Source: Hoylesella buccalis ATCC 35310 (GTDB taxonomy: Bacteria; Bacteroidota; Bacteroidia; Bacteroidales; Bacteroidaceae). Taken from it: 64,000 nucleotides of DNA. The stretch spans positions 2,356,001 through 2,420,000 of the forward strand of contig NZ_CP102287.1 of NCBI RefSeq assembly GCF_025151385.1, written 5' to 3'. The translations under genes were made by a program, and so were the position numbers. The notes below the pieces were generated by a model. That model made no database searches, was not told the origin of the DNA, and worked only from the letters and a program-made list of their open reading frames with translations. Shown here piece by piece: positions 1 through 64,000 of the stretch (its first letter is position 1; every line of letters starts with the position of its first letter).

Positions 1-2809
1 CGATATCTTTCAACTCGTTTTGTGGTAATGGATATCGCCCAAAATTAAAGTTTGGCAGCCCATTTTTGTCCAATCGTTGGAAATTAAACGAGAACAGCGA
101 GCCTTTAGGATAACCAACAACGTTGCCACGACCTCTACCTGCCACCATGTCAAATGCGTTTGGTGAATTGAGCATGCGGGTTATTTGTTGATGAATGGCA
201 CTGAATGTAAGATCTGTTGTCCATTTCCATGCGTTGGTATTCACGTTGATGGTATGCAATCCGAATTCAATACCACGAGCAACCATGTCGCCAAAGTTGG
301 CGTATTTATAATATTGTCCACCAACTCCAGATGTGCGCACCAAGTCTATCAAATCGAATGTGTTGCGTTGGTATACATCTACTGTGGCCGAAATGCGATT
401 TTTCAGGAACGCCACCTCTGCACCAATATTCAGCTCGTACATTTTTTCCCAGGTAAGATCTCTGTTTTCCAACGAAAGCAAATTTAATTTGTTTTCTCTG
501 TCATTTAGATTTAACCTATGGACTATACCACCTCTATAGATAGCCGATGCATTAGCTGCCGCTTCGTTCATTTTGGCTGTTAATCCATAACTTATACGAA
601 ATGCTAATTTTGAAATGACATCATTACCTTGCATAAAATTCTCCTTATCCACGTTCCATTTTGCTCCAACATTCCATGTCGGCAACCATAAAGCAGTAGC
701 CCCCTTTCCTGCTGCGTTAGAGCCTTCAATATTCACCACTGTATTAAAAATGTACTTGCCCTGATAGCCATAGGTGGCATTGCCTGAGAACGTTATGCCT
801 CTTTCGTTTCTATTACGCAATGCAAAGTAAGGGGTGTTTTCTTGAAACATTTTCTCAAAAATACCAGGTGCGCTTTGCACCTCATTACCGCGTTGATAAC
901 TAATGCCATATCCTTGAAAAGAATTTGTAGTTTGCTGCAGAGTCCTTATTTCACCAAAAGCAAATCCTTTCAGGTCATGTGCTCCTATTTGCTTGTCGTA
1001 ATCAACAGCTATGCGTGCCAGCATACTTTGCATGTTGGCATTGTTTAGGAAAAGTACACCACCTTGTTGTATGCCAGGTTTAGGCAGGAGTTCTGGATGA
1101 TAGATGTCTTTTACAAGGTATATATTTTGTTTTGCTACCCATGGTGTTTCACAAGCACGGTAAGCTCCTATCATGTTGGATTTTTCACCTATTTCATGTC
1201 GTCTGCTTGTATGTGCTCTTCTGTATGAAAACATTGCTTTAAGGTTAAGAGCATCAGTAAACTTATAGGTCGCTTCGGTTTGCAACTTAAAGTCGACCAC
1301 CTGTATTTTTAATTGATTGTTATCATACTCGTTCAATATGTTAAAAGGAGCCCAGTTATTACGATAATATTCGCGTTGCCCATGCTCATCATAGGGGCGA
1401 AGCGTTCGGCTTGTTCCTAAAGCGTATGCAAACGGGTTGATGTCAAAATCACGTTCAAATGCTCCCGATATGGTGTTCTTTTTCTGTGGCAAGGTGCCTG
1501 GCGCATTTTGCATGCGCATATTGGCCTGTAACGATAATTTGGCAGTAAGGCGGTTGTTGATGTAAAATGTGTTCTTAATGTTGGTTGTCAGTCGCTGTAC
1601 CTGATCGGCAATAGTCCAACCAGCATCGTGATAATAGCCTATTGAGGCATAAGATGCTACATTCTTTCCACCTGCCGACAAACTTACTGTATGGTTTGTC
1701 ATCAGGTTGTTTGTAAACAAAAGCCTAAACCAATCCGTATTGGCATATTCTCTTTGTCGTAAGAAGTTTTGTCGGGCTTCATAAGTGTTTGGCAATATCC
1801 AGTTGTGTGATTTGTCATCATAAGTGGTGAGCTGTTTGTACATTTGATGATAAACCCCGCCTCTACGTCCATATAACGATGTAGCTGGATCAAAATATCC
1901 TTTCTCTTGCATTTCCTGATACAGAGCCATCGTCTCTTGAGAGTTCAGCAAGTCGAAGTGACTGTAATCTGGACGTGGGCGCCATGTGTTTTCTGTTGAA
2001 TAATTAATTTGCAATGGCGTTTCCCTTTTACCACTTTTTGTCGTAATGACAATAACGCCATTGGCAGCCCGTGCGCCGTATACTGATGTGGCTGAGGCAT
2101 CTTTTAGTACTTGAATGTCTTGTATGTCAGCAGGATTTAGCCCAGCAACTGCCGAACTAATGAGCGTAACGGCATCACCAGACGCCAAGGCTTCAGGAGA
2201 AACATGTACCATGTCCTCGTAAACAGCACCGTCGATTACCCACAATGGCTGAACATTTCCCATGATGGAAGCACCCCCACGAATATTGATGCGTGGTGCA
2301 GCACCAAATGTTCCGGATATGTTTTGAATGGACAATCCAGGCACGCGACCCTCCAGCATACGCGAAACATCGCCAATACCTTCAAGTTTGATGTCGGTCA
2401 TTTTCACAGCTGTGGCAGCACCCGTGTAAACACGGTTTCTTATGTTTTGGTATCCTGTTACGACAACTTCGTCAATCATGCTGCTATTACTCTGCAACTC
2501 TATTTTTAAGGATGTTGCCTTAATACTTCCCCTATAGTCATGCATGCCTATAAACGAGACAGTAATGGTTTGCCCCTTGGTGCCCTCTATCTTAAAATTA
2601 CCATCTATGTCCGTAACCGTCTTTTGCTTGTTTTCTACAATACCAACAACTGCCCCTACAATGGGTTCACCTTGTGTATCTGTAACAGAGCCTGTTATCC
2701 ACCCATTTTCTTGTGCCATGAGCCTTGGTAAAGTGCATAGCATGATCAATAGGCATAGCATTCTTTTGATAGCTATGGATTGTATATATACAGATTTTCT
2801 CATTTTCAT
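1..2809 (-). CDS. SusC/RagA-family TonB-linked outer-membrane receptor (C-terminus beyond window)
   Basis: The reading frame is open from an ATG at 2809 leftward to the window edge, so the C-terminus is missing. The N-terminus has a signal peptide ending near LMAQ, then a carboxypeptidase-regulatory-like domain (TGSVTDTQGEPIVGAVV), a DEVVVTGY TonB-box-like motif, a plug with GRVPGLSIQ, INIRGGASIMG, and the family signature DIQDIQVLKDASATSVYGAR followed by ANGVIVITTK. This is the pore half of a SusCD glycan importer in the outer membrane; its SusD partner would be expected just left of position 1. It starts 30 bases after the FecA-like receptor gene, so the two probably share a transcript. Family assignment is firm; the substrate cannot be told. 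An alternative ATG lies two codons downstream. Confidence 0.93.
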   Translation of the reverse strand, partial: MKMRKSVYIQSIAIKRMLCLLIMLCTLPRLMAQENGWITGSVTDTQGEPIVGAVVGIVENKQKTVTDIDGNFKIEGTKGQTITVSFIGMHDYRGSIKATSLKIELQSNSSMIDEVVVTGYQNIRNRVYTGAATAVKMTDIKLEGIGDVSRMLEGRVPGLSIQNISGTFGAAPRINIRGGASIMGNVQPLWVIDGAVYEDMVHVSPEALASGDAVTLISSAVAGLNPADIQDIQVLKDASATSVYGARAANGVIVITTKSGKRETPLQINYSTENTWRPRPDYSHFDLLNSQETMALYQEMQEKGYFDPATSLYGRRGGVYHQMYKQLTTYDDKSHNWILPNTYEARQNFLRQREYANTDWFRLLFTNNLMTNHTVSLSAGGKNVASYASIGYYHDAGWTIADQVQRLTTNIKNTFYINNRLTAKLSLQANMRMQNAPGTLPQKKNTISGAFERDFDINPFAYALGTSRTLRPYDEHGQREYYRNNWAPFNILNEYDNNQLKIQVVDFKLQTEATYKFTDALNLKAMFSYRRAHTSRRHEIGEKSNMIGAYRACETPWVAKQNIYLVKDIYHPELLPKPGIQQGGVLFLNNANMQSMLARIAVDYDKQIGAHDLKGFAFGEIRTLQQTTNSFQGYGISYQRGNEVQSAPGIFEKMFQENTPYFALRNRNERGITFSGNATYGYQGKYIFNTVVNIEGSNAAGKGATALWLPTWNVGAKWNVDKENFMQGNDVISKLAFRISYGLTAKMNEAAANASAIYRGGIVHRLNLNDRENKLNLLSLENRDLTWEKMYELNIGAEVAFLKNRISATVDVYQRNTFDLIDLVRTSGVGGQYYKYANFGDMVARGIEFGLHTINVNTNAWKWTTDLTFSAIHQQITRMLNSPNAFDMVAGRGRGNVVGYPKGSLFSFNFQRLDKNGLPNFNFGRYPLPQNELKDI

Positions 2810-2839
2810 ATTATATATTATTAGCGATATGCCATTTTA

Positions 2840-5095
2840 TCAAAGTTTCCACTGTATCCCCCCATAAATACCAAAAGGTAAGCCTGCTCTGACACCAGAT
2901 GGGTGCCGTGAAACCATATACACTTTGTTGGTAAGGTTGACCATGTTCATAGTAAGGTCTACATTTTTAATTACATGCACCTTGGTGGTAACATCTATAA
3001 TAAAGTTGGCTGGAATTTTTTCGCGTTGAGCTATCTTGCCTTGTCCCGGAACCGTACGCATGTTGCCATTGTATCGCATGTTAAAGTTTATGTCAGCCCA
3101 TTTGCTTTCCACACCTATCTGACCATTAAGTGCATGACGAAAGATATAAGGGATTTCATCGCCATATAAAACATGTCCCCACGATGCACTTGTAAACGAG
3201 TTTTTCATCTTTGTATCTGTAAAGGTATAAGATAGTTGCATGGGAAGTTGGATTTTCCAATGGGTAGGTAATGGCTGGCATTGTAAAAGCAGTTCTACAC
3301 CTCGTACCAATGCCCGTCCTACGTTAAACTGGTCTAAGGTGCCTAATCCGCCTTGTGCGGCAAGGTCGCTGCCCAACATGTTTGAATAGTTGTTGTTGAA
3401 ACCTATCAGTTCTCCTTTGAACCATTGATTAGCATAGCGCAAACCAGCCTCTATATTGATACTGCTCTCGGCTTTTTGTCCAAGGGAAGCACTGGGCGGT
3501 GCAAAACCTTTATGTATTCCTGAGAATAATGACAGCTGGGGCATCAACTTACAGTTGATCCCTATTCCTGGCATAATTGCTCTTGCACTATTTGGCACTT
3601 CTATACGCACCATACCCGTACGTCGCCAATCAGCTTTAGTATAATCGCGATTTAATAGCTTTACATCTTCATAACGCATTCCTGCAGTAAGGGTAAACAT
3701 ACCTTTTGCCCATTTTGCCAAAGTATAAGCCGATAAGGCATGCGCTGTAGTAATGCGGTTGGCCTGACTGCCTGGGAGTCCTCTTGAAAAAAGCTCCATG
3801 CGACCATTATTCATAGAGTATCCATCGTCCTGCTGGTAGCGATCCTCGCTGTCGGCATGGTAACGCATGCCAGCCTCTGCAGTGAAGTATCCACCGTATA
3901 GCATTGTTTTATATTCCCCTTTTATCTGAATACCACGCGAATGGTACTTACGGTGGTTAGCACGCAGCATTAGTGCCTCTCCTATATAGTTAGCCTTACC
4001 TGAAACAATATCGAAGTACGATTGATTGGTCATAGGGTCGGCAAGTACATCGCCTATCGAACGACGTTCAGCCTTGGTGTAGCCGGTACGCACCTCGTTA
4101 AGCTTGTACCAGTTTCTGAAAAAATAATTGTAATAGGCTTGCGTGGTTATATCCCATGAGCGAACACCTTTCATGATGTATGTAGCAGAAAACTGGGAGT
4201 GGCGTGTCACCAAATTATCTTTTTGCGCTCCTGCATATCTAAAATATGGTTTAGCGTTAAAGTCCTGATCAGTAAGCCCAAGATATGTTTCGTCGGAAGT
4301 TTCGTTAGCAAATCCATACTTTAATTCTAATCTGTGATTTATGCCATCTTCTTTGTTTGTGCGTACCATCCACTTAGCTATTACGTCATTGCGCTTAAAT
4401 CCTGTACGCTCGTCGGCGTCATCATGTCTGAAACCGCGAGCCTGATAGCGCAAATATTCTATGAGAAAGCCCGTATGCTTAAAGCTTTTACCTATAGCCG
4501 TTTGTAGTTTTAGACTACCAAAACTACCTGCCGACATGCTGCACTTTATTAATCGGTCCTGCGGGATGGGGGTTGACACTAAGTTAATGGCACCTCCTGT
4601 TGTAAATGGCCCATATTGTACCTGACTGCTACCCTTTAATACTTCTATGGCATACATACGTGCCGCATTAGGAAAGTAATAGGCTGCAGGGGCTGCGTAT
4701 GGTGCAGGAGCAGCCAATATACCATCTTCCATTAGCGTGATACGTTCACTACGCTCAGCTTGTGTTCCGCGTAAACTGATATTGGGGCGCAATCCAAAAC
4801 CATCTTCTTCATAAATATTTACGCCAGGTACACTTTTCAGCATACGATTTATATCGGTATAATCAAATTTTCCCAATTCTTTGGGTGAAAGGTAATAAGC
4901 CGAGCCAGTACGGTTACGTGCTTCAAACTGACTGCCTAACATCTGGTTGGCTCTTACTACTACTTCATTAATCTGATGTAAAGAGTCGGTCATGGCATTA
5001 GACGTTTTAGGTGTGCCTTCGTTTTTTTGGGCATACCCAATCCATGGAGTCAGTGTGACAAGCAGCAGAGACAGCATTTTTATTTTAACATACAT
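2840..5095 (-). CDS. FecA-like TonB-dependent outer-membrane receptor
   Basis: The product has 751 residues with a signal peptide (cleavage near GYAQ), a TonB-box region with EVVVRANQ, a plug domain (about residues 50-170, including SVPGVNIYEEDGFGLRPNIS, LRGTQAERSERITLMEDG and VLKGSSQVQYGPFTTGGAIN) and a 22-strand-type barrel ending in an aromatic-rich tail. The plug signature is that of the FecA/iron-dicitrate class rather than SusC: there is no carboxypeptidase-like N-domain and no SusD partner. It probably imports a ferric siderophore, ferric citrate or another metal complex using TonB energy; the ligand is not determinable. The next gene downstream, a SusC homologue, begins 30 bases after its stop. 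No FecR/FecI pair is present in the window. The promoter region carries a -7 motif and a 13-bp direct repeat. Confidence 0.88.
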   Translation of the reverse strand: MYVKIKMLSLLLVTLTPWIGYAQKNEGTPKTSNAMTDSLHQINEVVVRANQMLGSQFEARNRTGSAYYLSPKELGKFDYTDINRMLKSVPGVNIYEEDGFGLRPNISLRGTQAERSERITLMEDGILAAPAPYAAPAAYYFPNAARMYAIEVLKGSSQVQYGPFTTGGAINLVSTPIPQDRLIKCSMSAGSFGSLKLQTAIGKSFKHTGFLIEYLRYQARGFRHDDADERTGFKRNDVIAKWMVRTNKEDGINHRLELKYGFANETSDETYLGLTDQDFNAKPYFRYAGAQKDNLVTRHSQFSATYIMKGVRSWDITTQAYYNYFFRNWYKLNEVRTGYTKAERRSIGDVLADPMTNQSYFDIVSGKANYIGEALMLRANHRKYHSRGIQIKGEYKTMLYGGYFTAEAGMRYHADSEDRYQQDDGYSMNNGRMELFSRGLPGSQANRITTAHALSAYTLAKWAKGMFTLTAGMRYEDVKLLNRDYTKADWRRTGMVRIEVPNSARAIMPGIGINCKLMPQLSLFSGIHKGFAPPSASLGQKAESSINIEAGLRYANQWFKGELIGFNNNYSNMLGSDLAAQGGLGTLDQFNVGRALVRGVELLLQCQPLPTHWKIQLPMQLSYTFTDTKMKNSFTSASWGHVLYGDEIPYIFRHALNGQIGVESKWADINFNMRYNGNMRTVPGQGKIAQREKIPANFIIDVTTKVHVIKNVDLTMNMVNLTNKVYMVSRHPSGVRAGLPFGIYGGIQWKL

Positions 5096-5178
5096 GTGGG
5101 GATAAATCTAAACTTTTATTATACTAATTTTCCTCTTCAAATACCTGTATATAAATGATATGTGAGATTTATTTCTTA

Positions 5179-5248
5179 TATTGGGTATTTTCGGATGCAA
5201 AATTACAATGTTAAAAAATATCACGCAATACCTATTATTGGGTATTTT
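5179..5248 (-). promoter_or_regulatory. Promoter region of the FecA-like receptor with a 13-bp direct repeat
   Basis: On the minus strand TAATTTTG (5198-5205) matches the Bacteroidota -7 motif TAnnTTTG. The plus-strand sequence TATTGGGTATTTT occurs at 5179-5191, downstream of the -7 box, and exactly again at 5236-5248, upstream of it. The second copy also forms AATACC/GGTATT arms. The placement on both sides of the promoter suggests a regulator site; the regulator is unknown. Nothing else is recognisable between 5249 and the insertion sequence at 5456. Confidence 0.5.
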
Positions 5249-5455
5249 TTGTATATAAAGTTGCTGTCATCCTCTCTTAGGAAGATCTTGGACTTCAGAT
5301 CGTATTCTTGCACATGGTTTTAGAGGTTCCAATAATATTCTTATCACATCTAACTTATTCGTTTTCCTTGATATATAGAAAAACCCAATTTTTTTACGAA
5401 AGAATCAACTATCAAACTATCAAATCTAAATCTGCAATTTTAGGAAATTTATAAA

Positions 5456-6486
5456 TAACGTGAGTTCGACGAATTATAAGTGTCTATAAATTTGGTGATT
5501 AGCAAAATTTGTTGTAACTTTAAGGTGGTGATTTATAAACAATTACAAACAAAAAATTGCTATGATCACCGAGGACAAAGTTACTGAAATGTTTTGTATG
5601 GCAGATGATTTCTGCAAGTTTTTTGATGCAATGGTGGCAAAATATACGCTAAAGCCTACAGGAAAATGAAAGTATCATCGAGATTCCACGATGTCAAAGG
5701 CAGAAGTCATGCTAATAATGATTCTTTTTCACGACTCTGGTTATCGCTGCTTTAAACATTTCTATCTTGAAAAAGTATGTAAGCATCTGCGTCATTTGTT
5801 TCCTAAAGTTGTCTCATACAACCGTATGGTAGAATTGGAAAAGGAGGTTGCCATTACGCTTGCTTTGTTTATCAAGAAAGTCTTGTTGGAAAAATGCACG
5901 GGCATAAGTTTTGTTGACAGCACATCACTGCGTGTCTGCAAGAACCAAAGAATACATATTCATAAGGTTTTCAAAGGTATAGCCCAAAGAGGAAAATGCT
6001 CCATGGGTAGGTTCTTCGGTTTCAAATTACATTTGATTTGTAATGAGAAAGGAGAACTTCTCAACTTTATGATAACACCGGGAGATGTTGATGATCGTAA
6101 GCCATTGGAGTACAAAGCATTTGTAGATTTCATATATGGCAAGCTGGTAGGAGACAAGGGGTACATCGGCAAGAATCTCTTCCAAAGGCTGTTTGTAGAT
6201 GGAATACAACTTATTACCAAGCTGAAAAGCAGCATGAAAGGAGCTTTGATGAGCGTTTCTGACAGACACTTACTCAGAAAAAGAGCCATTATAGAAACTG
6301 TGAATGATGAGCTTAAGAATATTGCACAAGTGGAGCATTCCAGACATAGATGCTTTGACAATTTTATCGTCAATTTATTAGGCGCTATTGCAGGCTATTG
6401 CCTGTTCCCCAAGAAGCCGTGTATCAATGTACAAAGGACTATTGACACACAGCTTGCTCTGTTCTAAATTCGTCGAACTCACGTTA
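5456..6486 (+). mobile_element. IS982-family insertion sequence
   Basis: The element is bounded by perfect inverted repeats TAACGTGAGTTCGACGAATT (5456-5475) and its complement (6467-6486). The inner 18 bases are certain; the outer TA could instead be target sequence. It is about 1 kb with a single transposase reading frame, as in IS982. A target duplication is not clear (at most AAA on both sides). The transposase stop codon touches the right repeat. It lies between the FecA-like receptor promoter and the tRNA-Met gene and disrupts no recognisable gene. Confidence 0.9.
5562..6467 (+). pseudogene. IS982-family transposase with in-frame TGA
   Basis: Starting at ATG 5562 the frame reads MITEDKVTEMFCMADDF and runs 35 codons to a TGA at 5667-5669. 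The same frame then continues without a shift from that stop through KYHRDSTMSK to 6467, giving about 301 codons in total, the normal IS982 length. The post-stop part holds the DDE residues (FVDSTSL, GDKGYIG, AIIETVNDELKN). A single CGA-to-TGA change, arginine to stop, explains the break. The C-terminal 258 residues could be re-initiated at 5691 but would lack the N-terminal DNA-binding part, so this copy is probably not autonomous. A sequencing error is possible. Confidence 0.88.
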
Positions 6487-6583
6487 AAATAGGAAAAACA
6501 AAGGACAAATAGATAATGGATAATTAGAATTGCATGTATTCTGTGATATCCCGTGTTCGCAATGTGTTCGCAAGCAAAAGAAA

Positions 6584-6612
6584 AAGGAGTTGCGCTAATG
6601 GCGTAACTCCTT
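6584..6612 (-). terminator. Intrinsic terminator after tRNA-Met
   Basis: Read on the minus strand, AAGGAGTTACGCC pairs with GCGCAACTCCTT across a short loop and is followed by TTTCTTTT. It begins 11 bases after the 3' end of the tRNA. Confidence 0.85.
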
Positions 6613-6623
6613 GATTTTCAATG

Positions 6624-6697
6624 TGGACCAGCCTGGGCTTGAACCAGGGACCTCCAGATTATGAGTCTGTTGCTCTAACCAACTGAGCTACAAGTCC
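6624..6697 (-). tRNA. tRNA-Met (anticodon CAT)
   Basis: A 74-nt cloverleaf on the minus strand: acceptor GGACTTG/CTGGTCC with discriminator A, D-arm GCTC...GAGC, anticodon loop CTCATAA with anticodon CAT, and T-arm CCTGG-TTCAAGC-CCAGG. The CCA end is not encoded. The acceptor has one T-T mismatch at pair 6-67, and the anticodon stem has an A-G pair at its outer end. It lacks the three G-C pairs of initiator tRNA in the anticodon stem, so an elongator is likely. A tRNA-Ile2 with modified C34 shares this anticodon but is less likely. Confidence 0.94.
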
Positions 6698-6731
6698 GAC
6701 TTATTGCAGAAAGCGAATAAGTTTATGGCTG

Positions 6732-6739
6732 CAAAGGTA
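6732..6739 (-). promoter_or_regulatory. -7 promoter element for tRNA-Met
   Basis: TACCTTTG on the minus strand matches TAnnTTTG and lies about 35 bases before the tRNA 5' end. No clear -33 TTTG is seen. Confidence 0.55.
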
Positions 6740-6858
6740 AAAAATAAAATTGATAATCGGAGGAAGATATGAGAAAAACTTTTATTTAACGCATTTTTTC
6801 ACAAAAACCTCATCCAGACACTGCATGGCAGGAACTACAGAAAAAGACGCCACGGAGG

Positions 6859-7236
6859 CTAGCCTGCCAGTTTGATACCAATCAATACCATGATCATTCC
6901 GAGGCAAACACTCCCTCCCACATACAGAACGGCATACGAAAGGTGACCTTGTTGTACGAGAAACAAACTCTCATGAGAGAAAGTGGAAAAGGTGGTAAAG
7001 CCTCCACAAAAACCTGTTATCAAGAGTAGTTTGAGATGGCTGTTACCAAGTATGTTCTGGTCGACCAGGCCATAGAGGATTCCAATGACCAGACAACCCA
7101 AAAGATTGACTACAAACGTACCATAGGGAAAGGCATTGGGTAGCCAATCTTGTATGACTTTAGACGTAAGATACCTCATGGCCGAACCCACAGCTCCACC
7201 CATGGCTACCATCAACATACTGCGTAGAAAATTCAT
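6859..7236 (-). CDS. crcB: Fluoride ion exporter CrcB/FluC
   Basis: A small membrane protein that forms a dual-topology fluoride channel relieving fluoride toxicity. Four hydrophobic segments are visible. Hallmarks are GGAVGSAMRYL near the N-terminus, TFVVNLLGC with the conserved Asn, and GFCGGFTTFSTFS, the Phe-box/Na-site motif. I chose ATG 7236, giving 125 residues, the usual length. A longer frame from 7293 would add 19 residues, but a promoter -7 box at 7241-7248 lies inside that extension. The gene stands alone between the tRNA and a divergent lipoprotein gene; no fluoride riboswitch is recognised upstream. Confidence 0.93.
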   Translation of the reverse strand: MNFLRSMLMVAMGGAVGSAMRYLTSKVIQDWLPNAFPYGTFVVNLLGCLVIGILYGLVDQNILGNSHLKLLLITGFCGGFTTFSTFSHESLFLVQQGHLSYAVLYVGGSVCLGMIMVLIGIKLAG

Positions 7237-7240
7237 GGTG

Positions 7241-7248
7241 CAAAGATA
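7241..7248 (-). promoter_or_regulatory. -7 promoter element of crcB
   Basis: TATCTTTG on the minus strand ends four bases before ATG 7236. Transcription would begin at or next to the start codon, suggesting a leaderless or nearly leaderless mRNA. No -33 match at normal spacing was found. Confidence 0.5.
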
Positions 7249-7331
7249 TGAAATCATTTTGAATGTCCCTTCACGGGCAAAGACAAATATCATTGGGTAG
7301 ATTCAACTTCAAATGGTTTTTAGGTTGATAA

Positions 7332-7363
7332 TTTGTCTGGTTTAGTCAAAAATACTAACTTTG
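7332..7363 (+). promoter_or_regulatory. Bacteroidota-type promoter of the lipoprotein gene
   Basis: A TTTG at 7332-7335 and TAACTTTG at 7356-7363 are separated by 20 bases, the expected -33/-7 spacing. The lipoprotein start codon follows at 7455, leaving about 85 bases of leader. Confidence 0.7.
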
Positions 7364-7454
7364 TAAAGTAAGACTGACATCACCAACCGATGTCAAGAAT
7401 GCCTGGCAATCATCAAAGAAGCAAAAAATACACTGAACCCATAAATCACGAGAT

Positions 7455-8312
7455 ATGAACCAGAAGATATTTAGAATGTTCCTCATCGGATGCGTGGTGG
7501 CATGCCTCGCCGCTTGCAGCGACACTTTTGAGGAAGGCGACCCTACACCACCAGAGATTTCTGTAGCCGAGGAGGTAACAACAGACCAGCTCACATTTTC
7601 GTTTGACGTAATCAAATGCAAGGGCAAGTTCACAGTAGAAAGTGCGGATACCCAATCACCTACTGCACCCAAAATCACCATCAAAGACCACCATGTGACA
7701 GTAGAACTCATCGCTGACTATACCTTTCTGAAGGTTACGGACGAGAGTGGATTGTCACAACACATCAAAATACAATCCACACACCCTGACTTAACTCCCA
7801 CTATCTACGACCTGCACCAATCGTATGGGGTGAGACAGAGATATCCAAGCCTCAAGTTCGGAACAGGAAAGATAAAGATACTGCGTGACACCCAGGAAAA
7901 TGGTGTGGCCAAAGTTGGCATCGACCCAGATGGCGTGCTGGTCATCGAAAGCATCAAGCCGGGAAGACATTCATTCCAGCTCGCCGATACCCGAGGTGTC
8001 GTCCGCTACGTCAACGTGAGCGTCAACAAAGGCTGGGACGTTACTGGTAGTACACTTGATGTAGAATGTCAACAAGGTGAACTGCTGAATTTCTTAATCA
8101 AATATGGTAACGGTGGATGGAAACTGGTGTCGGCAGCTGTTGAAACACCTTTCAACGTCCTGATACCAAAAGGAACAAATGACGACAGCACTTATCTATA
8201 CGATTGGCTACAACTAGGAATTCCAAAGGATGCCTCAGGACAATTAATCTACAAACTTGAGAACAGCGATGGCCTGCATGTTACCATCACCGTGAGTGTG
8301 AAAGAAAGTTAG
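7455..8312 (+). CDS. Lipoprotein of unknown function
   Basis: The product has 285 residues. A signal peptide ends in the lipobox LAAC, followed by SDTFEEGD, an acidic stretch after the Cys that in Bacteroidota favours surface export. The rest is predicted beta-rich with no transmembrane segment: about residues 45-110 and 120-190 look like two similar beta-sandwich modules (DHHVTVELIADYTFLKVTD; SIKPGRHSFQLADTRG), and a third module completes the C-terminus. I do not recognise a named family. It is a single gene with its own promoter, divergent from crcB. Confidence 0.75.
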   Translation: MNQKIFRMFLIGCVVACLAACSDTFEEGDPTPPEISVAEEVTTDQLTFSFDVIKCKGKFTVESADTQSPTAPKITIKDHHVTVELIADYTFLKVTDESGLSQHIKIQSTHPDLTPTIYDLHQSYGVRQRYPSLKFGTGKIKILRDTQENGVAKVGIDPDGVLVIESIKPGRHSFQLADTRGVVRYVNVSVNKGWDVTGSTLDVECQQGELLNFLIKYGNGGWKLVSAAVETPFNVLIPKGTNDDSTYLYDWLQLGIPKDASGQLIYKLENSDGLHVTITVSVKES

Positions 8313-8530
8313 ACAGGTACCAATTAGTCCTGATTCTTCACATACTATTAGACTCACTATTCAGGCCTTCCAAGCAGACCATGGAAATATATGACAAATT
8401 ATACTTGAAACATGAACCATTCAAGAAAATAAAAAAAAATATAGGGCACAAAGTCCATCATCAATATGCTGAAACGGCGACAGCAAAGGGATTGTAAAAA
8501 ATAAGGAGTGAAACTTGGAATAGAGCCTTT

Positions 8531-9418
8531 TTATAGCCAAGGGATTCCATATTGTAATACAAAACTGTCCGACAAAAAAGAATCTTCTGATTGAGATATC
8601 ATTCCATTTTTCTCTAAATGCTTTAGATAATTAATTCGGACACTCGGATTTTCCAATTCTTCTCTTCGTTTTTTACTCATGAGCAAAAAGTCTTTATCCT
8701 TTTCCAAACCAAGATAGTTTCTCCCCAATAGATTTGCAGCAATACCCGTAGTACCACTACCACTAAACGGATCGAGAATCCACGAATTAGGCTCAGAGCT
8801 CGCCTGAATAATTCTAGCCAATACACCCAAAGGCTTCTGAGTAGGATGCTTACCGCACGATTTTTCCCACTTTCCTATAGAAGGTAGTTGCCACACGTCA
8901 GTCATCTGTTTGTCGCCATTCAACTTTTTCATCAAGGCATAATTAAAATAATGGGGTACCTTAGGAGATTTGCGAGCCCAAATAATAAACTCTGTTGAGA
9001 ATGTAAAGTAACGGCAAGAAATGTTGGGCGGCGGATTTGTTTTCGCCCATGTAATGATATTCAACACCTTGAAGCCCAATTTTAACAATTGCTGCTGCAC
9101 ACTGAAAATATTATGGTGAGTTCCAGAAATCCAGATGGTAGCATTGTCTTTCATGTGTTCACGGACAGCCGTCAACCAACGCAAATTAAATGCATCTAAC
9201 TCTTCAGAAGTAACAGGCTTGTCCCAATCTCCCTTATTCACACACACTACTTTTCCACTTTGGTAGCTAATGCCTCCTCCAGATAAGAAGTAAGGAGGAT
9301 CTGCAAAAACCATATCGAAGCCAAACTTAAACTTCGATAGCGTTTCAACACAATCTCCTTGAATAAGAGTAAAATCCTTTGATGAAGACTTGTAATATGA
9401 GGGTATCATTTTGAACAA
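8531..9418 (-). CDS. DpnA-like adenine-N6 DNA methyltransferase (GATC)
   Basis: The second methyltransferase of a DpnII-type system. In the Streptococcus prototype this enzyme (DpnA) methylates adenine in GATC and also acts on single-stranded DNA, protecting incoming transformation DNA. The 295-residue product has the catalytic motif FADPPYFLSGGG (DPPY at 40-43) before the AdoMet motif ILDPFSGSGTTG (DPFSG from 216), the beta-class order. Further DpnA-like blocks are WISGTHHNI, TNPPPNISCRYF and GKHPTQKP. It is the last gene of the three-gene cluster, 81 bases after the endonuclease gene. In streptococci DpnA sits between the other methylase and the endonuclease, so the order here differs. Confidence 0.9.
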   Translation of the reverse strand: MFKMIPSYYKSSSKDFTLIQGDCVETLSKFKFGFDMVFADPPYFLSGGGISYQSGKVVCVNKGDWDKPVTSEELDAFNLRWLTAVREHMKDNATIWISGTHHNIFSVQQQLLKLGFKVLNIITWAKTNPPPNISCRYFTFSTEFIIWARKSPKVPHYFNYALMKKLNGDKQMTDVWQLPSIGKWEKSCGKHPTQKPLGVLARIIQASSEPNSWILDPFSGSGTTGIAANLLGRNYLGLEKDKDFLLMSKKRREELENPSVRINYLKHLEKNGMISQSEDSFLSDSFVLQYGIPWL

Positions 9419-9499
9419 GTTTTTGGTGCTTATCTAATGCAATTATTCTAACTGTTCCGATGAATCATTATCAAGTTTACAGCTATATGAAAGCTATGT

Positions 9500-10339
9500 T
9501 CACAGTTGATGCTCCTTGCTTTTTACAAGACCAATAAATTCGTCTATACTGGTTAAATTATAAATGTGGGGAATAATGTTGTAGGCTTCTTGAAGTTTAT
9601 TTTTTGCACTCTTCCAACCAAGTCCGTCAGTAATCCACACAAACTCAAATCCTGAAACAGAGTTTACCTTTGGTGCGATATCTGAATATGAACGCGCAAC
9701 TTCATTGAGTTTCGAACCTCCCCCACTATAAAAGTTAACCTCTATAAGATAAATTGTGTTCTGTGTCTCTACAACGAAATCAAAACGTTTTTCGTCATCT
9801 CCTAAAACAGTTTTAATTTCGCTCCATGTGGCAGATTTGACTTCTCTTTTATAAGCGATATGGTTTTCATCAAAAATTCTTGATACCATATTTTCCATTA
9901 TATATCCACTTCTATTCTTACGAGCATTACTATCAAGACCTGTCTCTATACCAAAAACATAATCAACAAGATTTTTAATTTTTCCATTTGTAAGGATGTC
10001 CGCAAGTCCAGTGGTCTCCAAGTATTCAACAACTCCATCAACGCTTTCAAAAAATCTATTCAGGACTGTGGTTTCGCCCTTGGAATTAAGAACTTTCTTC
10101 TGCCCTCCACCTCGCACTGCAATAAGAACATCCATGATACTAAAGGCTGTTTTGTCACGAAGCCAAATAGTCTCTACACTCTTGCGAAGGTTTGTAGAAC
10201 CTATAAGACTATTCAAAATACAAAGGCTTAACTTTATGTCTTCGACATTCTTCGAGATTTTCCCAAAATTGCAGAAGAAATCCAATGTTTGATTTGTCTC
10301 TTGCAATTGAGACATAAATATTTCAAAATTAGTTTTCAT
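9500..10339 (-). CDS. DpnII-family type II restriction endonuclease (GATC)
   Basis: Cleaves unmethylated GATC. The 279-residue product matches the DpnII/MboI endonuclease family in length and in blocks such as ILNSLIGSTNLR, FSIMDVLIAVRGGGQKKV, and the C-terminal core RFDFVVETQNTIYLIEVNFY followed by GGGSKLNEVARSY, where Asp and Glu-Val-Asn are the likely PD-(D/E)xK-type catalytic residues. It lies 18 bases after the Dam-like methylase stop and is transcribed with it, so methylation is made first. No controller (C) protein gene is visible. The cluster is markedly more AT-rich than the housekeeping genes after 12.3 kb, fitting horizontal acquisition. Confidence 0.92.
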   Translation of the reverse strand: MKTNFEIFMSQLQETNQTLDFFCNFGKISKNVEDIKLSLCILNSLIGSTNLRKSVETIWLRDKTAFSIMDVLIAVRGGGQKKVLNSKGETTVLNRFFESVDGVVEYLETTGLADILTNGKIKNLVDYVFGIETGLDSNARKNRSGYIMENMVSRIFDENHIAYKREVKSATWSEIKTVLGDDEKRFDFVVETQNTIYLIEVNFYSGGGSKLNEVARSYSDIAPKVNSVSGFEFVWITDGLGWKSAKNKLQEAYNIIPHIYNLTSIDEFIGLVKSKEHQL

Positions 10340-10357
10340 TTCTATCTCACATTTTAA

Positions 10358-11344
10358 TCAAACCATACGTGTCAATACATTTTCTTCTGAAATAGCAACA
10401 GGAGTAAATAGCAAATTTTCTCTCACTGCATTTGCTTTGGTTGCCCGATAATTTCGCATCAATATTTCTGTTAGCTTACCCCTCTTTTGTGGATTAGAAT
10501 TAACGCTTCGCGAAGCCCATAAACGTTCTATATGATACGAACTATAAAGCTGATCAAAGAAATTGTCGCTTTCATTTTTTCCCTTACCGTCAGAATTGCT
10601 AAGCATCAACTTATAACCTGCCTTATGAATTTTGTCACAGTAGTTTTTCAATCTTATCTGCGAATTATCATTAAAAGCCTCTTTTGTATAATCATTGAAA
10701 CTTGACGTATCACTTAATGGGCGATATGGCGGATCAAAATAAAAAAGCGTATTACCATGTGCATAATCAAAAGTTGATTCAAAGTCACCATTAAGGATTT
10801 CCACTCCTTGCAACAATTTACTATCCAAACGAATGGTCTCGGCATCACAAATGGTTGGGTTTGTATATTTTCCAAAGGGAACATTAAACTTACCTTTTTT
10901 ATTTACGCGATACAATCCATTAAAACAGGTTTTATTAAGAAATATAAATAGTGTAGTATTTTCAACAATGTCCATGCTTTTTTCGTTGTAATGCTCGCGC
11001 ACTTTCATAAAAAAAGATTTTCTTTCTTCTTCTGTTCCAAGGCTTTGATAGTTTCTTTCCATAGCTCGCAATGAGTCTATCAACTGTTCAGGCATGTCTC
11101 TCACCGCCTGATAGCATTTGCACAAATCTGAGTTGATGTCATTGATAACCGCACGCTCAATATTTGGATAACGTTGAAGCATAAAAAAAAGCATAGCCCC
11201 TCCACCTATAAAAGGTTCTATGTACGTTACATGAGCCCAACTGTCAAAATCAACAGGGAGTTGCTTATCTATTTGGTCTATCAATTGAGTTTTACCTCCA
11301 ACCCATTTGATAAAAGGTTTTGCCTTTAGGGATTTACTTATCAT
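10358..11344 (-). CDS. DpnM/Dam-like adenine-N6 DNA methyltransferase (GATC)
   Basis: An alpha-class adenine methyltransferase that modifies GATC on double-stranded DNA. The 328-residue product has motif X FIKWVGGKTQLI (residues 11-22), the AdoMet-binding motif YIEPFIGGGAMLFF (41-54), the Dam-type block FLNKTCFNGLYRVNKKG, and catalytic DPPY at 204-207. The C-terminal TEILMRNY is also typical of Dam. It is the first gene of the DpnII-like cluster and is expected to be translated ahead of the endonuclease. The final 25 residues extend past the usual Dam end. Confidence 0.93.
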   Translation of the reverse strand: MISKSLKAKPFIKWVGGKTQLIDQIDKQLPVDFDSWAHVTYIEPFIGGGAMLFFMLQRYPNIERAVINDINSDLCKCYQAVRDMPEQLIDSLRAMERNYQSLGTEEERKSFFMKVREHYNEKSMDIVENTTLFIFLNKTCFNGLYRVNKKGKFNVPFGKYTNPTICDAETIRLDSKLLQGVEILNGDFESTFDYAHGNTLFYFDPPYRPLSDTSSFNDYTKEAFNDNSQIRLKNYCDKIHKAGYKLMLSNSDGKGKNESDNFFDQLYSSYHIERLWASRSVNSNPQKRGKLTEILMRNYRATKANAVRENLLFTPVAISEENVLTRMV

Positions 11345-11703
11345 ATACTGTTTTTACAAGCGATCTTCCTTTCTGCAAAGAGTGATTAAATGCAAGGATA
11401 GTAGTCGTTATTTTTGGTTTGAAAGAAAATTAAAACCTTTTTATAGGGTGACACATCAAGCCTCTCACAGTTTTCAAGGAGCAATTGCGTGATACGCCTC
11501 TTACTCGTCTCAGATTAGCCTTGTCTAACATCTTTCGATCTCTCTTGCGAAAGTACATAAAAAACTCTGATTACCCAAATTTTACATTTGAATATACACA
11601 AATGTAGACCAAGTTTCACGCCTCAAATTATTTTACATCTTTTTTACATTCTCTCTACACCGTCATTCTTTCATAACCAATTCATAATCAGGAACTATCC
11701 ACC
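11345..11703 (+). other. Gene-free stretch upstream of the restriction-modification cluster
   Basis: An AT-rich spacer between the divergently placed dpnM-like gene and the repeat at 11704. It should hold the restriction-modification promoter, but I could not identify a convincing TAnnTTTG with a partner -33 box. Small frames here look like noise. Confidence 0.5.
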
Positions 11704-12241
11704 AGCACGCCAATTTGTTGAATATTTTATCAAAAAATGGCCCCAAAAACGGCTCTTCAAAACTTTCAATCTAGAAAAAAACAATAGGCAAACGTACTGC
11801 AAACAAGCGGTTATTTGGTGCGTCATGTCGATTATTTACACAAAAAAGCGGGTTTTAAACGATAAAAGGCATCATTTTGCCTGCTTACCAACATGCCTTT
11901 GCCCCGCAAAAGCATACACATTAGGCACTTCAAGCAATGCTTTTGGCAGAAAAGCGCATGACTTTCGAGAGCCAATTATTGGTGAAAATTCGTAACGCTG
12001 TGCGTATTAATGAGATACAAAAGTAGCTCATGCTTGGCGTATTTGTGTCCAAGATCAAGGTTGTTCGCAAATACGCCAAGGAGAGAAGGGTATGCTGTCA
12101 AGAAAATTCTTTATGTCTGATTGGCAGTCACTCCACATCATCTACAAAACAGATAGGACAAATTTTAGCGCATCCAGTTTGTTAATAAAGCGTAAAAAAA
12201 GAACCTACTTTATGATTGATAGATAAAAGTATGAAAAGTAT
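11704..12241 (+). repeat. ~540-bp intergenic repeat, copy A (inverted partner at 62520-63057)
   Basis: Reads plus-to-plus against the reverse complement of 62520-63057 with high identity over both flanks. Positions 11704-11948 and 12034-12241 match well, while the 85-base middle (11949-12033) shows almost no similarity to the equally long middle of copy B. A perfect 12-bp inverted repeat, TTGGCGTATTTG/CAAATACGCCAA at 12034-12079, is conserved in both copies. The small frame at 11588-11995 is shared in part, but the differences between copies are mostly amino-acid changing, so protein coding is doubtful. It contains no recognised transposase. Confidence 0.85.
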
Positions 12242-12284
12242 TTTATAAATTTGTCAAACACCTTAAATTCTATTATATTGTTAT

Positions 12285-13082
12285 ATGTTAGGAGCCATCA
12301 TCGGCGACATTGTAGGTTCGCCATACGAATTTGAGCAATCTGCGCCAAAAGCAGGTTTTACCCTCTTTGCGGAAGAATGCAGTTACACCGACGACACCAT
12401 CTGTACGGTGGCCATAGCCGATGCCATACTCCGGATGCGCCCTTATCAAGAGTCGCTCCTCGACTGGTGTCACCGCTATCCCAACCCCATGAACGGGTAT
12501 GGCAACATGTATCAAACTTGGCTACAAGAGAAGAACCCACTCCCACAAAGTTCGTTTGGCAATGGCGCAGCCATGCGCGTTAGTCCGATAGGATGGCTCT
12601 TCGACGACTTTCACGACGTGCTTCGCGAAAGCAAACGCTGCACCGAGGTAAGCCATTGCCACAGCGAAGGCATCAGGGGAGCGCAGTGCATCGCCACGCT
12701 GGTGTATTGGCTACGCACCTGTCGCATCACGAAAGACGAAATAGAAAGCGCCGTCAAAAGCAAATTCGGGTATGACATTCCACCCTTGAAAGACATCTAC
12801 AGAATAGGCAGTCAGGGACACTTTGACAGCACATGTCAAGAAACGGTTCCATGGGCCATCCGCTGTTTCTTGGAAAGTGAGAGCTTTGAAGACGCCATTC
12901 GAATTGCCGTTGGGGCTGGTGGCGATACCGACACCAAGGCTGCCATCTGCGGGAGCATTGCCGAGGCATATTATGAAGTGCCGGAAGAACTGATTGAACA
13001 GGCTTACGAATACCTGCCCAGCGACATGCTACGCGTCATTGATCGTTTCTACGATCACGTGGGAAGGAGGATCGATTCGTAG
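12285..13082 (+). CDS. ADP-ribosylglycohydrolase family protein
   Basis: A DraG/ARH-type hydrolase that removes ADP-ribose from proteins or small molecules. The 265-residue product shows the dinuclear-metal motifs: MLGAIIGDIVGSPYE at the N-terminus, SYTDDT near residue 34, and AVGAGGDTDTKAAICGSIAEA near residue 208. NGAAMRVSPIGW is another family block. Length and motif order are those of stand-alone ADP-ribosylglycohydrolases. The actual substrate is unknown, and no ADP-ribosyltransferase gene is adjacent. The start ATG opens directly on the conserved GAIIGD motif, supporting it. Confidence 0.92.
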   Translation: MLGAIIGDIVGSPYEFEQSAPKAGFTLFAEECSYTDDTICTVAIADAILRMRPYQESLLDWCHRYPNPMNGYGNMYQTWLQEKNPLPQSSFGNGAAMRVSPIGWLFDDFHDVLRESKRCTEVSHCHSEGIRGAQCIATLVYWLRTCRITKDEIESAVKSKFGYDIPPLKDIYRIGSQGHFDSTCQETVPWAIRCFLESESFEDAIRIAVGAGGDTDTKAAICGSIAEAYYEVPEELIEQAYEYLPSDMLRVIDRFYDHVGRRIDS

Positions 13083-13115
13083 CATCACGCAGCATAACCC
13101 ACAAACAACAACGAC

Positions 13116-13152
13116 ACGGCCACCCATCGATCTTCATACGATAGGTGGCCGT
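13116..13152 (+). terminator. Hairpin between convergent genes
   Basis: ACGGCCACC-C-ATCG pairs with CGAT-A-GGTGGCCGT across a 9-base loop. There is only a weak T-run. Its position between two convergent genes suggests a bidirectional terminator. Confidence 0.6.
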
Positions 13153-13236
13153 TTCGATTGATGTTGAATTTACAATCATGCTCCATGACCATGACAGACG
13201 GGCATCAGGCCTACGGATGTCATGATGGGACGCTTG

Positions 13237-15087
13237 CTATTTGTTGTTCTTCAAGAAGATGCGTGACGAATTGAGCACCGCCAATAGTGCCACACCCGAA
13301 TCGGCAAACACGGCCATCCACAGGTTAGCCAGGCCCAACAAGCCCAACAGCATCACCAGAGCCTTGATGATGAGGGCCAGCCAGATGTTCTGATTGACGA
13401 TTCGGCGCGTGTATTTACCGATACGGATGGCATCGGCCACCTTCGAAGGTTGATCGGTCTGGATGATGATATCGGCGGTTTCGATGGCCATGTCAGAACC
13501 CAAACCACCCATGGCAATGCCCACATCGCTCAGTGCCAGCACCGGTGCGTCGTTGATACCATCGCCCACAAAGGCCACTCGCTGACCCATGTGTTTGGCC
13601 TGCTCTATGTGTTTCACCTTGCCTTCGGGCAGCAAGTCACCGTAAGCCTTGCGTATGCCGAGGCTCGAAGCCACCTTTGAAACCAGCTCTTGACGATCGC
13701 CCGACAGCATCTCCACACGCACGGGCAGCGATTCAACAGCCTGTTTGGCATCATCTTTCACCTTGTCAGCCAGGATGATATGCCCCACATAGCGACCGAG
13801 ATGGGCCACACAAACCACAGTTTCGGGAATATTGCGCAACGCATCAGGAAAGAACACGTTTTCACGTTCCAGCAGTTTCAGGTTGCCCACCAGCCACTCA
13901 TCGGTCTGCAAGCCATGCCCGGCAATGTCTTTAGCATCGATCTTCTCGTCCGTCGGACAATAACGCACGATGGCTTTAGCGATGGGATGATTGCTCGACT
14001 TCTCGATAGCCGACACCGTTTTGAGTGCTTCCTCATCCAGTCCCTCCACACTTTGCACGGCAAATTCGCCCGTAGTGAGCGTGCCGGTCTTGTCGAACAT
14101 CACCAAATCAACCTCGGTAATGGCATCCAGGTAGTTGCTCCCCTTGAACAGAATGCCCCGCTTGGAGGCCGAACCGATGCCGGCAAAATAGCCCAGCGGC
14201 ACGCTGATGACCAGTGCACAGGGGCAAGAGATAACCAGGAAGACCAACGCACGGCGGAACCACTCGCTGAAAACGTAGGTAAAGTTGGCGTCGAACAAAC
14301 TATATAGATAAGGTAGCAGAATGGTCAAGGCCGCCAGCATGACGACAATGGGGGTATAAATGCGGGCGAAGCGACGAATGAACAGTTCGGTAGGAGCCTT
14401 GCGATCGGCAGCATCTTCCACCATTTTCAAGATGCGCGAGATGGCTGATTGGCTTTCAGGACGGGTCACCTTGAGGCGTAAAACTTGGTCAACGGCTATC
14501 ATGCCCGCCATCACTTCCTCGCCTTTCTCCATCGTTCGGGGCATCGATTCGCCCGTCAGAGCTGCGGTGTTCAGTGAGGCTGAATCTGACAACAGCGTTC
14601 CATCAAGTGGCACTCGCTCGCCAGCCTTCACCTCTATCACATCGCCCACGGCCACTTCAGCGGGCTGTTTCTCCACGGTTGTGCCATCAACGACCACGCG
14701 AGCCAGGGTTGGTCTGAAAGCCACCAGCGCGCGAATGTTGTCTCTGGCACGGTCTACAGCACGGTCTTGCAACGCCTCACCAATGCAGTACAACAGCATC
14801 ACGGCAACCGCTTCGGGATATTCACCGATGGCGAAAGCACCGATACAAGCTATCGTCATGAGCATGAACTCACTGAATACGTCGCCTTTCGCGGCGCATT
14901 CCCACGCTTCTTTCATCACCGGCAGGCCCACAAAGGCAAACGCAACAACGTACCATGCCAAGGATATCCATTGGTCATCGAGAATCGTTAACCCAATATA
15001 TGGGGCTGCTATGCCCACAACAAGCATCACGCCCGACAGGATAATCTTCCACCAAGCCATCTGCTCTTCTTCATGAATGTCTTCCAT
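13237..15087 (-). CDS. P1B-type heavy-metal-translocating ATPase, Zn/Cd/Pb group
   Basis: Exports divalent soft metals across the inner membrane using ATP. The 616-residue product has TGES (about 178-181), the ion-site motif SCPC (CPC at 288-290), the phosphorylation site DKTGTLT (Asp332), the soft-metal HP motif (367-368) and GDGINDAP. Near the C-terminus, FADSGVALLAVLNSSR places Asp at about 596, the residue that in ZntA helps select Zn/Cd/Pb over Cu. The N-terminal heavy-metal-associated domain common in this family is absent; the protein begins with a short acidic segment (MEDIHEEEQ). It stands alone, with a palindrome at its promoter suggesting metal-responsive control. Confidence 0.92.
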   Translation of the reverse strand: MEDIHEEEQMAWWKIILSGVMLVVGIAAPYIGLTILDDQWISLAWYVVAFAFVGLPVMKEAWECAAKGDVFSEFMLMTIACIGAFAIGEYPEAVAVMLLYCIGEALQDRAVDRARDNIRALVAFRPTLARVVVDGTTVEKQPAEVAVGDVIEVKAGERVPLDGTLLSDSASLNTAALTGESMPRTMEKGEEVMAGMIAVDQVLRLKVTRPESQSAISRILKMVEDAADRKAPTELFIRRFARIYTPIVVMLAALTILLPYLYSLFDANFTYVFSEWFRRALVFLVISCPCALVISVPLGYFAGIGSASKRGILFKGSNYLDAITEVDLVMFDKTGTLTTGEFAVQSVEGLDEEALKTVSAIEKSSNHPIAKAIVRYCPTDEKIDAKDIAGHGLQTDEWLVGNLKLLERENVFFPDALRNIPETVVCVAHLGRYVGHIILADKVKDDAKQAVESLPVRVEMLSGDRQELVSKVASSLGIRKAYGDLLPEGKVKHIEQAKHMGQRVAFVGDGINDAPVLALSDVGIAMGGLGSDMAIETADIIIQTDQPSKVADAIRIGKYTRRIVNQNIWLALIIKALVMLLGLLGLANLWMAVFADSGVALLAVLNSSRIFLKNNK

Positions 15088-15117
15088 ATCTTTGTATATA
15101 TTAAAATTTTACTGGTG

Positions 15118-15152
15118 CAAAAGTACGAAAAAGAAGATGCAACCGGGTTGCA
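15118..15152 (-). promoter_or_regulatory. P-type ATPase promoter with palindromic operator candidate
   Basis: On the minus strand TACTTTTG (15118-15125) matches TAnnTTTG. Just upstream lies the perfect odd palindrome TGCAACCGGGTTGCA (15138-15152), followed by a looser TGCAA...TTGCA pair extending to 15166. It overlaps where a -33 box would be, so a repressor or activator site is plausible. No regulator gene is adjacent. Confidence 0.5.
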
Positions 15153-15256
15153 AAGTACACCTTGCATCAAGGAAAAGAGCCACTTGTCACACGCCATTCT
15201 TTGTCTCGGCATGCGTTAAATAACATCTGTTGCAAGCATTATCAATTAAAAATGAT

Positions 15257-15333
15257 TATCTTTGCATAAGATAGGCGGCACCTCAACAAAACAAACAAGT
15301 TTGCTTTGTATTCGGTTTGCACTATCTTTGCAT
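15257..15333 (+). repeat. 77-bp promoter-bearing repeat element, copy 1 (upstream of ruvB)
   Basis: Shares with 17439-17515 the left block TTTGCATAAGATAGGCGGCA plus CCTCAA and the right block TTCGGTTTGCACTATCTTTG plus CAT; both copies are exactly 77 bases. The ends are imperfect inverted repeats (GATAG...CTATC). The centre differs in sequence but forms a hairpin in each: here ACAAAACAAAC/GTTTGCTTTGT. The right end supplies the -7 box TATCTTTG (15323-15330) for ruvB, with a TTTG 19 bases upstream at 15300-15303; the left end carries another TATCTTTG. Confidence 0.85.
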
Positions 15334-15360
15334 AAATTAAAAACGACTGTCCCGACAAGT

Positions 15361-16395
15361 ATGGAAGAAGATTTCGACATCAGAGATGAACGCATTTCAT
15401 CGGCAGAAAAAGAGTTTGAGAATGCGTTGAGGCCCCTGAAATTCAACGATTTCAGCGGGCAGCCTAAGGTTGTGGAGAATCTTCAGATCTTCGTAGAGGC
15501 TGCCAAATACCGTGGCGAACCGCTCGATCACACCCTCTTGCACGGGCCTCCCGGACTGGGAAAGACCACCTTGAGCAACATTATTGCCAACGAACTGGGC
15601 GTAGGGTTCAAACTGACCAGCGGACCAGTGCTCGACAAACCAGGCGACTTGGCTGGCATCTTGACCTCGCTCGAGCCAAACGACGTGCTGTTCATTGATG
15701 AGATCCACCGTCTGTCGGCAGTAGTCGAAGAGTATCTGTACTCGGCCATGGAAGACTATCGCATCGACATCATGATCGACAAGGGCCCGTCGGCGCGCTC
15801 TATCCAAATAGACTTGAACCCGTTTACCTTGGTGGGAGCCACCACGAGAAGCGGACTGCTCACGGCACCGCTGCGTGCTCGTTTCGGCATCAACATGCAC
15901 TTGGAGTACTATGCGCCCGAAACATTGCAGAAAATCATCAGGCGCAGCGCAAACATCCTAAACGTACCCATTGACGAGGACGCCGCTTACGAGATTGCAC
16001 GCCGCTCCAGAGGAACGCCTCGTATCGCCAACGCACTGCTGAGAAGGGTGCGCGATTTCGCACAAGTCAAGGGAAATGGCAGCATCAACACCCGCATCGC
16101 ACAGTTTGCCTTGCAGGCATTGAACATCGACCAATATGGCCTGGACGAGATAGACAACAAAATCTTGCTCACCATCATCGACAAGTTCCGGGGCGGTCCC
16201 GTAGGACTAAGCACCATTGCGACCGCCATTGGCGAAGATACGGGTACGGTGGAAGAGGTGTACGAGCCTTTCCTCATCATGGAAGGATTCATCAAGCGAA
16301 CGCCAAGAGGGCGCATGGCCACTCATTTGGCCTACGAACATCTGGGCAGAGATCTTTACAAAGGCAACTTGATGGAACCCGGACTGTTTACTTAA
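15361..16395 (+). CDS. ruvB: Holliday junction branch-migration helicase RuvB
   Basis: The AAA+ motor that with RuvA drives branch migration of Holliday junctions in recombination repair. From ATG 15361 the product has 344 residues, the usual RuvB length. Walker A GPPGLGKT is at 62-69, then Walker B FIDEIHRL, sensor [18 protein letters not shown] with the arginine finger, and the C-terminal winged helix ([18 protein letters not shown]). A frame extending back to 15262 runs through the promoter repeat and is rejected. The coaD start follows 16 bases after the stop, so ruvB and coaD are probably cotranscribed. Confidence 0.97.
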
Positions 16396-16411
16396 CGACA
16401 AGGAAGAAAAC

Positions 16412-16885
16412 ATGGACAGCAATCCCAGAATCGGCATTTTCGTAGGCAGTTTCGATCCCTACACCATCGGACACGACTCCATCGTGCGTCGCATCTTGCC
16501 CCTGTTTGACCGCTTGGTCATCGGTGTGGGTGTGAACATGCAAAAAAAATATAGATACAGCGAGGAAGAACGCATCAAGGCCATTGGCGATTTGTATGCC
16601 GATGAGCCGCGCATCAGCGTGAAGTCGTATCACGACTTGGCCGTGGATTTCGCCAAACGAGAGGGTGCCAAATATCTCATCAAAGGCGTACGATCGGTGA
16701 AAGACTTTGAGTACGAGCGCGAACAAGCCGACATCAATCGGCAAATCGGCGGCATCGACACAATCCTGCTCTTTGCCGACCCAGGGATGGCCAGCGTGAG
16801 TTCGTCCCTCGTGCGCGAGCTTTTACACTATGGTGCCGATGCATCCATGTTTCTTCCCCAACGAAAAACAGATCATACAAAATAG
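16412..16885 (+). CDS. coaD: Phosphopantetheine adenylyltransferase
   Basis: Transfers AMP from ATP to 4'-phosphopantetheine, giving dephospho-CoA in coenzyme A synthesis. The 157-residue product has the nucleotidyltransferase signature GSFDPYTIGHDSI (TIGH at 18-21), the substrate block KYLIKGVRSVKDFEYE and the C-terminal SVSSSLVREL corresponding to the ISSTxVR motif. It follows ruvB by 16 bases, and ybeY follows 48 bases on. Confidence 0.96.
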   Translation: MDSNPRIGIFVGSFDPYTIGHDSIVRRILPLFDRLVIGVGVNMQKKYRYSEEERIKAIGDLYADEPRISVKSYHDLAVDFAKREGAKYLIKGVRSVKDFEYEREQADINRQIGGIDTILLFADPGMASVSSSLVRELLHYGADASMFLPQRKTDHTK

Positions 16886-16933
16886 ATCTAACAGACACAC
16901 TCATGCGAGTGGAAACCGAAAAATGGTTTTTAT

Positions 16934-17359
16934 ATGATTACCTATAACACAGACGGCGTGAAGATGCCGAAGATTAAAAAGCGCGAAACATCCGCTTGGA
17001 TCAAGGCCGTGGCAGCCACCTACGGACGCAAAATAGGAGAGGTGGGCTATATGTTCGTTGACGACGAGAAGATTCTGGAAGTGAACAACGAGTACTTGGG
17101 ACACGACTATTACACCGATATCATCACCTTTGATTACGACGAGGGCGACATCATCAACGGTGACATCGTCATCAGTCTGGACACGGTGCGCACCAACGCA
17201 GAACGTTTCGGCAAGCCTTACGAGGAAGAACTCTATCGCGTGATTATCCATGGCATCCTGCATCTCTGCGGCATCAACGACAAAGGACCGGGCGAACGCG
17301 AGATTATGGAGGCTGCGGAAGATAAGGCTTTGGCCATGAGAAAGCAGAAAACGACATAA
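16934..17359 (+). CDS. ybeY: Endoribonuclease/rRNA maturation factor YbeY
   Basis: A metal-dependent single-strand RNase involved in 16S rRNA 3' maturation and ribosome quality control. The 141-residue product carries HGILHLCGINDKG with His106 and His110; the third metal His of the classical H-x3-H-x5-H motif is replaced (Asn-Asp-Lys follows the Gly-Ile), a variation I associate with Bacteroidota members. The upstream block YYTDIITFDY and GDIVISLDTV are also typical. It is the third gene of the ruvB-coaD-ybeY group. Confidence 0.93.
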   Translation: MITYNTDGVKMPKIKKRETSAWIKAVAATYGRKIGEVGYMFVDDEKILEVNNEYLGHDYYTDIITFDYDEGDIINGDIVISLDTVRTNAERFGKPYEEELYRVIIHGILHLCGINDKGPGEREIMEAAEDKALAMRKQKTT

Positions 17360-17438
17360 AATGAGCTATCAGGAGGTAGGCTACGGTCTCTCTCTTTGGC
17401 TTTTTGTAACGCAGGTAACAAATATAAAAGTTTTTCAG

Positions 17439-17515
17439 TACTTTTGCATAAGATAGGCGGCACCTCAATATAGAAAGTAAACTTTCTCTATTTTCGGTTT
17501 GCACTATCTTTGCAT
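17439..17515 (+). repeat. 77-bp promoter-bearing repeat element, copy 2 (upstream of nadB)
   Basis: Matches copy 1 at both ends and in length. The left end begins TACTTTTGCATAAGATAGGC and the right end is CGGTTTGCACTATCTTTG plus CAT. The unique centre forms ATAGAAAGT/ACTTTCTCTAT around AA, with a different stem sequence from copy 1. The right-hand -7 box TATCTTTG is at 17505-17512, 34 bases before the nadB start. Confidence 0.85.
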
Positions 17516-17546
17516 CAAACGGTAAATGAACATCATATAGCACATC

Positions 17547-19133
17547 ATGATACGCAAATTTGATTTCCTCATTATAGGCGGCGGAGTAGCAGGCATGAGC
17601 TTTGCACTTAAAGTTGCCAACAGTGGGAAAGGTAAAGTGGCCTTGGTATGCAAGACTACGCTGGACGAAACCAACACGTCCAAAGCACAAGGTGGCATCG
17701 CTTCGGTGACCAATTTGAAGGTAGACAACTTCGACAAACACATCGAGGACACGATGATTGCAGGCGATTTCATCTCCGACCGCAAGGCGGTTGAACATGT
17801 TGTGCGCAACGCTCCCAAGGCCATTGACGACTTGGTGAAGTGGGGAGTCAACTTCGACAAGACCCCAGAAGGCCAATTCGACTTGCATCGGGAGGGCGGA
17901 CACAGCGAATTCAGAATATTACACCACAAGGATGACACGGGCTTTGAAATTCAAAGAGGATTGATGGATGCCGTGAGAGCCAACAAGAATATCACCGTGT
18001 TGGAAAACCATTTCGCTGTTGAAATCATCACCCAGCACCATTTGGGCATTGAGGTGACGCGCAAAACGCCCGACATCGAGTGCTACGGCGCATACGTCTT
18101 GGATCCCGACACCCATAAGATAGACACCTTCTTGAGCCGCGTCACCTTGATGGCAACGGGCGGAACGGGCGCCGTGTATGCCACCACGTCCAATCCAAAC
18201 ATCGCCACGGGCGATGGCATTGCCATGGTTTATCGGGCCAAGGGAACGGTCAAGGACATGGAGTTCGTGCAGTTTCACCCCACGGTGCTTTACAATCCGG
18301 CCGAAACTCACCCCGCCTTTCTCATCACCGAGGCCATGCGAGGTTACGGTGGCGTGCTGCGTTTGCCCAATGGTGAGGAGTTTATGCAGAAGTACGACAA
18401 ACGATTGTCACTGGCTCCGCGTGACATTGTGGCCCGCGCCATTGACAGAGAGATGAAGCTTCACGGCCTTAATCACGTTTGTTTGGACGTCACTCACAAA
18501 GATGCGGAGGAGACCAAAAAGCACTTTCCGCACATCTATGCCAAGTGTCTCACCATAGGTGTCGACATCACCAAGGAGTACATCCCCGTCTGTCCCAGCG
18601 CACATTACATGTGTGGAGGCATCAAGGTTGACCTCAACGGCGAGAGTTCCATACACCGGCTCTATGCAGTAGGCGAATGCTCATGCACCGGTTTGCATGG
18701 TGGAAACCGCTTGGCCAGCAACTCACTCATCGAGGCTGTGGTCTATGCTAAGTCGGCTGCCGAGCATGCCGTGCGTGTCATCGACGACTATCAGTTCAAC
18801 GACAAGGTGCCAGAATGGAATGATGAAGGCACAATGAGCAACGAAGAGAAGGTGCTTATCGCCCAAGACGAGCGCGAAGTGGGACAAATCATGTCCAACT
18901 ATGTGGGCATCGTGCGGAGCGACCTGCGCCTACATCGTGCTTGGAAACGCCTCGACCTGCTCTACGAGGAGACCGAAGAGCTGTTCAAACGCGTCAAAGC
19001 CACCAGAGATATCTGCGAGCTGCGCAACATCATCAACGTGGGTTACCTCATTACACGGCAGGCCATCGAGCGCAAAGAGAGCCGAGGACTGCACTATACG
19101 GTAGACTATCCCAAACATGCCTACGACCTCTGA
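17547..19133 (+). CDS. nadB: L-aspartate oxidase
   Basis: A flavoprotein that oxidises L-aspartate to iminoaspartate, the first step of de novo NAD synthesis. The 528-residue product has the FAD-binding motif IIGGGVAGMSFAL at the N-terminus, SKAQGGIASV, the active-site block HREGGHSEFRILHHKDDTG, MATGGTGAVY, VQFHPTVLY and the C-terminal FAD block GLHGGNRLASNSLIEAVVY. It is the first gene of nadB-nadA-nadC, with nadA starting 21 bases after its stop. Its promoter is carried by the 77-bp repeat. Confidence 0.97.
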   Translation: MIRKFDFLIIGGGVAGMSFALKVANSGKGKVALVCKTTLDETNTSKAQGGIASVTNLKVDNFDKHIEDTMIAGDFISDRKAVEHVVRNAPKAIDDLVKWGVNFDKTPEGQFDLHREGGHSEFRILHHKDDTGFEIQRGLMDAVRANKNITVLENHFAVEIITQHHLGIEVTRKTPDIECYGAYVLDPDTHKIDTFLSRVTLMATGGTGAVYATTSNPNIATGDGIAMVYRAKGTVKDMEFVQFHPTVLYNPAETHPAFLITEAMRGYGGVLRLPNGEEFMQKYDKRLSLAPRDIVARAIDREMKLHGLNHVCLDVTHKDAEETKKHFPHIYAKCLTIGVDITKEYIPVCPSAHYMCGGIKVDLNGESSIHRLYAVGECSCTGLHGGNRLASNSLIEAVVYAKSAAEHAVRVIDDYQFNDKVPEWNDEGTMSNEEKVLIAQDEREVGQIMSNYVGIVRSDLRLHRAWKRLDLLYEETEELFKRVKATRDICELRNIINVGYLITRQAIERKESRGLHYTVDYPKHAYDL

Positions 19134-19154
19134 TAGGCACTTATACAATACATT

Positions 19155-20147
19155 ATGATTAAACAAGAATGGAAGGAAAAAGGCTTTGTCAACGAGCCTA
19201 TCCCAGAAGGAACAGACATCAAGGCTGAGATACGCCGGATGTGCAAAGAAAAGAATGCCATCATCATGGCGCACTATTACACAGAGAGCGACGTTCAAGA
19301 CATCGCCGACTTCGTGGGAGACAGCTTGGCACTGGCGCAAAAGGCTGCCACCACTGATGCTGAGATTATCGTCATGTGCGGCGTTCACTTCATGGGCGAG
19401 ACCAATAAGATACTCTGTCCCGACAAGAAAGTGCTGGTTCCCGACCTCAACGCCTCGTGTTCACTGGCCGAGAGTTGTCCGGCCGACGAGTTCAAGCAGT
19501 TTGTTGAGGCGCATCCCGACCACACCGTGATTAGTTATGTCAACACCACCGCTGCCACAAAGGCCGTCACCGACGTAGTGGTAACCAGCAGCAACGCACG
19601 CCAAATCGTTGAATCATTCCCCAAAGACACCCCGATTATCTTCGGTCCCGACGAGAATTTGGGCGGATACATCAACAGTCTGACCGGCCGTAACATGCTG
19701 CTTTGGAAGGGTGCCTGCCATGTGCACGAGAAGTTTTCGGTGGAAAAGATTCTCCAACTCAAGGCCGAACATCCCGGTGCCAAAATCTTAGCACACCCCG
19801 AATGCAAAGGACCTGTGGTTAAATTGGCCGACAAAGTGGGCAGCACGGCGGCCTTGTTGAAATACAGCATCACCGATGATGCGAAAGAATTTATCGTGGC
19901 CACCGAGAGCGGAATCCTGCATGAGATGCAGAAATCGGCTCCGCAGAAAACATTCATACCAGCTCCTCCCAACGACAGCACCTGCGCTTGCAACGAGTGC
20001 AACTACATGAAACTCATCAACATGCGCAAGCTATACAACTGTTTGAAGTATGAATGGCCCACCATAGAGGTTCCCGCTGACGTGGCCCGAAAGGCCATTC
20101 GCCCCATCAACCGCATGTTGGAGATATCCAAGAAGTTGGGACTCTGA
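19155..20147 (+). CDS. nadA: Quinolinate synthase
   Basis: A [4Fe-4S] enzyme that condenses iminoaspartate with dihydroxyacetone phosphate to quinolinate. The 330-residue product has the start block IMAHYYTESDVQDIADFVGD, cluster cysteines in IVMCGVHFMGET, HPECKGPV and STCACNECNYMKL, and the substrate block LVPDLNASCSLAESCP. It lies between nadB and nadC and acts directly on the NadB product, so cotranscription makes biochemical sense. Confidence 0.97.
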   Translation: MIKQEWKEKGFVNEPIPEGTDIKAEIRRMCKEKNAIIMAHYYTESDVQDIADFVGDSLALAQKAATTDAEIIVMCGVHFMGETNKILCPDKKVLVPDLNASCSLAESCPADEFKQFVEAHPDHTVISYVNTTAATKAVTDVVVTSSNARQIVESFPKDTPIIFGPDENLGGYINSLTGRNMLLWKGACHVHEKFSVEKILQLKAEHPGAKILAHPECKGPVVKLADKVGSTAALLKYSITDDAKEFIVATESGILHEMQKSAPQKTFIPAPPNDSTCACNECNYMKLINMRKLYNCLKYEWPTIEVPADVARKAIRPINRMLEISKKLGL

Positions 20148-20212
20148 CCGTTTTTCACACGACTATATGCCAGTCAACTCATCATTTTTCATCATCACAA
20201 AATCAAGAAATC

Positions 20213-21085
20213 ATGCTCTCCGTACAAGAATTGAACGACAAATTGTTTGACCTCGCCTTCAGTGAAGACATTGGTGACGGCGATCACACCACGCTGTGCT
20301 GCATCCCCGCCGATGCCATGGGCGAATGTAAGCTACTCATCAAAGAGGAAGGAATATTGGCTGGCGCAGACATAGCCCAAGAGGTGTTCCATCGTTTTGA
20401 TCCCAACTTGGAGGTCGAGATACACATTCCGGATGGCTCGCACGTCCACCCTGGCGACATCGTGCTGACGGTTAAAGGGCGCGAGCGGAGCCTCTTGCAG
20501 ACCGAGCGATTGGTGTTGAACATCCTGCAACGCATGAGCGGCATCGCCACCATGACGCACCGCTACCAGCAAGCCTTGATTGAGGCTGGCACAAAGACAC
20601 GCGTGCTGGATACAAGAAAAACCACACCGGGCATGCGCATGCTCGAGAAAGAGGCGGTGAAGATAGGCGGGGGCATGAATCATCGTATCGGACTGTTCGA
20701 CATGATTCTGCTCAAAGACAACCATATTGACTTTTGTGGGGGCGTTCGCAACGCCATCTCGCGTGCCAAGAAGTACTGCAAAGAGCATGGAAAGGACCTG
20801 AAGATAGAGTGTGAGGTGCGCAATTTCCAAGAGTTGGACGAGGCATTAGCCGAGGGATGCGACCGCATCATGTTCGACAACTTCACGCCCGAGCAGACCC
20901 GCCAGGCCGTAGAAAAGGTCAACGGACGCTGCGAAACCGAATCGAGTGGCGGCATCACGTTCGACACCATGATTCCATACGCCAAAGCGGGGGTTGACTT
21001 CATCTCCTTTGGCGCACTCACTCACAGCGTGAAGGGACTGGACATGAGCCTGAAAGCCGCTGGAAGTGACAAGCTCAAAATCTAA
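20213..21085 (+). CDS. nadC: Nicotinate-nucleotide pyrophosphorylase (carboxylating)
   Basis: Converts quinolinate and PRPP to nicotinate mononucleotide with loss of CO2, completing the de novo NAD branch. The 290-residue product shows EDIGDGDHTT, LNILQRMSGIAT, TRKTTPGMRMLEKEAVKIGG (quinolinate/PRPP binding), HRIGLFDMILLKDNH and FDNFTPEQ. It is the last gene of nadBAC and is followed by an intrinsic terminator. Confidence 0.97.
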   Translation: MLSVQELNDKLFDLAFSEDIGDGDHTTLCCIPADAMGECKLLIKEEGILAGADIAQEVFHRFDPNLEVEIHIPDGSHVHPGDIVLTVKGRERSLLQTERLVLNILQRMSGIATMTHRYQQALIEAGTKTRVLDTRKTTPGMRMLEKEAVKIGGGMNHRIGLFDMILLKDNHIDFCGGVRNAISRAKKYCKEHGKDLKIECEVRNFQELDEALAEGCDRIMFDNFTPEQTRQAVEKVNGRCETESSGGITFDTMIPYAKAGVDFISFGALTHSVKGLDMSLKAAGSDKLKI

Positions 21086-21349
21086 CAAAACTGACTTGAA
21101 GCGCCAGCCTCAGCAGATTTTGAGCTGATGATTTGTATCTAAAAACACTGGTGGAAGCCGATTGGTTTCGCAGCTGATGAAATCAAATATCCCAGCTGTT
21201 GAAACCAAACACCTCAATTGCAGAAACCAAAGGGCGCAGCCGGTAAAATCAACGACCGCACCCTTTGATTTTCGATCTCAATCACTTTGACATCCAATCC
21301 ACATGGCTTTTGCCTTTCAAAGTCAATGACTTTTCCACTCAATGGCATT

Positions 21350-21367
21350 GCCTTTGAAAGGCTTTTC
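21350..21367 (+). terminator. Intrinsic terminator of the nadBAC operon
   Basis: GCCTTTGAAAGGC (21350-21362) forms a compact hairpin followed by TTTTC. An earlier GCCTTTCAAAG near 21311 can pair with the same arm, giving an alternative longer stem. The rest of the 21086-21402 gap contains several scattered GAAACCAA-like words but no recognisable gene. Confidence 0.7.
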
Positions 21368-21402
21368 TTAATATTTTGACTCATAATTCATTACACCCGC
21401 AT

Positions 21403-22371
21403 TCAAGACAGTGTTGACGTGCGGCTGTGTTGGTTCATTTCTTTCGGACTCACATAACAGCCATTCACCTTTAAAGGCTCCAGATGCAAAGCGATGTGGG
21501 TATGCTCACCAAATTGCTCGCGCAACCGTTTTTCGATGCGGGTGGCCTTCTCATGCGCCTCATAGAGCGACATCTCGCCCGGCATTCGCACGTGCATCTC
21601 AATGGCTATCTTGTTACCAAGCCGGCGCGTGCGCAGGTTGTGGATGTCCGCCACACCCTCCTCCTCGGCCGCCAGTGCCACCATTTGCGCCTCAACGTCT
21701 TCGGGCAAACTACTCTCCAACAGTTCATTGGTGGCCTGAACAATTAGTCCGTAGGCCGCTTTCAAGATGAAGAAGCTCACGATGATGGCCGCGAGCGGGT
21801 CTAGTACCGCCCACTGCGCACCCAAGAGAATGGCGCCACCAATACCGAAGGCCGTTCCGATGGACGACAGGGCATCCGACCGATGGTGCCAGGCATTGGC
21901 CCGCACGGCCTGGGAGCCTACCTCGCGCCCTATCTTTTCGGTAAACCGATAGGCCCACTCCTTCAGCGCGATACTCACGATGGCCGCAATGAAGGCTATC
22001 ATTCCCGGCGACTTCAGTTGCTCACCGTTGATGACAGCCCACGTTTTGGTTAAGCCGTTGTAGCAAATCATCGCCCCCACGCCCATCAAGGCTATGCCGA
22101 TGAGGGCGGTGGCCAGCGTCTCGTATTTGCCATGCCCATAGTCGTGGTCCTCGTCTTGCGGCTTGTTGCCGAGCTTAACGAACAGCAACACCACGATGTC
22201 GGTCATGAAGTCAGACAGCGAGTGCACGGCATCAGCTATCATGGCAGCCGATCCGCCCAAGATTCCAGCCGTGAACTTGAGCGCCAGCAACACAGCATTG
22301 ATGATGCTGCCGGCAATGGTGACACGGTAAATGGACTGTTCTCGCTGACGGTCGGAATCGGATTTTTCCAT
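21403..22371 (-). CDS. Cation diffusion facilitator (Zn2+/Fe2+-type) transporter
   Basis: An inner-membrane proton-coupled antiporter exporting divalent metal. From ATG 22371 the product has 322 residues, six membrane segments and a cytoplasmic C-terminal domain (from about 215; DIHNLRTRRLGNKIAIEMHV). The transport site is visible as two HxxxD pairs: His50/Asp54 in TM2 (DAVHSLSD) and His161/Asp165 in TM5 (WHHRSDALSS). A histidine/acidic loop DEDHDYGHGKYET follows TM2. A TTG start at 22404 would add 11 residues but overlaps the promoter -7 box. It is convergent with nadC. Confidence 0.93.
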   Translation of the reverse strand: MEKSDSDRQREQSIYRVTIAGSIINAVLLALKFTAGILGGSAAMIADAVHSLSDFMTDIVVLLFVKLGNKPQDEDHDYGHGKYETLATALIGIALMGVGAMICYNGLTKTWAVINGEQLKSPGMIAFIAAIVSIALKEWAYRFTEKIGREVGSQAVRANAWHHRSDALSSIGTAFGIGGAILLGAQWAVLDPLAAIIVSFFILKAAYGLIVQATNELLESSLPEDVEAQMVALAAEEEGVADIHNLRTRRLGNKIAIEMHVRMPGEMSLYEAHEKATRIEKRLREQFGEHTHIALHLEPLKVNGCYVSPKEMNQHSRTSTLS

Positions 22372-22401
22372 CAATGTTTTAAAAATAAAGGGTTGCTCCG
22401 G

Positions 22402-22409
22402 CAAATATA
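22402..22409 (-). promoter_or_regulatory. -7 promoter element of the CDF transporter
   Basis: TATATTTG on the minus strand matches TAnnTTTG and lies 30 bases upstream of ATG 22371, which decides the start in favour of that ATG. Confidence 0.55.
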
Positions 22410-22556
22410 GTGATTTTTAACTACACGCTGTGTACACCTTTAGAATATCTGCAAAATAACATGATGCTCAATCTTATGTTCTGATGTAGGTGGAGGCTCA
22501 CTCACTTGAAACTCACTTTAAACGATTGATCGTTTATTTTTTTTTAGGGTAACCCG

Positions 22557-22586
22557 TTGTTTTTCTGGTTTTTATATTTAATTTTG
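22557..22586 (+). promoter_or_regulatory. Promoter of the BspA-like gene
   Basis: A TTG at 22557-22559 and TAATTTTG at 22579-22586 are 19 bases apart. The coding start is at 22778, giving a long leader of about 185 bases in which I recognise no riboswitch. The remainder of 22410-22777 shows no gene. Confidence 0.5.
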
Positions 22587-22777
22587 TATTCGTATTCACC
22601 TTCTGCGACACGCAACTGGTATGGCTGAGGTGAGATTTTCGATGCAGGAACATCATCTGTTCACGAAAAGATGAATGTGTACTGCAATCCGCAATTGATA
22701 GTTATTCACGGTCACGAGTTTGCCCAAGCCCCTCCCTTTGGGAAACAAGACCTTCTTATTCATTCAAAACCATCATC

Positions 22778-24298
22778 ATGAGAAATTATCTACTTTCACT
22801 CCTCGTTGCTCTTTTGGCGGTCACGGGTAGCCTGCCTGTGGCAGCACAAGAGGCTTATGCCGTATTAACACCTGACGACGGGACGCTCACTTTCTATTAT
22901 GACAATCAGTACACCCACTTCCTTCAGAATCACGAACGCATCTACGATATGCCCAAACCCGGGGAGAAACCCATTTGGGCAGGTGATAATTATGCACGCC
23001 TATACCAGGAAAATATCAAGCATGTTGTGTTCGACATTTCCTTTTCCGAGTACCGTCCCATCAGCACCCGCTCTTGGTTCGCATATTGCATCAATTTGCA
23101 GGACATCGAGGGCATACGGAACCTTAATACCGAAAACGTCACTGACATGAGCCGCATGTTCACTGGCTGCGAGGCATTGGCATCGCTCGATGTGAGCAAC
23201 TTCAATACCAAAAACGTCACCAACATGAGCTTCATGTTCTCTTTCTGCAAGGCATTGACATCGCTCGATGTGAGCAAATTCAAAACCCAAAATGTCACCA
23301 ACATGGCGTTGATGTTCTCTGGTTGCGAGGAATTGGCATCGCTTGATGTGAGCAACTTCAAAACCCAAAATGTCACCAACATGGGCTTCATGTTCTCTTT
23401 CTGCAAGGCATTGACATCACTCAATGTGAGCAACTTCAAAACCCAAAATGTCACCAACATGGCGTTGATGTTCTCTGGTTGCGAGGCATTGACATCGCTT
23501 GATGTGAGCAAATTCAATACCCAAAACGTAACCAGCATGAGCGGCATGTTCGAAGGCTGCGAGGCATTGACATCGCTCGATGTGAGCAAATTCAATACCC
23601 AAAACGTCACTGACATGGGCAGCATGTTCTCTAGATGCGAGGCATTGATATCGCTCGACCTAAGCAACTTTAACACCCAAAACGTCACCAGCATGGGCAG
23701 TATATTCTCTGGCTGCAAGGCATTGACATCGCTCGATGTGAGTAAATTCAACACCGAAAACGTCACCAACATGGCGTGGATGTTCTCTCACTGCGAGGCA
23801 TTGACATCACTCGACCTAAGCAACTTTAACACCGAAAACGTCACCAGCATGGGCAGCATGTTCTCTGGCTGCAAGGCATTGACATCGCTCGATGTGAGTA
23901 AATTCAACACCGAAAACGTCACCAACATGGCGTGGATGTTCTCTGGCTGCGAGGCATTGACATCGCTCGATGTAAGCAAATTCAAAACAGAAAACGTCAC
24001 CGACATGAGATGGATGTTCATTGGTTGCAAGGCATTGACATCGCTCGACCTGAGCAAATTCAAAGCAGAAAACGTCACCGACATGAGATGGATGTTCTAT
24101 GACTGCGAGTCCCTGACCACTATTTTCTGCAACAGTAACTGGAATGTTGGTCGTCCTGTTAATGATAAATCTATGTTTGAAAACTGTACGAAGCTGAAAG
24201 GTACCTACACTTCGTTCAACGCAAACAAAATCGGCATTGAGATGGCTAACCCCACCACGGGTTACTTCACAAGCAAAACCACAGGTATTGACCATTGA
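22778..24298 (+). CDS. BspA-like/DUF285 repeat surface protein (C-terminus frameshifted)
   Basis: The 506-residue product has a signal peptide (cleavage near VAAQ) and a short unique N-domain. It then has 13 tandem 26-residue units from about residue 119 to 456, each of the form NVTxMxxMFxxCxALTSLDxSxF. These are DUF285-type leucine-rich-like repeats, as in BspA-family adhesins that bind host or bacterial surfaces. The frame ends in TTGIDH-stop, but the next reading phase continues at once into a typical Prevotella C-terminal tail (24294-24410). The mature end has therefore probably been lost by a one-base gain or two-base loss near 24292. It has its own promoter upstream and a hairpin downstream. 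Confidence 0.88.
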   Translation: MRNYLLSLLVALLAVTGSLPVAAQEAYAVLTPDDGTLTFYYDNQYTHFLQNHERIYDMPKPGEKPIWAGDNYARLYQENIKHVVFDISFSEYRPISTRSWFAYCINLQDIEGIRNLNTENVTDMSRMFTGCEALASLDVSNFNTKNVTNMSFMFSFCKALTSLDVSKFKTQNVTNMALMFSGCEELASLDVSNFKTQNVTNMGFMFSFCKALTSLNVSNFKTQNVTNMALMFSGCEALTSLDVSKFNTQNVTSMSGMFEGCEALTSLDVSKFNTQNVTDMGSMFSRCEALISLDLSNFNTQNVTSMGSIFSGCKALTSLDVSKFNTENVTNMAWMFSHCEALTSLDLSNFNTENVTSMGSMFSGCKALTSLDVSKFNTENVTNMAWMFSGCEALTSLDVSKFKTENVTDMRWMFIGCKALTSLDLSKFKAENVTDMRWMFYDCESLTTIFCNSNWNVGRPVNDKSMFENCTKLKGTYTSFNANKIGIEMANPTTGYFTSKTTGIDH

Positions 24299-24410
24299 AG
24301 ACTTACAACCAGGAAGTCGAGGGAAAATATACGACCTCAGTGGCAGTCGTGTGAACGAGAGCTATAAAGGCATTGTCATTAAAAACGGAAAGAAATATAT
24401 TCAGAAATAG
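24294..24410 (+). other. Out-of-frame C-terminal tail of the BspA-like gene
   Basis: In the phase one base off the BspA-like frame the sequence encodes IEDLQPGSRGKIYDLSGSRV, then NESYKGIVIKNGKKYIQK and a TAG stop. Tails of the form IYDLxGxxV...GIYIxNGKKxxxK close many Prevotella secreted proteins. The tail has no start of its own, so it is a displaced part of the upstream gene. Confidence 0.8.
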
Positions 24411-24433
24411 AAGTTTTATCCCAACCTAACAAA

Positions 24434-24477
24434 ACACTCCACTCCACCCTCCTATAGGAGAGACGGAGTGGAGTGCT
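24434..24477 (+). terminator. Hairpin after the BspA-like gene
   Basis: CACTCCACTCC (24435-24445) pairs perfectly with GGAGTGGAGTG (24465-24475). There is only a short T-run after it, but the gene downstream is convergent, so a bidirectional terminator is likely. Confidence 0.65.
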
Positions 24478-24592
24478 TCGAATGGTTCAAACAACGACTG
24501 GAGATAAATTTCAGGAGCATCACACCATTTTCCAAATATGTTTCGGAGCGTGATAAATCTCGCCCCTACGGGTGACACCGATTATCCTTAAT

Positions 24593-26869
24593 TCAGTAGG
24601 GGTAAGTAAATTCTTCTAAGAAACAACCATCGTAGGGGAGAAATGCGAAGGGTGTCATCAGTCTGGTTCTCTCGAAAGCTTTGAGTTCCTCACAACGGGA
24701 GATGTATGGGGCGATGCGCTCGGCATTGTCGTGTGCAAATTCCGCGAGTCGCATCATGGCTCGGTATTGTCGCGAAGCAGGACGCACGGAAGGGTTGCTA
24801 AGGTCGTGATATACCCCGATGGTGCCGTCCCACCCTTTCTCATACCACGAATCCTGCGGGATAAAAGCTAGGGCGTAAAGGCTTTTCTGCTTCAACGAGA
24901 AGTCTGACGAGCGCGCACTCTCTTCCAACAGGTTGATGGCATGGCCCACGAAGTCCATGTTGCTGGTCTTAGTGCTGTCTTGCGCAGAGCTGAGACCATA
25001 CTGCGTGAGCCACCAGCAGTCGCCCAAATAACTGGCCTGATAATAGAGCGAGGCCAGTTCGTAGGCCTTTTCGAGACGCTGCTCCGATGGCCGCATGTTG
25101 CGATAGAGATGCTGCACAGCAAGAATACGACGGCAAAACTCTACTTTCCGGTTTGTGGTAAGCAGGGGCATGTAACCCTCAAACTCGTCCTCCGCTTTCT
25201 GTTTGGTCAGCCACCGCTCCGTCTCATAGCTGCGATGACGGACATAAGGCACGATGTTCTGGGTATTGAGAAAGGCCATACTCACCTTTTCAAGATAGGG
25301 AATAGCCTCGGAAAACCTCCCTCGTACCATGAGTTTGGTGCCGATAAGGTCGTTGTAATAATCGGCATCGCGATAGCATTTACCCCACACATAGCGTTGC
25401 AAAGCATCCTTGGGCTTCTTGCTGAGAAAATGCGCATAATGCTTGAGCTGCTCCACATTAACGCTGTCGAGAGCCTCGAAATACTCGCCCAAATAGTCTG
25501 AGTTCCATGGCTTGTAGGCGGCCTTGAAGTCAGGATGTCGCCAGTTGGGCATACCCCAAATGTGATTGGACTCGTTATTCATCATGCAGAGCATTGCCAT
25601 GGCCATCGTGCGGTCGCCCGATTTGAAATAGCGGGGCACCAATCCGTTGTACACGATGCGTTCTTTCACGTCGCGATAGTGGTCGTCGGTCAGCACACTG
25701 TCGGTTATATCCTGCTTCGACTTAGCATCGAGCCACTGCAATTCGGCCGCCATCCATTGGCGATACTTCCTTTTCATCGGCTCCACAAACACAGAGTTGG
25801 CCGCGTAGATGGCGCGCGCATTGTCCTTCATGCGGGGCGTTCCGTTGAGGGTAAGCGCTTTGGCGAGGTCGATTTTAGCCTGTTGATAGTCGCCCATTTG
25901 GTGCTCCAGACAACCTATGGCCGACATCCAGAGGCAGGGCGTACGGCTCTTTCCACCGGCCAGCACCTTACGGGCAAAATCGATAAACTGCCGAGCTTCG
26001 GGCTTATAAATGGGCTGCGCACCTATCTCCTTAATCCAGTTCACCTTGTCGGAATCCTCCGGATAAACTTCTTTCGAGAGCCATTCGTTGGCGTAGACAT
26101 CCTGCGTTTCCTGTAAGTTGTTCACAAAGTCCTGCACAAGATAGAGCAACGTGGGCGAATTGGGATTTTCGGCAAACACCTTGCTGATACCGGCAAGGTT
26201 GCGATAGTTGCGCACGCTGTATTGCAAACTTGCAAAGTCTTCCTGCGCAGCATAGATTTCCACTGCCTCACGACGTTGCCCAAGGCGCAGGAGACAACCC
26301 GCATAGAGGTTTTGCATCAGGTCTCGGTAGACGCTTTGTGGCAGTTTTTGTCCCTGCCGCGTCCAACAGTTCATGGCCTCGCGATATTGTTTCAGGGCGA
26401 AATGCGTGCGCATTACCATCAGCATATACTGCGCCCGAAACCTTCTTCCCTTGTATTTTCGGGCCTCAGCCTGAAGTTCTCGCATGGTGACCTGGCTCTG
26501 GGCAATTTTCTCCTTCGACGGATATTCCCAAGCGTCGTAAAAGACAGAGGCATCGATGTAGGAATTGAGCAGCCTCAGGTAGCCCATCATCTCGGTGTCT
26601 CCCCTGCGCTTGGCCACATCCATCACCACCTCCCTGCTCCATCGATAGGAAGAAAAACGGGGATCGTTGTCAACGTATTTGTTCCAAAACACGTCGGTCT
26701 CGGTTGCGAAACGATCTCCCATCAAGCTGCGATGAAACACGCTGAAAAGGTAATAGTTGTGGGTAGGCCCCTCAAATGCGCATGCCATTGCACCGAGACA
26801 GGGCATCAGGGCCAGGATCAGGGTAACTAATCCTGTCCGAAAATTAATGCTGCTGATAGATATTTTCAT
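24593..26869 (-). CDS. Secreted helical-repeat protein of unknown function
   Basis: The product has 758 residues. An N-terminal signal peptide ends near GAMAC, so it may be a lipoprotein (Cys about residue 30), and is followed by FEGPTHNYYLFSVF. The remainder is rich in paired amphipathic helices resembling TPR/SEL1-like repeats, for example GDYQQAKIDLAKALTLNGTP and RLGQRREAVEIYAAQEDF. I do not recognise a named family. Its start overlaps the end of the upstream lipoprotein gene by 26 bases, indicating translational coupling, so the two products may work together at the envelope. No enzyme motif is visible. Confidence 0.75.
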   Translation of the reverse strand: MKISISSINFRTGLVTLILALMPCLGAMACAFEGPTHNYYLFSVFHRSLMGDRFATETDVFWNKYVDNDPRFSSYRWSREVVMDVAKRRGDTEMMGYLRLLNSYIDASVFYDAWEYPSKEKIAQSQVTMRELQAEARKYKGRRFRAQYMLMVMRTHFALKQYREAMNCWTRQGQKLPQSVYRDLMQNLYAGCLLRLGQRREAVEIYAAQEDFASLQYSVRNYRNLAGISKVFAENPNSPTLLYLVQDFVNNLQETQDVYANEWLSKEVYPEDSDKVNWIKEIGAQPIYKPEARQFIDFARKVLAGGKSRTPCLWMSAIGCLEHQMGDYQQAKIDLAKALTLNGTPRMKDNARAIYAANSVFVEPMKRKYRQWMAAELQWLDAKSKQDITDSVLTDDHYRDVKERIVYNGLVPRYFKSGDRTMAMAMLCMMNNESNHIWGMPNWRHPDFKAAYKPWNSDYLGEYFEALDSVNVEQLKHYAHFLSKKPKDALQRYVWGKCYRDADYYNDLIGTKLMVRGRFSEAIPYLEKVSMAFLNTQNIVPYVRHRSYETERWLTKQKAEDEFEGYMPLLTTNRKVEFCRRILAVQHLYRNMRPSEQRLEKAYELASLYYQASYLGDCWWLTQYGLSSAQDSTKTSNMDFVGHAINLLEESARSSDFSLKQKSLYALAFIPQDSWYEKGWDGTIGVYHDLSNPSVRPASRQYRAMMRLAEFAHDNAERIAPYISRCEELKAFERTRLMTPFAFLPYDGCFLEEFTYPY

Positions 26870-27770
26870 AGTCGTTGGGAGTAAAACGGTTGATATTCTT
26901 ATTGTTGAGATGATAGAGTATCACCTCACTGTTGGCATCCGGACGCAGACTGTCAACAGCCCGCCGGGCAGCCATGATGTCATCAAGTTCAGGCTGGCGC
27001 GTGGCTACGCTGTCGCCCTGCAACACGGGAAAATCGTCATCACCATGCATAATACCCACATATTTGCCATCGCGGAACAGCACACGCCACGTGAATAGCG
27101 GGTAAGCGACATTGAGAGGCAATTTGTATCGGGACAAACTGTGCAGATAAGGTCTCACGTCTTTCATGTCGAGAATGGGCTTATGGACAGAGAGTTGGGT
27201 AAAATCACCGGTGTTGTACATCATCAAGGTGCCCTTGTCCACAGGCGGAACTTCGAGCGACAACTGATGCAGACGGATGGTAGCCGACAGTGTCAACTTA
27301 TGCTCGTGGCAGAGATCGCGCATACGTCGGAGCATACTGAAATAGCGTTTCTGCGTGCTCATGGTCCAGTCGCAGTCTATTTGGATTTCCCTGATGCCCT
27401 TGATGTCGTGCGTTTCGTTCATCTGTAGAATACGGCGAAACACTTGGTCGGCTATGTCATCAATGCTTCCCGCTTGGAAACGATTGACGATAAACACTAC
27501 GGGCACAATCTCGACACCTTGCGGCAGGGTGTCGGCAAAGGTGATTGTGGCATTGGGCATGGGGTGCATCTCGTCGTCTGGTGTCACGTCGAAATATCTG
27601 ACGTAGAGTTTTTTCACATGGTGCATGCGAAGGAAGGCACGCTCGGAAGAATCAAGTCGGAAAGTGGTGCGCCAGTAATATATGCTGCGGGTGGCAACTT
27701 CGTTTGGTTGCCTGCCACCACAAGCTGCAAGGAGCAAAGTACAAAAGAGTGATATCCAAAGTTTAGTCAT
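26844..27770 (-). CDS. Lipoprotein of unknown function, possible TIM-barrel
   Basis: From ATG 27770 the product has 308 residues and opens with a clear lipoprotein signal, MTKLWISLFCTLLLAACGG (Cys17 as lipid site). An upstream extension to 27947 would bury this signal and is rejected. Strand-helix alternation and blocks such as GIREIQIDCDWT, LSATIRLHQLSLEVP and VAYPLFTWRVLF resemble a glycosidase-like barrel of the DUF3142 kind; I hold that link loosely. The 3' end overlaps the start of the helical-repeat gene by 26 bases, so the pair forms one unit. Confidence 0.72.
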   Translation of the reverse strand: MTKLWISLFCTLLLAACGGRQPNEVATRSIYYWRTTFRLDSSERAFLRMHHVKKLYVRYFDVTPDDEMHPMPNATITFADTLPQGVEIVPVVFIVNRFQAGSIDDIADQVFRRILQMNETHDIKGIREIQIDCDWTMSTQKRYFSMLRRMRDLCHEHKLTLSATIRLHQLSLEVPPVDKGTLMMYNTGDFTQLSVHKPILDMKDVRPYLHSLSRYKLPLNVAYPLFTWRVLFRDGKYVGIMHGDDDFPVLQGDSVATRQPELDDIMAARRAVDSLRPDANSEVILYHLNNKNINRFTPNDYENIYQQH

Positions 27771-27996
27771 TCTCCGGAATTTTTGAATAAAATTATAAAA
27801 ATATTGACTAACAACAAAAACAATGAGAACAAATATTGGCAAGGAAGGCAAAAAAACACCATATTCGAGCCAGAACACACGAGTCGCGGCATGATGGATT
27901 CCTTTTCGGCCAGCACTTTTATACACTTTTCCTCGCTCGTTTCCCAATCTTTTTCGTAAATTTGCACATTATAATATAAACGTTTATCATAACGAC

Positions 27997-29100
27997 ATGT
28001 CATTAAAATGTGGTATTGTAGGGTTGCCAAACGTGGGCAAGTCTACCCTATTCAACTGCTTGTCGAGTGCCAAGGCACAGGCAGCAAATTTTCCTTTTTG
28101 TACGATTGAGCCCAACGTGGGCGTGATAACAGTACCCGATGAACGGCTCACCAAACTGGCAGAGATTGTGCATCCGGGGCGCATTGTGCCTGCCACATGC
28201 GAGATAGTAGATATTGCAGGATTGGTAAAGGGGGCGTCCAAAGGCGAAGGCTTGGGCAACAAATTCTTGGGAAACATACGCGAATGTGATGCGCTGATAC
28301 ACGTTATCCGCTGTTTCGACGATGACAACGTGGTACGAGAAGGCGGTATGGCGGTGAATCCCGTCAGCGACAAAGAGGTGATTGACACCGAATTGCAACT
28401 CAAAGACTTGGAAACCATTGAGGCACAACTATCCAAACAGCAAAAAATAGCTGCTTCGGGCAACAAGGAAGCCAAGACGCTTGTTACCGTATTAGAAGCC
28501 TACAAAGAGGTGCTGGAGCAAGGAAAGAACGCACGGACGGTTTCGTTCGACACCAAAGAGGAAGAGGAGGCAGCGCACAACTTGTTTCTGCTGACCACCA
28601 AGCCCGTACTGTATGTGTGCAATGTGGACGAGGCAAGTGCCAAAGAGGGCAACGCTTATAGTGCCCAAATAGAGAAAATTGCCCAAGAAGAGGGCGCCGA
28701 AGCCATGGTGATTGCCGCCAAGACAGAAGAAGATATTGCGTCTTTGGAGACCTACGAGGACAAGCAAATGTTTTTAGAAGAGTTGGGATTGACCGAAAGT
28801 GGCGTGAACCGCCTCATCAAAAAGGCTTATTCGCTGCTCAATCTGCAAACCTTCATCACGGCTGGCGAAATGGAAGTAAAGGCGTGGACATACCACAAAG
28901 GTTGGAAAGCACCACAATGTGCTGGCGTCATCCATACCGATTTCGAGAAAGGTTTTATCCGAGCAGAGGTCATCAAATACGATGATTACATCAAATATGG
29001 CAGCGAGAGTGCCGTCCGTGAAGCTGGAAAATTAGGTATTGAGGGCAAGGAATATGTGGTGCAAGACGGTGACATCATGCACTTTAGATTTAATGTTTAA
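27997..29100 (+). CDS. ychF: Redox-regulated/ribosome-associated ATPase-GTPase YchF
   Basis: An Obg-family P-loop NTPase (eukaryotic homologue OLA1) that binds ribosomes and prefers ATP. The 367-residue product has the P-loop GLPNVGKST at the start, DIAGLVKGASKGEGLGNKFL (G3 with the YchF-specific extension), a central coiled-coil, and a C-terminal TGS domain (QTFITAGEMEVKAWTYHKG to the end). Length is standard. A TAAATTTG -7 box at 27957-27964 lies about 33 bases before the ATG. Confidence 0.96.
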   Translation: MSLKCGIVGLPNVGKSTLFNCLSSAKAQAANFPFCTIEPNVGVITVPDERLTKLAEIVHPGRIVPATCEIVDIAGLVKGASKGEGLGNKFLGNIRECDALIHVIRCFDDDNVVREGGMAVNPVSDKEVIDTELQLKDLETIEAQLSKQQKIAASGNKEAKTLVTVLEAYKEVLEQGKNARTVSFDTKEEEEAAHNLFLLTTKPVLYVCNVDEASAKEGNAYSAQIEKIAQEEGAEAMVIAAKTEEDIASLETYEDKQMFLEELGLTESGVNRLIKKAYSLLNLQTFITAGEMEVKAWTYHKGWKAPQCAGVIHTDFEKGFIRAEVIKYDDYIKYGSESAVREAGKLGIEGKEYVVQDGDIMHFRFNV

Positions 29101-29167
29101 CAATCGACAATTGGGCTAATAAGCCTGATTAGGCGAATTAGCCCAATAAGCCCAATAACAAAACAAT

Positions 29168-30016
29168 ATGATAGACCATCTACTTTACATTTTGTGGAAT
29201 CCTGATTTAGAGATATTCCGCATCGGCAATTTTGCCATTCGTTGGTATTCAACCTGCTGGTTGATAGGACTTGCCTTGGCATACTTCATCGTGAAATGGC
29301 TCTATAAGGACCAAAAGGTGAAGGATGCGTATTTCGATCCGCTGTTTATATATTGTTTTTTGGGCATTTTAATCGGTGCCCGATTGGGACACTGCTTGTT
29401 CTATCAGCCCGAATACTTTTTGTCTTCGTGGACGCATGTCGTCGAAATGTTCCTGCCTATTCACCAGATGGCGGACGGTTCATGGAAGTTTACGGGGTAC
29501 GAGGGATTGGCTTCGCACGGTGGTACGATAGGACTCATGGTGGCACTCTATCTATACAATCGCAAAACAGGCATGAACTTGTGGCATGTACTCGACGACA
29601 TTGCTATCGCCACTCCTATCACTGCGTGCTTTATCCGCTTGGGCAACCTCATGAACAGCGAGATTATCGGCACACCAACCAATGTGCCTTGGGCTTTTAT
29701 CTTTGAGCGGGTAGACATGACGCCACGCCACCCAGGACAGTTGTACGAAGCGATTGCCTACTTTTTCTTCTTCTTCGTCATGCTGCATTTCTACAAGCGA
29801 ACCTCCAAAAAGGTGGGTACTGGCTTCTATTTCGGCTTGTGCCTGACCCTCATTTTCACGTTCCGCTTCTTCATAGAATACACCAAGGATATACAAGTTG
29901 ACTTCGAGTCGGGCATGATTTTCAACATGGGACAACTGCTGAGCATTCCTTTCATCATCCTTGGCATTGCTTGCATGAGGGGTGGAAAATGGATGAAAAA
30001 GTTGGGAGCGAAATGA
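29168..30016 (+). CDS. lgt: Prolipoprotein diacylglyceryl transferase
   Basis: Transfers diacylglycerol from phosphatidylglycerol to the lipobox Cys of prolipoproteins in the inner membrane; the many lipoproteins in this window depend on it. The 282-residue product has about seven membrane segments, [16 protein letters not shown], the active-site-type block [11 protein letters not shown], and [12 protein letters not shown] with the Lgt signature Asn/Glu. It lies 67 bases after ychF, probably in the same unit. Confidence 0.96.
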
Positions 30017-30047
30017 TATTTTCTCCCCTACGCTAAGACTTACTGCG

Positions 30048-30083
30048 GCATCCACCCTACTTTGAAAGAAGGAAGGTGGATGC
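30048..30083 (+). terminator. Hairpin after lgt
   Basis: GCATCCACC (30048-30056) pairs perfectly with GGTGGATGC (30075-30083). No T-run follows, so this could be a weak terminator or an mRNA 3'-end stabiliser. Confidence 0.45.
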
Positions 30084-30119
30084 TGATGAACAAAATAACA
30101 ATCAACATACCTTTTATTC

Positions 30120-32507
30120 ATGACTAACAAAACCTTTACTTTATTGGCTTTCTTAGCCTTGAGTGGTGCTTGTATGGCACAAAAAAGAGTGGAAAAAGAA
30201 CTTTCCTCATGGCAATTCTCTCGCAATGGCGATGCGTGGCAACCAGTAACAGTGCCACACGACTGGGCAATCAAGGGACCATTTGACAAGCAGTGGGATC
30301 GCCAATTCTTGGGTATCACGCAAGACGGACAGCGCACCCCAATATGGCATACTGGACGTTCGGGTGGACTGCCTTGGTTGGGACGTGGCGAATATCGCAC
30401 CACCATCAACGTAAACAACCTCGATGCACGCACCGAACTTTATTTCGATGGTGCCATGAGCGAACCTGTTGTCTATGTCAATGGCACTGAAGCGGGTCGG
30501 TGGGCGTATGGATACAACGCTTTTCGCATTGATATCACGCCCTACTTAAAACGGGGGGACAATAAGATACTGGTCAAACTGAACAACTTGGAGGAGAGCA
30601 GCAGGTGGTATCCGGGAGCTGGACTATATCGCCCAGTGACGCTGATTACGACCAACAAAACCTATATAGACCCTTGGCAAACGTATTTCCGCACCCTCTC
30701 CGTTTCGCAACAAGGAGCGGAAATTGCCGTGAATGCACAAGCAAAGGGACTCAGAGAGAACGACAAGCTCAAGACGCACATTATCCTAAAAGACAAAGAC
30801 GGTAGGACAGTGGCACAGAATACGGTGGAAAACGATGCGAAAGGTGATGTGGCAACGACGTTCAACATCAAGAATCCACAACTTTGGAGTCCCGAACATC
30901 CCTATCTCTACACGTTACAAATCTGCGTGAAACGAGGCAGCAAAACTTTGGATGCCACCTCACAACAGGTGGGAATCCGCACCATAGCCATTACGAAAGA
31001 ACACGGTTTTCAGCTCAATGGCATCACACGAAAGTTCAAGGGCGTATGTCTGCACCACGATTTAGGACCTCTTGGTGCGGCTGCCAACAAGGCTGCCATG
31101 ATTCGGCAGATACGCATCATGAAAGATATGGGTGTAGATGCCATCCGTACTGCGCACAACATGCCTTCGCAAATGCAGATGCAGGTGTGCGACTCCATGG
31201 GGATGATGGTCATGGCAGAGAGTTTTGACGCATGGAAAGAACCAAAGGTAAAGAATGGTTACAACCGGTTTTACGATGAATGGTGGCGCAAAGACCTTAC
31301 AAATCTGATTTTAGGGCATCGCAATCACCCATCTATCGTGATGTGGAGCATTGGCAACGAGATACCCGAACAAGCCAACCAGCAGGGTACGGAGCGCGCC
31401 AAAGCCATGGTAAAGTTTTGCCATAGCCTCGATTCTACACGCACCGTCACTTGCGGTGTGGACAATCCAGAGGGCAGCGTCGATTGCGGTTTCTATGCTG
31501 CCACAGACGTGCCGGGCTTTAATTATCGTGTGTTCCTTTACGAAAAACTCATTGACAAGCTGCCACAAGGGTTCTTGTTGGGTTCTGAAACATCGTCAGC
31601 AGTGAGTTCAAGGGGGGTATATAAATTCCCTGTAGAAGAGAAAAACATGGCGACTTACGATGACGGACAATGCTCATCGTACGACGTGGAGAAGGTGAGC
31701 TGGGGCAGTTACCCCGATGAAGACTTTGCCAAACAAGACGACCTGCCCTACTCTATCGGTCAATTCGTGTGGACAGGCATCGATTACATCGGTGAACCCA
31801 CTCCTTATTACAGTTATTGGCCCTCACGAAGCAGCTACTTTGCGCCAGTCGACTTGGCAGGCTTGCCCAAAGATCGCTATTACCTATATCGCTCGGTGTG
31901 GAACACTTCCTCTCCCACCCTACACCTTTTGCCACATTGGACATGGCATGGACGTGAGGGAAAGGTAACACCCGTGTACTGTTATACGAGTTATCCCGAG
32001 GCTGAACTCTTTGTTAATGGCAAGAGTCAAGGACGCATCAAGAAGAACAAGGCATCCAAATTAGACCGCTACCGCTTGCGCTGGAACAACGTGGTGTATG
32101 AGCCGGGCGAACTGAAGGTGGTGGCATACGACGAGAAGGGCAAGGAAGTGGCTCAACAAACCGTTCACACCGCTGGTGCGCCTCATGCACTCAAGATTGA
32201 AGTAGATAAGCAACAGCTCGCAAACGACGGCAAGGACTTGCTGTATTACACTATTAGTATGGTAGACAAAGACGGCAACCTCTGTCCCGATGCCAACGAC
32301 CTGTTGCTCTTCGAAGTGTCTGGCGCTGCCCGTTTCAAGGCTGTCTGCAATGGCGACGCCACGTCATTAGAGCCGTTCCACCTCCCCAATATGCACCTTT
32401 TCCACGGCAAATTGGTGGTAACAGTGCAAAGCAACGGACTGAAAGGACAAGTGCATTTAACCGTCAAAGCCCCTAAATTAGGATACGGCGCACGACACAC
32501 GCTGTAA
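30120..32507 (+). CDS. GH2-family beta-galactosidase-like glycoside hydrolase
   Basis: A secreted 795-residue retaining glycosidase with a signal peptide (cleavage near CMAQ). The order is a sugar-binding jelly roll (VPHDWAIKGPF, GRGEYRTTINV), an immunoglobulin-like domain, a TIM barrel and C-terminal beta domains. The predicted acid/base is Glu414 in WSIGNEIPEQ and the nucleophile Glu490 in LLGSETSS. KGVCLHHDLGPLGAA is typical of GH2 galactosidases. Periplasmic action on beta-galactosides is likely; exact specificity is unknown. It precedes the LacI regulator and the D-arabinan-type locus, so it could attack a galactose-containing backbone, but a hairpin and a 467-base gap separate it from that locus. 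Confidence 0.9.
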   Translation: MTNKTFTLLAFLALSGACMAQKRVEKELSSWQFSRNGDAWQPVTVPHDWAIKGPFDKQWDRQFLGITQDGQRTPIWHTGRSGGLPWLGRGEYRTTINVNNLDARTELYFDGAMSEPVVYVNGTEAGRWAYGYNAFRIDITPYLKRGDNKILVKLNNLEESSRWYPGAGLYRPVTLITTNKTYIDPWQTYFRTLSVSQQGAEIAVNAQAKGLRENDKLKTHIILKDKDGRTVAQNTVENDAKGDVATTFNIKNPQLWSPEHPYLYTLQICVKRGSKTLDATSQQVGIRTIAITKEHGFQLNGITRKFKGVCLHHDLGPLGAAANKAAMIRQIRIMKDMGVDAIRTAHNMPSQMQMQVCDSMGMMVMAESFDAWKEPKVKNGYNRFYDEWWRKDLTNLILGHRNHPSIVMWSIGNEIPEQANQQGTERAKAMVKFCHSLDSTRTVTCGVDNPEGSVDCGFYAATDVPGFNYRVFLYEKLIDKLPQGFLLGSETSSAVSSRGVYKFPVEEKNMATYDDGQCSSYDVEKVSWGSYPDEDFAKQDDLPYSIGQFVWTGIDYIGEPTPYYSYWPSRSSYFAPVDLAGLPKDRYYLYRSVWNTSSPTLHLLPHWTWHGREGKVTPVYCYTSYPEAELFVNGKSQGRIKKNKASKLDRYRLRWNNVVYEPGELKVVAYDEKGKEVAQQTVHTAGAPHALKIEVDKQQLANDGKDLLYYTISMVDKDGNLCPDANDLLLFEVSGAARFKAVCNGDATSLEPFHLPNMHLFHGKLVVTVQSNGLKGQVHLTVKAPKLGYGARHTL

Positions 32508-32569
32508 ATGGAAGAGAGAGATTGTTAAAGTGGTTCACCACACTTCAACATATTTCCCCTATATTTAAG

Positions 32570-32602
32570 ATGACGCAGTGCGTTTTGGACGCACTGCGTC
32601 AT
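32570..32602 (+). terminator. Perfect hairpin after the GH2 gene
   Basis: ATGACGCAGTGCGT (32570-32583) and ACGCACTGCGTCAT (32589-32602) pair over 14 bases with loop TTTGG. There is no long T-run. It probably ends or insulates the GH2 transcript. The 32508-32974 gap otherwise holds only a doubtful small frame and the LacI promoter. Confidence 0.65.
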
Positions 32603-32658
32603 TATGCTTAACCTTACTACATAAAAACAAGGGCCATATCTTTTGGTAATATTGAACG

Positions 32659-32853
32659 CTAATCATTCTCGCAGCCTTCAGTCTTTAATCCTTCGAATAT
32701 GGTTCCATTATAGCCATAACCACTGATTTGAGCTACCTCATCAAGTCTGACAAGAGAACTTCTCATATCGGTAGATTGCAATCTGGTTGTGCAACTTCCT
32801 TGAAACACAGACCTGCAATCATGGCAATCACACTTACTTTTGGAATCCGACAT
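32659..32853 (-). CDS. Doubtful small Cys-containing ORF
   Basis: A 64-residue frame on the minus strand reads MSDSKSKCDCHDCRS and ends EGCEND. The frame stays open for about 23 codons upstream of this ATG without another ATG, and I see no ribosome binding site. The cysteine pattern (C-x-C-x2-C) is suggestive of a small exported or modified peptide or of a gene remnant, but nothing identifies it. Chance is quite possible. Confidence 0.2.
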   Translation of the reverse strand: MSDSKSKCDCHDCRSVFQGSCTTRLQSTDMRSSLVRLDEVAQISGYGYNGTIFEGLKTEGCEND

Positions 32854-32931
32854 GAAGGGGATTTGTGTTAATAAATCGTAAATATTAGTTTGATTTTCAA
32901 AATATATTTCAATAATATCGATTATTTTTCA

Positions 32932-32939
32932 TATTTTTG
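32932..32939 (+). promoter_or_regulatory. -7 promoter element of the LacI-family gene
   Basis: TATTTTTG matches TAnnTTTG and lies 35 bases before ATG 32975. The upstream stretch is very AT-rich and contains an ATCGAT core (32918-32923) that could belong to an operator. Confidence 0.5.
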
Positions 32940-32974
32940 CAAAAGTATAATTACCACCTAAATCGTTATAGCTA

Positions 32975-34009
32975 ATGCCACTGATTAAGAAAGTATCGAT
33001 CAAAGATATTGCAGAGGCTGCGGGCGTTTCCACGACCCTGGTTTCGTTCGTACTCAACGGAAAAGCTGAGGAATACCGCATCAACGCTGACACGGCGAAA
33101 CGCATCATGGATACGGCCGAGAGCATGCGCTATCGACCCAACATTGTGGCACAGAGCCTGCGCGGTGGGCGTTCGCGTGTCGTCGGTATCGTATTACCAG
33201 ACATATCCAACCCTTTCTTCTCTTCTTTGGCACGTCTGTTTGAAGACATGTCTGCCAATTTTGGCTACACTGTCTTTTTCGGTAGTTCAGACGAACGTCC
33301 AGACCGCATGCGGAAAACAGTTGGAAACCTAATCAACCGCGGCGTGGACGGTCTGATTGTAGCCCCCTGTGAAGATACGGAAAGCTACCTTGTCAACGTG
33401 GCCAAAAATGATGTCCCGTTGGTACTCATAGACCGCTACTTCCCTGATACAGACATTAGTTATGTGGGATTGAACAATTACAAAGCTACCTACGACGCAA
33501 CCAACTATCTGCTCAATTCAGGCTACCAGAGGCCAGCGTTTATTGCCTACGACCTAAACCTGATCCACATGAAAGAACGTACACGTGGATACTGCGAAAG
33601 TATGAAGAACGCAGGGAAGGAATCGGTGAGCAAAGTGTTCTATCTACAACAAAAAGTTGTAGTAGACCAGGCTAACGAACTGATGAAACGCGTGTTATCA
33701 GCAGGTTTCGACTCACTTATGTTCGCCACAAACCTCATTTCACTTTCGTGCCTGTATGCCATTCGGACACTCAACGAAAATGAAACGAGTAAGATAGGAC
33801 TGGTGGGGTTCGACGGCAACCCAGTATTCGACTTTTATGAGCGACCTATAGCCTATGTTAAACAACCCATGGATCAACTGGTGAAATACACGCTAGAGGC
33901 GCTAATGGATAAGATTAACGGAAAAGAGGCACCGTCCATGTTGATTGATGGAAAACTCGCTGTAACAGGTGGCAAAGGATTGCCTCATGCAGAAGACGTT
34001 ATAACGTAA
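32975..34009 (+). CDS. LacI-family transcriptional regulator
   Basis: A sugar-responsive DNA-binding regulator of 344 residues. The N-terminal helix-turn-helix is VSIKDIAEAAGVSTTLVSFV with the hinge helix region RPNIVAQSLRGGRS. The periplasmic-binding-protein-like effector domain starts VVGIVLPDISNPFF and includes DGLIVAPCEDTES and VGFDGNPVF. It is the first gene of the D-arabinan-type locus, 85 bases before the isomerase gene, and is the only regulator in it, so it probably controls the locus in response to D-arabinose or a related sugar (inference). Most Bacteroidota loci of this kind use hybrid two-component or ECF/anti-sigma regulators instead. Confidence 0.93.
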   Translation: MPLIKKVSIKDIAEAAGVSTTLVSFVLNGKAEEYRINADTAKRIMDTAESMRYRPNIVAQSLRGGRSRVVGIVLPDISNPFFSSLARLFEDMSANFGYTVFFGSSDERPDRMRKTVGNLINRGVDGLIVAPCEDTESYLVNVAKNDVPLVLIDRYFPDTDISYVGLNNYKATYDATNYLLNSGYQRPAFIAYDLNLIHMKERTRGYCESMKNAGKESVSKVFYLQQKVVVDQANELMKRVLSAGFDSLMFATNLISLSCLYAIRTLNENETSKIGLVGFDGNPVFDFYERPIAYVKQPMDQLVKYTLEALMDKINGKEAPSMLIDGKLAVTGGKGLPHAEDVIT

Positions 34010-34094
34010 ACCAAATAGGAGGTGTCGTTGGATGCAAAACAAAAAACTAAAAGGTTTCAGCTAATATTTAATTACCTAACATAAAAATATAACT

Positions 34095-35882
34095 ATGGGA
34101 AAAACAAGATTGAATAGTGAGAATCCAAAAATTGGAATTCGTCCTATCATTGACGGTCGCCGAGGTGGCATCCGAGAATCATTGGAAGACATGACCATGA
34201 ACATGGCCAAACGAGTGGCCGACCTGTACGCATCGTCATTGCGCTACAGTAACGGTGACCCTGTGGAATGTGTTATTGCAGACACTACCATTGGCGGTGT
34301 GGCAGAAGCAGCACGTGTTGACGAACAATTGAAAAAACAGGGAGTTGGTGTAATTTTATCGGTTTCTCCCTGCTGGTGCTATGGTTTTGAGACCATCAAC
34401 ATGGACGGGGATTTGCCAAGAGCCATTTGGGGCTTCAATGGTACAGAACGGCCAGGAGCTGTTTACCTTGCAGCGGCACTAGCCGTTCACAATCAGAAAG
34501 GTCTGCCTACATTCGGCATCTACGGTCGTGACGTACAGGATGTGGATAGCGAGGAGATTCCCGAAGATGTGAAAGAAAAGTTGCTGCGTTTCGCAAAGGC
34601 AGGTTTGGCAGTTGCCACCATGCGCGGAAAAGCATACTTATCCATCGGAAGCGTGTCAATGGGTATCGGTGGCTCTATTCCCAACCCAGATTTCTTCCAG
34701 GATTATCTCGGCATGCGCAACGAATATGTCGATGCCAGCGAAATTGAACGACGTATCAAACTCGGCATCTACGACCACGAGGAATTTGACAAAGCCATGG
34801 CTTGGACCGAGAAGTATTGCAAAACTAACGAAGGAAAGGATCACAACCCCAAACACCTTATCTATTCACGGGAAGAAAAAGATGCAGTTTGGGAATATGT
34901 TGTCAAGATGACCATGATTTTCCGTGACCTGATGATTGGTAACCCCAAGTTGGCTGAAATGGGATTCAAAGAAGAGTCCAACGGTCACTACGCTTTGGTG
35001 GGTGGATTCCAAGGACAGAGACAATGGACGGACTTCAAGCCAGACGGTGATTTTTCAGAAACCATCTTGAATAGTTCTTTCGACTGGAATGGTATTCGTG
35101 AGGCCTTTACGTTCGCTACCGAAAATGACACGCTGAATGGTGTTTCAATGCTGTTCAACAAGCTATTGAGCAACCGCGCACAGATCTTTGCGGACGTCAG
35201 GACATACTGGAGTCCCGCTGCCTACGAGCGCGTGACGGGCCAGAAGTTGGAAGGCGATGCAGCCAACGGATTCATCCACCTGATCAATTCCGGCTCTTGC
35301 ACACTCGACGGTTCTGGAAGACAAACAGAAAACGGCAAGCCTGCCATGAAACCTTTCTGGGAAATCCAGGAAAAAGAAGCTGAGGCATGCCTCCAAGCTA
35401 CAACATGGTATCCATCAAACCGTGACTATATGCGGGGTGGCGGTTTTTCTGCACAGTTCCAAACCAAAGGTGGAATGCCGCTCACTATGTGCCGTCTGAA
35501 CCTGATTAAAGGTCAGGGACCTGTTTTACAGATAGCCGAGGGATGGAGTGTGGAATTAAACGACAAATCCTTTGCCGCCATCAACGAGCGTACTGACGCC
35601 ATTTGGCCATCTACCTTCTTCGCTCCACGCCTGACAGGCAAGGGATACTTTAAAGATGTATACTCCGTCATGAATAATTGGGGAGCTAACCATGGAGCCA
35701 TCAGCTACGGACACATCGGTGCCGACCTCATTACATTGGCGTCGATGCTGCGCATCCCCGTATGCATGCACAATGTTCCCGAAGAACAGATTTTCCGACC
35801 CAGTACTTGGACTGCATTTGGTGAAGACATGGAAGGCAGCGACTTCCGTGCATGCAAAAACTTCGGACCCTTATACAAATAA
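34095..35882 (+). CDS. fucI: L-fucose/D-arabinose isomerase (FucI)
   Basis: A Mn2+-dependent aldose-ketose isomerase; the E. coli enzyme converts L-fucose to L-fuculose and also D-arabinose to D-ribulose. The 595-residue product aligns along the whole family, with [28 protein letters not shown], and metal/catalytic residues Glu343 (TEND), Asp367 (FADVRTYW) and His533 (WGANHGAIS), matching E. coli Glu337, Asp361 and His528. No fuculokinase or fuculose-phosphate aldolase gene is present nearby; instead a ribulokinase-like gene lies in the same locus. D-arabinose is therefore the favoured substrate here (inference). It is cytoplasmic and probably shares a transcript with the LacI gene. Confidence 0.95.
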
Positions 35883-35890
35883 AACACCTG

Positions 35891-35924
35891 GACAAGTGCT
35901 TGTTTGACAGGGCAAGCACTTGTC
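35891..35924 (+). terminator. Intercistronic hairpin after fucI
   Basis: GACAAGTGCTTG (35891-35902) pairs perfectly over 12 bases with CAAGCACTTGTC (35913-35924), nine bases after the fucI stop. No T-run follows, so attenuation or mRNA stabilisation is as likely as full termination. Confidence 0.6.
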
Positions 35925-35939
35925 TACCTAAATACATGC

Positions 35940-37154
35940 ATGATGAAAAAACACATATTGCTGGCGTGCATGATCCTTACAGGATTAACAGCATGCAATG
36001 AACAAAAAGAAATAAAGATGGGAAGCTATGCATACGATGCCCAGTTCTTAAAAGATCACGGCATCAAATACGTGGAGTTAAAATCAAAAGATGGAAGTGC
36101 AAAAGTAATGGTCGTTCCCTCTTGGCAAGGCCGTGTGGTAACCACGTCTGCTGCTGGTGATGAAGGCAACAGTTACGGTTGGATCAACTACCGTTTCATT
36201 GAGGCTGGGAAACAAAGCGACCAGTTCAACCCTGTGGGTGGTGAAGAACGCTTCTGGCTGGGTCCTGAAGGCGGACCATACTCCCTGTATTTTGCGAATG
36301 GCAAAGAGCAGGTTTATGACAACTGGAAAGTTCCTGCCGTCATCGACACCGAAACCTTTGACGTCGTAGAGAGCAATGATACGGTCATTCAGTTCAAGAA
36401 AAGTACGTCGGTCAAGAATGCTTCTGGGGCTGTTTTTGACCTAGACATCAACCGAAAAGTTTCGCTGTTATCCAAAACATCAATCGAACAACGGTTGGGT
36501 ATTACGTTTCCGACTGATGCCAAACTTGTAGCATACGAGAGTCTGAATAAGATTACCAATACCGGCAAGGAAGCATGGACGAAGAAGAATGGATTGATAT
36601 CCATCTGGATGTTAAGTCACTTCAATCCAACCCCAACAACAACGGTATTCATTCCATACCATGAAAATGCCGAAGGCAAGATTGTCAACGATGAATATTT
36701 TGGTAAGATTCCGGCCGACCGTTTGAAAACACAAGATGGCATACTCTATTTTAAAATAGACGGCAAGTTGCGCTCGAAGCTGGGCATTCCCCCGATGCGC
36801 TCAAAGGGTTTGTGCTGCAGTTACGACTCAGAAAAGAAAGTGCTGACCATCTTGCGTTGCAACATGCCAGAAAAGCCAGGAGCCTATCTCAACGGACAGT
36901 GGGGAAAACAAGACGACCCCTTTGCTGGAGACATGCTGAATGCTTATAACGACGGTCCTGTAGAAGATGGTTCTATCATGGGGCCCTTCTACGAAATTGA
37001 GACCTCATCGCCTGGTGCAGAACTGGCTGTGAACGAATCGCTTCTTCACAAGCAGGAAACCTTCCACATCCAAGCAGAAGAAGACATCCTTAACCCGATT
37101 GTCGAAAAGCTCTTTGGTGTCAATCTGGAAACCATCAAAAGTCAATTTCAATAA
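35940..37154 (+). CDS. DUF6786-like periplasmic lipoprotein
   Basis: From ATG 35940 the product has 404 residues and begins MMKKHILLACMILTGLTACN, a lipoprotein signal with lipobox TAC. An ATG one codon later is equally possible; the longer frame from 35904 is rejected because it crosses the hairpin. The body is a predicted large beta-sandwich (MVVPSWQGRVVTTSAAGDEG, FNPVGGEERFWLGPEGGPYS) that I place with DUF6786 proteins, whose fold resembles aldose mutarotases. Lying between an aldose isomerase and the SusCD genes, a mutarotase or sugar-binding role is plausible but unproven. Confidence in the gene is high, in the family moderate. Confidence 0.8.
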   Translation: MMKKHILLACMILTGLTACNEQKEIKMGSYAYDAQFLKDHGIKYVELKSKDGSAKVMVVPSWQGRVVTTSAAGDEGNSYGWINYRFIEAGKQSDQFNPVGGEERFWLGPEGGPYSLYFANGKEQVYDNWKVPAVIDTETFDVVESNDTVIQFKKSTSVKNASGAVFDLDINRKVSLLSKTSIEQRLGITFPTDAKLVAYESLNKITNTGKEAWTKKNGLISIWMLSHFNPTPTTTVFIPYHENAEGKIVNDEYFGKIPADRLKTQDGILYFKIDGKLRSKLGIPPMRSKGLCCSYDSEKKVLTILRCNMPEKPGAYLNGQWGKQDDPFAGDMLNAYNDGPVEDGSIMGPFYEIETSSPGAELAVNESLLHKQETFHIQAEEDILNPIVEKLFGVNLETIKSQFQ

Positions 37155-37163
37155 CTATGTTAT

Positions 37164-37194
37164 AGAAGGGCTCTTCCGGACAAAGAGTCCTTCT
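37164..37194 (+). terminator. Intercistronic hairpin before the first SusC gene
   Basis: AGAAGGGCTCTT (37164-37175) pairs with AAGAGTCCTTCT (37183-37194) with one G-U wobble. It is followed by CTAAAAAG, not a T-run. It sits between the DUF6786-like gene and susC. Confidence 0.55.
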
Positions 37195-37232
37195 CTAAAA
37201 AGCTTCATCAAATCAAATAATACCAACACAAT

Positions 37233-40200
37233 ATGAGATATATAAAAAGAAGCGGAGTCATTGCAATTCTTATTTTGACAGGTTTGTTCCTGCCAAACAG
37301 TATGACAGTGGGGGCTACCGGCACACTAGATGGTTCTCAACCAGGAAATGCGAGCCAGCAGACGAACCAACAACAAAAATTTGTTAGCGGAAACGTAACA
37401 GATGCAGAAACACAAGAACCTCTCATTGGCGTTAGCATCAAAATAAAAGGAACGAACATCGCTGCAATCACTGACGCAAACGGGCATTACCAGATACAAC
37501 TTCGAACAAGCCAAGACATCTTGATCTTCTCCTATATCGGAAAAAAAACAGTTGAGATACGCACCAATGGCAGGGCAAGGTTGGATGTAGTGATGGAGAA
37601 TGATGAAAATACACTCTCTGATGTCGTAATTTACACGGGATATCTAACCCAGAAGAAAGCCGATTTGACGGGGTCTGTAGCCATTGCCAATCAAGCTGAT
37701 ATTGCTAGAGGAAACTCAGCGAATGCCATGAAAGGACTTCAGGGGAAAATGGCTGGCGTACAGATTACGACCAATGGTGGCAATCCTGCTGAAAGTGTCA
37801 ACATCCAGATCAGAGGACTTTCGTCACTGTCGGGAGGTATCAAGCCCCTCATCGTCTTGGACGGAATGCCAACAGAGGGGCTAAACCTTCGTGACATTAA
37901 TGCAGGTGACATTGAGTCTATTCAAGTATTAAAAGATGCAGCTTCAGCCAGCATCTATGGGGCAAGAGCTTCTGGCGGTGTTGTTCTGATTCAAACCAAG
38001 AAAGGCAAGCAAGGCAAAACAACGATAGAATATCATGGAAGTGTTTCTTCCAACACCGTCATCAACAAACCAAAGCTGATGAATGCTGTAGAATATGGTA
38101 CAGCCGAATTCAGGGCACAGGCCTACGACGAGAAAGTGTACGGAACCGCCATGTCGTTACCTACAACTTATGACTTTCTATGGCACAGAGATGCGAACGG
38201 TTATGCCTGTCTCGATGCTGCTACACCGGCAGAATGGCTCACGCCCAACAAGAAAGTAGCCGGCGCAAATACGGACTGGATGAATGAAATTTTTAGGACT
38301 GCAGTTTCAACAAACCATCAACTGACCATTTCATCAGGTAACGACAAGAGTCGCAGCTTGTTCTCATTGGGTTATTTTAATAACCAGGGAACACAAATTC
38401 ATACATTCTTCAAGAAATATTCTATCAGAGCCAACTCTGAATATAACTTATTGCAAAACCGTTTGAAGATTGGAGAAAATCTGGCGGTGTCGTATCTACA
38501 GTACCGAGGCCAAAACGAGACACGCTGGGCTATGATCAATCCCCCTGCAGTCCCAGTCTATGACAAAGACGGAAACTGGGCTGGAGCTGCTGGCTTTGAC
38601 GATTTCAGCAATCCCGTTCGCTTATTGGAAATGAACAAAAACAACGTCAACAACTACGTCAAAATTATCGGAAACATTTTCCTTGACCTCAATCTATGGA
38701 AAGGCTTGTCTGCCAGGACTCAGTTTGGCATAGACTATGGTAACGCTTACAGCAGGACCATTGATGGTATCTGGTCGGAGACAGGTGGAAGAAGTAGCAA
38801 TGGCGAGAACTATGTGGGCAATAGCCAGTCGCATCCACTCAACTATGTGTGGACCAACACGCTGACATATAACTATGCCAACAATCAACACGATTTGACA
38901 GTTCTTTTAGGACAGGAAAGCACAAGATACGTACAAGAGGGATTTTCGGCTCGCCGAGAAGGCGTTTATCTAGAGGACCGTGACTTTGCGCATATCGGTG
39001 TGACAACTGGCAAAAAATATTCACTAGGAAGTTCGGCAGACGAATATACCTACCTATCTTATTTTGGTAAAATCAACTACGTCTATGCAGGCAAATATCT
39101 CGCTTCTGCCACTATTCGTCGTGACGGTTCTTCCTTGTTCGGTGCGTCAAATCGTTGGGGAACCTTCCCAGCATTCTCTTTGGGATGGCGACTGAAAGAC
39201 GAAAAGTTCATGGAAAACGCAACGTTTGTTTCTAACCTGAAACTTCGTGCCAGTTATGGTACCAATGGTAGCGTGCAAGGACTTCCTAGAGGATATACGA
39301 CAACACCGTTCACACCCGACTATTTTGATACCTCTTATCCAATCAAAGGAAATGAGAACGGACATTTGGAATCGGGTTACAGGAGACTTTGGTTAGGTAA
39401 TCCTGACTTAAAATGGGAAACCACTACGCAGACTGATCTGGGCATTGATTTCGGGTTTTTCAATCAAAGGTTAACGGGGTCGCTGGAATACTATTTCAAG
39501 AAAACGAAGGATATCTTGGTTCAGACTCCCTATATTGCAGCAATGGGAGAAGGCGGTGAGCCATGGATTAACGGTGCCAGCATGAACAACCAAGGAATAG
39601 AAATGGAGCTCACGTTCAGAAACAAACAAGGTTCTGCTTTCGAATACGAGATTTCTGCCAACATAGGCACCTATAAAACAAAGCTCACAAGCCTTCCATC
39701 AAATGTTATCAACAAGTATCCTGGTGACGGCATGAGAGATTTCGTATTGGACAAGACTCCCAACATCTTCTACGGTATGGTAGCCGATGGTATATTCAAG
39801 ACACAGGAAGAAGTTGACAGACATGCCGAACAACCAGGAAAAGCCATTGGTAGAATTAGATACAAGGATTTAGATGGTGATGGTGTCATCAACGAACTCT
39901 ATGACAGAACCTATATCGGCATTGCAGACCCAGACTTCTTCGGTGGGCTGAATGTTGACCTGCGTTACCACGGCTTTGACCTGAACGTGTTCTTCCAAGG
40001 CGTATTCGGTAACATGGTAGACAACGTTTGGAAACGAGAGAGCGACCTTTGGAATATCTCAGTACCTAAGGGAAAGAACCATCCTGTAAGGCTACTGGAC
40101 GCATGGTCATTCGACAATCCAGACTCAGATATACCAGCCATCACCAACCAAACGGTAAACAACGAGAACAGATTTTCTACCTATTACGTTGAAAATGGGT

Positions 40201-40424
40201 CGTATCTCAAATTAAGGAATATAGAAATGGGATATACAATACCTCGTCATGCATTACAAAAACTTTTCGTCAAAGAACTGAGACTTTATGCCAATGCACG
40301 GAATGTCTTTACATTGAAGAAATCTTGGGGAAATGATCGTTATACCAGCTTTGACCCAGAGATGCCTGGCTATGGCTATCTACAGCCATTTTCTCTTACA
40401 TTTGGCATTAACTTAAAATTCTAA
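37233..40424 (+). CDS. SusC-like TonB-dependent glycan transporter (first pair)
   Basis: A 1063-residue outer-membrane importer. It has a signal peptide, an N-terminal carboxypeptidase-regulatory-like domain (VSGNVTDAETQEPLIGVSIK), a short TonB-box region (DVVIYTGYLTQKK), a plug with MAGVQITTNGGNPAESVNIQ, LDGMPTEGLNL and the signature DIESIQVLKDAASASIYGAR, and a 22-strand barrel ending in YLQPFSLTFGINLKF. The SusD gene follows nine bases after the stop. The pair should form a pedal-bin complex moving oligosaccharides, here probably D-arabinan fragments, into the periplasm. Confidence 0.95.
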   Translation: MRYIKRSGVIAILILTGLFLPNSMTVGATGTLDGSQPGNASQQTNQQQKFVSGNVTDAETQEPLIGVSIKIKGTNIAAITDANGHYQIQLRTSQDILIFSYIGKKTVEIRTNGRARLDVVMENDENTLSDVVIYTGYLTQKKADLTGSVAIANQADIARGNSANAMKGLQGKMAGVQITTNGGNPAESVNIQIRGLSSLSGGIKPLIVLDGMPTEGLNLRDINAGDIESIQVLKDAASASIYGARASGGVVLIQTKKGKQGKTTIEYHGSVSSNTVINKPKLMNAVEYGTAEFRAQAYDEKVYGTAMSLPTTYDFLWHRDANGYACLDAATPAEWLTPNKKVAGANTDWMNEIFRTAVSTNHQLTISSGNDKSRSLFSLGYFNNQGTQIHTFFKKYSIRANSEYNLLQNRLKIGENLAVSYLQYRGQNETRWAMINPPAVPVYDKDGNWAGAAGFDDFSNPVRLLEMNKNNVNNYVKIIGNIFLDLNLWKGLSARTQFGIDYGNAYSRTIDGIWSETGGRSSNGENYVGNSQSHPLNYVWTNTLTYNYANNQHDLTVLLGQESTRYVQEGFSARREGVYLEDRDFAHIGVTTGKKYSLGSSADEYTYLSYFGKINYVYAGKYLASATIRRDGSSLFGASNRWGTFPAFSLGWRLKDEKFMENATFVSNLKLRASYGTNGSVQGLPRGYTTTPFTPDYFDTSYPIKGNENGHLESGYRRLWLGNPDLKWETTTQTDLGIDFGFFNQRLTGSLEYYFKKTKDILVQTPYIAAMGEGGEPWINGASMNNQGIEMELTFRNKQGSAFEYEISANIGTYKTKLTSLPSNVINKYPGDGMRDFVLDKTPNIFYGMVADGIFKTQEEVDRHAEQPGKAIGRIRYKDLDGDGVINELYDRTYIGIADPDFFGGLNVDLRYHGFDLNVFFQGVFGNMVDNVWKRESDLWNISVPKGKNHPVRLLDAWSFDNPDSDIPAITNQTVNNENRFSTYYVENGSYLKLRNIEMGYTIPRHALQKLFVKELRLYANARNVFTLKKSWGNDRYTSFDPEMPGYGYLQPFSLTFGINLKF

Positions 40425-40433
40425 TAAAGCAAT

Positions 40434-42242
40434 ATGAAAAAAATAATCTTCATGATAGCAATGATACCCTGCATAATTGGACTCTGTAGTTGTACCGATT
40501 ATCTGGATGTCAATCCCAAACAGGTATTGGACGACAACCTGCTAAACAAGCCCGAAGATGTCGATGGTTTTGTAACCGCTGCCTACGCCAGAATAACGGA
40601 TATTCCTTCTTGGGACTCTCCTTTTGCCCCATGGTGGTCTGGCTCCATGCGCTCTGACGACTCCTACAAAGGTGGTGGCGGCACTTGGGACGGAGGAAAC
40701 GGCTGGGGATACATGGAAACCTTTGTAAACCTCACGCCCAATGGGTGGCCACTCGATTATCCATGGTATGTCTCATATCAAATTATCCAGCGATGCAACA
40801 CCGCTTTACAGAAGTTGGAAGGAGTTACTGCCGATGTCTTTCCTGCTGTAGACAGCCGTAGGGGTGAAATGTTATTCTTACGCTCATTTGTCTATTTCAG
40901 ACTAAAAGAATTCTTCAAGTATATACCTTATATCGATGAGAGTGTGAAAGGAACCACTGCAGACTTTGAGGCCATTTCCAACAGAGACAAAGCAAAAGGA
41001 AACGATCAATACCTGTGGGAACATATCTTGACGGACTTCAAAAAAGCAGAAGAACTGCTCCCAATGACACAAGAAGACAAAGGGCGCATCACCAAAAATG
41101 CAGCTACGGCAATGGTGGCTAGAATCTTGATGTTTATGGCCTATGAGCAAGACGACAGACACCAGGTCGTTAACATCAACAAGGAACGTTTGCAAGAAGC
41201 ACTCACCTATCTGAATAAATTGACAGACCAAGAAGGAGGGGCATTGGACTTGTGCAATGACTTCGGAACAAATTTTGTTTCAGAATCTGACAATTTAACC
41301 AAAGAATCTATTTGGGAAATTCAATATTCCATCAATGATGACAGTAGAACTGGAGGCAAGATTAACCGCAGCGAAGGATTGAACCATCCATGGCAATGGG
41401 GCGGATTCCAATGTTGTGATTTCCATCATGTGAGCTATACCATGGGCAATGCATTTAAGACAGGGTCTGATGGTCTGCCCATGTTTGATACCTACAACAA
41501 TGACTCGTATGGTGACTACATCAAGGGGGCAAACGGTGAAGATGACAAGACCAAAATAGACCGTGGCAATAAAGCCTACTTTGACAAGTATACTTTCGAC
41601 CCTCGGTTTAGTCATACAATCTGTGCACCAGGGCAGCCCTGGAAATATGATCCTAACTTGATATTTAAGAGTCAAGGTATCAGAAACGGAGCTGAATATG
41701 GCTATTTGAAATCACTGAAAGAGTTGCCAAATCCTAAATGTGAATGCTTGCTGTATGATGGCTGGCAGTTCAATTCCATGAACAAGCGTATGATTAGATA
41801 TGACGAGATTATCCTATGGAAAGCAGAAGTGCTGATTCAACTAGACAGATGGGATGAAGCACTCCCCCTGATTAACAAAATCAGAACACGTGCAGCCAAC
41901 AGTACAAGTCATTTGAAAGATGCAAATGGAAGATACATTCTTAATTACAAATGTGAGACATATAAGCCCGGGGTGAACTGCACTTGGGACAAAGACTTTG
42001 CGTGGAAAGCTTTGCAATGGGAAAACCGTCTAGAAATGGCTTGTGAAGGACGCAGATTTTTCGACTTACAGCGTTGGGGAATCTTAGAAAGTACAATGAA
42101 TAAATATTTTGCCATTGAGAAGAACAGATTCTCTTGGATGCAAAATGCAAGATTCACCGCTGGTCGGGATGAATACTTCCCTATCCCTCAACCACAAATG
42201 AAATGGGCAAAAGGGAACTATGTTCAAAATCCTGGTTATTAA
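40434..42242 (+). CDS. SusD-like surface glycan-binding lipoprotein (first pair)
   Basis: The 602-residue lid of the adjacent SusC. A lipoprotein signal with GLCSC precedes TDYLDVNPKQVLDDN, typical of RagB/SusD proteins. TPR-like helices include LFLRSFVYFRLKEFF and WKAEVLIQLDRWDEALPLIN, and the C-terminal SusD block includes ENRLEMACEGRRFFDLQRWG followed by YFPIPQPQM near the end. It is surface exposed, anchored by lipid, and binds the polysaccharide. Aromatic residues in the long middle insertion may form the binding face; ligand identity is inferred only from the locus. Confidence 0.95.
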   Translation: MKKIIFMIAMIPCIIGLCSCTDYLDVNPKQVLDDNLLNKPEDVDGFVTAAYARITDIPSWDSPFAPWWSGSMRSDDSYKGGGGTWDGGNGWGYMETFVNLTPNGWPLDYPWYVSYQIIQRCNTALQKLEGVTADVFPAVDSRRGEMLFLRSFVYFRLKEFFKYIPYIDESVKGTTADFEAISNRDKAKGNDQYLWEHILTDFKKAEELLPMTQEDKGRITKNAATAMVARILMFMAYEQDDRHQVVNINKERLQEALTYLNKLTDQEGGALDLCNDFGTNFVSESDNLTKESIWEIQYSINDDSRTGGKINRSEGLNHPWQWGGFQCCDFHHVSYTMGNAFKTGSDGLPMFDTYNNDSYGDYIKGANGEDDKTKIDRGNKAYFDKYTFDPRFSHTICAPGQPWKYDPNLIFKSQGIRNGAEYGYLKSLKELPNPKCECLLYDGWQFNSMNKRMIRYDEIILWKAEVLIQLDRWDEALPLINKIRTRAANSTSHLKDANGRYILNYKCETYKPGVNCTWDKDFAWKALQWENRLEMACEGRRFFDLQRWGILESTMNKYFAIEKNRFSWMQNARFTAGRDEYFPIPQPQMKWAKGNYVQNPGY

Positions 42243-42258
42243 TTTAAAAGGTAAAATT

Positions 42259-42672
42259 ATGAAAGATAAAATAATAAAATATCTGTGTGCCTTGTTTGCA
42301 ATCTTACTGATGGCGAGTTGTTATGACAGGGATATCATTGACAGTAAAGAATTTAATCACTTTATGCCACCTGTTGAAAATGTAACCCTTCAAAATGCAG
42401 ACAACAGTGTAACGCTCTCATGGACTGTCCCTAAAGATATTCCAGAAGACATTGTAAGACCAGCAAGAATTGAAATACAAGTAGTTGAAAATGGTATCTA
42501 TAGACAAAAGGTCACTTTGAGTGAAACGGATCCGAGCCATGCTGACATCAAAGTTGAAGCCGGAAAACCATACCGCTTCATCATTAAAATGGTCAGTTCT
42601 ATCAAAAATGAAAATAGAGTGAAAGGAGAATCAGATCAAATCTATTCAAAAGGTGTCATTGTATCGAGATAA
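42259..42672 (+). CDS. DUF4945-like small lipoprotein
   Basis: From ATG 42259 the product has 137 residues: lipoprotein signal with lipobox MASC, then YDRDIIDSKEFNHFMPPVEN and one fibronectin-III-like beta domain (VTLSWTVPKDIPEDIV, PYRFIIKMVSS). The longer frame from 42220 overlaps the SusD end and hides the signal, so I reject it. Small lipoproteins of this type follow SusD genes in many Bacteroidota loci and probably act as accessory surface binders. Family name held with moderate confidence. Confidence 0.8.
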   Translation: MKDKIIKYLCALFAILLMASCYDRDIIDSKEFNHFMPPVENVTLQNADNSVTLSWTVPKDIPEDIVRPARIEIQVVENGIYRQKVTLSETDPSHADIKVEAGKPYRFIIKMVSSIKNENRVKGESDQIYSKGVIVSR

Positions 42673-42701
42673 TCACCGAATATTGCCGTGTGCAGAGTTA
42701 G

Positions 42702-42734
42702 GTGGATAGCCTAGACGTGAGATAGGCTATCCAC
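42702..42734 (+). terminator. Intercistronic hairpin before the DUF4185 gene
   Basis: GTGGATAGCCTA (42702-42713) pairs perfectly with TAGGCTATCCAC (42723-42734) around a nine-base loop. No T-run follows, suggesting a processing or stabilising structure or a partial terminator inside the locus. Confidence 0.6.
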
Positions 42735-42792
42735 TATAGAGAAAAACATTTGTCCAAATCTTTTTTACTAAAATATAAACGATTATACGAAT

Positions 42793-44193
42793 ATGAAAAA
42801 ATTCATACACCTTACATTTGGTATCGCCCTCTTTCTAGTTTCGTGCGGAAATTCTGAATTTGACACGTTGAAATGGTCTGAGGTGAAAGTATCAACGGTA
42901 GAGTCCACCCTTATACCCTCCATCGAAACAAAAGAAGTTACCGCTACTATACAGATCGAACCAACAGACGCTATCGATTATCTGGAAATATCTAAAGTGG
43001 GTGCAGACGCATACACAGATCGAATAGAGGGGCACAAGTTGACTTCTCCTTTCCGGTATACGTACCAATTAACAGAAAATGACCCTGAACAGTTTTCTCT
43101 TGCTGTAGTAGCTTATTCTAAAGATGGGAGTAGGACACATCCCCTTTTCCTAAAAATAGACAACAGGAAAGGAATGTTTATCAACAGCGTCACTCGTATC
43201 GCACGTGTGACAGGCACTCCCATGTCTGGAGAGACGTTCCCTTCACCCAACAAGACCTCTTCTAGGTGGAATGTAGGAGGGACAGACCTCGGTATTATTT
43301 GGGAAATGTCGCCTGGAAAATACGGACTTTTCTTTGGAGACACCTTCGGTGCAGATTTTAAGCCGAACCCGACCGCTCCCGGTCCGAATGGCACATCTTG
43401 GCGAAGCAACGTTTTGGCTTTCTCTGAAGATACCCAACTCGACGATGGGCTGACAATCAGTAGTATGGCAGCCGATCGAAACGGTAGAGCCCGGGAAATT
43501 GTATATGGAGGTAAAGATGGGTCTGGATTTGGTGACTGGACCTCTATTCCTACTGCTGCTATCAGGGCAAATGGAACCGACTACGTACATTACATGAATA
43601 TTAAGAACTGGGCTGGTTGGATAACCAATTACTCCAGTCTCTACAAATCTAACGACAACGGGCAAACATGGCGTAGGTGTACTAGCGTACGATTTTCAGA
43701 AAACAGTAACTTTGGACAAGCTGCCTATTTCAAAAAAGACGGCTATGTGTACATGGTTGGAACTCAAACAGGAAGGAATCATGCTGCTTATCTTGCCAGG
43801 TTCAAAGAAACTGACATAGAAACACAGGCTGCATATGAATATTGGAATGGTAAAACCAAACAATGGGTCCGTGGTGACGAGAGTAGTGCCACCGTATTGA
43901 TTCCAGGAACCGTTGGTGAAGCTTCACTCATCTATAACGAATCATTCAAGAAATGGATCATTGCATATTTCAATGAGGCACTCTATAACATTACATTAAG
44001 ATCTGCTGACAATATCACAGGTCCTTGGACAGAGCCTATCGAACTAGCTAGCGGCAGAAACTATGCTCAACTCTATGGTTCATTCTTTCACCCTCTTTCT
44101 TCAAAAGGGCGCAATCTATATTTTACCATGTCTATGTGGCTACCGTACAACACCTTCCTCATGAAGGTGGAACTGGGAGGCATGGGCAACTAG
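42793..44193 (+). CDS. DUF4185 lipoprotein, predicted GH183-type endo-D-arabinofuranase
   Basis: The product has 466 residues: lipoprotein signal (LFLVSCGN), an Ig-like N-domain to about residue 125, then a DUF4185 beta-propeller. Signature blocks are GGTDLGIIWE (Asp165), YGLFFGDTFG (Asp183), TSWRSNVLAFSEDTQLDDG, IPTAAIRANGTDYVHYMNI and SSLYKSNDNGQTWRR. DUF4185 proteins from gut Bacteroidota and actinobacteria have been shown to be endo-acting D-arabinofuranases (family GH183). As a probable surface lipoprotein next to SusCD it would make the first cuts in the polymer. Activity is inferred from the family; the two Asp are candidate catalytic residues, not proven. Confidence 0.87.
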   Translation: MKKFIHLTFGIALFLVSCGNSEFDTLKWSEVKVSTVESTLIPSIETKEVTATIQIEPTDAIDYLEISKVGADAYTDRIEGHKLTSPFRYTYQLTENDPEQFSLAVVAYSKDGSRTHPLFLKIDNRKGMFINSVTRIARVTGTPMSGETFPSPNKTSSRWNVGGTDLGIIWEMSPGKYGLFFGDTFGADFKPNPTAPGPNGTSWRSNVLAFSEDTQLDDGLTISSMAADRNGRAREIVYGGKDGSGFGDWTSIPTAAIRANGTDYVHYMNIKNWAGWITNYSSLYKSNDNGQTWRRCTSVRFSENSNFGQAAYFKKDGYVYMVGTQTGRNHAAYLARFKETDIETQAAYEYWNGKTKQWVRGDESSATVLIPGTVGEASLIYNESFKKWIIAYFNEALYNITLRSADNITGPWTEPIELASGRNYAQLYGSFFHPLSSKGRNLYFTMSMWLPYNTFLMKVELGGMGN

Positions 44194-44221
44194 AAATATA
44201 ATTTATAGGACAGGAAGGAAA

Positions 44222-47215
44222 ATGCTAAAGATATTAAAATATCTATACTCCATCACTTTTGTGTTCATTCTGGCCATTCAAAGTGGCCCAACATATGCTA
44301 TACATCTGAGTTGGGAGGAGAAAGAATACAATGGCGTATATACAGGAGAAGTACTCAATTACATCGCATTTCCCATTGGGGGAATGGGAGCAGGAATGTT
44401 TTGCCTGGATGGAACAGGCTCTATTTCACATCTATCTGTTCAAAATCATCCCGACTTTCACAACACACCTTATACCTATGCTGCCATTCACGTCAAAGGA
44501 GTGAAGCATGGGACAAAGGTGCTGGAGGGCCAAGTTCCTTTTTGGAAAGTTTTTGGACCTACACAGAGTGGTATGGGACAAGGAGATAAGACATACGGCT
44601 TGCCAAGGTTTCAACACGCATCCTTTCAAGCAAAATTTCCTTTCTCTACCATCCAATTGAAAGACAATGAAATACCTCTTGCTGTCAAGATTACAGGCTG
44701 GAGTCCTTTCATCCCAACAGATGAAGACAACTCAAGTTTACCGCTGGGATTGATAGAATATAAATTTACCAACACATCTACCAATATATTAGAAACAACA
44801 TTTTCGTATAACGCAAAAAATTTTATTGATTCCAAAGGTAACATCAAAGCAACAAAAGGAGGCTTTAAGTTAGTCCCCCGAGACATCAACGAAGATCATG
44901 GAATGGCCATCTATGTAGATGATGCGAATGCACAAGTTGACTATTGCTGGTTCAGAGGCGATTGGTTTGACGCACAGTCGATTGCATGGGACAGAGTTTC
45001 TTCTGACCACATCACAACGAACATGCCTATTGAAGGAGTATCTCCAGGTGCATCCATTTTTGTTCCCATGACGCTTCAACCAGGAGAAACAAGAACCATC
45101 AGCCTCAACTTTTGCTGGTACTTTCCCAACTCTAACCTGACACGAGGCGTCGCAACTGTTACTGGCGAGGCTTTTGTAAAAGGGCCTTCTCAGGGTACCG
45201 AACCCTATCAGAACGACGTGACAGGTTTTATGGGCCGACAACTGCTCAACTCTTTCCGTGGCGGCGGTGATGCTGTTGTTGGAGAACTCGTATCAGACGA
45301 ATTCAAAATCAACAGACGCTTTCTGAAATTTCTGGTCGGAGGTGGAAATCAACCCGAAAAGACATCCGTCAACTTGATTATTGATGGAAAGACGATTGAA
45401 ACAGCGGCGGGTATCAACTCTGAAGCTATGTCTGAGAGGACATGGGATTTGCAGGCTTATCAAGGAAAGACGGCAAAAATCAAGATCGTTGACTTGAGTG
45501 CCTACCCATGGGGACACATCATGGTCGATCAATTTGTCTTGACAGACAATAAAGATGAAAACCTTTCGTCACCCTCAAGTCAAGCGTTCGTCTTAGAAAA
45601 TTTTGAAAAACCAACTTTAGAGGGTTGGACCTTTCAAAAGCCAAACAAACCTATTGAAGACTCTGGAATAACGGATGGTATCTACGCTTACCGGCCATGG
45701 TACGCCAGCAAATTCAAGGATTTACAGGCTGTTATCCATTACTGGAATCAACACAAAGAACAGCTAAGGACTTCGACCGAACTTTTCCGTGATGCCTTCT
45801 TCGATTCCACCCTACCCGCTGAGGTTCTCGAAGCTATATCGAGTAACCTGTCAATCCTCAAGTCTACCACCGTGTTGAGACAGCACGACGGACGCTTCTG
45901 GGCCTGGGAAGGATCTGAAGATGAGGTAGGATCATGTCACGGCAGCTGTACGCATGTATGGAATTATGCACAGGCACTGCCCCACTTGTTCCCTGCAATG
46001 GAACGAACCATGCGCGAAACCGAATTCCTGGTCAACCAGAATGCGGAGGGACACCAGAACTTCAGGACGAACATGCCTATTTCACGTCCGTCACACGACT
46101 TCCATGCAGCTGCCGACGGTCAACTGGGAGGTATCATGAAAGTATATCGTGATTGGCGCATCTCTGGCAATGATGAATGGCTCAAGAGTTTGTACCCAGC
46201 TGTAAAAGCCAGTTTAGACTATTGCATTCGGACATGGGATCCCCATGAAAAGGGAAGCCTCACAGAGCCTCATCACAATACTTACGACATAGAGTTCTGG
46301 GGAGCCGACGGCATGTGCACCAGTTTTTATACAGGAGCTTTGGAGGCATTTGTACATATGAGTGAACATCTTAACAAACAAGCAGGAAAGTACAAGAAGC
46401 TCTTGAAGAGAAGCATTTCTTGCATGGATAAAGAGCTTTTCAATGGTGAATATTATTTCCAAAAAACACAATGGACAGGGTTGGAGGCTAAAAGTCCCAC
46501 CGAGATTCCATCATTTGGAAGTAACTACCGCCATGCAGAAGCCCAGGAGTTGTTGAAAACTGAAGGACCTAAATATCAATATGATACCGGTTGTCTCTCT
46601 GACGGCATCCTCGGCATGTGGATGGCATCGGTTTGCGGACTACCAGAACCGCTGAACCAAACACATGTGAAAAGCCATTTGAACGCCGTATACCAATACA
46701 ACCTGCGCAAAAACATGTACAACCACTATAATACTCAACGACCCTCTTATGCCATGGGAGGTGACGGAGGCTTGCTACTCTGCACATGGCCCAAGGGCGC
46801 AAAACCTACATTACCTTTCGTATACAGCAACGAAGTGTGGACGGGTATTGAATATCAGGTTGCTTCACATCTGATCATGAAAGGTGAAGTAGAAAAAGGA
46901 CTCGAAATAGTCAGGCTGTGCCGCAACAGATACGATGGCAGACGTCGCAACCCATTTGATGAAATAGAATGTGGACACTGGTATGCACGCGCCATGTCGA
47001 GCTACAGCATACTTCAAGCCTTAACAGGTGTAAGGTACGATGCGGTTACTAAGACCATGTACATTAACTCACAAATTGGTGATTTCAAATCATTTATCAG
47101 TACTGATACTGGTTTTGGAACCATAGAACTGAAAAACAACCAACCCTTATTACATGTAGTTTACGGACAAATAGATGTGAAAAAATATCAGATAGAACAT
47201 AACAACAACCACTAA
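44222..47215 (+). CDS. GH116-family glycoside hydrolase, candidate exo-D-arabinofuranosidase
   Basis: The 997-residue secreted enzyme has a signal peptide (cleavage after ATYA-like TYA), an N-terminal beta-sandwich with PIGGMGAGMFCLDGTGSISH, and an (alpha/alpha)6 catalytic barrel with RFWAWEGSEDEVGSCHGSCT followed by HVWNYAQ. The predicted nucleophile is Glu563 (WEG) and the acid/base Asp794 (LSDGILGMW). Between the two, at about residues 325-470, is an inserted beta-sandwich (RRFLKFLVGGGNQPEKT, WGHIMVDQFVL) like the extra domain of some GH32 enzymes. GH116 members include beta-glucosidases but also an actinobacterial exo-beta-D-arabinofuranosidase; the neighbouring GH183 and GH172 genes favour the latter here (inference). 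Confidence 0.88.
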   Translation: MLKILKYLYSITFVFILAIQSGPTYAIHLSWEEKEYNGVYTGEVLNYIAFPIGGMGAGMFCLDGTGSISHLSVQNHPDFHNTPYTYAAIHVKGVKHGTKVLEGQVPFWKVFGPTQSGMGQGDKTYGLPRFQHASFQAKFPFSTIQLKDNEIPLAVKITGWSPFIPTDEDNSSLPLGLIEYKFTNTSTNILETTFSYNAKNFIDSKGNIKATKGGFKLVPRDINEDHGMAIYVDDANAQVDYCWFRGDWFDAQSIAWDRVSSDHITTNMPIEGVSPGASIFVPMTLQPGETRTISLNFCWYFPNSNLTRGVATVTGEAFVKGPSQGTEPYQNDVTGFMGRQLLNSFRGGGDAVVGELVSDEFKINRRFLKFLVGGGNQPEKTSVNLIIDGKTIETAAGINSEAMSERTWDLQAYQGKTAKIKIVDLSAYPWGHIMVDQFVLTDNKDENLSSPSSQAFVLENFEKPTLEGWTFQKPNKPIEDSGITDGIYAYRPWYASKFKDLQAVIHYWNQHKEQLRTSTELFRDAFFDSTLPAEVLEAISSNLSILKSTTVLRQHDGRFWAWEGSEDEVGSCHGSCTHVWNYAQALPHLFPAMERTMRETEFLVNQNAEGHQNFRTNMPISRPSHDFHAAADGQLGGIMKVYRDWRISGNDEWLKSLYPAVKASLDYCIRTWDPHEKGSLTEPHHNTYDIEFWGADGMCTSFYTGALEAFVHMSEHLNKQAGKYKKLLKRSISCMDKELFNGEYYFQKTQWTGLEAKSPTEIPSFGSNYRHAEAQELLKTEGPKYQYDTGCLSDGILGMWMASVCGLPEPLNQTHVKSHLNAVYQYNLRKNMYNHYNTQRPSYAMGGDGGLLLCTWPKGAKPTLPFVYSNEVWTGIEYQVASHLIMKGEVEKGLEIVRLCRNRYDGRRRNPFDEIECGHWYARAMSSYSILQALTGVRYDAVTKTMYINSQIGDFKSFISTDTGFGTIELKNNQPLLHVVYGQIDVKKYQIEHNNNH

Positions 47216-47219
47216 TAAA

Positions 47220-48665
47220 ATGAACCAACCTAATCAAAAAAAAGAAAAAGTATTGGGAAAAGGGATACTCTTTCCCTATATACTACTGACCACGCTCTTT
47301 TTCGCATGGGCCATTCCTAACAACTTGACAGACACCATGCTTGCCGCTTTTAAGCGCATCATGAGTCTTTCTGATTCTAAAACTGCGTGGATTCAAGTAG
47401 TTTGTTATTTACTTGGCTATGGCTGTTGCGCACTTCCTGGCGCATTATTCATCAAGAGATTTACCTACAAGTCTGGCGTATTACTTGGACTGGGACTGTA
47501 TGCATTTGGTGCACTAATGTTCTACCCTGCTAAAATTACCTCCGTTGTCAACATGGAGTTTAGCTTCTACATGTACCTACTTGCCATTTTTGTATTATTT
47601 GCTGGTCTTTCGATACTGGAAACATCTACCAACTCGTACGTCTTGGCACTTGGTCCAGAAAGTACGGCCACACGAAGGCTCAACCTTTCACAGTCGTTCA
47701 ATCCCTTTGGTGCAATTACGGGCGTAGTTCTTAGTCAGATATTCATTTTGTCTCAACTGAATGGACTCACTGCCTCAGAACGTGCTCAGCTTCCAGCAGA
47801 AAGCCTTCAAGCTATTCAAGATAGTGAGCTGAACGCTGTAACTATGGCATACGTTGTTCTTGGTTTCGTCATGATTGCTTTTTTCTTGGCTATTTACTTC
47901 ACAAAAATGCCCCAACTATCTGAAGGCAACGGAAAGGTTGATCTTAAAGCAACCCTTAAACGGTTGTCTCACAACAAGAATTATGTGTGGGGTGTCGTTG
48001 CACAATTTTTTGATATTGGTGCCCAAATCGCTGTGTGGTCTTTCATTATTAGATATGCCATGCAGCAGCTCGATTTTGATGGTGTAATTGCGGCATTAGG
48101 TAATAATCCTTCTGCTGATATGGTTTGTCAAGCATTGCGCGAATTAGAACCTATCGCTGCAGGCTTCTACAATATTTGTGAAACAGTTGGACTTGACGGA
48201 TTGTTGCCACATACCGCTGAACAGGCTGCGGCTACCTATTATATTATGTCTCTCATCCTATTTGTATGTATGCGCTTTGTTTGCACATGGCTCATGCGAT
48301 ATTTCAAGGCCTACAAGATACTTTTGTTCATGTCACTCACAGCGGTTGTATGCTGTTTTGGAGCTATTTTAGGAACAGGTCGCTTTGGTGTCTATTGTCT
48401 CATGGGGATATCTGGATGTCTATCACTCATGTTCCCAACTATCTATGGATATGGATTGAAAGGTCTGGGTGAAGATACCAAAATTGGAGGATCTGGCATG
48501 GTGATGTCTATCGCAGGTGCTGCCATACTAACACAGATACAGGGCATCATTTCTGATGAGACAGGAAGCATTATGACTGCCTATATTGTACCAGCTGTAG
48601 CCTTTTCCGTAATAGCTTATTATAGTTACTTTATTGCACGCAAACAAGAAATATCACAAAGATGA
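47220..48665 (+). CDS. FucP-type sugar:proton symporter (MFS)
   Basis: A 481-residue inner-membrane transporter with about twelve hydrophobic helices. Hallmarks of the FucP/GlcP branch are LFFAWAIPNNLTDTMLAAFK at the N-terminus, GYGCCALPGALFIKRFTYK, LETSTNSYVLALGPESTATR and LNLSQSFNPFGAITG. E. coli FucP moves L-fucose, L-galactose and D-arabinose, which share ring stereochemistry; in this locus D-arabinose is the expected cargo (inference). An insertion of about 50 residues (ALGNNPSADMVCQALRELEP) lies in a loop. It starts five bases after the GH116 stop and overlaps the kinase gene by four bases. Confidence 0.92.
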   Translation: MNQPNQKKEKVLGKGILFPYILLTTLFFAWAIPNNLTDTMLAAFKRIMSLSDSKTAWIQVVCYLLGYGCCALPGALFIKRFTYKSGVLLGLGLYAFGALMFYPAKITSVVNMEFSFYMYLLAIFVLFAGLSILETSTNSYVLALGPESTATRRLNLSQSFNPFGAITGVVLSQIFILSQLNGLTASERAQLPAESLQAIQDSELNAVTMAYVVLGFVMIAFFLAIYFTKMPQLSEGNGKVDLKATLKRLSHNKNYVWGVVAQFFDIGAQIAVWSFIIRYAMQQLDFDGVIAALGNNPSADMVCQALRELEPIAAGFYNICETVGLDGLLPHTAEQAAATYYIMSLILFVCMRFVCTWLMRYFKAYKILLFMSLTAVVCCFGAILGTGRFGVYCLMGISGCLSLMFPTIYGYGLKGLGEDTKIGGSGMVMSIAGAAILTQIQGIISDETGSIMTAYIVPAVAFSVIAYYSYFIARKQEISQR

Positions 48666-50308
48666 TGGAAAACAAAAAATATCAATATGTACTAGGTATC
48701 GACTTTGGTACCGACTCATGCAGGGCACTCGTGGTAGATGCCAGCAATGGAAAAGAAATAGCTGTAGGAGTAGCAGAATATCCCAGATGGAAGCAGGGAT
48801 TATACTGTCAGCCTAAACTTAATCAATACAGACAGCACCCACTCGATTATATTGAATCCTTAGAAACTGCTGTTCATGAAGCCACGGCAGGATTGTCAGA
48901 GACTGAACGTCAGGCTATCGTTGGCATCACCGTCGACACTACTGGCAGTACGCCTGCCATTACCGATGAGCAAGGACAGCCACTGGCACTATCAAAACAG
49001 TATGCCGAGAATCCTGATGCAATGTTTATTCTATGGAAAGACCACACTGCTGTCAAGGAAGCGGAACAAATTAATGAACTAATTGCTAAGCTGAATCTAA
49101 ACTTCAATCAATACTCTGGTGGTACCTATTCATCTGAATGGGTATGGGCCAAGGTTCTACATATTTTAAAAAAAGAAACGCCACTTTGCCAGGACGCCTA
49201 CTCATGGGTGGAACATTGTGATTGGATATCGGGACTGCTTGCTGGTCACATAAAACCAGAAATGATGCTTAGAAGCCGATGTGCAGCGGGGCACAAAGCC
49301 ATGTGGCATGAAGATTGGGGACTACCGTCGAAAGAATATCTAAAGAAGTTACATCCTCAATTAGGTGAGATGCGTGAACATCTTTATCAGAACACCTATA
49401 CTTGCGCACAAATAGCAGGCAAACTAACAGAAGAATGGGCCACCCGCTTAGGACTAACTCCTGGTATTGCAATTGGTGTAGGTACTATTGATGCACACAT
49501 GGGAGCAGTTGGAGCTTCTGTTGCGCCAGGAGTGCTTGTGAGCATCATTGGCACTTCCACATGCGACATTATGGTATCACCGAAAGAATCACTTAAAAAT
49601 CCCTACATTCAAGGCATCAGCGGTCAGGTAGACGGTTCCGTACTACCAGGATATATTGGTATTGAAGCGGGACAAGCAGCTTTCGGTGACATATTTGCTT
49701 GGTTCAAGTCGATAATGTCGTGGACACTCTCAGCCGCATCTAATAAGAATGAAGCCGAAAGCATGAAAAGACAGATTCTGACTCGGTTGACCCAGGAAGC
49801 AGCTAAGATAAAACCACATGCTGCAGGACTAGTGGCACTCGACTGGATGAATGGACGCCGTACACCTAACGCAGACCAAAATCTCAAAGGTGCTATAGCA
49901 AACATTACCTTAGGAACATCGGCTCCTGAAATCTATCGCGCATTGGTAGAATCTACTGCTTTTGGTCTGAAACGTATCATAGAACACATGCGCGAGCAAG
50001 GACTTGATATCAAATCCATGAATGCTGTCGGGGGTATAAGTAAGAAGTCACCATTTGTCATGCAAATCCTCTCCGATGTCACAGAAATGCCCATCAAGAT
50101 TATTAAGTCAGAAAATGCCTGTGCCCTTGGCTCTGCCATGTTTGCAGCTGTCGTATCTGGCATTTACCCAACGATTGAAGAGGCAGAGAAACACATGAGG
50201 TCTGAGGTTGAGAATGAGTATACTCCGAATCCCATGTTGAAACCAATCTATGACCAGCTCTACCAAAAATACTTAGAATTAGGTCATACAGCAGAACAAT
50301 TAATTTAG
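48662..50308 (+). CDS. Ribulokinase-like FGGY-family sugar kinase
   Basis: A cytoplasmic kinase of 548 residues, the length of AraB rather than of fuculokinase (about 470). Motifs are VLGIDFGTDSCRALVVDA (phosphate 1), GITVDTTGSTPAITDE, VEHCDWISGLLAG, RSRCAAGHKAMWHE, GVGTIDAHMGAVGA and the C-terminal NAVGGISKKSPFVMQILSDV. AraB-type enzymes phosphorylate L- and D-ribulose at C5. With FucI making D-ribulose from D-arabinose, the product would be D-ribulose 5-phosphate, a pentose phosphate intermediate needing no aldolase. The ATG overlaps the transporter stop (ATGA), so translation is coupled; a second ATG one codon later is possible. Confidence 0.9.
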   Translation: MMENKKYQYVLGIDFGTDSCRALVVDASNGKEIAVGVAEYPRWKQGLYCQPKLNQYRQHPLDYIESLETAVHEATAGLSETERQAIVGITVDTTGSTPAITDEQGQPLALSKQYAENPDAMFILWKDHTAVKEAEQINELIAKLNLNFNQYSGGTYSSEWVWAKVLHILKKETPLCQDAYSWVEHCDWISGLLAGHIKPEMMLRSRCAAGHKAMWHEDWGLPSKEYLKKLHPQLGEMREHLYQNTYTCAQIAGKLTEEWATRLGLTPGIAIGVGTIDAHMGAVGASVAPGVLVSIIGTSTCDIMVSPKESLKNPYIQGISGQVDGSVLPGYIGIEAGQAAFGDIFAWFKSIMSWTLSAASNKNEAESMKRQILTRLTQEAAKIKPHAAGLVALDWMNGRRTPNADQNLKGAIANITLGTSAPEIYRALVESTAFGLKRIIEHMREQGLDIKSMNAVGGISKKSPFVMQILSDVTEMPIKIIKSENACALGSAMFAAVVSGIYPTIEEAEKHMRSEVENEYTPNPMLKPIYDQLYQKYLELGHTAEQLI

Positions 50309-50342
50309 AATTATATTATCAATAATAAAAGACTAAATCAAA

Positions 50343-51524
50343 ATGAAAACCAACATCACAAGAACAAAAGCATTGCTTTTCACTTTACTTTTTTGTATAA
50401 GTGCTGGTGCACAAGATTTTAATGGCCTCAACATGGGAATGGGCAACCTCTTCCGTATGTCAAAGGCAAAAACTCGCTCACTGAGTCCTGAGAACTTTAA
50501 TGGCGCGAAAGGTGCTGGTGGCATGGCTGACCCCGTTAAAGACAGAGATGTACGCAACAAGGCTGTTAGTGCCCATGCTGCATCAACATTGGGAAAAGGC
50601 TGGAAGGTAAACCCATGCATTGACATTGATGCTGGTGAGACAATGGTTATTGCCGATATCGATGGTCCCGGAGCTATCCAACAGATTTGGATGACACCCA
50701 CTGGTGAATGGCGTAAAACCATTATCCGTATGTATTGGGATGGTGAGAACAACCCTTCTGTAGAGGTGCCAGTTGGTGATTTCTTCTGCGCTGGTTGGGG
50801 AGTGTATGCGCCACTATCATCTATGGCTGTTTGTGTCAATCCAGGCAGTGCTTTCAACTGTTATTGGCAGATGCCATTCAGAAAGCATTGCAAGATAACA
50901 ATGGAGAATCGGGATAAGAAGCCTATGCGCCTTTACTATCAAATCAACTACACGCTGACAGAGGTACCTGAAGATGCGGCTTACTTCCATGCACAGTATC
51001 GTCTGTCTGACCCAACAGTTAAAGCAGAGCATACAATCCTCGATGGCGTCAAGGGACGTGGACAATATGTAGGTACCTACATGGCCATACAGCCCACTAA
51101 CAACGGCTGGTGGGGAGAAGGAGAAATCAAGTTCTTCATGGACGGGGACAAGACCTACCCCACCATTTGCGGAACCGGAACTGAAGACTATTTCTGCGGC
51201 TCGTACAACTTCGAGAACCAGAAGACGCACCAGTTTGAGGAGTTCTGCACACCCTACGCGGGCATGCATCAGGTGATTCGTCCCAACGGCGTGTACATCT
51301 CGCAACAACGCTACGGCTTGTACCGATGGCACATCCTTGACCCCATACGTTTTGAGAAAGACCTAAAGGTAACCATCCAAGACCTGGGGTGGCGCAACGA
51401 CGGTACCTATCTCGATCAGAAGTCGTTCATATCGACCGTGGCCTTCTGGTACCAAGCTGAACCTCATGCTAAGTTTCCAACGCTTCCCGCTACTAACCGT
51501 CTCGAAATAGCAGGACCACTATAA
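50343..51524 (+). CDS. GH172 (DUF2961) glycosidase, candidate exo-alpha-D-arabinofuranosidase
   Basis: A 393-residue secreted protein with a signal peptide (cleavage near AGAQ) and a DUF2961 double beta jelly-roll. Signature blocks are ADIDGPGAIQQIWMTP, IRMYWDGENNPSVEVPVGDF, GRGQYVGTYMAIQP and GTGTEDYFCGSYNF, where Glu281 corresponds to the conserved catalytic-region glutamate. GH172 includes difructose-anhydride/alpha-fructofuranosidases and exo-alpha-D-arabinofuranosidases; the two substrates share furanose stereochemistry. Placed between the ribulokinase and the second SusC, D-arabinofuranose release is the best reading. It is the compact form, without the C-terminal extension of the other copy at 58519. 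Confidence 0.92.
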   Translation: MKTNITRTKALLFTLLFCISAGAQDFNGLNMGMGNLFRMSKAKTRSLSPENFNGAKGAGGMADPVKDRDVRNKAVSAHAASTLGKGWKVNPCIDIDAGETMVIADIDGPGAIQQIWMTPTGEWRKTIIRMYWDGENNPSVEVPVGDFFCAGWGVYAPLSSMAVCVNPGSAFNCYWQMPFRKHCKITMENRDKKPMRLYYQINYTLTEVPEDAAYFHAQYRLSDPTVKAEHTILDGVKGRGQYVGTYMAIQPTNNGWWGEGEIKFFMDGDKTYPTICGTGTEDYFCGSYNFENQKTHQFEEFCTPYAGMHQVIRPNGVYISQQRYGLYRWHILDPIRFEKDLKVTIQDLGWRNDGTYLDQKSFISTVAFWYQAEPHAKFPTLPATNRLEIAGPL

Positions 51525-51569
51525 TCGGAAGCTACTATCAACAAGCAATTACAAATGCCAACATTAACG

Positions 51570-51593
51570 CTCCACAGCTAAGAGAAAGTGGAG
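51570..51593 (+). terminator. Short intercistronic hairpin before the second SusC gene
   Basis: CTCCAC (51570-51575) pairs with GTGGAG (51588-51593) across a 12-base loop. It is weak, without a T-run, and lies where the hairpin before the first susC also lies. Confidence 0.35.
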
Positions 51594-51627
51594 ATAATAA
51601 TCTATTTATAATAAATTAAACTGTCAT

Positions 51628-54600
51628 ATGCGACATTTAAATCTAAATCATTATTGCAAGCGGCTGTTCGTGTTACTCCTTGGCTTCTTCATGGTGCAAG
51701 GAATAGCGTTAGCACAGAAGCCACGACTTGTCAGTGGTCGAGTCCTTGATACAAAAGGAGAGACCCTCATTGGTGTCACTGTAGCAGAAGAAGGAAATAC
51801 AACCAACTCTGTCGTGACCGATGTCACAGGTACTTACCGTATCAGCCTCACCACGGCAAAACCTATTTTGAAATTCAACTACATTGGCTTCAAGGAGAAG
51901 ACCGTCAATGTAGGAGCAGACAACGTCATTGATGTTGCCTTGGAAGAAGACATTTCCTCTTTGGAAGAAGTAGTCGTAGTAGGCTATGGTACCCAGAAGA
52001 AAGCGTCTGTTGTCGGTTCCATTGCCAACATTCAGCCCGAGAAACTAAACATGATGCCCAGCCGTTCACTCAGCAACAGTCTGGCCGGCTTAAGTCCTGG
52101 CGTAATAGCAGTACAGCGCAGCGGTGACCCTTGGTACAATAACTCAGATTTCTGGATTAGAGGTATCAGTAGTTTTGCTGGCAACACGCGTCCTCTTGTT
52201 CTGATTGATGGTATCGAACGCTCACTCAATGACATTGATCCTGATGAAGTAGCGTCGTTCTCCATTTTGAAAGACGCTGCTGCCAGTGCTGTTTACGGTG
52301 TACGTGGTGCCAATGGTGTGATCATGATTGAAACCAAACGCGGTGAGATAGGCAAACCGCAAGTTAACTTACGATTTGAACACTCATTCACACAGCCCGT
52401 CAAACTACCAGAATATGTAGGGAGCGTGAAATACCTCGAACTAATGAACGAGATGTATCGAGATGAAGGAAAGGCTCCAATGGTATCCGAAGCTGTTTTG
52501 GAAAACTACAGAAATCGCACGGACCCAGAGTTGTATCCAGACGTTAATTGGTGGGATACCATTGCAAAAGACTACGCAGACAACACACGTGCCACATTGA
52601 ATATTTCGGGCGGATCCAAACTTTTACGCTATGCATTGGTTGCAGGCTACTTCAATGAAAACGGTATTCTGGAGCGTGACAAGAGACAGGCCTGGGACTC
52701 TTCTTTGAAAGTAAACCGATACACCGTCCGCTCAAATGTCGACATTAACGTCACGAACACAACAGTGGTACGGGTCAACATCGGTGGATTCCTACAAACT
52801 CGTAATGCACCTCCCGGAGACATCACTGATTTTGAGATGTTCTATCAAGCCATGCGCATTCCACCGTATGTACACCCTGCCATCTATGCTGACGGACGCA
52901 TTCCACGTGTACAATACAAGCAGAATCCCTGGGCCTGGGCCACACAAAGAGGATTCGCAAAACTAAACCATAGTAAAATTGAAGCACTCACCTCAGTTGA
53001 ACAGGATTTGAAAGCTATCACCCCAGGATTGAGTGCAAGATTGACCTTCTCTTTCGACAAATTCGCAAGCAACTCTGTGGACAGATCAAAGAACCCCGAC
53101 TACTACAATCCTGCTTCCAGTAGAGATTATAATGGAAACATCGTGACAAGCATCTTATCAAATGGCGAGCAATTCTTAGGCTATTCAAAAAAGGCCGACT
53201 GGGGCAACCAAAGTACATACTTGGAAGGCATGCTTAATTATAACAGAACATTCAACAATAAACACGCTGTCAACCTCATGGCTCTGTACAACCAAAAAAA
53301 TTACGATGATGGTTCTTTTCTACCATTCAGGACACAGGGTTTTGCAGGACGAGCTTCTTATACATTCGAAGATCGCTATATTGCAGAATTCAACTTTGGA
53401 TACAACGGCTCTGAGAACTTCGCCCCCGGTAAGCGATTCGGATTCTTCCCGGCACTCGCAACTGGCTGGATTGTCTCACAGGAACCCTGGATGGAATCTC
53501 TTTCCAAGACGATATCCCTCTTGAAATTAAGAGCCAGTTGGGGTAAGGCTGGAAATAGCGATATCAGCGGCCGACGCTTTGCTTACATCTCAACAATAGA
53601 AAACACAGGTTATTACTATTATGGAACAGATGGGCAGTTCCATCGTTTGGGCAGAGCAGAAGGTGATATTGGTGTGCCGGATTTGACTTGGGAAAAAGTG
53701 ACAAAAACCAATCTTGGTATAGACCTCGGTCTTTTCAACAACAGCATATCTTTAAGCTTCGACGTGTTCAAGGAATGGCGCAAGGATATCTTCATGAAAC
53801 GAAAGAACATCCCTGCATCTGCTGGATTCAACCGTGCGGTGTGGGCAAACTTTGGTAAGGTAGAAAACAGTGGTATTGATTGTTCCCTGAACATTAACCA
53901 CCGGTTCAACAGAGACTTTCAACTGACGGCGTTGGCTAACTTCACCTATGCACACAACAAAATTACCGAATATGACGAGCCAGAGGCCATGAAAGGTACT
54001 TACCGTGCCAGGACAGGAAAACCTGTTGGCCAATTGTTCGGTCTTGTGGCAGAACGTCTGTTTGAAGAAAGCGATTTTGATGAGAACGGAAAGCTGAAAG
54101 AAGGTATTCCTACACAGAAATTCAGTGCCGAGAGTTCGCTCGGACCTGGAGACATCAAATATGTAGACCAGAATGGTGATGGTGAGATTACTGCCATTGA
54201 TCAGACTGCGATTGGCGGAACCATTGACCCACAAATCGTATACGGTTTTGGAGCTACACTCAGATATAAACAATTCGATTTCGGATGCTTCTTTTCTGGC
54301 GTTGGTAAACAATATCGTATTTTGGGGGGAGAGACCTGGTTGCCGGCTTCTTCCATCGGTGCGGGCAACATCTGGTCAAATATAGACGACAGATGGACCA
54401 AGAGTAATCCCAGACAGGATGTATTCTGGCCGCGCATGAACGAGTTGACCATAGACAACAACAAGCAAGCATCAACATGGTGGTTGAAAAATATGAGTTT
54501 TCTCCGCCTAAAGAATGTTGAATTGGGTTATACTCTCCCACGCCATTGGAGTGAAAAGATTGCCATGAAGGATTGCCGCATCTTCTTAAGAGGAAGCAAC

Positions 54601-54717
54601 CTTCTTACCTTCTCTAGTTTTAAGATGTGGGATCCAGAAGTAGGAACCACCGACGGTTTGAAGTATCCAATGATGAAAGCCGTATCTGTGGGCATCACCT
54701 TTAACTTTAACAATTAA
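51628..54717 (+). CDS. SusC-like TonB-dependent glycan transporter (second pair)
   Basis: A 1029-residue outer-membrane importer, clearly diverged from the first copy. It has a signal peptide (ending GIALAQK), a carboxypeptidase-like domain (VSGRVLDTKGETLIGVTV), a TonB-box region (EEVVVVGYGTQKKASVVGS), a plug with IRGISSFAGNTRPLVLIDG, the signature VASFSILKDAAASAVYGVRG, and a barrel ending MMKAVSVGITFNFNN. Its SusD partner starts 18 bases after the stop. Two SusCD pairs in one locus suggest separate uptake of differently sized or decorated fragments of the same glycan. Confidence 0.95.
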   Translation: MRHLNLNHYCKRLFVLLLGFFMVQGIALAQKPRLVSGRVLDTKGETLIGVTVAEEGNTTNSVVTDVTGTYRISLTTAKPILKFNYIGFKEKTVNVGADNVIDVALEEDISSLEEVVVVGYGTQKKASVVGSIANIQPEKLNMMPSRSLSNSLAGLSPGVIAVQRSGDPWYNNSDFWIRGISSFAGNTRPLVLIDGIERSLNDIDPDEVASFSILKDAAASAVYGVRGANGVIMIETKRGEIGKPQVNLRFEHSFTQPVKLPEYVGSVKYLELMNEMYRDEGKAPMVSEAVLENYRNRTDPELYPDVNWWDTIAKDYADNTRATLNISGGSKLLRYALVAGYFNENGILERDKRQAWDSSLKVNRYTVRSNVDINVTNTTVVRVNIGGFLQTRNAPPGDITDFEMFYQAMRIPPYVHPAIYADGRIPRVQYKQNPWAWATQRGFAKLNHSKIEALTSVEQDLKAITPGLSARLTFSFDKFASNSVDRSKNPDYYNPASSRDYNGNIVTSILSNGEQFLGYSKKADWGNQSTYLEGMLNYNRTFNNKHAVNLMALYNQKNYDDGSFLPFRTQGFAGRASYTFEDRYIAEFNFGYNGSENFAPGKRFGFFPALATGWIVSQEPWMESLSKTISLLKLRASWGKAGNSDISGRRFAYISTIENTGYYYYGTDGQFHRLGRAEGDIGVPDLTWEKVTKTNLGIDLGLFNNSISLSFDVFKEWRKDIFMKRKNIPASAGFNRAVWANFGKVENSGIDCSLNINHRFNRDFQLTALANFTYAHNKITEYDEPEAMKGTYRARTGKPVGQLFGLVAERLFEESDFDENGKLKEGIPTQKFSAESSLGPGDIKYVDQNGDGEITAIDQTAIGGTIDPQIVYGFGATLRYKQFDFGCFFSGVGKQYRILGGETWLPASSIGAGNIWSNIDDRWTKSNPRQDVFWPRMNELTIDNNKQASTWWLKNMSFLRLKNVELGYTLPRHWSEKIAMKDCRIFLRGSNLLTFSSFKMWDPEVGTTDGLKYPMMKAVSVGITFNFNN

Positions 54718-54735
54718 TCAAACAGAATAGTTACT

Positions 54736-56658
54736 ATGAATATAAAGAAATATATTTTCAAGGCTTCTGTTGTTTTGGTTTGTCTGTTGGCAACGTCAAG
54801 CTGTGATTATCTTGACAAGCAACCTGACGATCAATTAACAATGGATATGATTTTCTCGGACAAGATCCGCACAGAAGATTGGCTGGCCAGTGTTTACTCA
54901 TCGATACCAAGCCCTATATGGGGGTACATGAAAGATCAAGGCTACAACATCATGGGCGATGACATTGTGATTCCAAATGAATGGACTCCCTATGGGTGGG
55001 CCAATGTGTATGCGTTTACAACAGGAAACTGGAGTCCTACTTCAGGTTGGAATGCCAATTATTGGGTAGAACTGCCAAAACGTATCAGAACAGCTTTGCA
55101 GTTCCTGGAAAATGTACGTGTCATCCCCTCAGATGGATTGACAGAGAACTATGTCAACCAATTGAAGTACGAGGCGCGTTTTCTCATTGCCTATTACTAC
55201 TCGTTAATGGTTGAGACCTATGGTGCTGTCCCTTTCAATCCAGACAAACTCTATTCTATATACTCACCTTCTGAGGAAATGATGACCGAACAAACCCCAG
55301 CTGACGTCATTGTAGATTGGATAGACAAAGAACTTTTAGAGGTTTCTAAACATCTACCCGCCGTTTACGAAAGTGACCAAGATTGGGGACGCGCCACGTC
55401 TGTGATGGCTCTGGCCATGCGCGCCAAGACTTTACTGTTTGCAGCTAGTCCTCTTTTCAATGGAAATACAGACTATGCTGACTGGAAAAATAAGAGTGGT
55501 GAGAATTTAATTAACCAAACTTACTCTTCCGAAAAATGGCAGCGTGCGGCTCAGGCTTTCAAAGAAATGATTGACTTAGCAGAAGCAAGCGGATATGGCT
55601 TGTATTACGAATACAACGCCGGTGGCTCTATTGATCCTTTCATGTCATACTACAATATGTCACTCAAACGATTCTCGGACGGTAACAAAGAGATTGTATT
55701 TGGGCGCCCAGAGAATAAAGACCTCAATAGTTGGCAGGCTCACCATCTGCCCAAAGGCGTTCGAGGCAATGCTGCCATGAATATTACTCAAGAGCTGGTC
55801 GATGCTTTCTTCATGGCGAATGGAGAAAAACCAATCCTAGGTTACCACGAGGACGGATCTCCCATTATTAACGAGAAATCAGGATATACAGAAAGGGGCT
55901 TCTCGGCTAAAGATGAGATGCGCCGTACCAAATGGCCAGGTGGAGGGCCGGTAAACAAGTTCAAGGCTGATACAGGCGAAAGTCCTGTGACCTTGGTTGG
56001 TACTTACAATATGTACTGCAACCGCGAACCTCGATTCTATGTATCCGTCATTTTCAACCACGAATGGATGGGAGTGATCAACCGTCAGGTAAACAACTTG
56101 ATGGGCGCAGGTCAGGATGCAGCAAATAGTTTCGATTCTCCTTGGACAGGATATAATATCAGGAAACAAATTCCTTTGGATATTTACCCAAAAGAAAACA
56201 AGCACAGATACCAGCCAGGAATTCTCTATCGTATGGCTGATGCTTATCTCAGCTACGCTGAATGCCTAAACGAAACCCAAGGCAAACCTTCGGCAGAAGT
56301 ATACAAGTATGTTAATCTCATCAGAGAACGGGCTGGTTTGCCAGGCTTGAAAGAAGGACTTTCTAAGGAGCAGATGCGAGAGGCTATCCAGCACGAGCGC
56401 CGCATAGAGTTCAACTGTGAAGGCGTACGCATTGAAGACTTGCGTCGATGGAAATTAGCGGAAAAATATTTGAATGCACCGGTTTACGGAATGAACCGAA
56501 CGGGATCTGTAGCAAGTGACGACCCCAACAATCCCAAGGCATACTATAAACGCTGGTATTGGAAACCACGTATCTTCACCAAGAAGATGTACATGATGCC
56601 TGTTCCACAGACACAAATGGACATCAATACTAACTTAGTTCAAGCCCCTGGTTATTAA
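54736..56658 (+). CDS. SusD-like surface glycan-binding lipoprotein (second pair)
   Basis: The 640-residue partner of the preceding SusC. Lipoprotein signal with lipobox TSSC, then DYLDKQPDDQLTMDMIF. SusD features include YEARFLIAYYYSLMVETYG, RMADAYLSYAECLNETQG, and the C-terminal ERRIEFNCEGVRIEDLRRWK plus MYMMPVPQTQMDINTN. Low similarity to the first SusD argues for two separately recruited pairs rather than a recent duplication. Next gene follows after 18 bases. Confidence 0.95.
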   Translation: MNIKKYIFKASVVLVCLLATSSCDYLDKQPDDQLTMDMIFSDKIRTEDWLASVYSSIPSPIWGYMKDQGYNIMGDDIVIPNEWTPYGWANVYAFTTGNWSPTSGWNANYWVELPKRIRTALQFLENVRVIPSDGLTENYVNQLKYEARFLIAYYYSLMVETYGAVPFNPDKLYSIYSPSEEMMTEQTPADVIVDWIDKELLEVSKHLPAVYESDQDWGRATSVMALAMRAKTLLFAASPLFNGNTDYADWKNKSGENLINQTYSSEKWQRAAQAFKEMIDLAEASGYGLYYEYNAGGSIDPFMSYYNMSLKRFSDGNKEIVFGRPENKDLNSWQAHHLPKGVRGNAAMNITQELVDAFFMANGEKPILGYHEDGSPIINEKSGYTERGFSAKDEMRRTKWPGGGPVNKFKADTGESPVTLVGTYNMYCNREPRFYVSVIFNHEWMGVINRQVNNLMGAGQDAANSFDSPWTGYNIRKQIPLDIYPKENKHRYQPGILYRMADAYLSYAECLNETQGKPSAEVYKYVNLIRERAGLPGLKEGLSKEQMREAIQHERRIEFNCEGVRIEDLRRWKLAEKYLNAPVYGMNRTGSVASDDPNNPKAYYKRWYWKPRIFTKKMYMMPVPQTQMDINTNLVQAPGY

Positions 56659-56676
56659 TCTTTTAGAAAAACAGTT

Positions 56677-58377
56677 ATGAAACATTTATATTATCATTTG
56701 ACAACAATCTGTTTGCTATTGATAGCAGTCTTCAGCTCTTGCTCTGACAGCGAGGACGTAAGGCCAAATGTAGACAGATTTCTCCGACTGCAACACACAT
56801 CGATAACGATCAATGTCGGAGAGGAATATTTGCTCAAAGCATCCGTAGATACATTAGCAGGAAAAAACTATCAACTCGTATGGTCTGTGGGCAACAGCAG
56901 TTTGGCGTCGATAGAAAAAAGCGACCAGCAAATGGGTCTGATCAGAGGCCTTCAGCCTGGAACGACAACCATCAAGGTGGAAACTGACGATCACAAATTG
57001 ATGTATTTTGCAGATTTGACAGTCTTGGAAGGTGCACCCTCCTTAAAACTTTTGACCATTGGAAGTGGCCTTGCCAATCAATCTGCAAACGAAGCCTTGG
57101 TACAGATGGCTAAAGCAGCAGGCCATCCTATGGTGGTATGCAATATCTTTGAAGACAAAGCATCCTTATCCAAACACTTGAGAAACATTGCCAACAATGC
57201 CAATGCGTACGACTACAAACGTATTGACGAAAGGCTCAATGCCAACAATCAACGCAATCAATCACTAAGAGATGTTGTAAACAATGAAAATTGGGATTAC
57301 ATTGCCATTGAAGAAAGTGCCGATTCAGCAGGATTTCAAAAAGGCTACAAGGAGGTTTTGCCAGAGTTGATCAAGCAACTCAAGGAGTGGTCAACAAATC
57401 CAAATTTGAAGATTCTCATTCATCAACCTTGGGCTTACAGCTCTACGGCCACTACTCCGGGATTCAAACAGTTTGATAATGACCAATTGAAGATGTTTAA
57501 CAGCATTGTTACAGCAACCCAATCTGCAACCAATCAAGTCACTCGGATTGTTCCTGTGGGAACTGCTATCCAGAACGCACGAACTACCTATCTGGGAGAA
57601 AGTGTGATTAATGGCGACATTGAGTTAAACGCTACCTCTGGACAATACATTGCTGCCATGACATGGATAGAAGTGTTATTTGGCATTGACGTGAGTGCAT
57701 CTCCTTTGATGATTCCCCAAATGTCTGAATATGTCAATAACCTGTACAAGTTGTCTGCTCACAATGCTATCATTCACAACAAGCAGGTGACAGACATGGT
57801 AGACTTCAAGTCGGCAAACCCATTCATCTTGGATCATCCTATCTATATTGACTTTGGTGAGAAAGCTACTCCATTACCATTCAATAGTTTTATTGATCCG
57901 GAAAAGCCAGTGAGCAACTTGATTGATAAAGCAGGAAATAGCACCTATTTTAACATCGAAGCGACAAGCGCTTTCGGAAAGCTAAACAGAAGAGAAATCT
58001 CTAACACGCTGGGATTCCCTGAAAGTGTATGTCAGGACATGTTCTTCCGTGACGGCAGAAAACCAGGACAGGGAATAGGTTCGTTCAAAGTAAGCAACAT
58101 GAATACCACCAAGAAGTATACCTTTGTTTTCTATGGTGCCATCAATGATAAGAACACAGGTACCCGCTTCAAAGTGAGAGGCGTCAATGAAGGTCAGATG
58201 GACTTGTCTAACGACTACAATAAGGATAAACTGGCCATCATTGAGAACATCCAGCCCAGACAAGATGGTACGGTAGACATCGAACTGACCATGGCACCAT
58301 TCAATACGCAGTGGGGCGGATTCTTCGGTGTTAATGCTATGATTATTGTTCCAGAAGGCTATTCAGGCTCCTACTAA
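56677..58377 (+). CDS. Lipoprotein with Big2-like and degenerate DUF4886 (SGNH-fold) domains
   Basis: The 566-residue product has a lipoprotein signal (FSSC), a Big2-like Ig domain (about 35-118; SSLASIEKSD, LQPGTTTIKVETDD), a DUF4886 SGNH-hydrolase-like domain (about 122-345) and a C-terminal beta domain. Blocks such as ILIHQPWAY, VPVGTAIQNART and GQYIAAMTWIEVLFG fix the DUF4886 assignment. The catalytic motif IGNSFS is, however, replaced by IGSGLA (Gly131 at the Ser position), and the usual His near DGxHLD is Glu316 in GDIELN. It is therefore probably not an esterase. Its place directly after SusD is where surface glycan-binding proteins are encoded, suggesting a binding role (inference). 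Confidence 0.82.
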   Translation: MKHLYYHLTTICLLLIAVFSSCSDSEDVRPNVDRFLRLQHTSITINVGEEYLLKASVDTLAGKNYQLVWSVGNSSLASIEKSDQQMGLIRGLQPGTTTIKVETDDHKLMYFADLTVLEGAPSLKLLTIGSGLANQSANEALVQMAKAAGHPMVVCNIFEDKASLSKHLRNIANNANAYDYKRIDERLNANNQRNQSLRDVVNNENWDYIAIEESADSAGFQKGYKEVLPELIKQLKEWSTNPNLKILIHQPWAYSSTATTPGFKQFDNDQLKMFNSIVTATQSATNQVTRIVPVGTAIQNARTTYLGESVINGDIELNATSGQYIAAMTWIEVLFGIDVSASPLMIPQMSEYVNNLYKLSAHNAIIHNKQVTDMVDFKSANPFILDHPIYIDFGEKATPLPFNSFIDPEKPVSNLIDKAGNSTYFNIEATSAFGKLNRREISNTLGFPESVCQDMFFRDGRKPGQGIGSFKVSNMNTTKKYTFVFYGAINDKNTGTRFKVRGVNEGQMDLSNDYNKDKLAIIENIQPRQDGTVDIELTMAPFNTQWGGFFGVNAMIIVPEGYSGSY

Positions 58378-58405
58378 ATCTTCATTGATTGGATAGGATT
58401 GGTTG

Positions 58406-58484
58406 CACCGTCGGCAATATTTTGCCACTGATTACGTTCTTGTAACAGCGACAAGCTTATATATGTCGACGGTGTTTTTATTTT
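58406..58484 (+). terminator. Branched hairpin with T-run inside the locus
   Basis: Outer arms CACCGTCG (58406-58413) and CGACGGTG (58467-58474) enclose two smaller hairpins, GGCAA-tatt-TTGCC and CTTGT...ACAAG, and are followed by TTTTTATTTT. The form suggests a terminator or attenuator separating the DUF4886 gene from the second GH172 gene, which may then need read-through or its own promoter. Confidence 0.65.
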
Positions 58485-58518
58485 CCAAAATAACATTATT
58501 GATTTATAATTTCAAAAC

Positions 58519-60447
58519 ATGACTAAATTATTCAAACTATTCAGCCTTGCGTGGCTATTGTTCGCTCCATTGACTGTCTTCTCACAGGAAAAATATCGCT
58601 GGGCGGACGAACTATCCTTGTTAAAAAGCATCGATAAGCTACCGCAATATCGCACAGGATCTTACGTTGAATCCTTCTCCAGCTACGACCGTACCCACGG
58701 AAACGATGATGGATTTGCAGGAACCTATTCGTTTCTTCGCAAAGAGGGCGACAAGCTGGTTATTGCAGAGATGAAAGGACCGGGAGTCATTGACCGCATT
58801 TGGACTCCTACGCCCAATGAGACCATGCTTTATTTCTATTTTGACGGCAACAAGAAACCTGGACTTCAAATAAAATTCTCAGATCTCTTCTCTGGCAAGG
58901 TTTATCCATTTGTCAAGCCTGTCTGCGGAAATGAGGTGGGTGGATATTATTGCTACGTACCCATCACATACAAAAAATCGTGCAAGATAGTATACGACGG
59001 GCCCAAGCTGGAGTTCATTCAGATAGGCTACCGCAACCTGACAACCAAGAAGGTGGAAACCTATAACGGTCAGTTTACACAGCAGGACAAACAACTCTTG
59101 CAAGAGGTTTGCGACCTATGGAATGCCAATGAATACAAAATGAGTCTTTTCACACAAGGTAAATCGTCTGACATCAAGACCATGGAGAAAGAAATTACCC
59201 TCCAGCCAGGCGAAACAGTCAATTGTTTCTCCCTTGACACGCCGGGCCGCATCGTCGGCATGGAGATTGATGGCGGAACAGCCTTAGAGGGTGATAACAA
59301 AGATGTCATCCTCTCAGCTTCATGGGACGGCGAATCCATCGAGGCCATCTACTCACCCTTGCAAGATTTCTTTGGCTACGCCTTTGGACGAGGTGCCATG
59401 CGCAGCTTACTCATGGGTAAGCAAGGTAACAACAACTATTGTTTCCTGCCCATGCCCTTTGACCGTTCGGCTAAGGTGAACTTGATATACAAAAAACGCA
59501 ACGAGTACCAACCTACCATTATCGCAAAGGTCAAAATTCATTACAACCAACAAGGCAGAGCCAAGGATGAAGGAAAGTTCTACAGTGTTTGGAGCCGTCA
59601 AAAGACACCGATTGGAACCTATCACACATTCTTGCATACAAAGGCTAAGGGACATTATGTTGGTACCATCTTGCAGTCACAAGGACTCAGACCTGGCATG
59701 ACCCTCTTCTTCGAAGGTGACGACAGCACCCATGTAGATGGTAAGATGCGCTTGCACGGAACTGGTTCTGAAGACTATTTCAACGGTGGCTGGTATGCAC
59801 TGCTCGACAGGTGGGATCGTGGCATCAGCCTTCCAATTCACGGTTCGCTCGACTATTCGCTGCCCATGGCTCGAACAGGAGGATACCGTTTCCACATCAG
59901 CGACAAGATGTCGTTCGAGAAAGAAATCTATCATGGCATGGAACATGGTGGACAGAATAACGATTTTCCAGTAGACTATATATCGGTGGCCATGTTCTAC
60001 GCAGACCGTCCGCTCACCACGAAGCAAGAGCCGCAAGGTGAACTGCTGAAGGTATATAAACCTACCACTCACATCTATTTCCCGCAGCTCTTCGAGATGA
60101 CCATCGGAGGCGATATGAATATTTCGTCCGACCACGGAACTGTGATGACAACCAACAACCAAGGTGAAACGCGCATCATGCTTTCGCACGTACCAGACGG
60201 TAAATACAAGGTCTTAATCGATTACACTACGTTCCCCGATGGTGCGGATTTCCAAGTGTGGCAACGCCAGAAACAGCTTTCTGACTGGATTTCGGCCAAA
60301 ACTGCTGAACGTGAAGAAAAGAATCGCCTGCATGTGGGTGACATCGATCTGACACAACAAACCAACTCCATCACCTTCCGCGTGAGGAAGAATGGCGGAA
60401 CCAGTAAGTTCGGTCTCAGATTGATTACGCTCGAGCGAGTAAATTAA
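58519..60447 (+). CDS. GH172 (DUF2961) glycosidase, long form
   Basis: A 642-residue secreted enzyme with a signal peptide (cleavage near VFSQE) and the DUF2961 core: RTGSYVESFSSYDRTHGNDD, MKGPGVIDRIWTPTP, GAMRSLLMGKQGNNNYCFLP, KGHYVGTILQSQGL and GTGSEDYFNGGWYALLDRWD with Glu418 at the conserved position. About 140 extra C-terminal residues form another beta-sandwich (HVPDGKYKVLIDYTTFPDGA; NSITFRVRKNGG), perhaps a binding module. It differs enough from the compact GH172 at 50343 to suggest a different linkage or position preference. The GNAT gene follows five bases after its stop. Confidence 0.92.
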   Translation: MTKLFKLFSLAWLLFAPLTVFSQEKYRWADELSLLKSIDKLPQYRTGSYVESFSSYDRTHGNDDGFAGTYSFLRKEGDKLVIAEMKGPGVIDRIWTPTPNETMLYFYFDGNKKPGLQIKFSDLFSGKVYPFVKPVCGNEVGGYYCYVPITYKKSCKIVYDGPKLEFIQIGYRNLTTKKVETYNGQFTQQDKQLLQEVCDLWNANEYKMSLFTQGKSSDIKTMEKEITLQPGETVNCFSLDTPGRIVGMEIDGGTALEGDNKDVILSASWDGESIEAIYSPLQDFFGYAFGRGAMRSLLMGKQGNNNYCFLPMPFDRSAKVNLIYKKRNEYQPTIIAKVKIHYNQQGRAKDEGKFYSVWSRQKTPIGTYHTFLHTKAKGHYVGTILQSQGLRPGMTLFFEGDDSTHVDGKMRLHGTGSEDYFNGGWYALLDRWDRGISLPIHGSLDYSLPMARTGGYRFHISDKMSFEKEIYHGMEHGGQNNDFPVDYISVAMFYADRPLTTKQEPQGELLKVYKPTTHIYFPQLFEMTIGGDMNISSDHGTVMTTNNQGETRIMLSHVPDGKYKVLIDYTTFPDGADFQVWQRQKQLSDWISAKTAEREEKNRLHVGDIDLTQQTNSITFRVRKNGGTSKFGLRLITLERVN

Positions 60448-60452
60448 CAAAC

Positions 60453-60968
60453 ATGCATACCACACAAATTGCATTCCGAAAAGCTACAACCGCAGATTTG
60501 GAAGAGGCGTGGACGCTCTTGGACACAGCTCGCAACCTCATGCTGACCAACGGCAGGAAACAGTGGACAAAGGACTATCCCTCACGAGAACTGATTGAGG
60601 ATGACATCATCGGAGGAGACGCTTACATTCTTACCGTCGATGGAGAGGTAGCCGCATACGCCAAACTTGCCGTGAACGGCGAACCCGAATATTCTCATCT
60701 CGAAGGTTCTTGGCTCAGCGAACAAGACTATGTGGTGATTCACAGGCTTGCCGTTAGCCCCCGTCACCGAGGACATGGATTGTCCAAACGCCTCTTCCAC
60801 GAAGCGGAGAAATGGGCTGCCTCGCAAGGCGTTCACAGCATCAAGGTAGATACCAACTATGACAACGTTGAGATGCTGAACATCCTTCCACACCTGGGCT
60901 ACACCTATTGTGGTCAAATACACTATGGTGCCAAAGGCGACAGAAAGGCTTTTGAGAAACTAATCTGA
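60453..60968 (+). CDS. GNAT-family N-acetyltransferase
   Basis: A 171-residue acyltransferase using acetyl-CoA. The CoA-binding motif A is VIHRLAVSPRHRGHGLSKRL (R/Q-x-x-G-x-G/A form) followed by HEAEKWAASQGVHSIKVDTN; the C-terminal part has NILPHLGYTYCGQIHYG. The acceptor is unknown. The five-base spacing to the GH172 gene means it is transcribed as the last gene of the locus, but a metabolic link to arabinan use is not evident. No signal peptide; cytoplasmic. Confidence 0.9.
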   Translation: MHTTQIAFRKATTADLEEAWTLLDTARNLMLTNGRKQWTKDYPSRELIEDDIIGGDAYILTVDGEVAAYAKLAVNGEPEYSHLEGSWLSEQDYVVIHRLAVSPRHRGHGLSKRLFHEAEKWAASQGVHSIKVDTNYDNVEMLNILPHLGYTYCGQIHYGAKGDRKAFEKLI

Positions 60969-61072
60969 ACAAACTGTAGCAACAAACTAGGATATAACAA
61001 TTACTAAAGTTCCCTTACAGGAGCAAATACATATAGGCAATTGGATTGTTTTTTAGATGTCATGTCATTAGT

Positions 61073-62383
61073 GTCCCGTTAAAATCGGGACCAGTTAAAT
61101 ATTAATCAAATAACCCCGGAAAGAGGGGACAATCGAGTTCTTTGACATTATTGAAATCAGTCCTTTCGAAGAGATCTACGAGTGGTGTCTTATCCATAAG
61201 CGAAATACTTAGAATCTGAAGAACCTCATAAGTCGATCGCTTAAGTTGAAAATCATGTTGTATGATAGCAACAAGGCAATAGGCTATGATTGCCGATGAA
61301 ATTTGGATTCTCACAGCATTCTCTGTTGTACCCCAAAACTTCTTGATCTTGAGGTGCTGCTTTAGCCATTTGAAGAACAGCTCTATCTGCCATCTATTCT
61401 TGTAAAGATTGGCGATTTCAGGTGCTGTAAGATGAAAGGCATTGGTTAGGAAAGCAAACTCCCTGTCTTGTTCTTCATCATAGAATTTGACGAGTCTGAG
61501 TTTCTCCGGATACTTTCGGTATGAATTGTATTCAGTGAATTCAATCACAGCATCTGTCAATATATTCTTTGGCAACCTGCGCCTCCATTTACAGCATTTG
61601 TATTGCAGATTCTTCTTGGCTCGCACAACAAAGAACGATTCCTGCTGATGTATTTTGAAAAGTTCCTTGAATGCATTATATCCACGGTCGAATACATAGT
61701 AAGAACCTGATTCATAAGGAATTTCCTTCATGGAATTTGAGTCGTAAACGGATGCTGTAGAGATATGGAAGAAAGCAGGAACCTGAGATTCGAGGTCATA
61801 TAACACATGTGCTTTTATCCCTCCCTTCTTCTTACGGAACTTTGCCCACCAGAAGACTGACAAACACAAAGGAATTGTCGTTGAGTCGAAGGCATACACA
61901 TTGCCTTTCAACTTGAAGATATCCGTTACCCGTTTCTTTCTGGCTTGCTCCATCATATAGAAAGCAAAGTCTTCAAAGATACGGTAGTCACGATTCTGAT
62001 TGGCTGAAGCAAATGTCGTTTTCGCAATAGGCTTACGCCCTAATCCAAGATGGTATTGCTTTGCTCTATGTGCTTCAAAAGCAACTATCAAATCTCGCAA
62101 ACTCTCTCGATTACTCAGTTGACCAAACATCATAGCAAGCAACTGATTCCAACAAGTGAAATGCTTCACATAGCGGTTTCCATCATACTTGCGAACATAG
62201 TTGTTAAACTGAGTTCTGTTCAAAAAAGCGGTGAGCTGGGCAAAAACGTATTTGTCTTGGAACATAACAGTCATTTAAATTTGACTGCAAAGTTACGAAA
62301 TCAAGTCCGTTTCATTTCAAAACACCACCTAATAGACTGTATTTCAATTAATTCAAAGAGCGATTAGCCCACCTTAACGGGAC
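61073..62383 (-). mobile_element. IS4-family insertion sequence with target duplication
   Basis: Ends are GTCCCGTTAA (61073-61082) and its complement TTAACGGGAC (62374-62383), flanked on both sides by ATTAGT (61067-61072 and 62384-62389). If the repeat is taken one base wider, the duplication shortens to TTAG. One intact transposase gene fills it. It inserted just after the last gene of the D-arabinan-type locus and next to repeat copy B. Confidence 0.9.
61102..62274 (-). CDS. IS4-family DDE transposase
   Basis: A 390-residue transposase that appears intact. DDE residues are Asp130 (YAFDSTTI), Asp196 (YVFDRGYNAF) and Glu298 within the IS4 signature YKNRWQIELFFKWLKQHL, that is Y-x2-R-x3-E-x6-K. 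The N-terminal region (SNRESLRDLIVAFEAH) matches the N-terminal domain seen in related Bacteroidales elements. No frameshift or stop is seen, and with clean ends and a target duplication the element may be active. Confidence 0.95.
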   Translation of the reverse strand: MTVMFQDKYVFAQLTAFLNRTQFNNYVRKYDGNRYVKHFTCWNQLLAMMFGQLSNRESLRDLIVAFEAHRAKQYHLGLGRKPIAKTTFASANQNRDYRIFEDFAFYMMEQARKKRVTDIFKLKGNVYAFDSTTIPLCLSVFWWAKFRKKKGGIKAHVLYDLESQVPAFFHISTASVYDSNSMKEIPYESGSYYVFDRGYNAFKELFKIHQQESFFVVRAKKNLQYKCCKWRRRLPKNILTDAVIEFTEYNSYRKYPEKLRLVKFYDEEQDREFAFLTNAFHLTAPEIANLYKNRWQIELFFKWLKQHLKIKKFWGTTENAVRIQISSAIIAYCLVAIIQHDFQLKRSTYEVLQILSISLMDKTPLVDLFERTDFNNVKELDCPLFPGLFD

Positions 62384-62519
62384 ATTAGTGATGTCATGTT
62401 GTTGATTAGGAAAGATATGTGTGGGAAAACAAAGATAAATCGTGATGCCATTTTGTTAAACATAATGCAAGATAAAAAGGAATTACTGAAATTTAAAAAG
62501 ATGGAATCCAATATATGAA

Positions 62520-63057
62520 ATACTTCTCATACTTTTATCTATCAATAATGAAGTAGATTTGTTTTTGCGCTTTATTAACAAACCTGATGCACTATAATTT
62601 GTCCTATCTGTTTTGTAGATGATATGGAGTTACTGCCAATCAGATATAAAGAATTTTCTTGACAACATACCCCTCTCTCCTTGGCGTATTTGTGAACAAC
62701 CTTGATCTTGGGCGCAAATACGCCAAATATAAAGGATTTTTGCATGTGATTGATAAACAGGTTTTTATAAATCTCCTTCGTTGTTTTTCAATCTTTTATG
62801 ACGTCTTTCTTTGCCAAAAGCATTGCTTAAAGTGCCTAATGTGTATGCCTTTACGGGTCAAAGGCATGTTGGTAAGCAGGCAAAATGATGGCTTTTATCG
62901 CTTGAAAACCTCTTTTTTGTGTAAATAATCGAGATTACGTATAAAATAACCGCTTGTTTGCGGTACGTTTGCCTATTGTTTTTTTCTATATTGAAAGTTT
63001 TGAAGTGCCGTTTTTGGGGCCATTTTTTGATAAAATATTCAACAGATTGGCGTGCCA
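62520..63057 (-). repeat. ~540-bp intergenic repeat, copy B (inverted relative to 11704-12241)
   Basis: Its reverse complement matches copy A over both flanks (62520-62726 and 62813-63057) with scattered substitutions, while the 86-base middle (62727-62812) is unrelated to copy A. The TTGGCGTATTTG/CAAATACGCCAA palindrome is kept at 62681-62726. The stretches 62390-62519 and 63058-63306 beside it show no gene that I can recognise. Confidence 0.85.
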
Positions 63058-63306
63058 GTGTAAACCTTTTGAGTTGCAGCAAGCACAGCAAGCACGGCAC
63101 TTTGCCACAGGCTGGCAACCCAAAAGCCCGCAGACTAACCCAGTTGATGCACATGCCTGGCTGCGATTGAAATTCGTTGTGTATCTCTGCTTACAATGGT
63201 ACCATAACGCTTCATCAACGTGAATTTATCTTTCTTTGTATCGCCTGAAGATTCAAAATCTATTTTTATAAATCGATGTACATTTTAATATTTGGGTATC
63301 ACTAGT

Positions 63307-64000
63307 GTCCGGTTAAAATTTCCAGACTATCATTTATTTCGTTAATATTCAATGAGATACATCGATTTAAAAATTTTCCGATTTGATTTCTTATCTTTGT
63401 ACTGTCTCATATATAAGATAGCACAGGATATGAATGTCGGAAACACTGTACTCTCGCAACTGATGTCTCTCATCCCTGATTACGAGCTCAGGAAATGTGT
63501 TGACAAATATCGAGGGGATTTTCATGCAAGACGTTTCACTTGCCGTGATCAGTTTCTTGTCATGAGTTATGCTCAATTTACTAGCAGTGCAAGTCTTCGA
63601 AGTATAGAAGCTCAACTTACCGCATTCAACTCCAAATTGTACCATGCGGGGTTGAAAATCATGCCAAAATCTACTCTTGCTGATATGAACGAAAAGAAAA
63701 ACTGGCGTATTTATCAAGACTATGCAATGATACTTGTCGATAGAGCTAAGACCCTTTATAAGGATAATTATTACCGTCTGAACATCGACAACATGGTCTA
63801 TGCTTTTGACAGTAGTACCATTAATCTTTGTCTGCAGCTTTGTCCTTGGGCAAAATTCCATCATGATAAAGGGGCGTTCAAAATGCATACCTTGGTTGAT
63901 GTTAAGAACAGTATACCTAACTTTGTTCTCCTTACTCCCGGCAATGTACATGATAGCCAAGCTATGGATATGCTGCCAATCGAAACAGGCGCCTATTACC
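63307..64000 (+). mobile_element. IS4-like insertion sequence, left end (continues past window)
   Basis: Begins with GTCCGGTTAA (63307-63316), one base different from the end of the IS at 61073, and holds a transposase frame open to the window edge. A -7 box TATCTTTG is at 63392-63399 before the transposase start. The right end is not in the window. Confidence 0.75.
63430..64000 (+). CDS. IS4-family transposase (N-terminal part)
   Basis: The frame opens at ATG 63430 with MNVGNTVLSQLMSLIPDYEL and stays open to the last base, giving 190 residues. FTCRDQFLVMSYAQFTSSAS, KSTLADMNEKKNWRIYQDYA and YAFDSSTINLCL (first catalytic Asp) identify the same IS4-type group as the transposase at 61102, but the sequence is clearly different. 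HTLVDVKNSIPNFVLLTPGN and VHDSQAMDML precede the missing second Asp. Truncated only by the window. Confidence 0.92.
   Translation, partial: MNVGNTVLSQLMSLIPDYELRKCVDKYRGDFHARRFTCRDQFLVMSYAQFTSSASLRSIEAQLTAFNSKLYHAGLKIMPKSTLADMNEKKNWRIYQDYAMILVDRAKTLYKDNYYRLNIDNMVYAFDSSTINLCLQLCPWAKFHHDKGAFKMHTLVDVKNSIPNFVLLTPGNVHDSQAMDMLPIETGAYY

Follow-up and report, generated by a model that had tools for sequence, protein, structure and literature searches.

Which glycan does Hoylesella buccalis ATCC 35310 degrade with the large set of hydrolases, SusCD pairs and sugar-converting enzymes encoded in the 64,000-nucleotide stretch of its genome analysed here (the window)? D-arabinan, a sugar polymer of mycobacterial and corynebacterial cell walls, was the substrate proposed in the initial annotation. 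The evidence presented below makes it very probable that the genes form a D-arabinan utilisation locus of the PUL42 type, named after the locus of Dysgonomonas gadei that was found by proteomics (PMC10115798); this degree of confidence applies to D-arabinan itself and not to the organism that donates it.

The locus comprises 16 genes, from 32975 to 60968, all on the + strand and all with intact open reading frames, in a genome that is a single contig of 3.31 Mb. Domains were assigned by Pfam and NCBIfam profile searches of the locus products. Together with the uniform strand, the matches bear out the earlier description of a strand-consistent locus with GH183, GH116, two GH172 enzymes, two SusCD pairs, FucI, a FucP-type protein and a ribulokinase, and the organism, a member of the Prevotellaceae, fits the 'Prevotella-like' genome described there. 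The products encoded from 42793, 44222, 50343 and 58519 were placed by the searches in DUF4185 (GH183), GH116 (DUF608), DUF2961 (GH172) and DUF2961 (GH172), respectively. The final gene, encoding a GNAT acetyltransferase (60453..60968; profile match), is a doubtful member, as among the loci compared its counterpart was seen only in the metagenome-assembled genome SUG2085 (95%), many of the stretches stopping before that point.

The hydrolases were then inspected at the level of individual residues. The GH183 lipoprotein (42793..44193; DUF4185, 4.7e-95) is a predicted surface endo-D-arabinanase with an intact active site, the three essential acids D33, D51 and E243 of EndoMA1 being kept as D165, D183 and E376. 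Moreover, R328, W273 and Y428 also match essential or binding residues of EndoMA1. The GH116 protein (44222..47215; DUF608, 6.6e-54) carries a signal peptide and is a predicted periplasmic exo-β-D-arabinofuranosidase. It keeps the catalytic pair of ExoMA2 (E563 and D689, equivalent to E431 and D557), and its H578 and R615 correspond to ExoMA2 H446 and R483, the His/Arg couple that marks β-D-arabinofuranose over β-glucose. These markers are present in all 120 homologues listed of 2439 matches, one of them from Bacteroides uniformis, so that a GH116 gene by itself does not point specifically to a D-arabinan locus.

The first GH172 enzyme, GH172a (50343..51524; DUF2961, 1.4e-94), also has a signal peptide and is a predicted periplasmic exo-α-D-arabinofuranosidase. 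It bears most directly on the idea, named in the initial annotation as one that would overturn the D-arabinan reading, that the locus serves inulin-type fructans or difructose anhydride. The founder of family GH172, αFFase1, acts on α-D-fructofuranose, and the best NCBIfam match of the locus regulator is a fructose-responsive regulator, at half its cut-off. However, GH172a, which keeps the catalytic Glu (E259/E281), has Asn289 at the selector position, equivalent to the N253 of ExoMA1 that blocks fructofuranose, where αFFase1 has the small Gly299 of the fructofuranosidase type. Compared with the solved enzymes it scores 385 bits to ExoMA1 (8ic8) and 149.5 bits to αFFase1, and the GH183 protein, the GH116 markers and the FucI/ribulokinase couple do not fit fructan either, so that this reading is extremely improbable. 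The second enzyme, GH172b (58519..60447; DUF2961, 5.7e-54), is the counterpart of DgGH172b, an enzyme of D. gadei with weak activity (PMC10115798). It contains a complete DUF2961-like region and a second, partial one that scores below cut-off, and it keeps the catalytic Glu; its selector position is occupied by Tyr426, neither Asn nor Gly. A third GH172 of the DgGH172c type is absent from the locus, and elsewhere in the genome the search brought up a single further DUF2961 gene, for a 1133-aa GH172b-like protein. GH172c is an accessory gene and is not treated here as defining PUL42-type loci.

The FucI product (34095..35882), an L-fucose/D-arabinose isomerase and the single copy found in the genome by profile search, exceeds both NCBIfam fucose-isomerase cut-offs (NF008220, 1045.9 bits against 775), and its solved relatives include L-fucose isomerases (926 bits) and the D-arabinose isomerase 3a9r (899 bits). 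The FucP-type sugar:H+ symporter (47220..48665), for which D-arabinose uptake is predicted, passes TIGR00885 (410.5 bits against 280.4) and falls below a second fucP model (271.7 against 427). These scores are what might be expected of an L-fucose locus with unusual hydrolases, in which FucI and FucP serve fucose. Against this, the sole FGGY kinase found in the genome (48662..50308) is a ribulokinase (TIGR01234, 603.8 against 583.25) that reaches only 77.4 on the fuculokinase model (cut-off 470.9), no fucosidase domain was named in the locus, and the fuculose-1-phosphate aldolase model (FucA, TIGR01086), which matches nine of 14 control genomes including E. coli, has no match in the genome; a fucose locus is thus scarcely credible. 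An L-arabinose reading was rejected in turn, as L-arabinose isomerase (AraA) gave no match in the genome by profile search. With one FucI, one FGGY kinase and no FucA or AraA match, the conversion of D-arabinose to D-ribulose-5-phosphate is left as the isomerase-kinase route, and a ribulose-phosphate epimerase is present in the genome. The proposed pairing of three D-arabinofuranosidase families with a matching cytosolic route was supported by the residues of the GH183, GH172 and GH116 enzymes and by a FucI and a ribulokinase that are the only copies found in the genome. In D. gadei grown on D-arabinan the most abundant carbohydrate-active protein was a predicted fucose isomerase (PMC10115798).

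The comparison with a Dysgonomonas D-arabinan locus called for in the initial annotation was made with a related cluster as a stand-in for PUL42, that of Dysgonomonas sp. UBA7710 (L111-L113). The 15 genes listed for it, which begin with GH172a and end with the second GH183, correspond in number and position to D. gadei locus tags 02467-02481, and when compared with a 308-residue fragment of DgGH172c its GH172c shows 98% identity. For 13 of the 16 H. buccalis genes this cluster has a counterpart with at least 40% identity. These include GH183 (61% to both GH183s), GH172a (66%), FucI (71%), ribulokinase (54%) and GH172b (48% over 643 aa). Both binding and transport modules are likewise shared, namely the TonB-dependent transporter SusC1 (37233..40424; 72%), the glycan-binding lipoprotein SusD1 (40434..42242; 73%) and the small DUF4945 lipoprotein, a probable accessory surface binder (42259..42672; 7.6e-37; 40%), and SusC2 (51628..54717; 60%), SusD2 (54736..56658; 59%) and a surface lipoprotein, all four Sus proteins being profile matches. 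The two clusters also have GH116, DUF6786 and a LacI gene (36%) in common. H. buccalis differs in having one GH183 rather than two, in lacking GH172c and an unassigned 698-aa gene, in a degenerate DUF4886 insert in its surface lipoprotein, in a rearranged gene order, and in a FucP-family gene in the place of an MFS transporter that is 26% identical and not its counterpart. The GNAT gene was the only one for which nothing corresponding was seen in the UBA7710 cluster. A cluster of Microbacterium arabinogalactanolyticum, the D-arabinan enzymes of which are specific and structurally solved, likewise combines GH183, GH172 and GH116 with a putative isomerase and a putative kinase; however, this Gram-positive organism has an ABC transporter, no SusCD and exo-enzymes without signal sequences (PMC10509167), whereas the H. 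buccalis exo-enzymes have signal peptides. Profile placement, residue markers, the lack of L-fucose and L-arabinose routes in the profile searches of the genome and the PUL42-type match all agree with the dedicated D-arabinan system first suggested.

Closer relatives show how the locus is distributed. A stretch of H. buccalis ATCC 35310 (L033) is collinear, with 97.7% DNA identity over 21.4 kb, and ends inside SusC2. The Prevotellaceae genome SUG2085 (L011/L068/L069) has a collinear locus with a divergent FucP-ribulokinase segment. Hoylesella saccharolytica JCM 17484 (L012, L066, L067) has FucI, DUF6786, SusC1, SusD1, DUF4945, GH183, GH116 and GH172a in the same order; in the stretches fetched from this draft no LacI, FucP, ribulokinase, SusC2/D2 or GH172b was seen, SusC1 lies in two frames, and a 50%-identical ribulokinase-like gene is found elsewhere in the genome. 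Within the GTDB genus the spread is patchy: three of 398 genomes, H. buccalis among them, have a near full-length GH183. Across Bacteroidota, GH183 genes of this clade repeatedly have the same SusC/SusD as neighbours, which argues that the grouping is not due to chance. Of 22 loci whose GH183 reached 55% identity or more, 20 had SusD1, 19 SusC1, 18 DUF4945, 13 FucI, and 10 each GH116 and GH172a; the 33 other GH183 loci, more distant or partial, had SusC1 and SusD1 in two each, GH116 in one and GH172a in none, all of these counts depending on the identity thresholds chosen.

Two uncharacterised proteins, on which the initial annotation is silent, accompany the enzymes. The DUF6786 lipoprotein (35940..37154; DUF6786, 2.2e-158) has a galactose-mutarotase-type fold in its predicted structure, as would be expected of an aldose 1-epimerase, and is proposed on this model to act as a periplasmic D-arabinose mutarotase. 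Judged from the signal peptides, the likely starts are 35940 for its gene (instead of 35904) and near 42259 for the DUF4945 gene (instead of 42220). The surface lipoprotein downstream of SusD2 (56677..58377; DUF4886, 2.4e-60) consists of Big_2, a degenerate SGNH-type DUF4886 domain and a C-terminal region. Mycobacterial arabinogalactan bears succinate, and this prompted the idea that the protein is an active esterase that strips acyl groups from arabinan. Its DUF4886 match is strong, its top fold match is 4i8i (model of middling confidence, pLDDT 74.5, pTM 0.49), and by alignment two relatives retain the GNS and DGxH motifs, which are catalytic in SGNH esterases. In the H. buccalis protein, however, GNS is replaced by GSG and DGxH (DGYH in 4i8i) by GDIE, and the domain is missing in the counterparts of loci L025, L029 and L019 (by alignment, and for L025 also by Pfam scan). 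Esterase activity is thus very unlikely; from its motifs the protein looks like a surface glycan binder built on an esterase domain that has lost its catalytic motifs.

The locus opens with a LacI-family gene (32975..34009; LacI and periplasmic-binding-like domains, LacI 5.6e-11), likely a local sugar sensor. No NCBIfam model exceeded its cut-off for this product, the fructose-responsive regulator reaching 197.7 of 389.55 bits. LacI genes also stand at the head of the UBA7710 cluster and of Proteiniphilum/Petrimonas loci. A crude scan of ten intergenic regions for LacI operator palindromes with a central CG returned none that satisfied the criterion used, which is weak evidence. Four intergenic gaps were folded, and three contain stem-loops on the + strand: one of 12 bp 5' of susC1 (37155..37232; MFE -17.1 kcal/mol, z -4.1), one of 13 bp between the binding genes and GH183 (42673..42792; MFE -28.9, z -3.2), and a long one, with a U-rich run after it, between the DUF4886 gene and GH172b (58378..58518; MFE -34.7, z -3.4). 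The fourth gap, 51525-51627, has no structure above shuffles (z 0.13). A consensus promoter scan counted 51 sites where shuffles gave 37.1 (sd 5.4); this excess was obtained with a pattern that is ill-suited to Bacteroidota, and the sites were set aside. A terminator scan found 14 against 16.6.

Taken together, these data suggest a pathway for D-arabinan. The polymer would be bound at the cell surface, the predicted location, by SusD1 with DUF4945 and by SusD2 with the DUF4886-type lipoprotein, and cleaved internally by the GH183 lipoprotein, after which the two SusC channels would bring oligosaccharides into the periplasm. There GH172a (α-linkages), GH116 (β-linkages) and probably GH172b are predicted to free D-arabinofuranose, and DUF6786 may hasten its conversion to the ring form imported by the FucP-type symporter. 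In the cytosol FucI would yield D-ribulose, and the ribulokinase D-ribulose-5-phosphate for the pentose phosphate pathway, with the LacI-type regulator probably sensing D-arabinose or D-ribulose. The profile searches of the locus named no domain that degrades galactan or mannan; of arabinogalactan or lipoarabinomannan, the locus would thus process only the arabinan portion.

The natural donor is a separate matter. Our best guess for the substrate is the arabinogalactan of corynebacteria in dental plaque. Linkages by themselves do not identify the donor, and the same enzymes could be directed at another D-arabinofuranose glycan, such as an O-antigen, pilin or capsule of plaque bacteria, in place of corynebacterial or mycobacterial wall arabinan. 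This is judged unlikely, as two SusCD pairs with an endo-enzyme and an exo-β-enzyme would better fit a long, branched, β-capped polymer than a short motif. That H. buccalis grazes on corynebacterial wall arabinan, in dental plaque and the urogenital tract, the new accessory parts being a dead-esterase surface binder and a D-arabinose mutarotase of the periplasm, is put forward tentatively, as a possibility somewhat short of an even chance.

This kind of locus is already proven in another bacterium, and what is new here is the lineage and the niche. In the literature examined, D. gadei is the only species of Bacteroidota shown to release D-arabinose from D-arabinan, 14 species having been screened and selected supernatants analysed (PMC10115798). 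A culturable human oral species thus gains a predicted route for D-arabinan use, and with it comes another enzyme set for dismantling arabinogalactan and lipoarabinomannan. Possible roles also emerge for DUF6786 and the Big_2/DUF4886 lipoprotein, two uncharacterised families found along with such loci. Moreover, a specific trophic link by which mycolic-acid actinobacteria would feed Prevotellaceae becomes directly testable; if true, the grazing of corynebacterial arabinan would be a specialised bacterium-on-bacterium glycan food link.

Domain scans of window positions 32975-60968 identified 16 open genes, all on the + strand, in the order LacI, FucI, DUF6786, SusC, SusD, DUF4945, DUF4185 (GH183), GH116, FucP, ribulokinase, DUF2961 (GH172), SusC, SusD, Big_2 plus DUF4886, DUF2961 (GH172) and GNAT. 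The products at 42793, 44222, 50343 and 58519 were placed in DUF4185 (GH183), GH116, DUF2961 (GH172) and DUF2961 (GH172), respectively, and the combination described in the initial annotation (GH183, GH116, two GH172 enzymes and two SusCD pairs with FucI, FucP and ribulokinase on one strand) is present in full. Directly upstream of the LacI gene lies a GH2 enzyme (30120-32507; 98% in the Prevotellaceae MAG SUG2085) for which no D-arabinan link was seen; it was included in the neighbour query set but is not counted as a locus member. Elsewhere in the window are DDE transposases (5691-6467 and 61102-62274, the second adjoining the locus downstream), a DpnII-type restriction endonuclease together with a D12 adenine methyltransferase (9500-11344), where GC content is low (36-38%), and a gene whose product, likely a surface protein, matches leucine-rich repeats and has five DUF285 stretches (22778-24298).

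In the available text of PMC10115798, PUL42 of Dysgonomonas gadei was identified via proteomics on D-arabinan, and DUF2961 (GH172) exo-α-D-arabinofuranosidases and DUF4185 (GH183) endo-D-arabinanases were both demonstrated. A cluster from Dysgonomonas sp. UBA7710 served as stand-in for PUL42: its GH172c matches a 308-residue piece of DgGH172c at 98% identity, and its GH172a, GH116, GH172b, GH172c and two GH183 genes fit, by position, D. gadei tags 02467, 02468, 02471, 02479, 02480 and 02481 as far as these appear in the source. Its genes, taken as same-strand open frames of 110 aa or more, run LacI, MFS, GH172a, GH116, DUF6786, a 698-aa gene, GH172b, FucI, SusC1, SusD1, DUF4945, SusC2, SusD2, lipoprotein, GH172c, GH183, GH183 and ribulokinase. 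Counterparts in this UBA7710 cluster were found for the SusC/SusD pairs (SusD1 73%, SusC1 72%, SusC2 60%, SusD2 59% identity), FucI (71%), GH172a (66%), GH116 (64% and 46%, two pieces), GH183 (61% twice), ribulokinase (54%) and GH172b (48%). DUF6786 (43%), DUF4945 (40%), LacI (36%) and the DUF4886-type lipoprotein at 56677 (42% over 176 aa) were more weakly conserved. The FucP-type transporter and the MFS transporter of the UBA7710 cluster share no more than 26%, and nothing in that cluster corresponds to GNAT.

Three D-arabinan enzymes have been solved (PMC10509167, in the part available), and active-site residues were mapped from alignments to solved enzymes and then rechecked. GH183 retains D165, D183 and E376, equivalent to D33, D51 and E243 of EndoMA1, whose mutants are described there as having almost no activity, together with R328, W273 and Y428. 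All six residues occur in 120/120 homologues among the matches listed (of 873). GH116 retains E563 and D689 (E431 and D557 of ExoMA2) as well as H578 and R615 (H446 and R483, positions given in the same text as Asp452 and His507 in the β-glucosidase TxGH116). These four residues are likewise found in 120/120 homologues among the matches listed (of 2439), and GH116 by itself is not diagnostic because these include a B. uniformis protein. GH172a retains E259 and E281 (E233 and E254 of DgGH172c) and has Asn289 at the position of ExoMA1 N253, where the α-D-fructofuranosidase αFFase1 has Gly299; GH172b retains both glutamates, with Tyr426 at the selector position. A third GH172-like gene lies outside the window on the - strand (G000:C1, the single contig of this genome, about 3051977-3055378; L120:7978-11379). 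Its 1133-aa product carries DUF2961, FG-GAP repeats and a weak Por-type sorting tail, and the gene adjoins that for a 650-aa FG-GAP/SusE-like protein.

Lipoprotein-type signals were read at the start of GH183, SusD1, SusD2, DUF4945, DUF6786 and the DUF4886-type protein, and plain signal peptides at the start of GH116, GH172a and GH172b, using regular expressions and inspection by eye (the SusD2 box is non-canonical, and the SusD2 and DUF6786 boxes were judged by eye). This distribution suggests that endo-cutting would take place outside the cell and exo-cutting in the periplasm. The Microbacterium exo-enzymes, by contrast, lack a signal sequence according to the passages available from PMC10509167. 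Stem-loops stabler than shuffles were found in three of four folded intergenic gaps, before susC1 (z -4.1), GH183 (z -3.2) and GH172b (z -3.4, with a U-rich run after it), the fourth folding no better than shuffles; the three may produce stepwise expression along the operon.

Within the GTDB genus (398 genomes), a DUF4185 match of any kind at E <= 0.001 was present in eight, four exceeded the cut-off and three were near full length, namely the window genome, H. saccharolytica (G168) and SUG2085 (G191). Across the order (393 genomes) 26 matched, 13 over the cut-off and four near full length. A scan of named genomes gave 55 GH183 loci, which were split by identity to the window protein (close meaning 55% or more across 200 aa or more), the neighbour thresholds being our own choice. 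Neighbours in the 22 close loci, among which L033 (H. buccalis ATCC 35310) and L011 (SUG2085) are close kin of the window and not independent cases, were SusD1 (20), SusC1 (19), DUF4945 (18), FucI (13), DUF6786, GH116 and GH172a (10 each), GH172b (7), SusC2 (6), SusD2 and RbuK (5 each), and the DUF4886-type gene and FucP (4 each). The 33 more distant or only partly covered loci had FucI and FucP (3 each), SusC1, SusD1, RbuK and DUF6786 (2 each) and GH116 (1), and the remaining six counted genes at none. These counts are lower bounds, because several loci stop at a contig end or the 10-kb flank.

Of the 55 loci, in a comparison that may omit records of the window's own genome (3,307,707 bases, single contig; window at G000:C1:2356001-2420000), the named record nearest to the window is L033, which is collinear with 97.7% DNA identity over 21.4 kb. 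Within-species divergence peaks at the susC1 5' end (37293-37892), with 87-92% identity to ATCC 35310 versus 94-100% elsewhere in the compared stretch. Against SUG2085 (L069), the FucP-ribulokinase stretch (47050-50340) shows 67-86% identity and the rest of the 46748-60995 comparison 86-99%, a pattern read as a segment exchange inside the locus. In H. saccharolytica (L012) the SusC1 match changes reading frame near residue 449, which reflects either a draft error or a real break.

Searches of the whole genome (99.94% complete as given) found one FucI and one FGGY kinase, both at the locus, and a ribulose-phosphate epimerase is present, in agreement with the matching cytosolic route originally proposed. 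Searches for fuculose-phosphate aldolase (positive in 9/14 control genomes) and for L-arabinose isomerase (5/14) gave no match in this genome. Given this gene complement, the predicted FucI and kinase can, as far as known enzymes go, pair only on D-arabinose and D-ribulose. The E. coli ribulokinase accepts D-ribulose.

Among the papers listed in searches of an open-access collection, which leaves out most subscription journals, none was found to tie Hoylesella or Prevotella buccalis to D-arabinan; the passages available from PMC7320173, which names the species, give a species list and generic sugars only. In the parts available of the respective sources, ATCC 35310 derives from human dental plaque (PMC3091885), H. 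buccalis is reported in cervicovaginal samples and termed an oral commensal (PMC13296784), Corynebacterium matruchotii is among the taxa tabulated in a study of dental caries (PMC6052428), and Corynebacteriales carry wall D-arabinan (PMC10509167). Cross-feeding of such bacteria by oral and gut corynebacteria was already suggested in the text seen of PMC10115798, and the idea is therefore a prior proposal and not new here. The D-arabinan system itself is likewise already known, so the novelty of the Hoylesella locus is that it represents a new lineage and habitat for the system.
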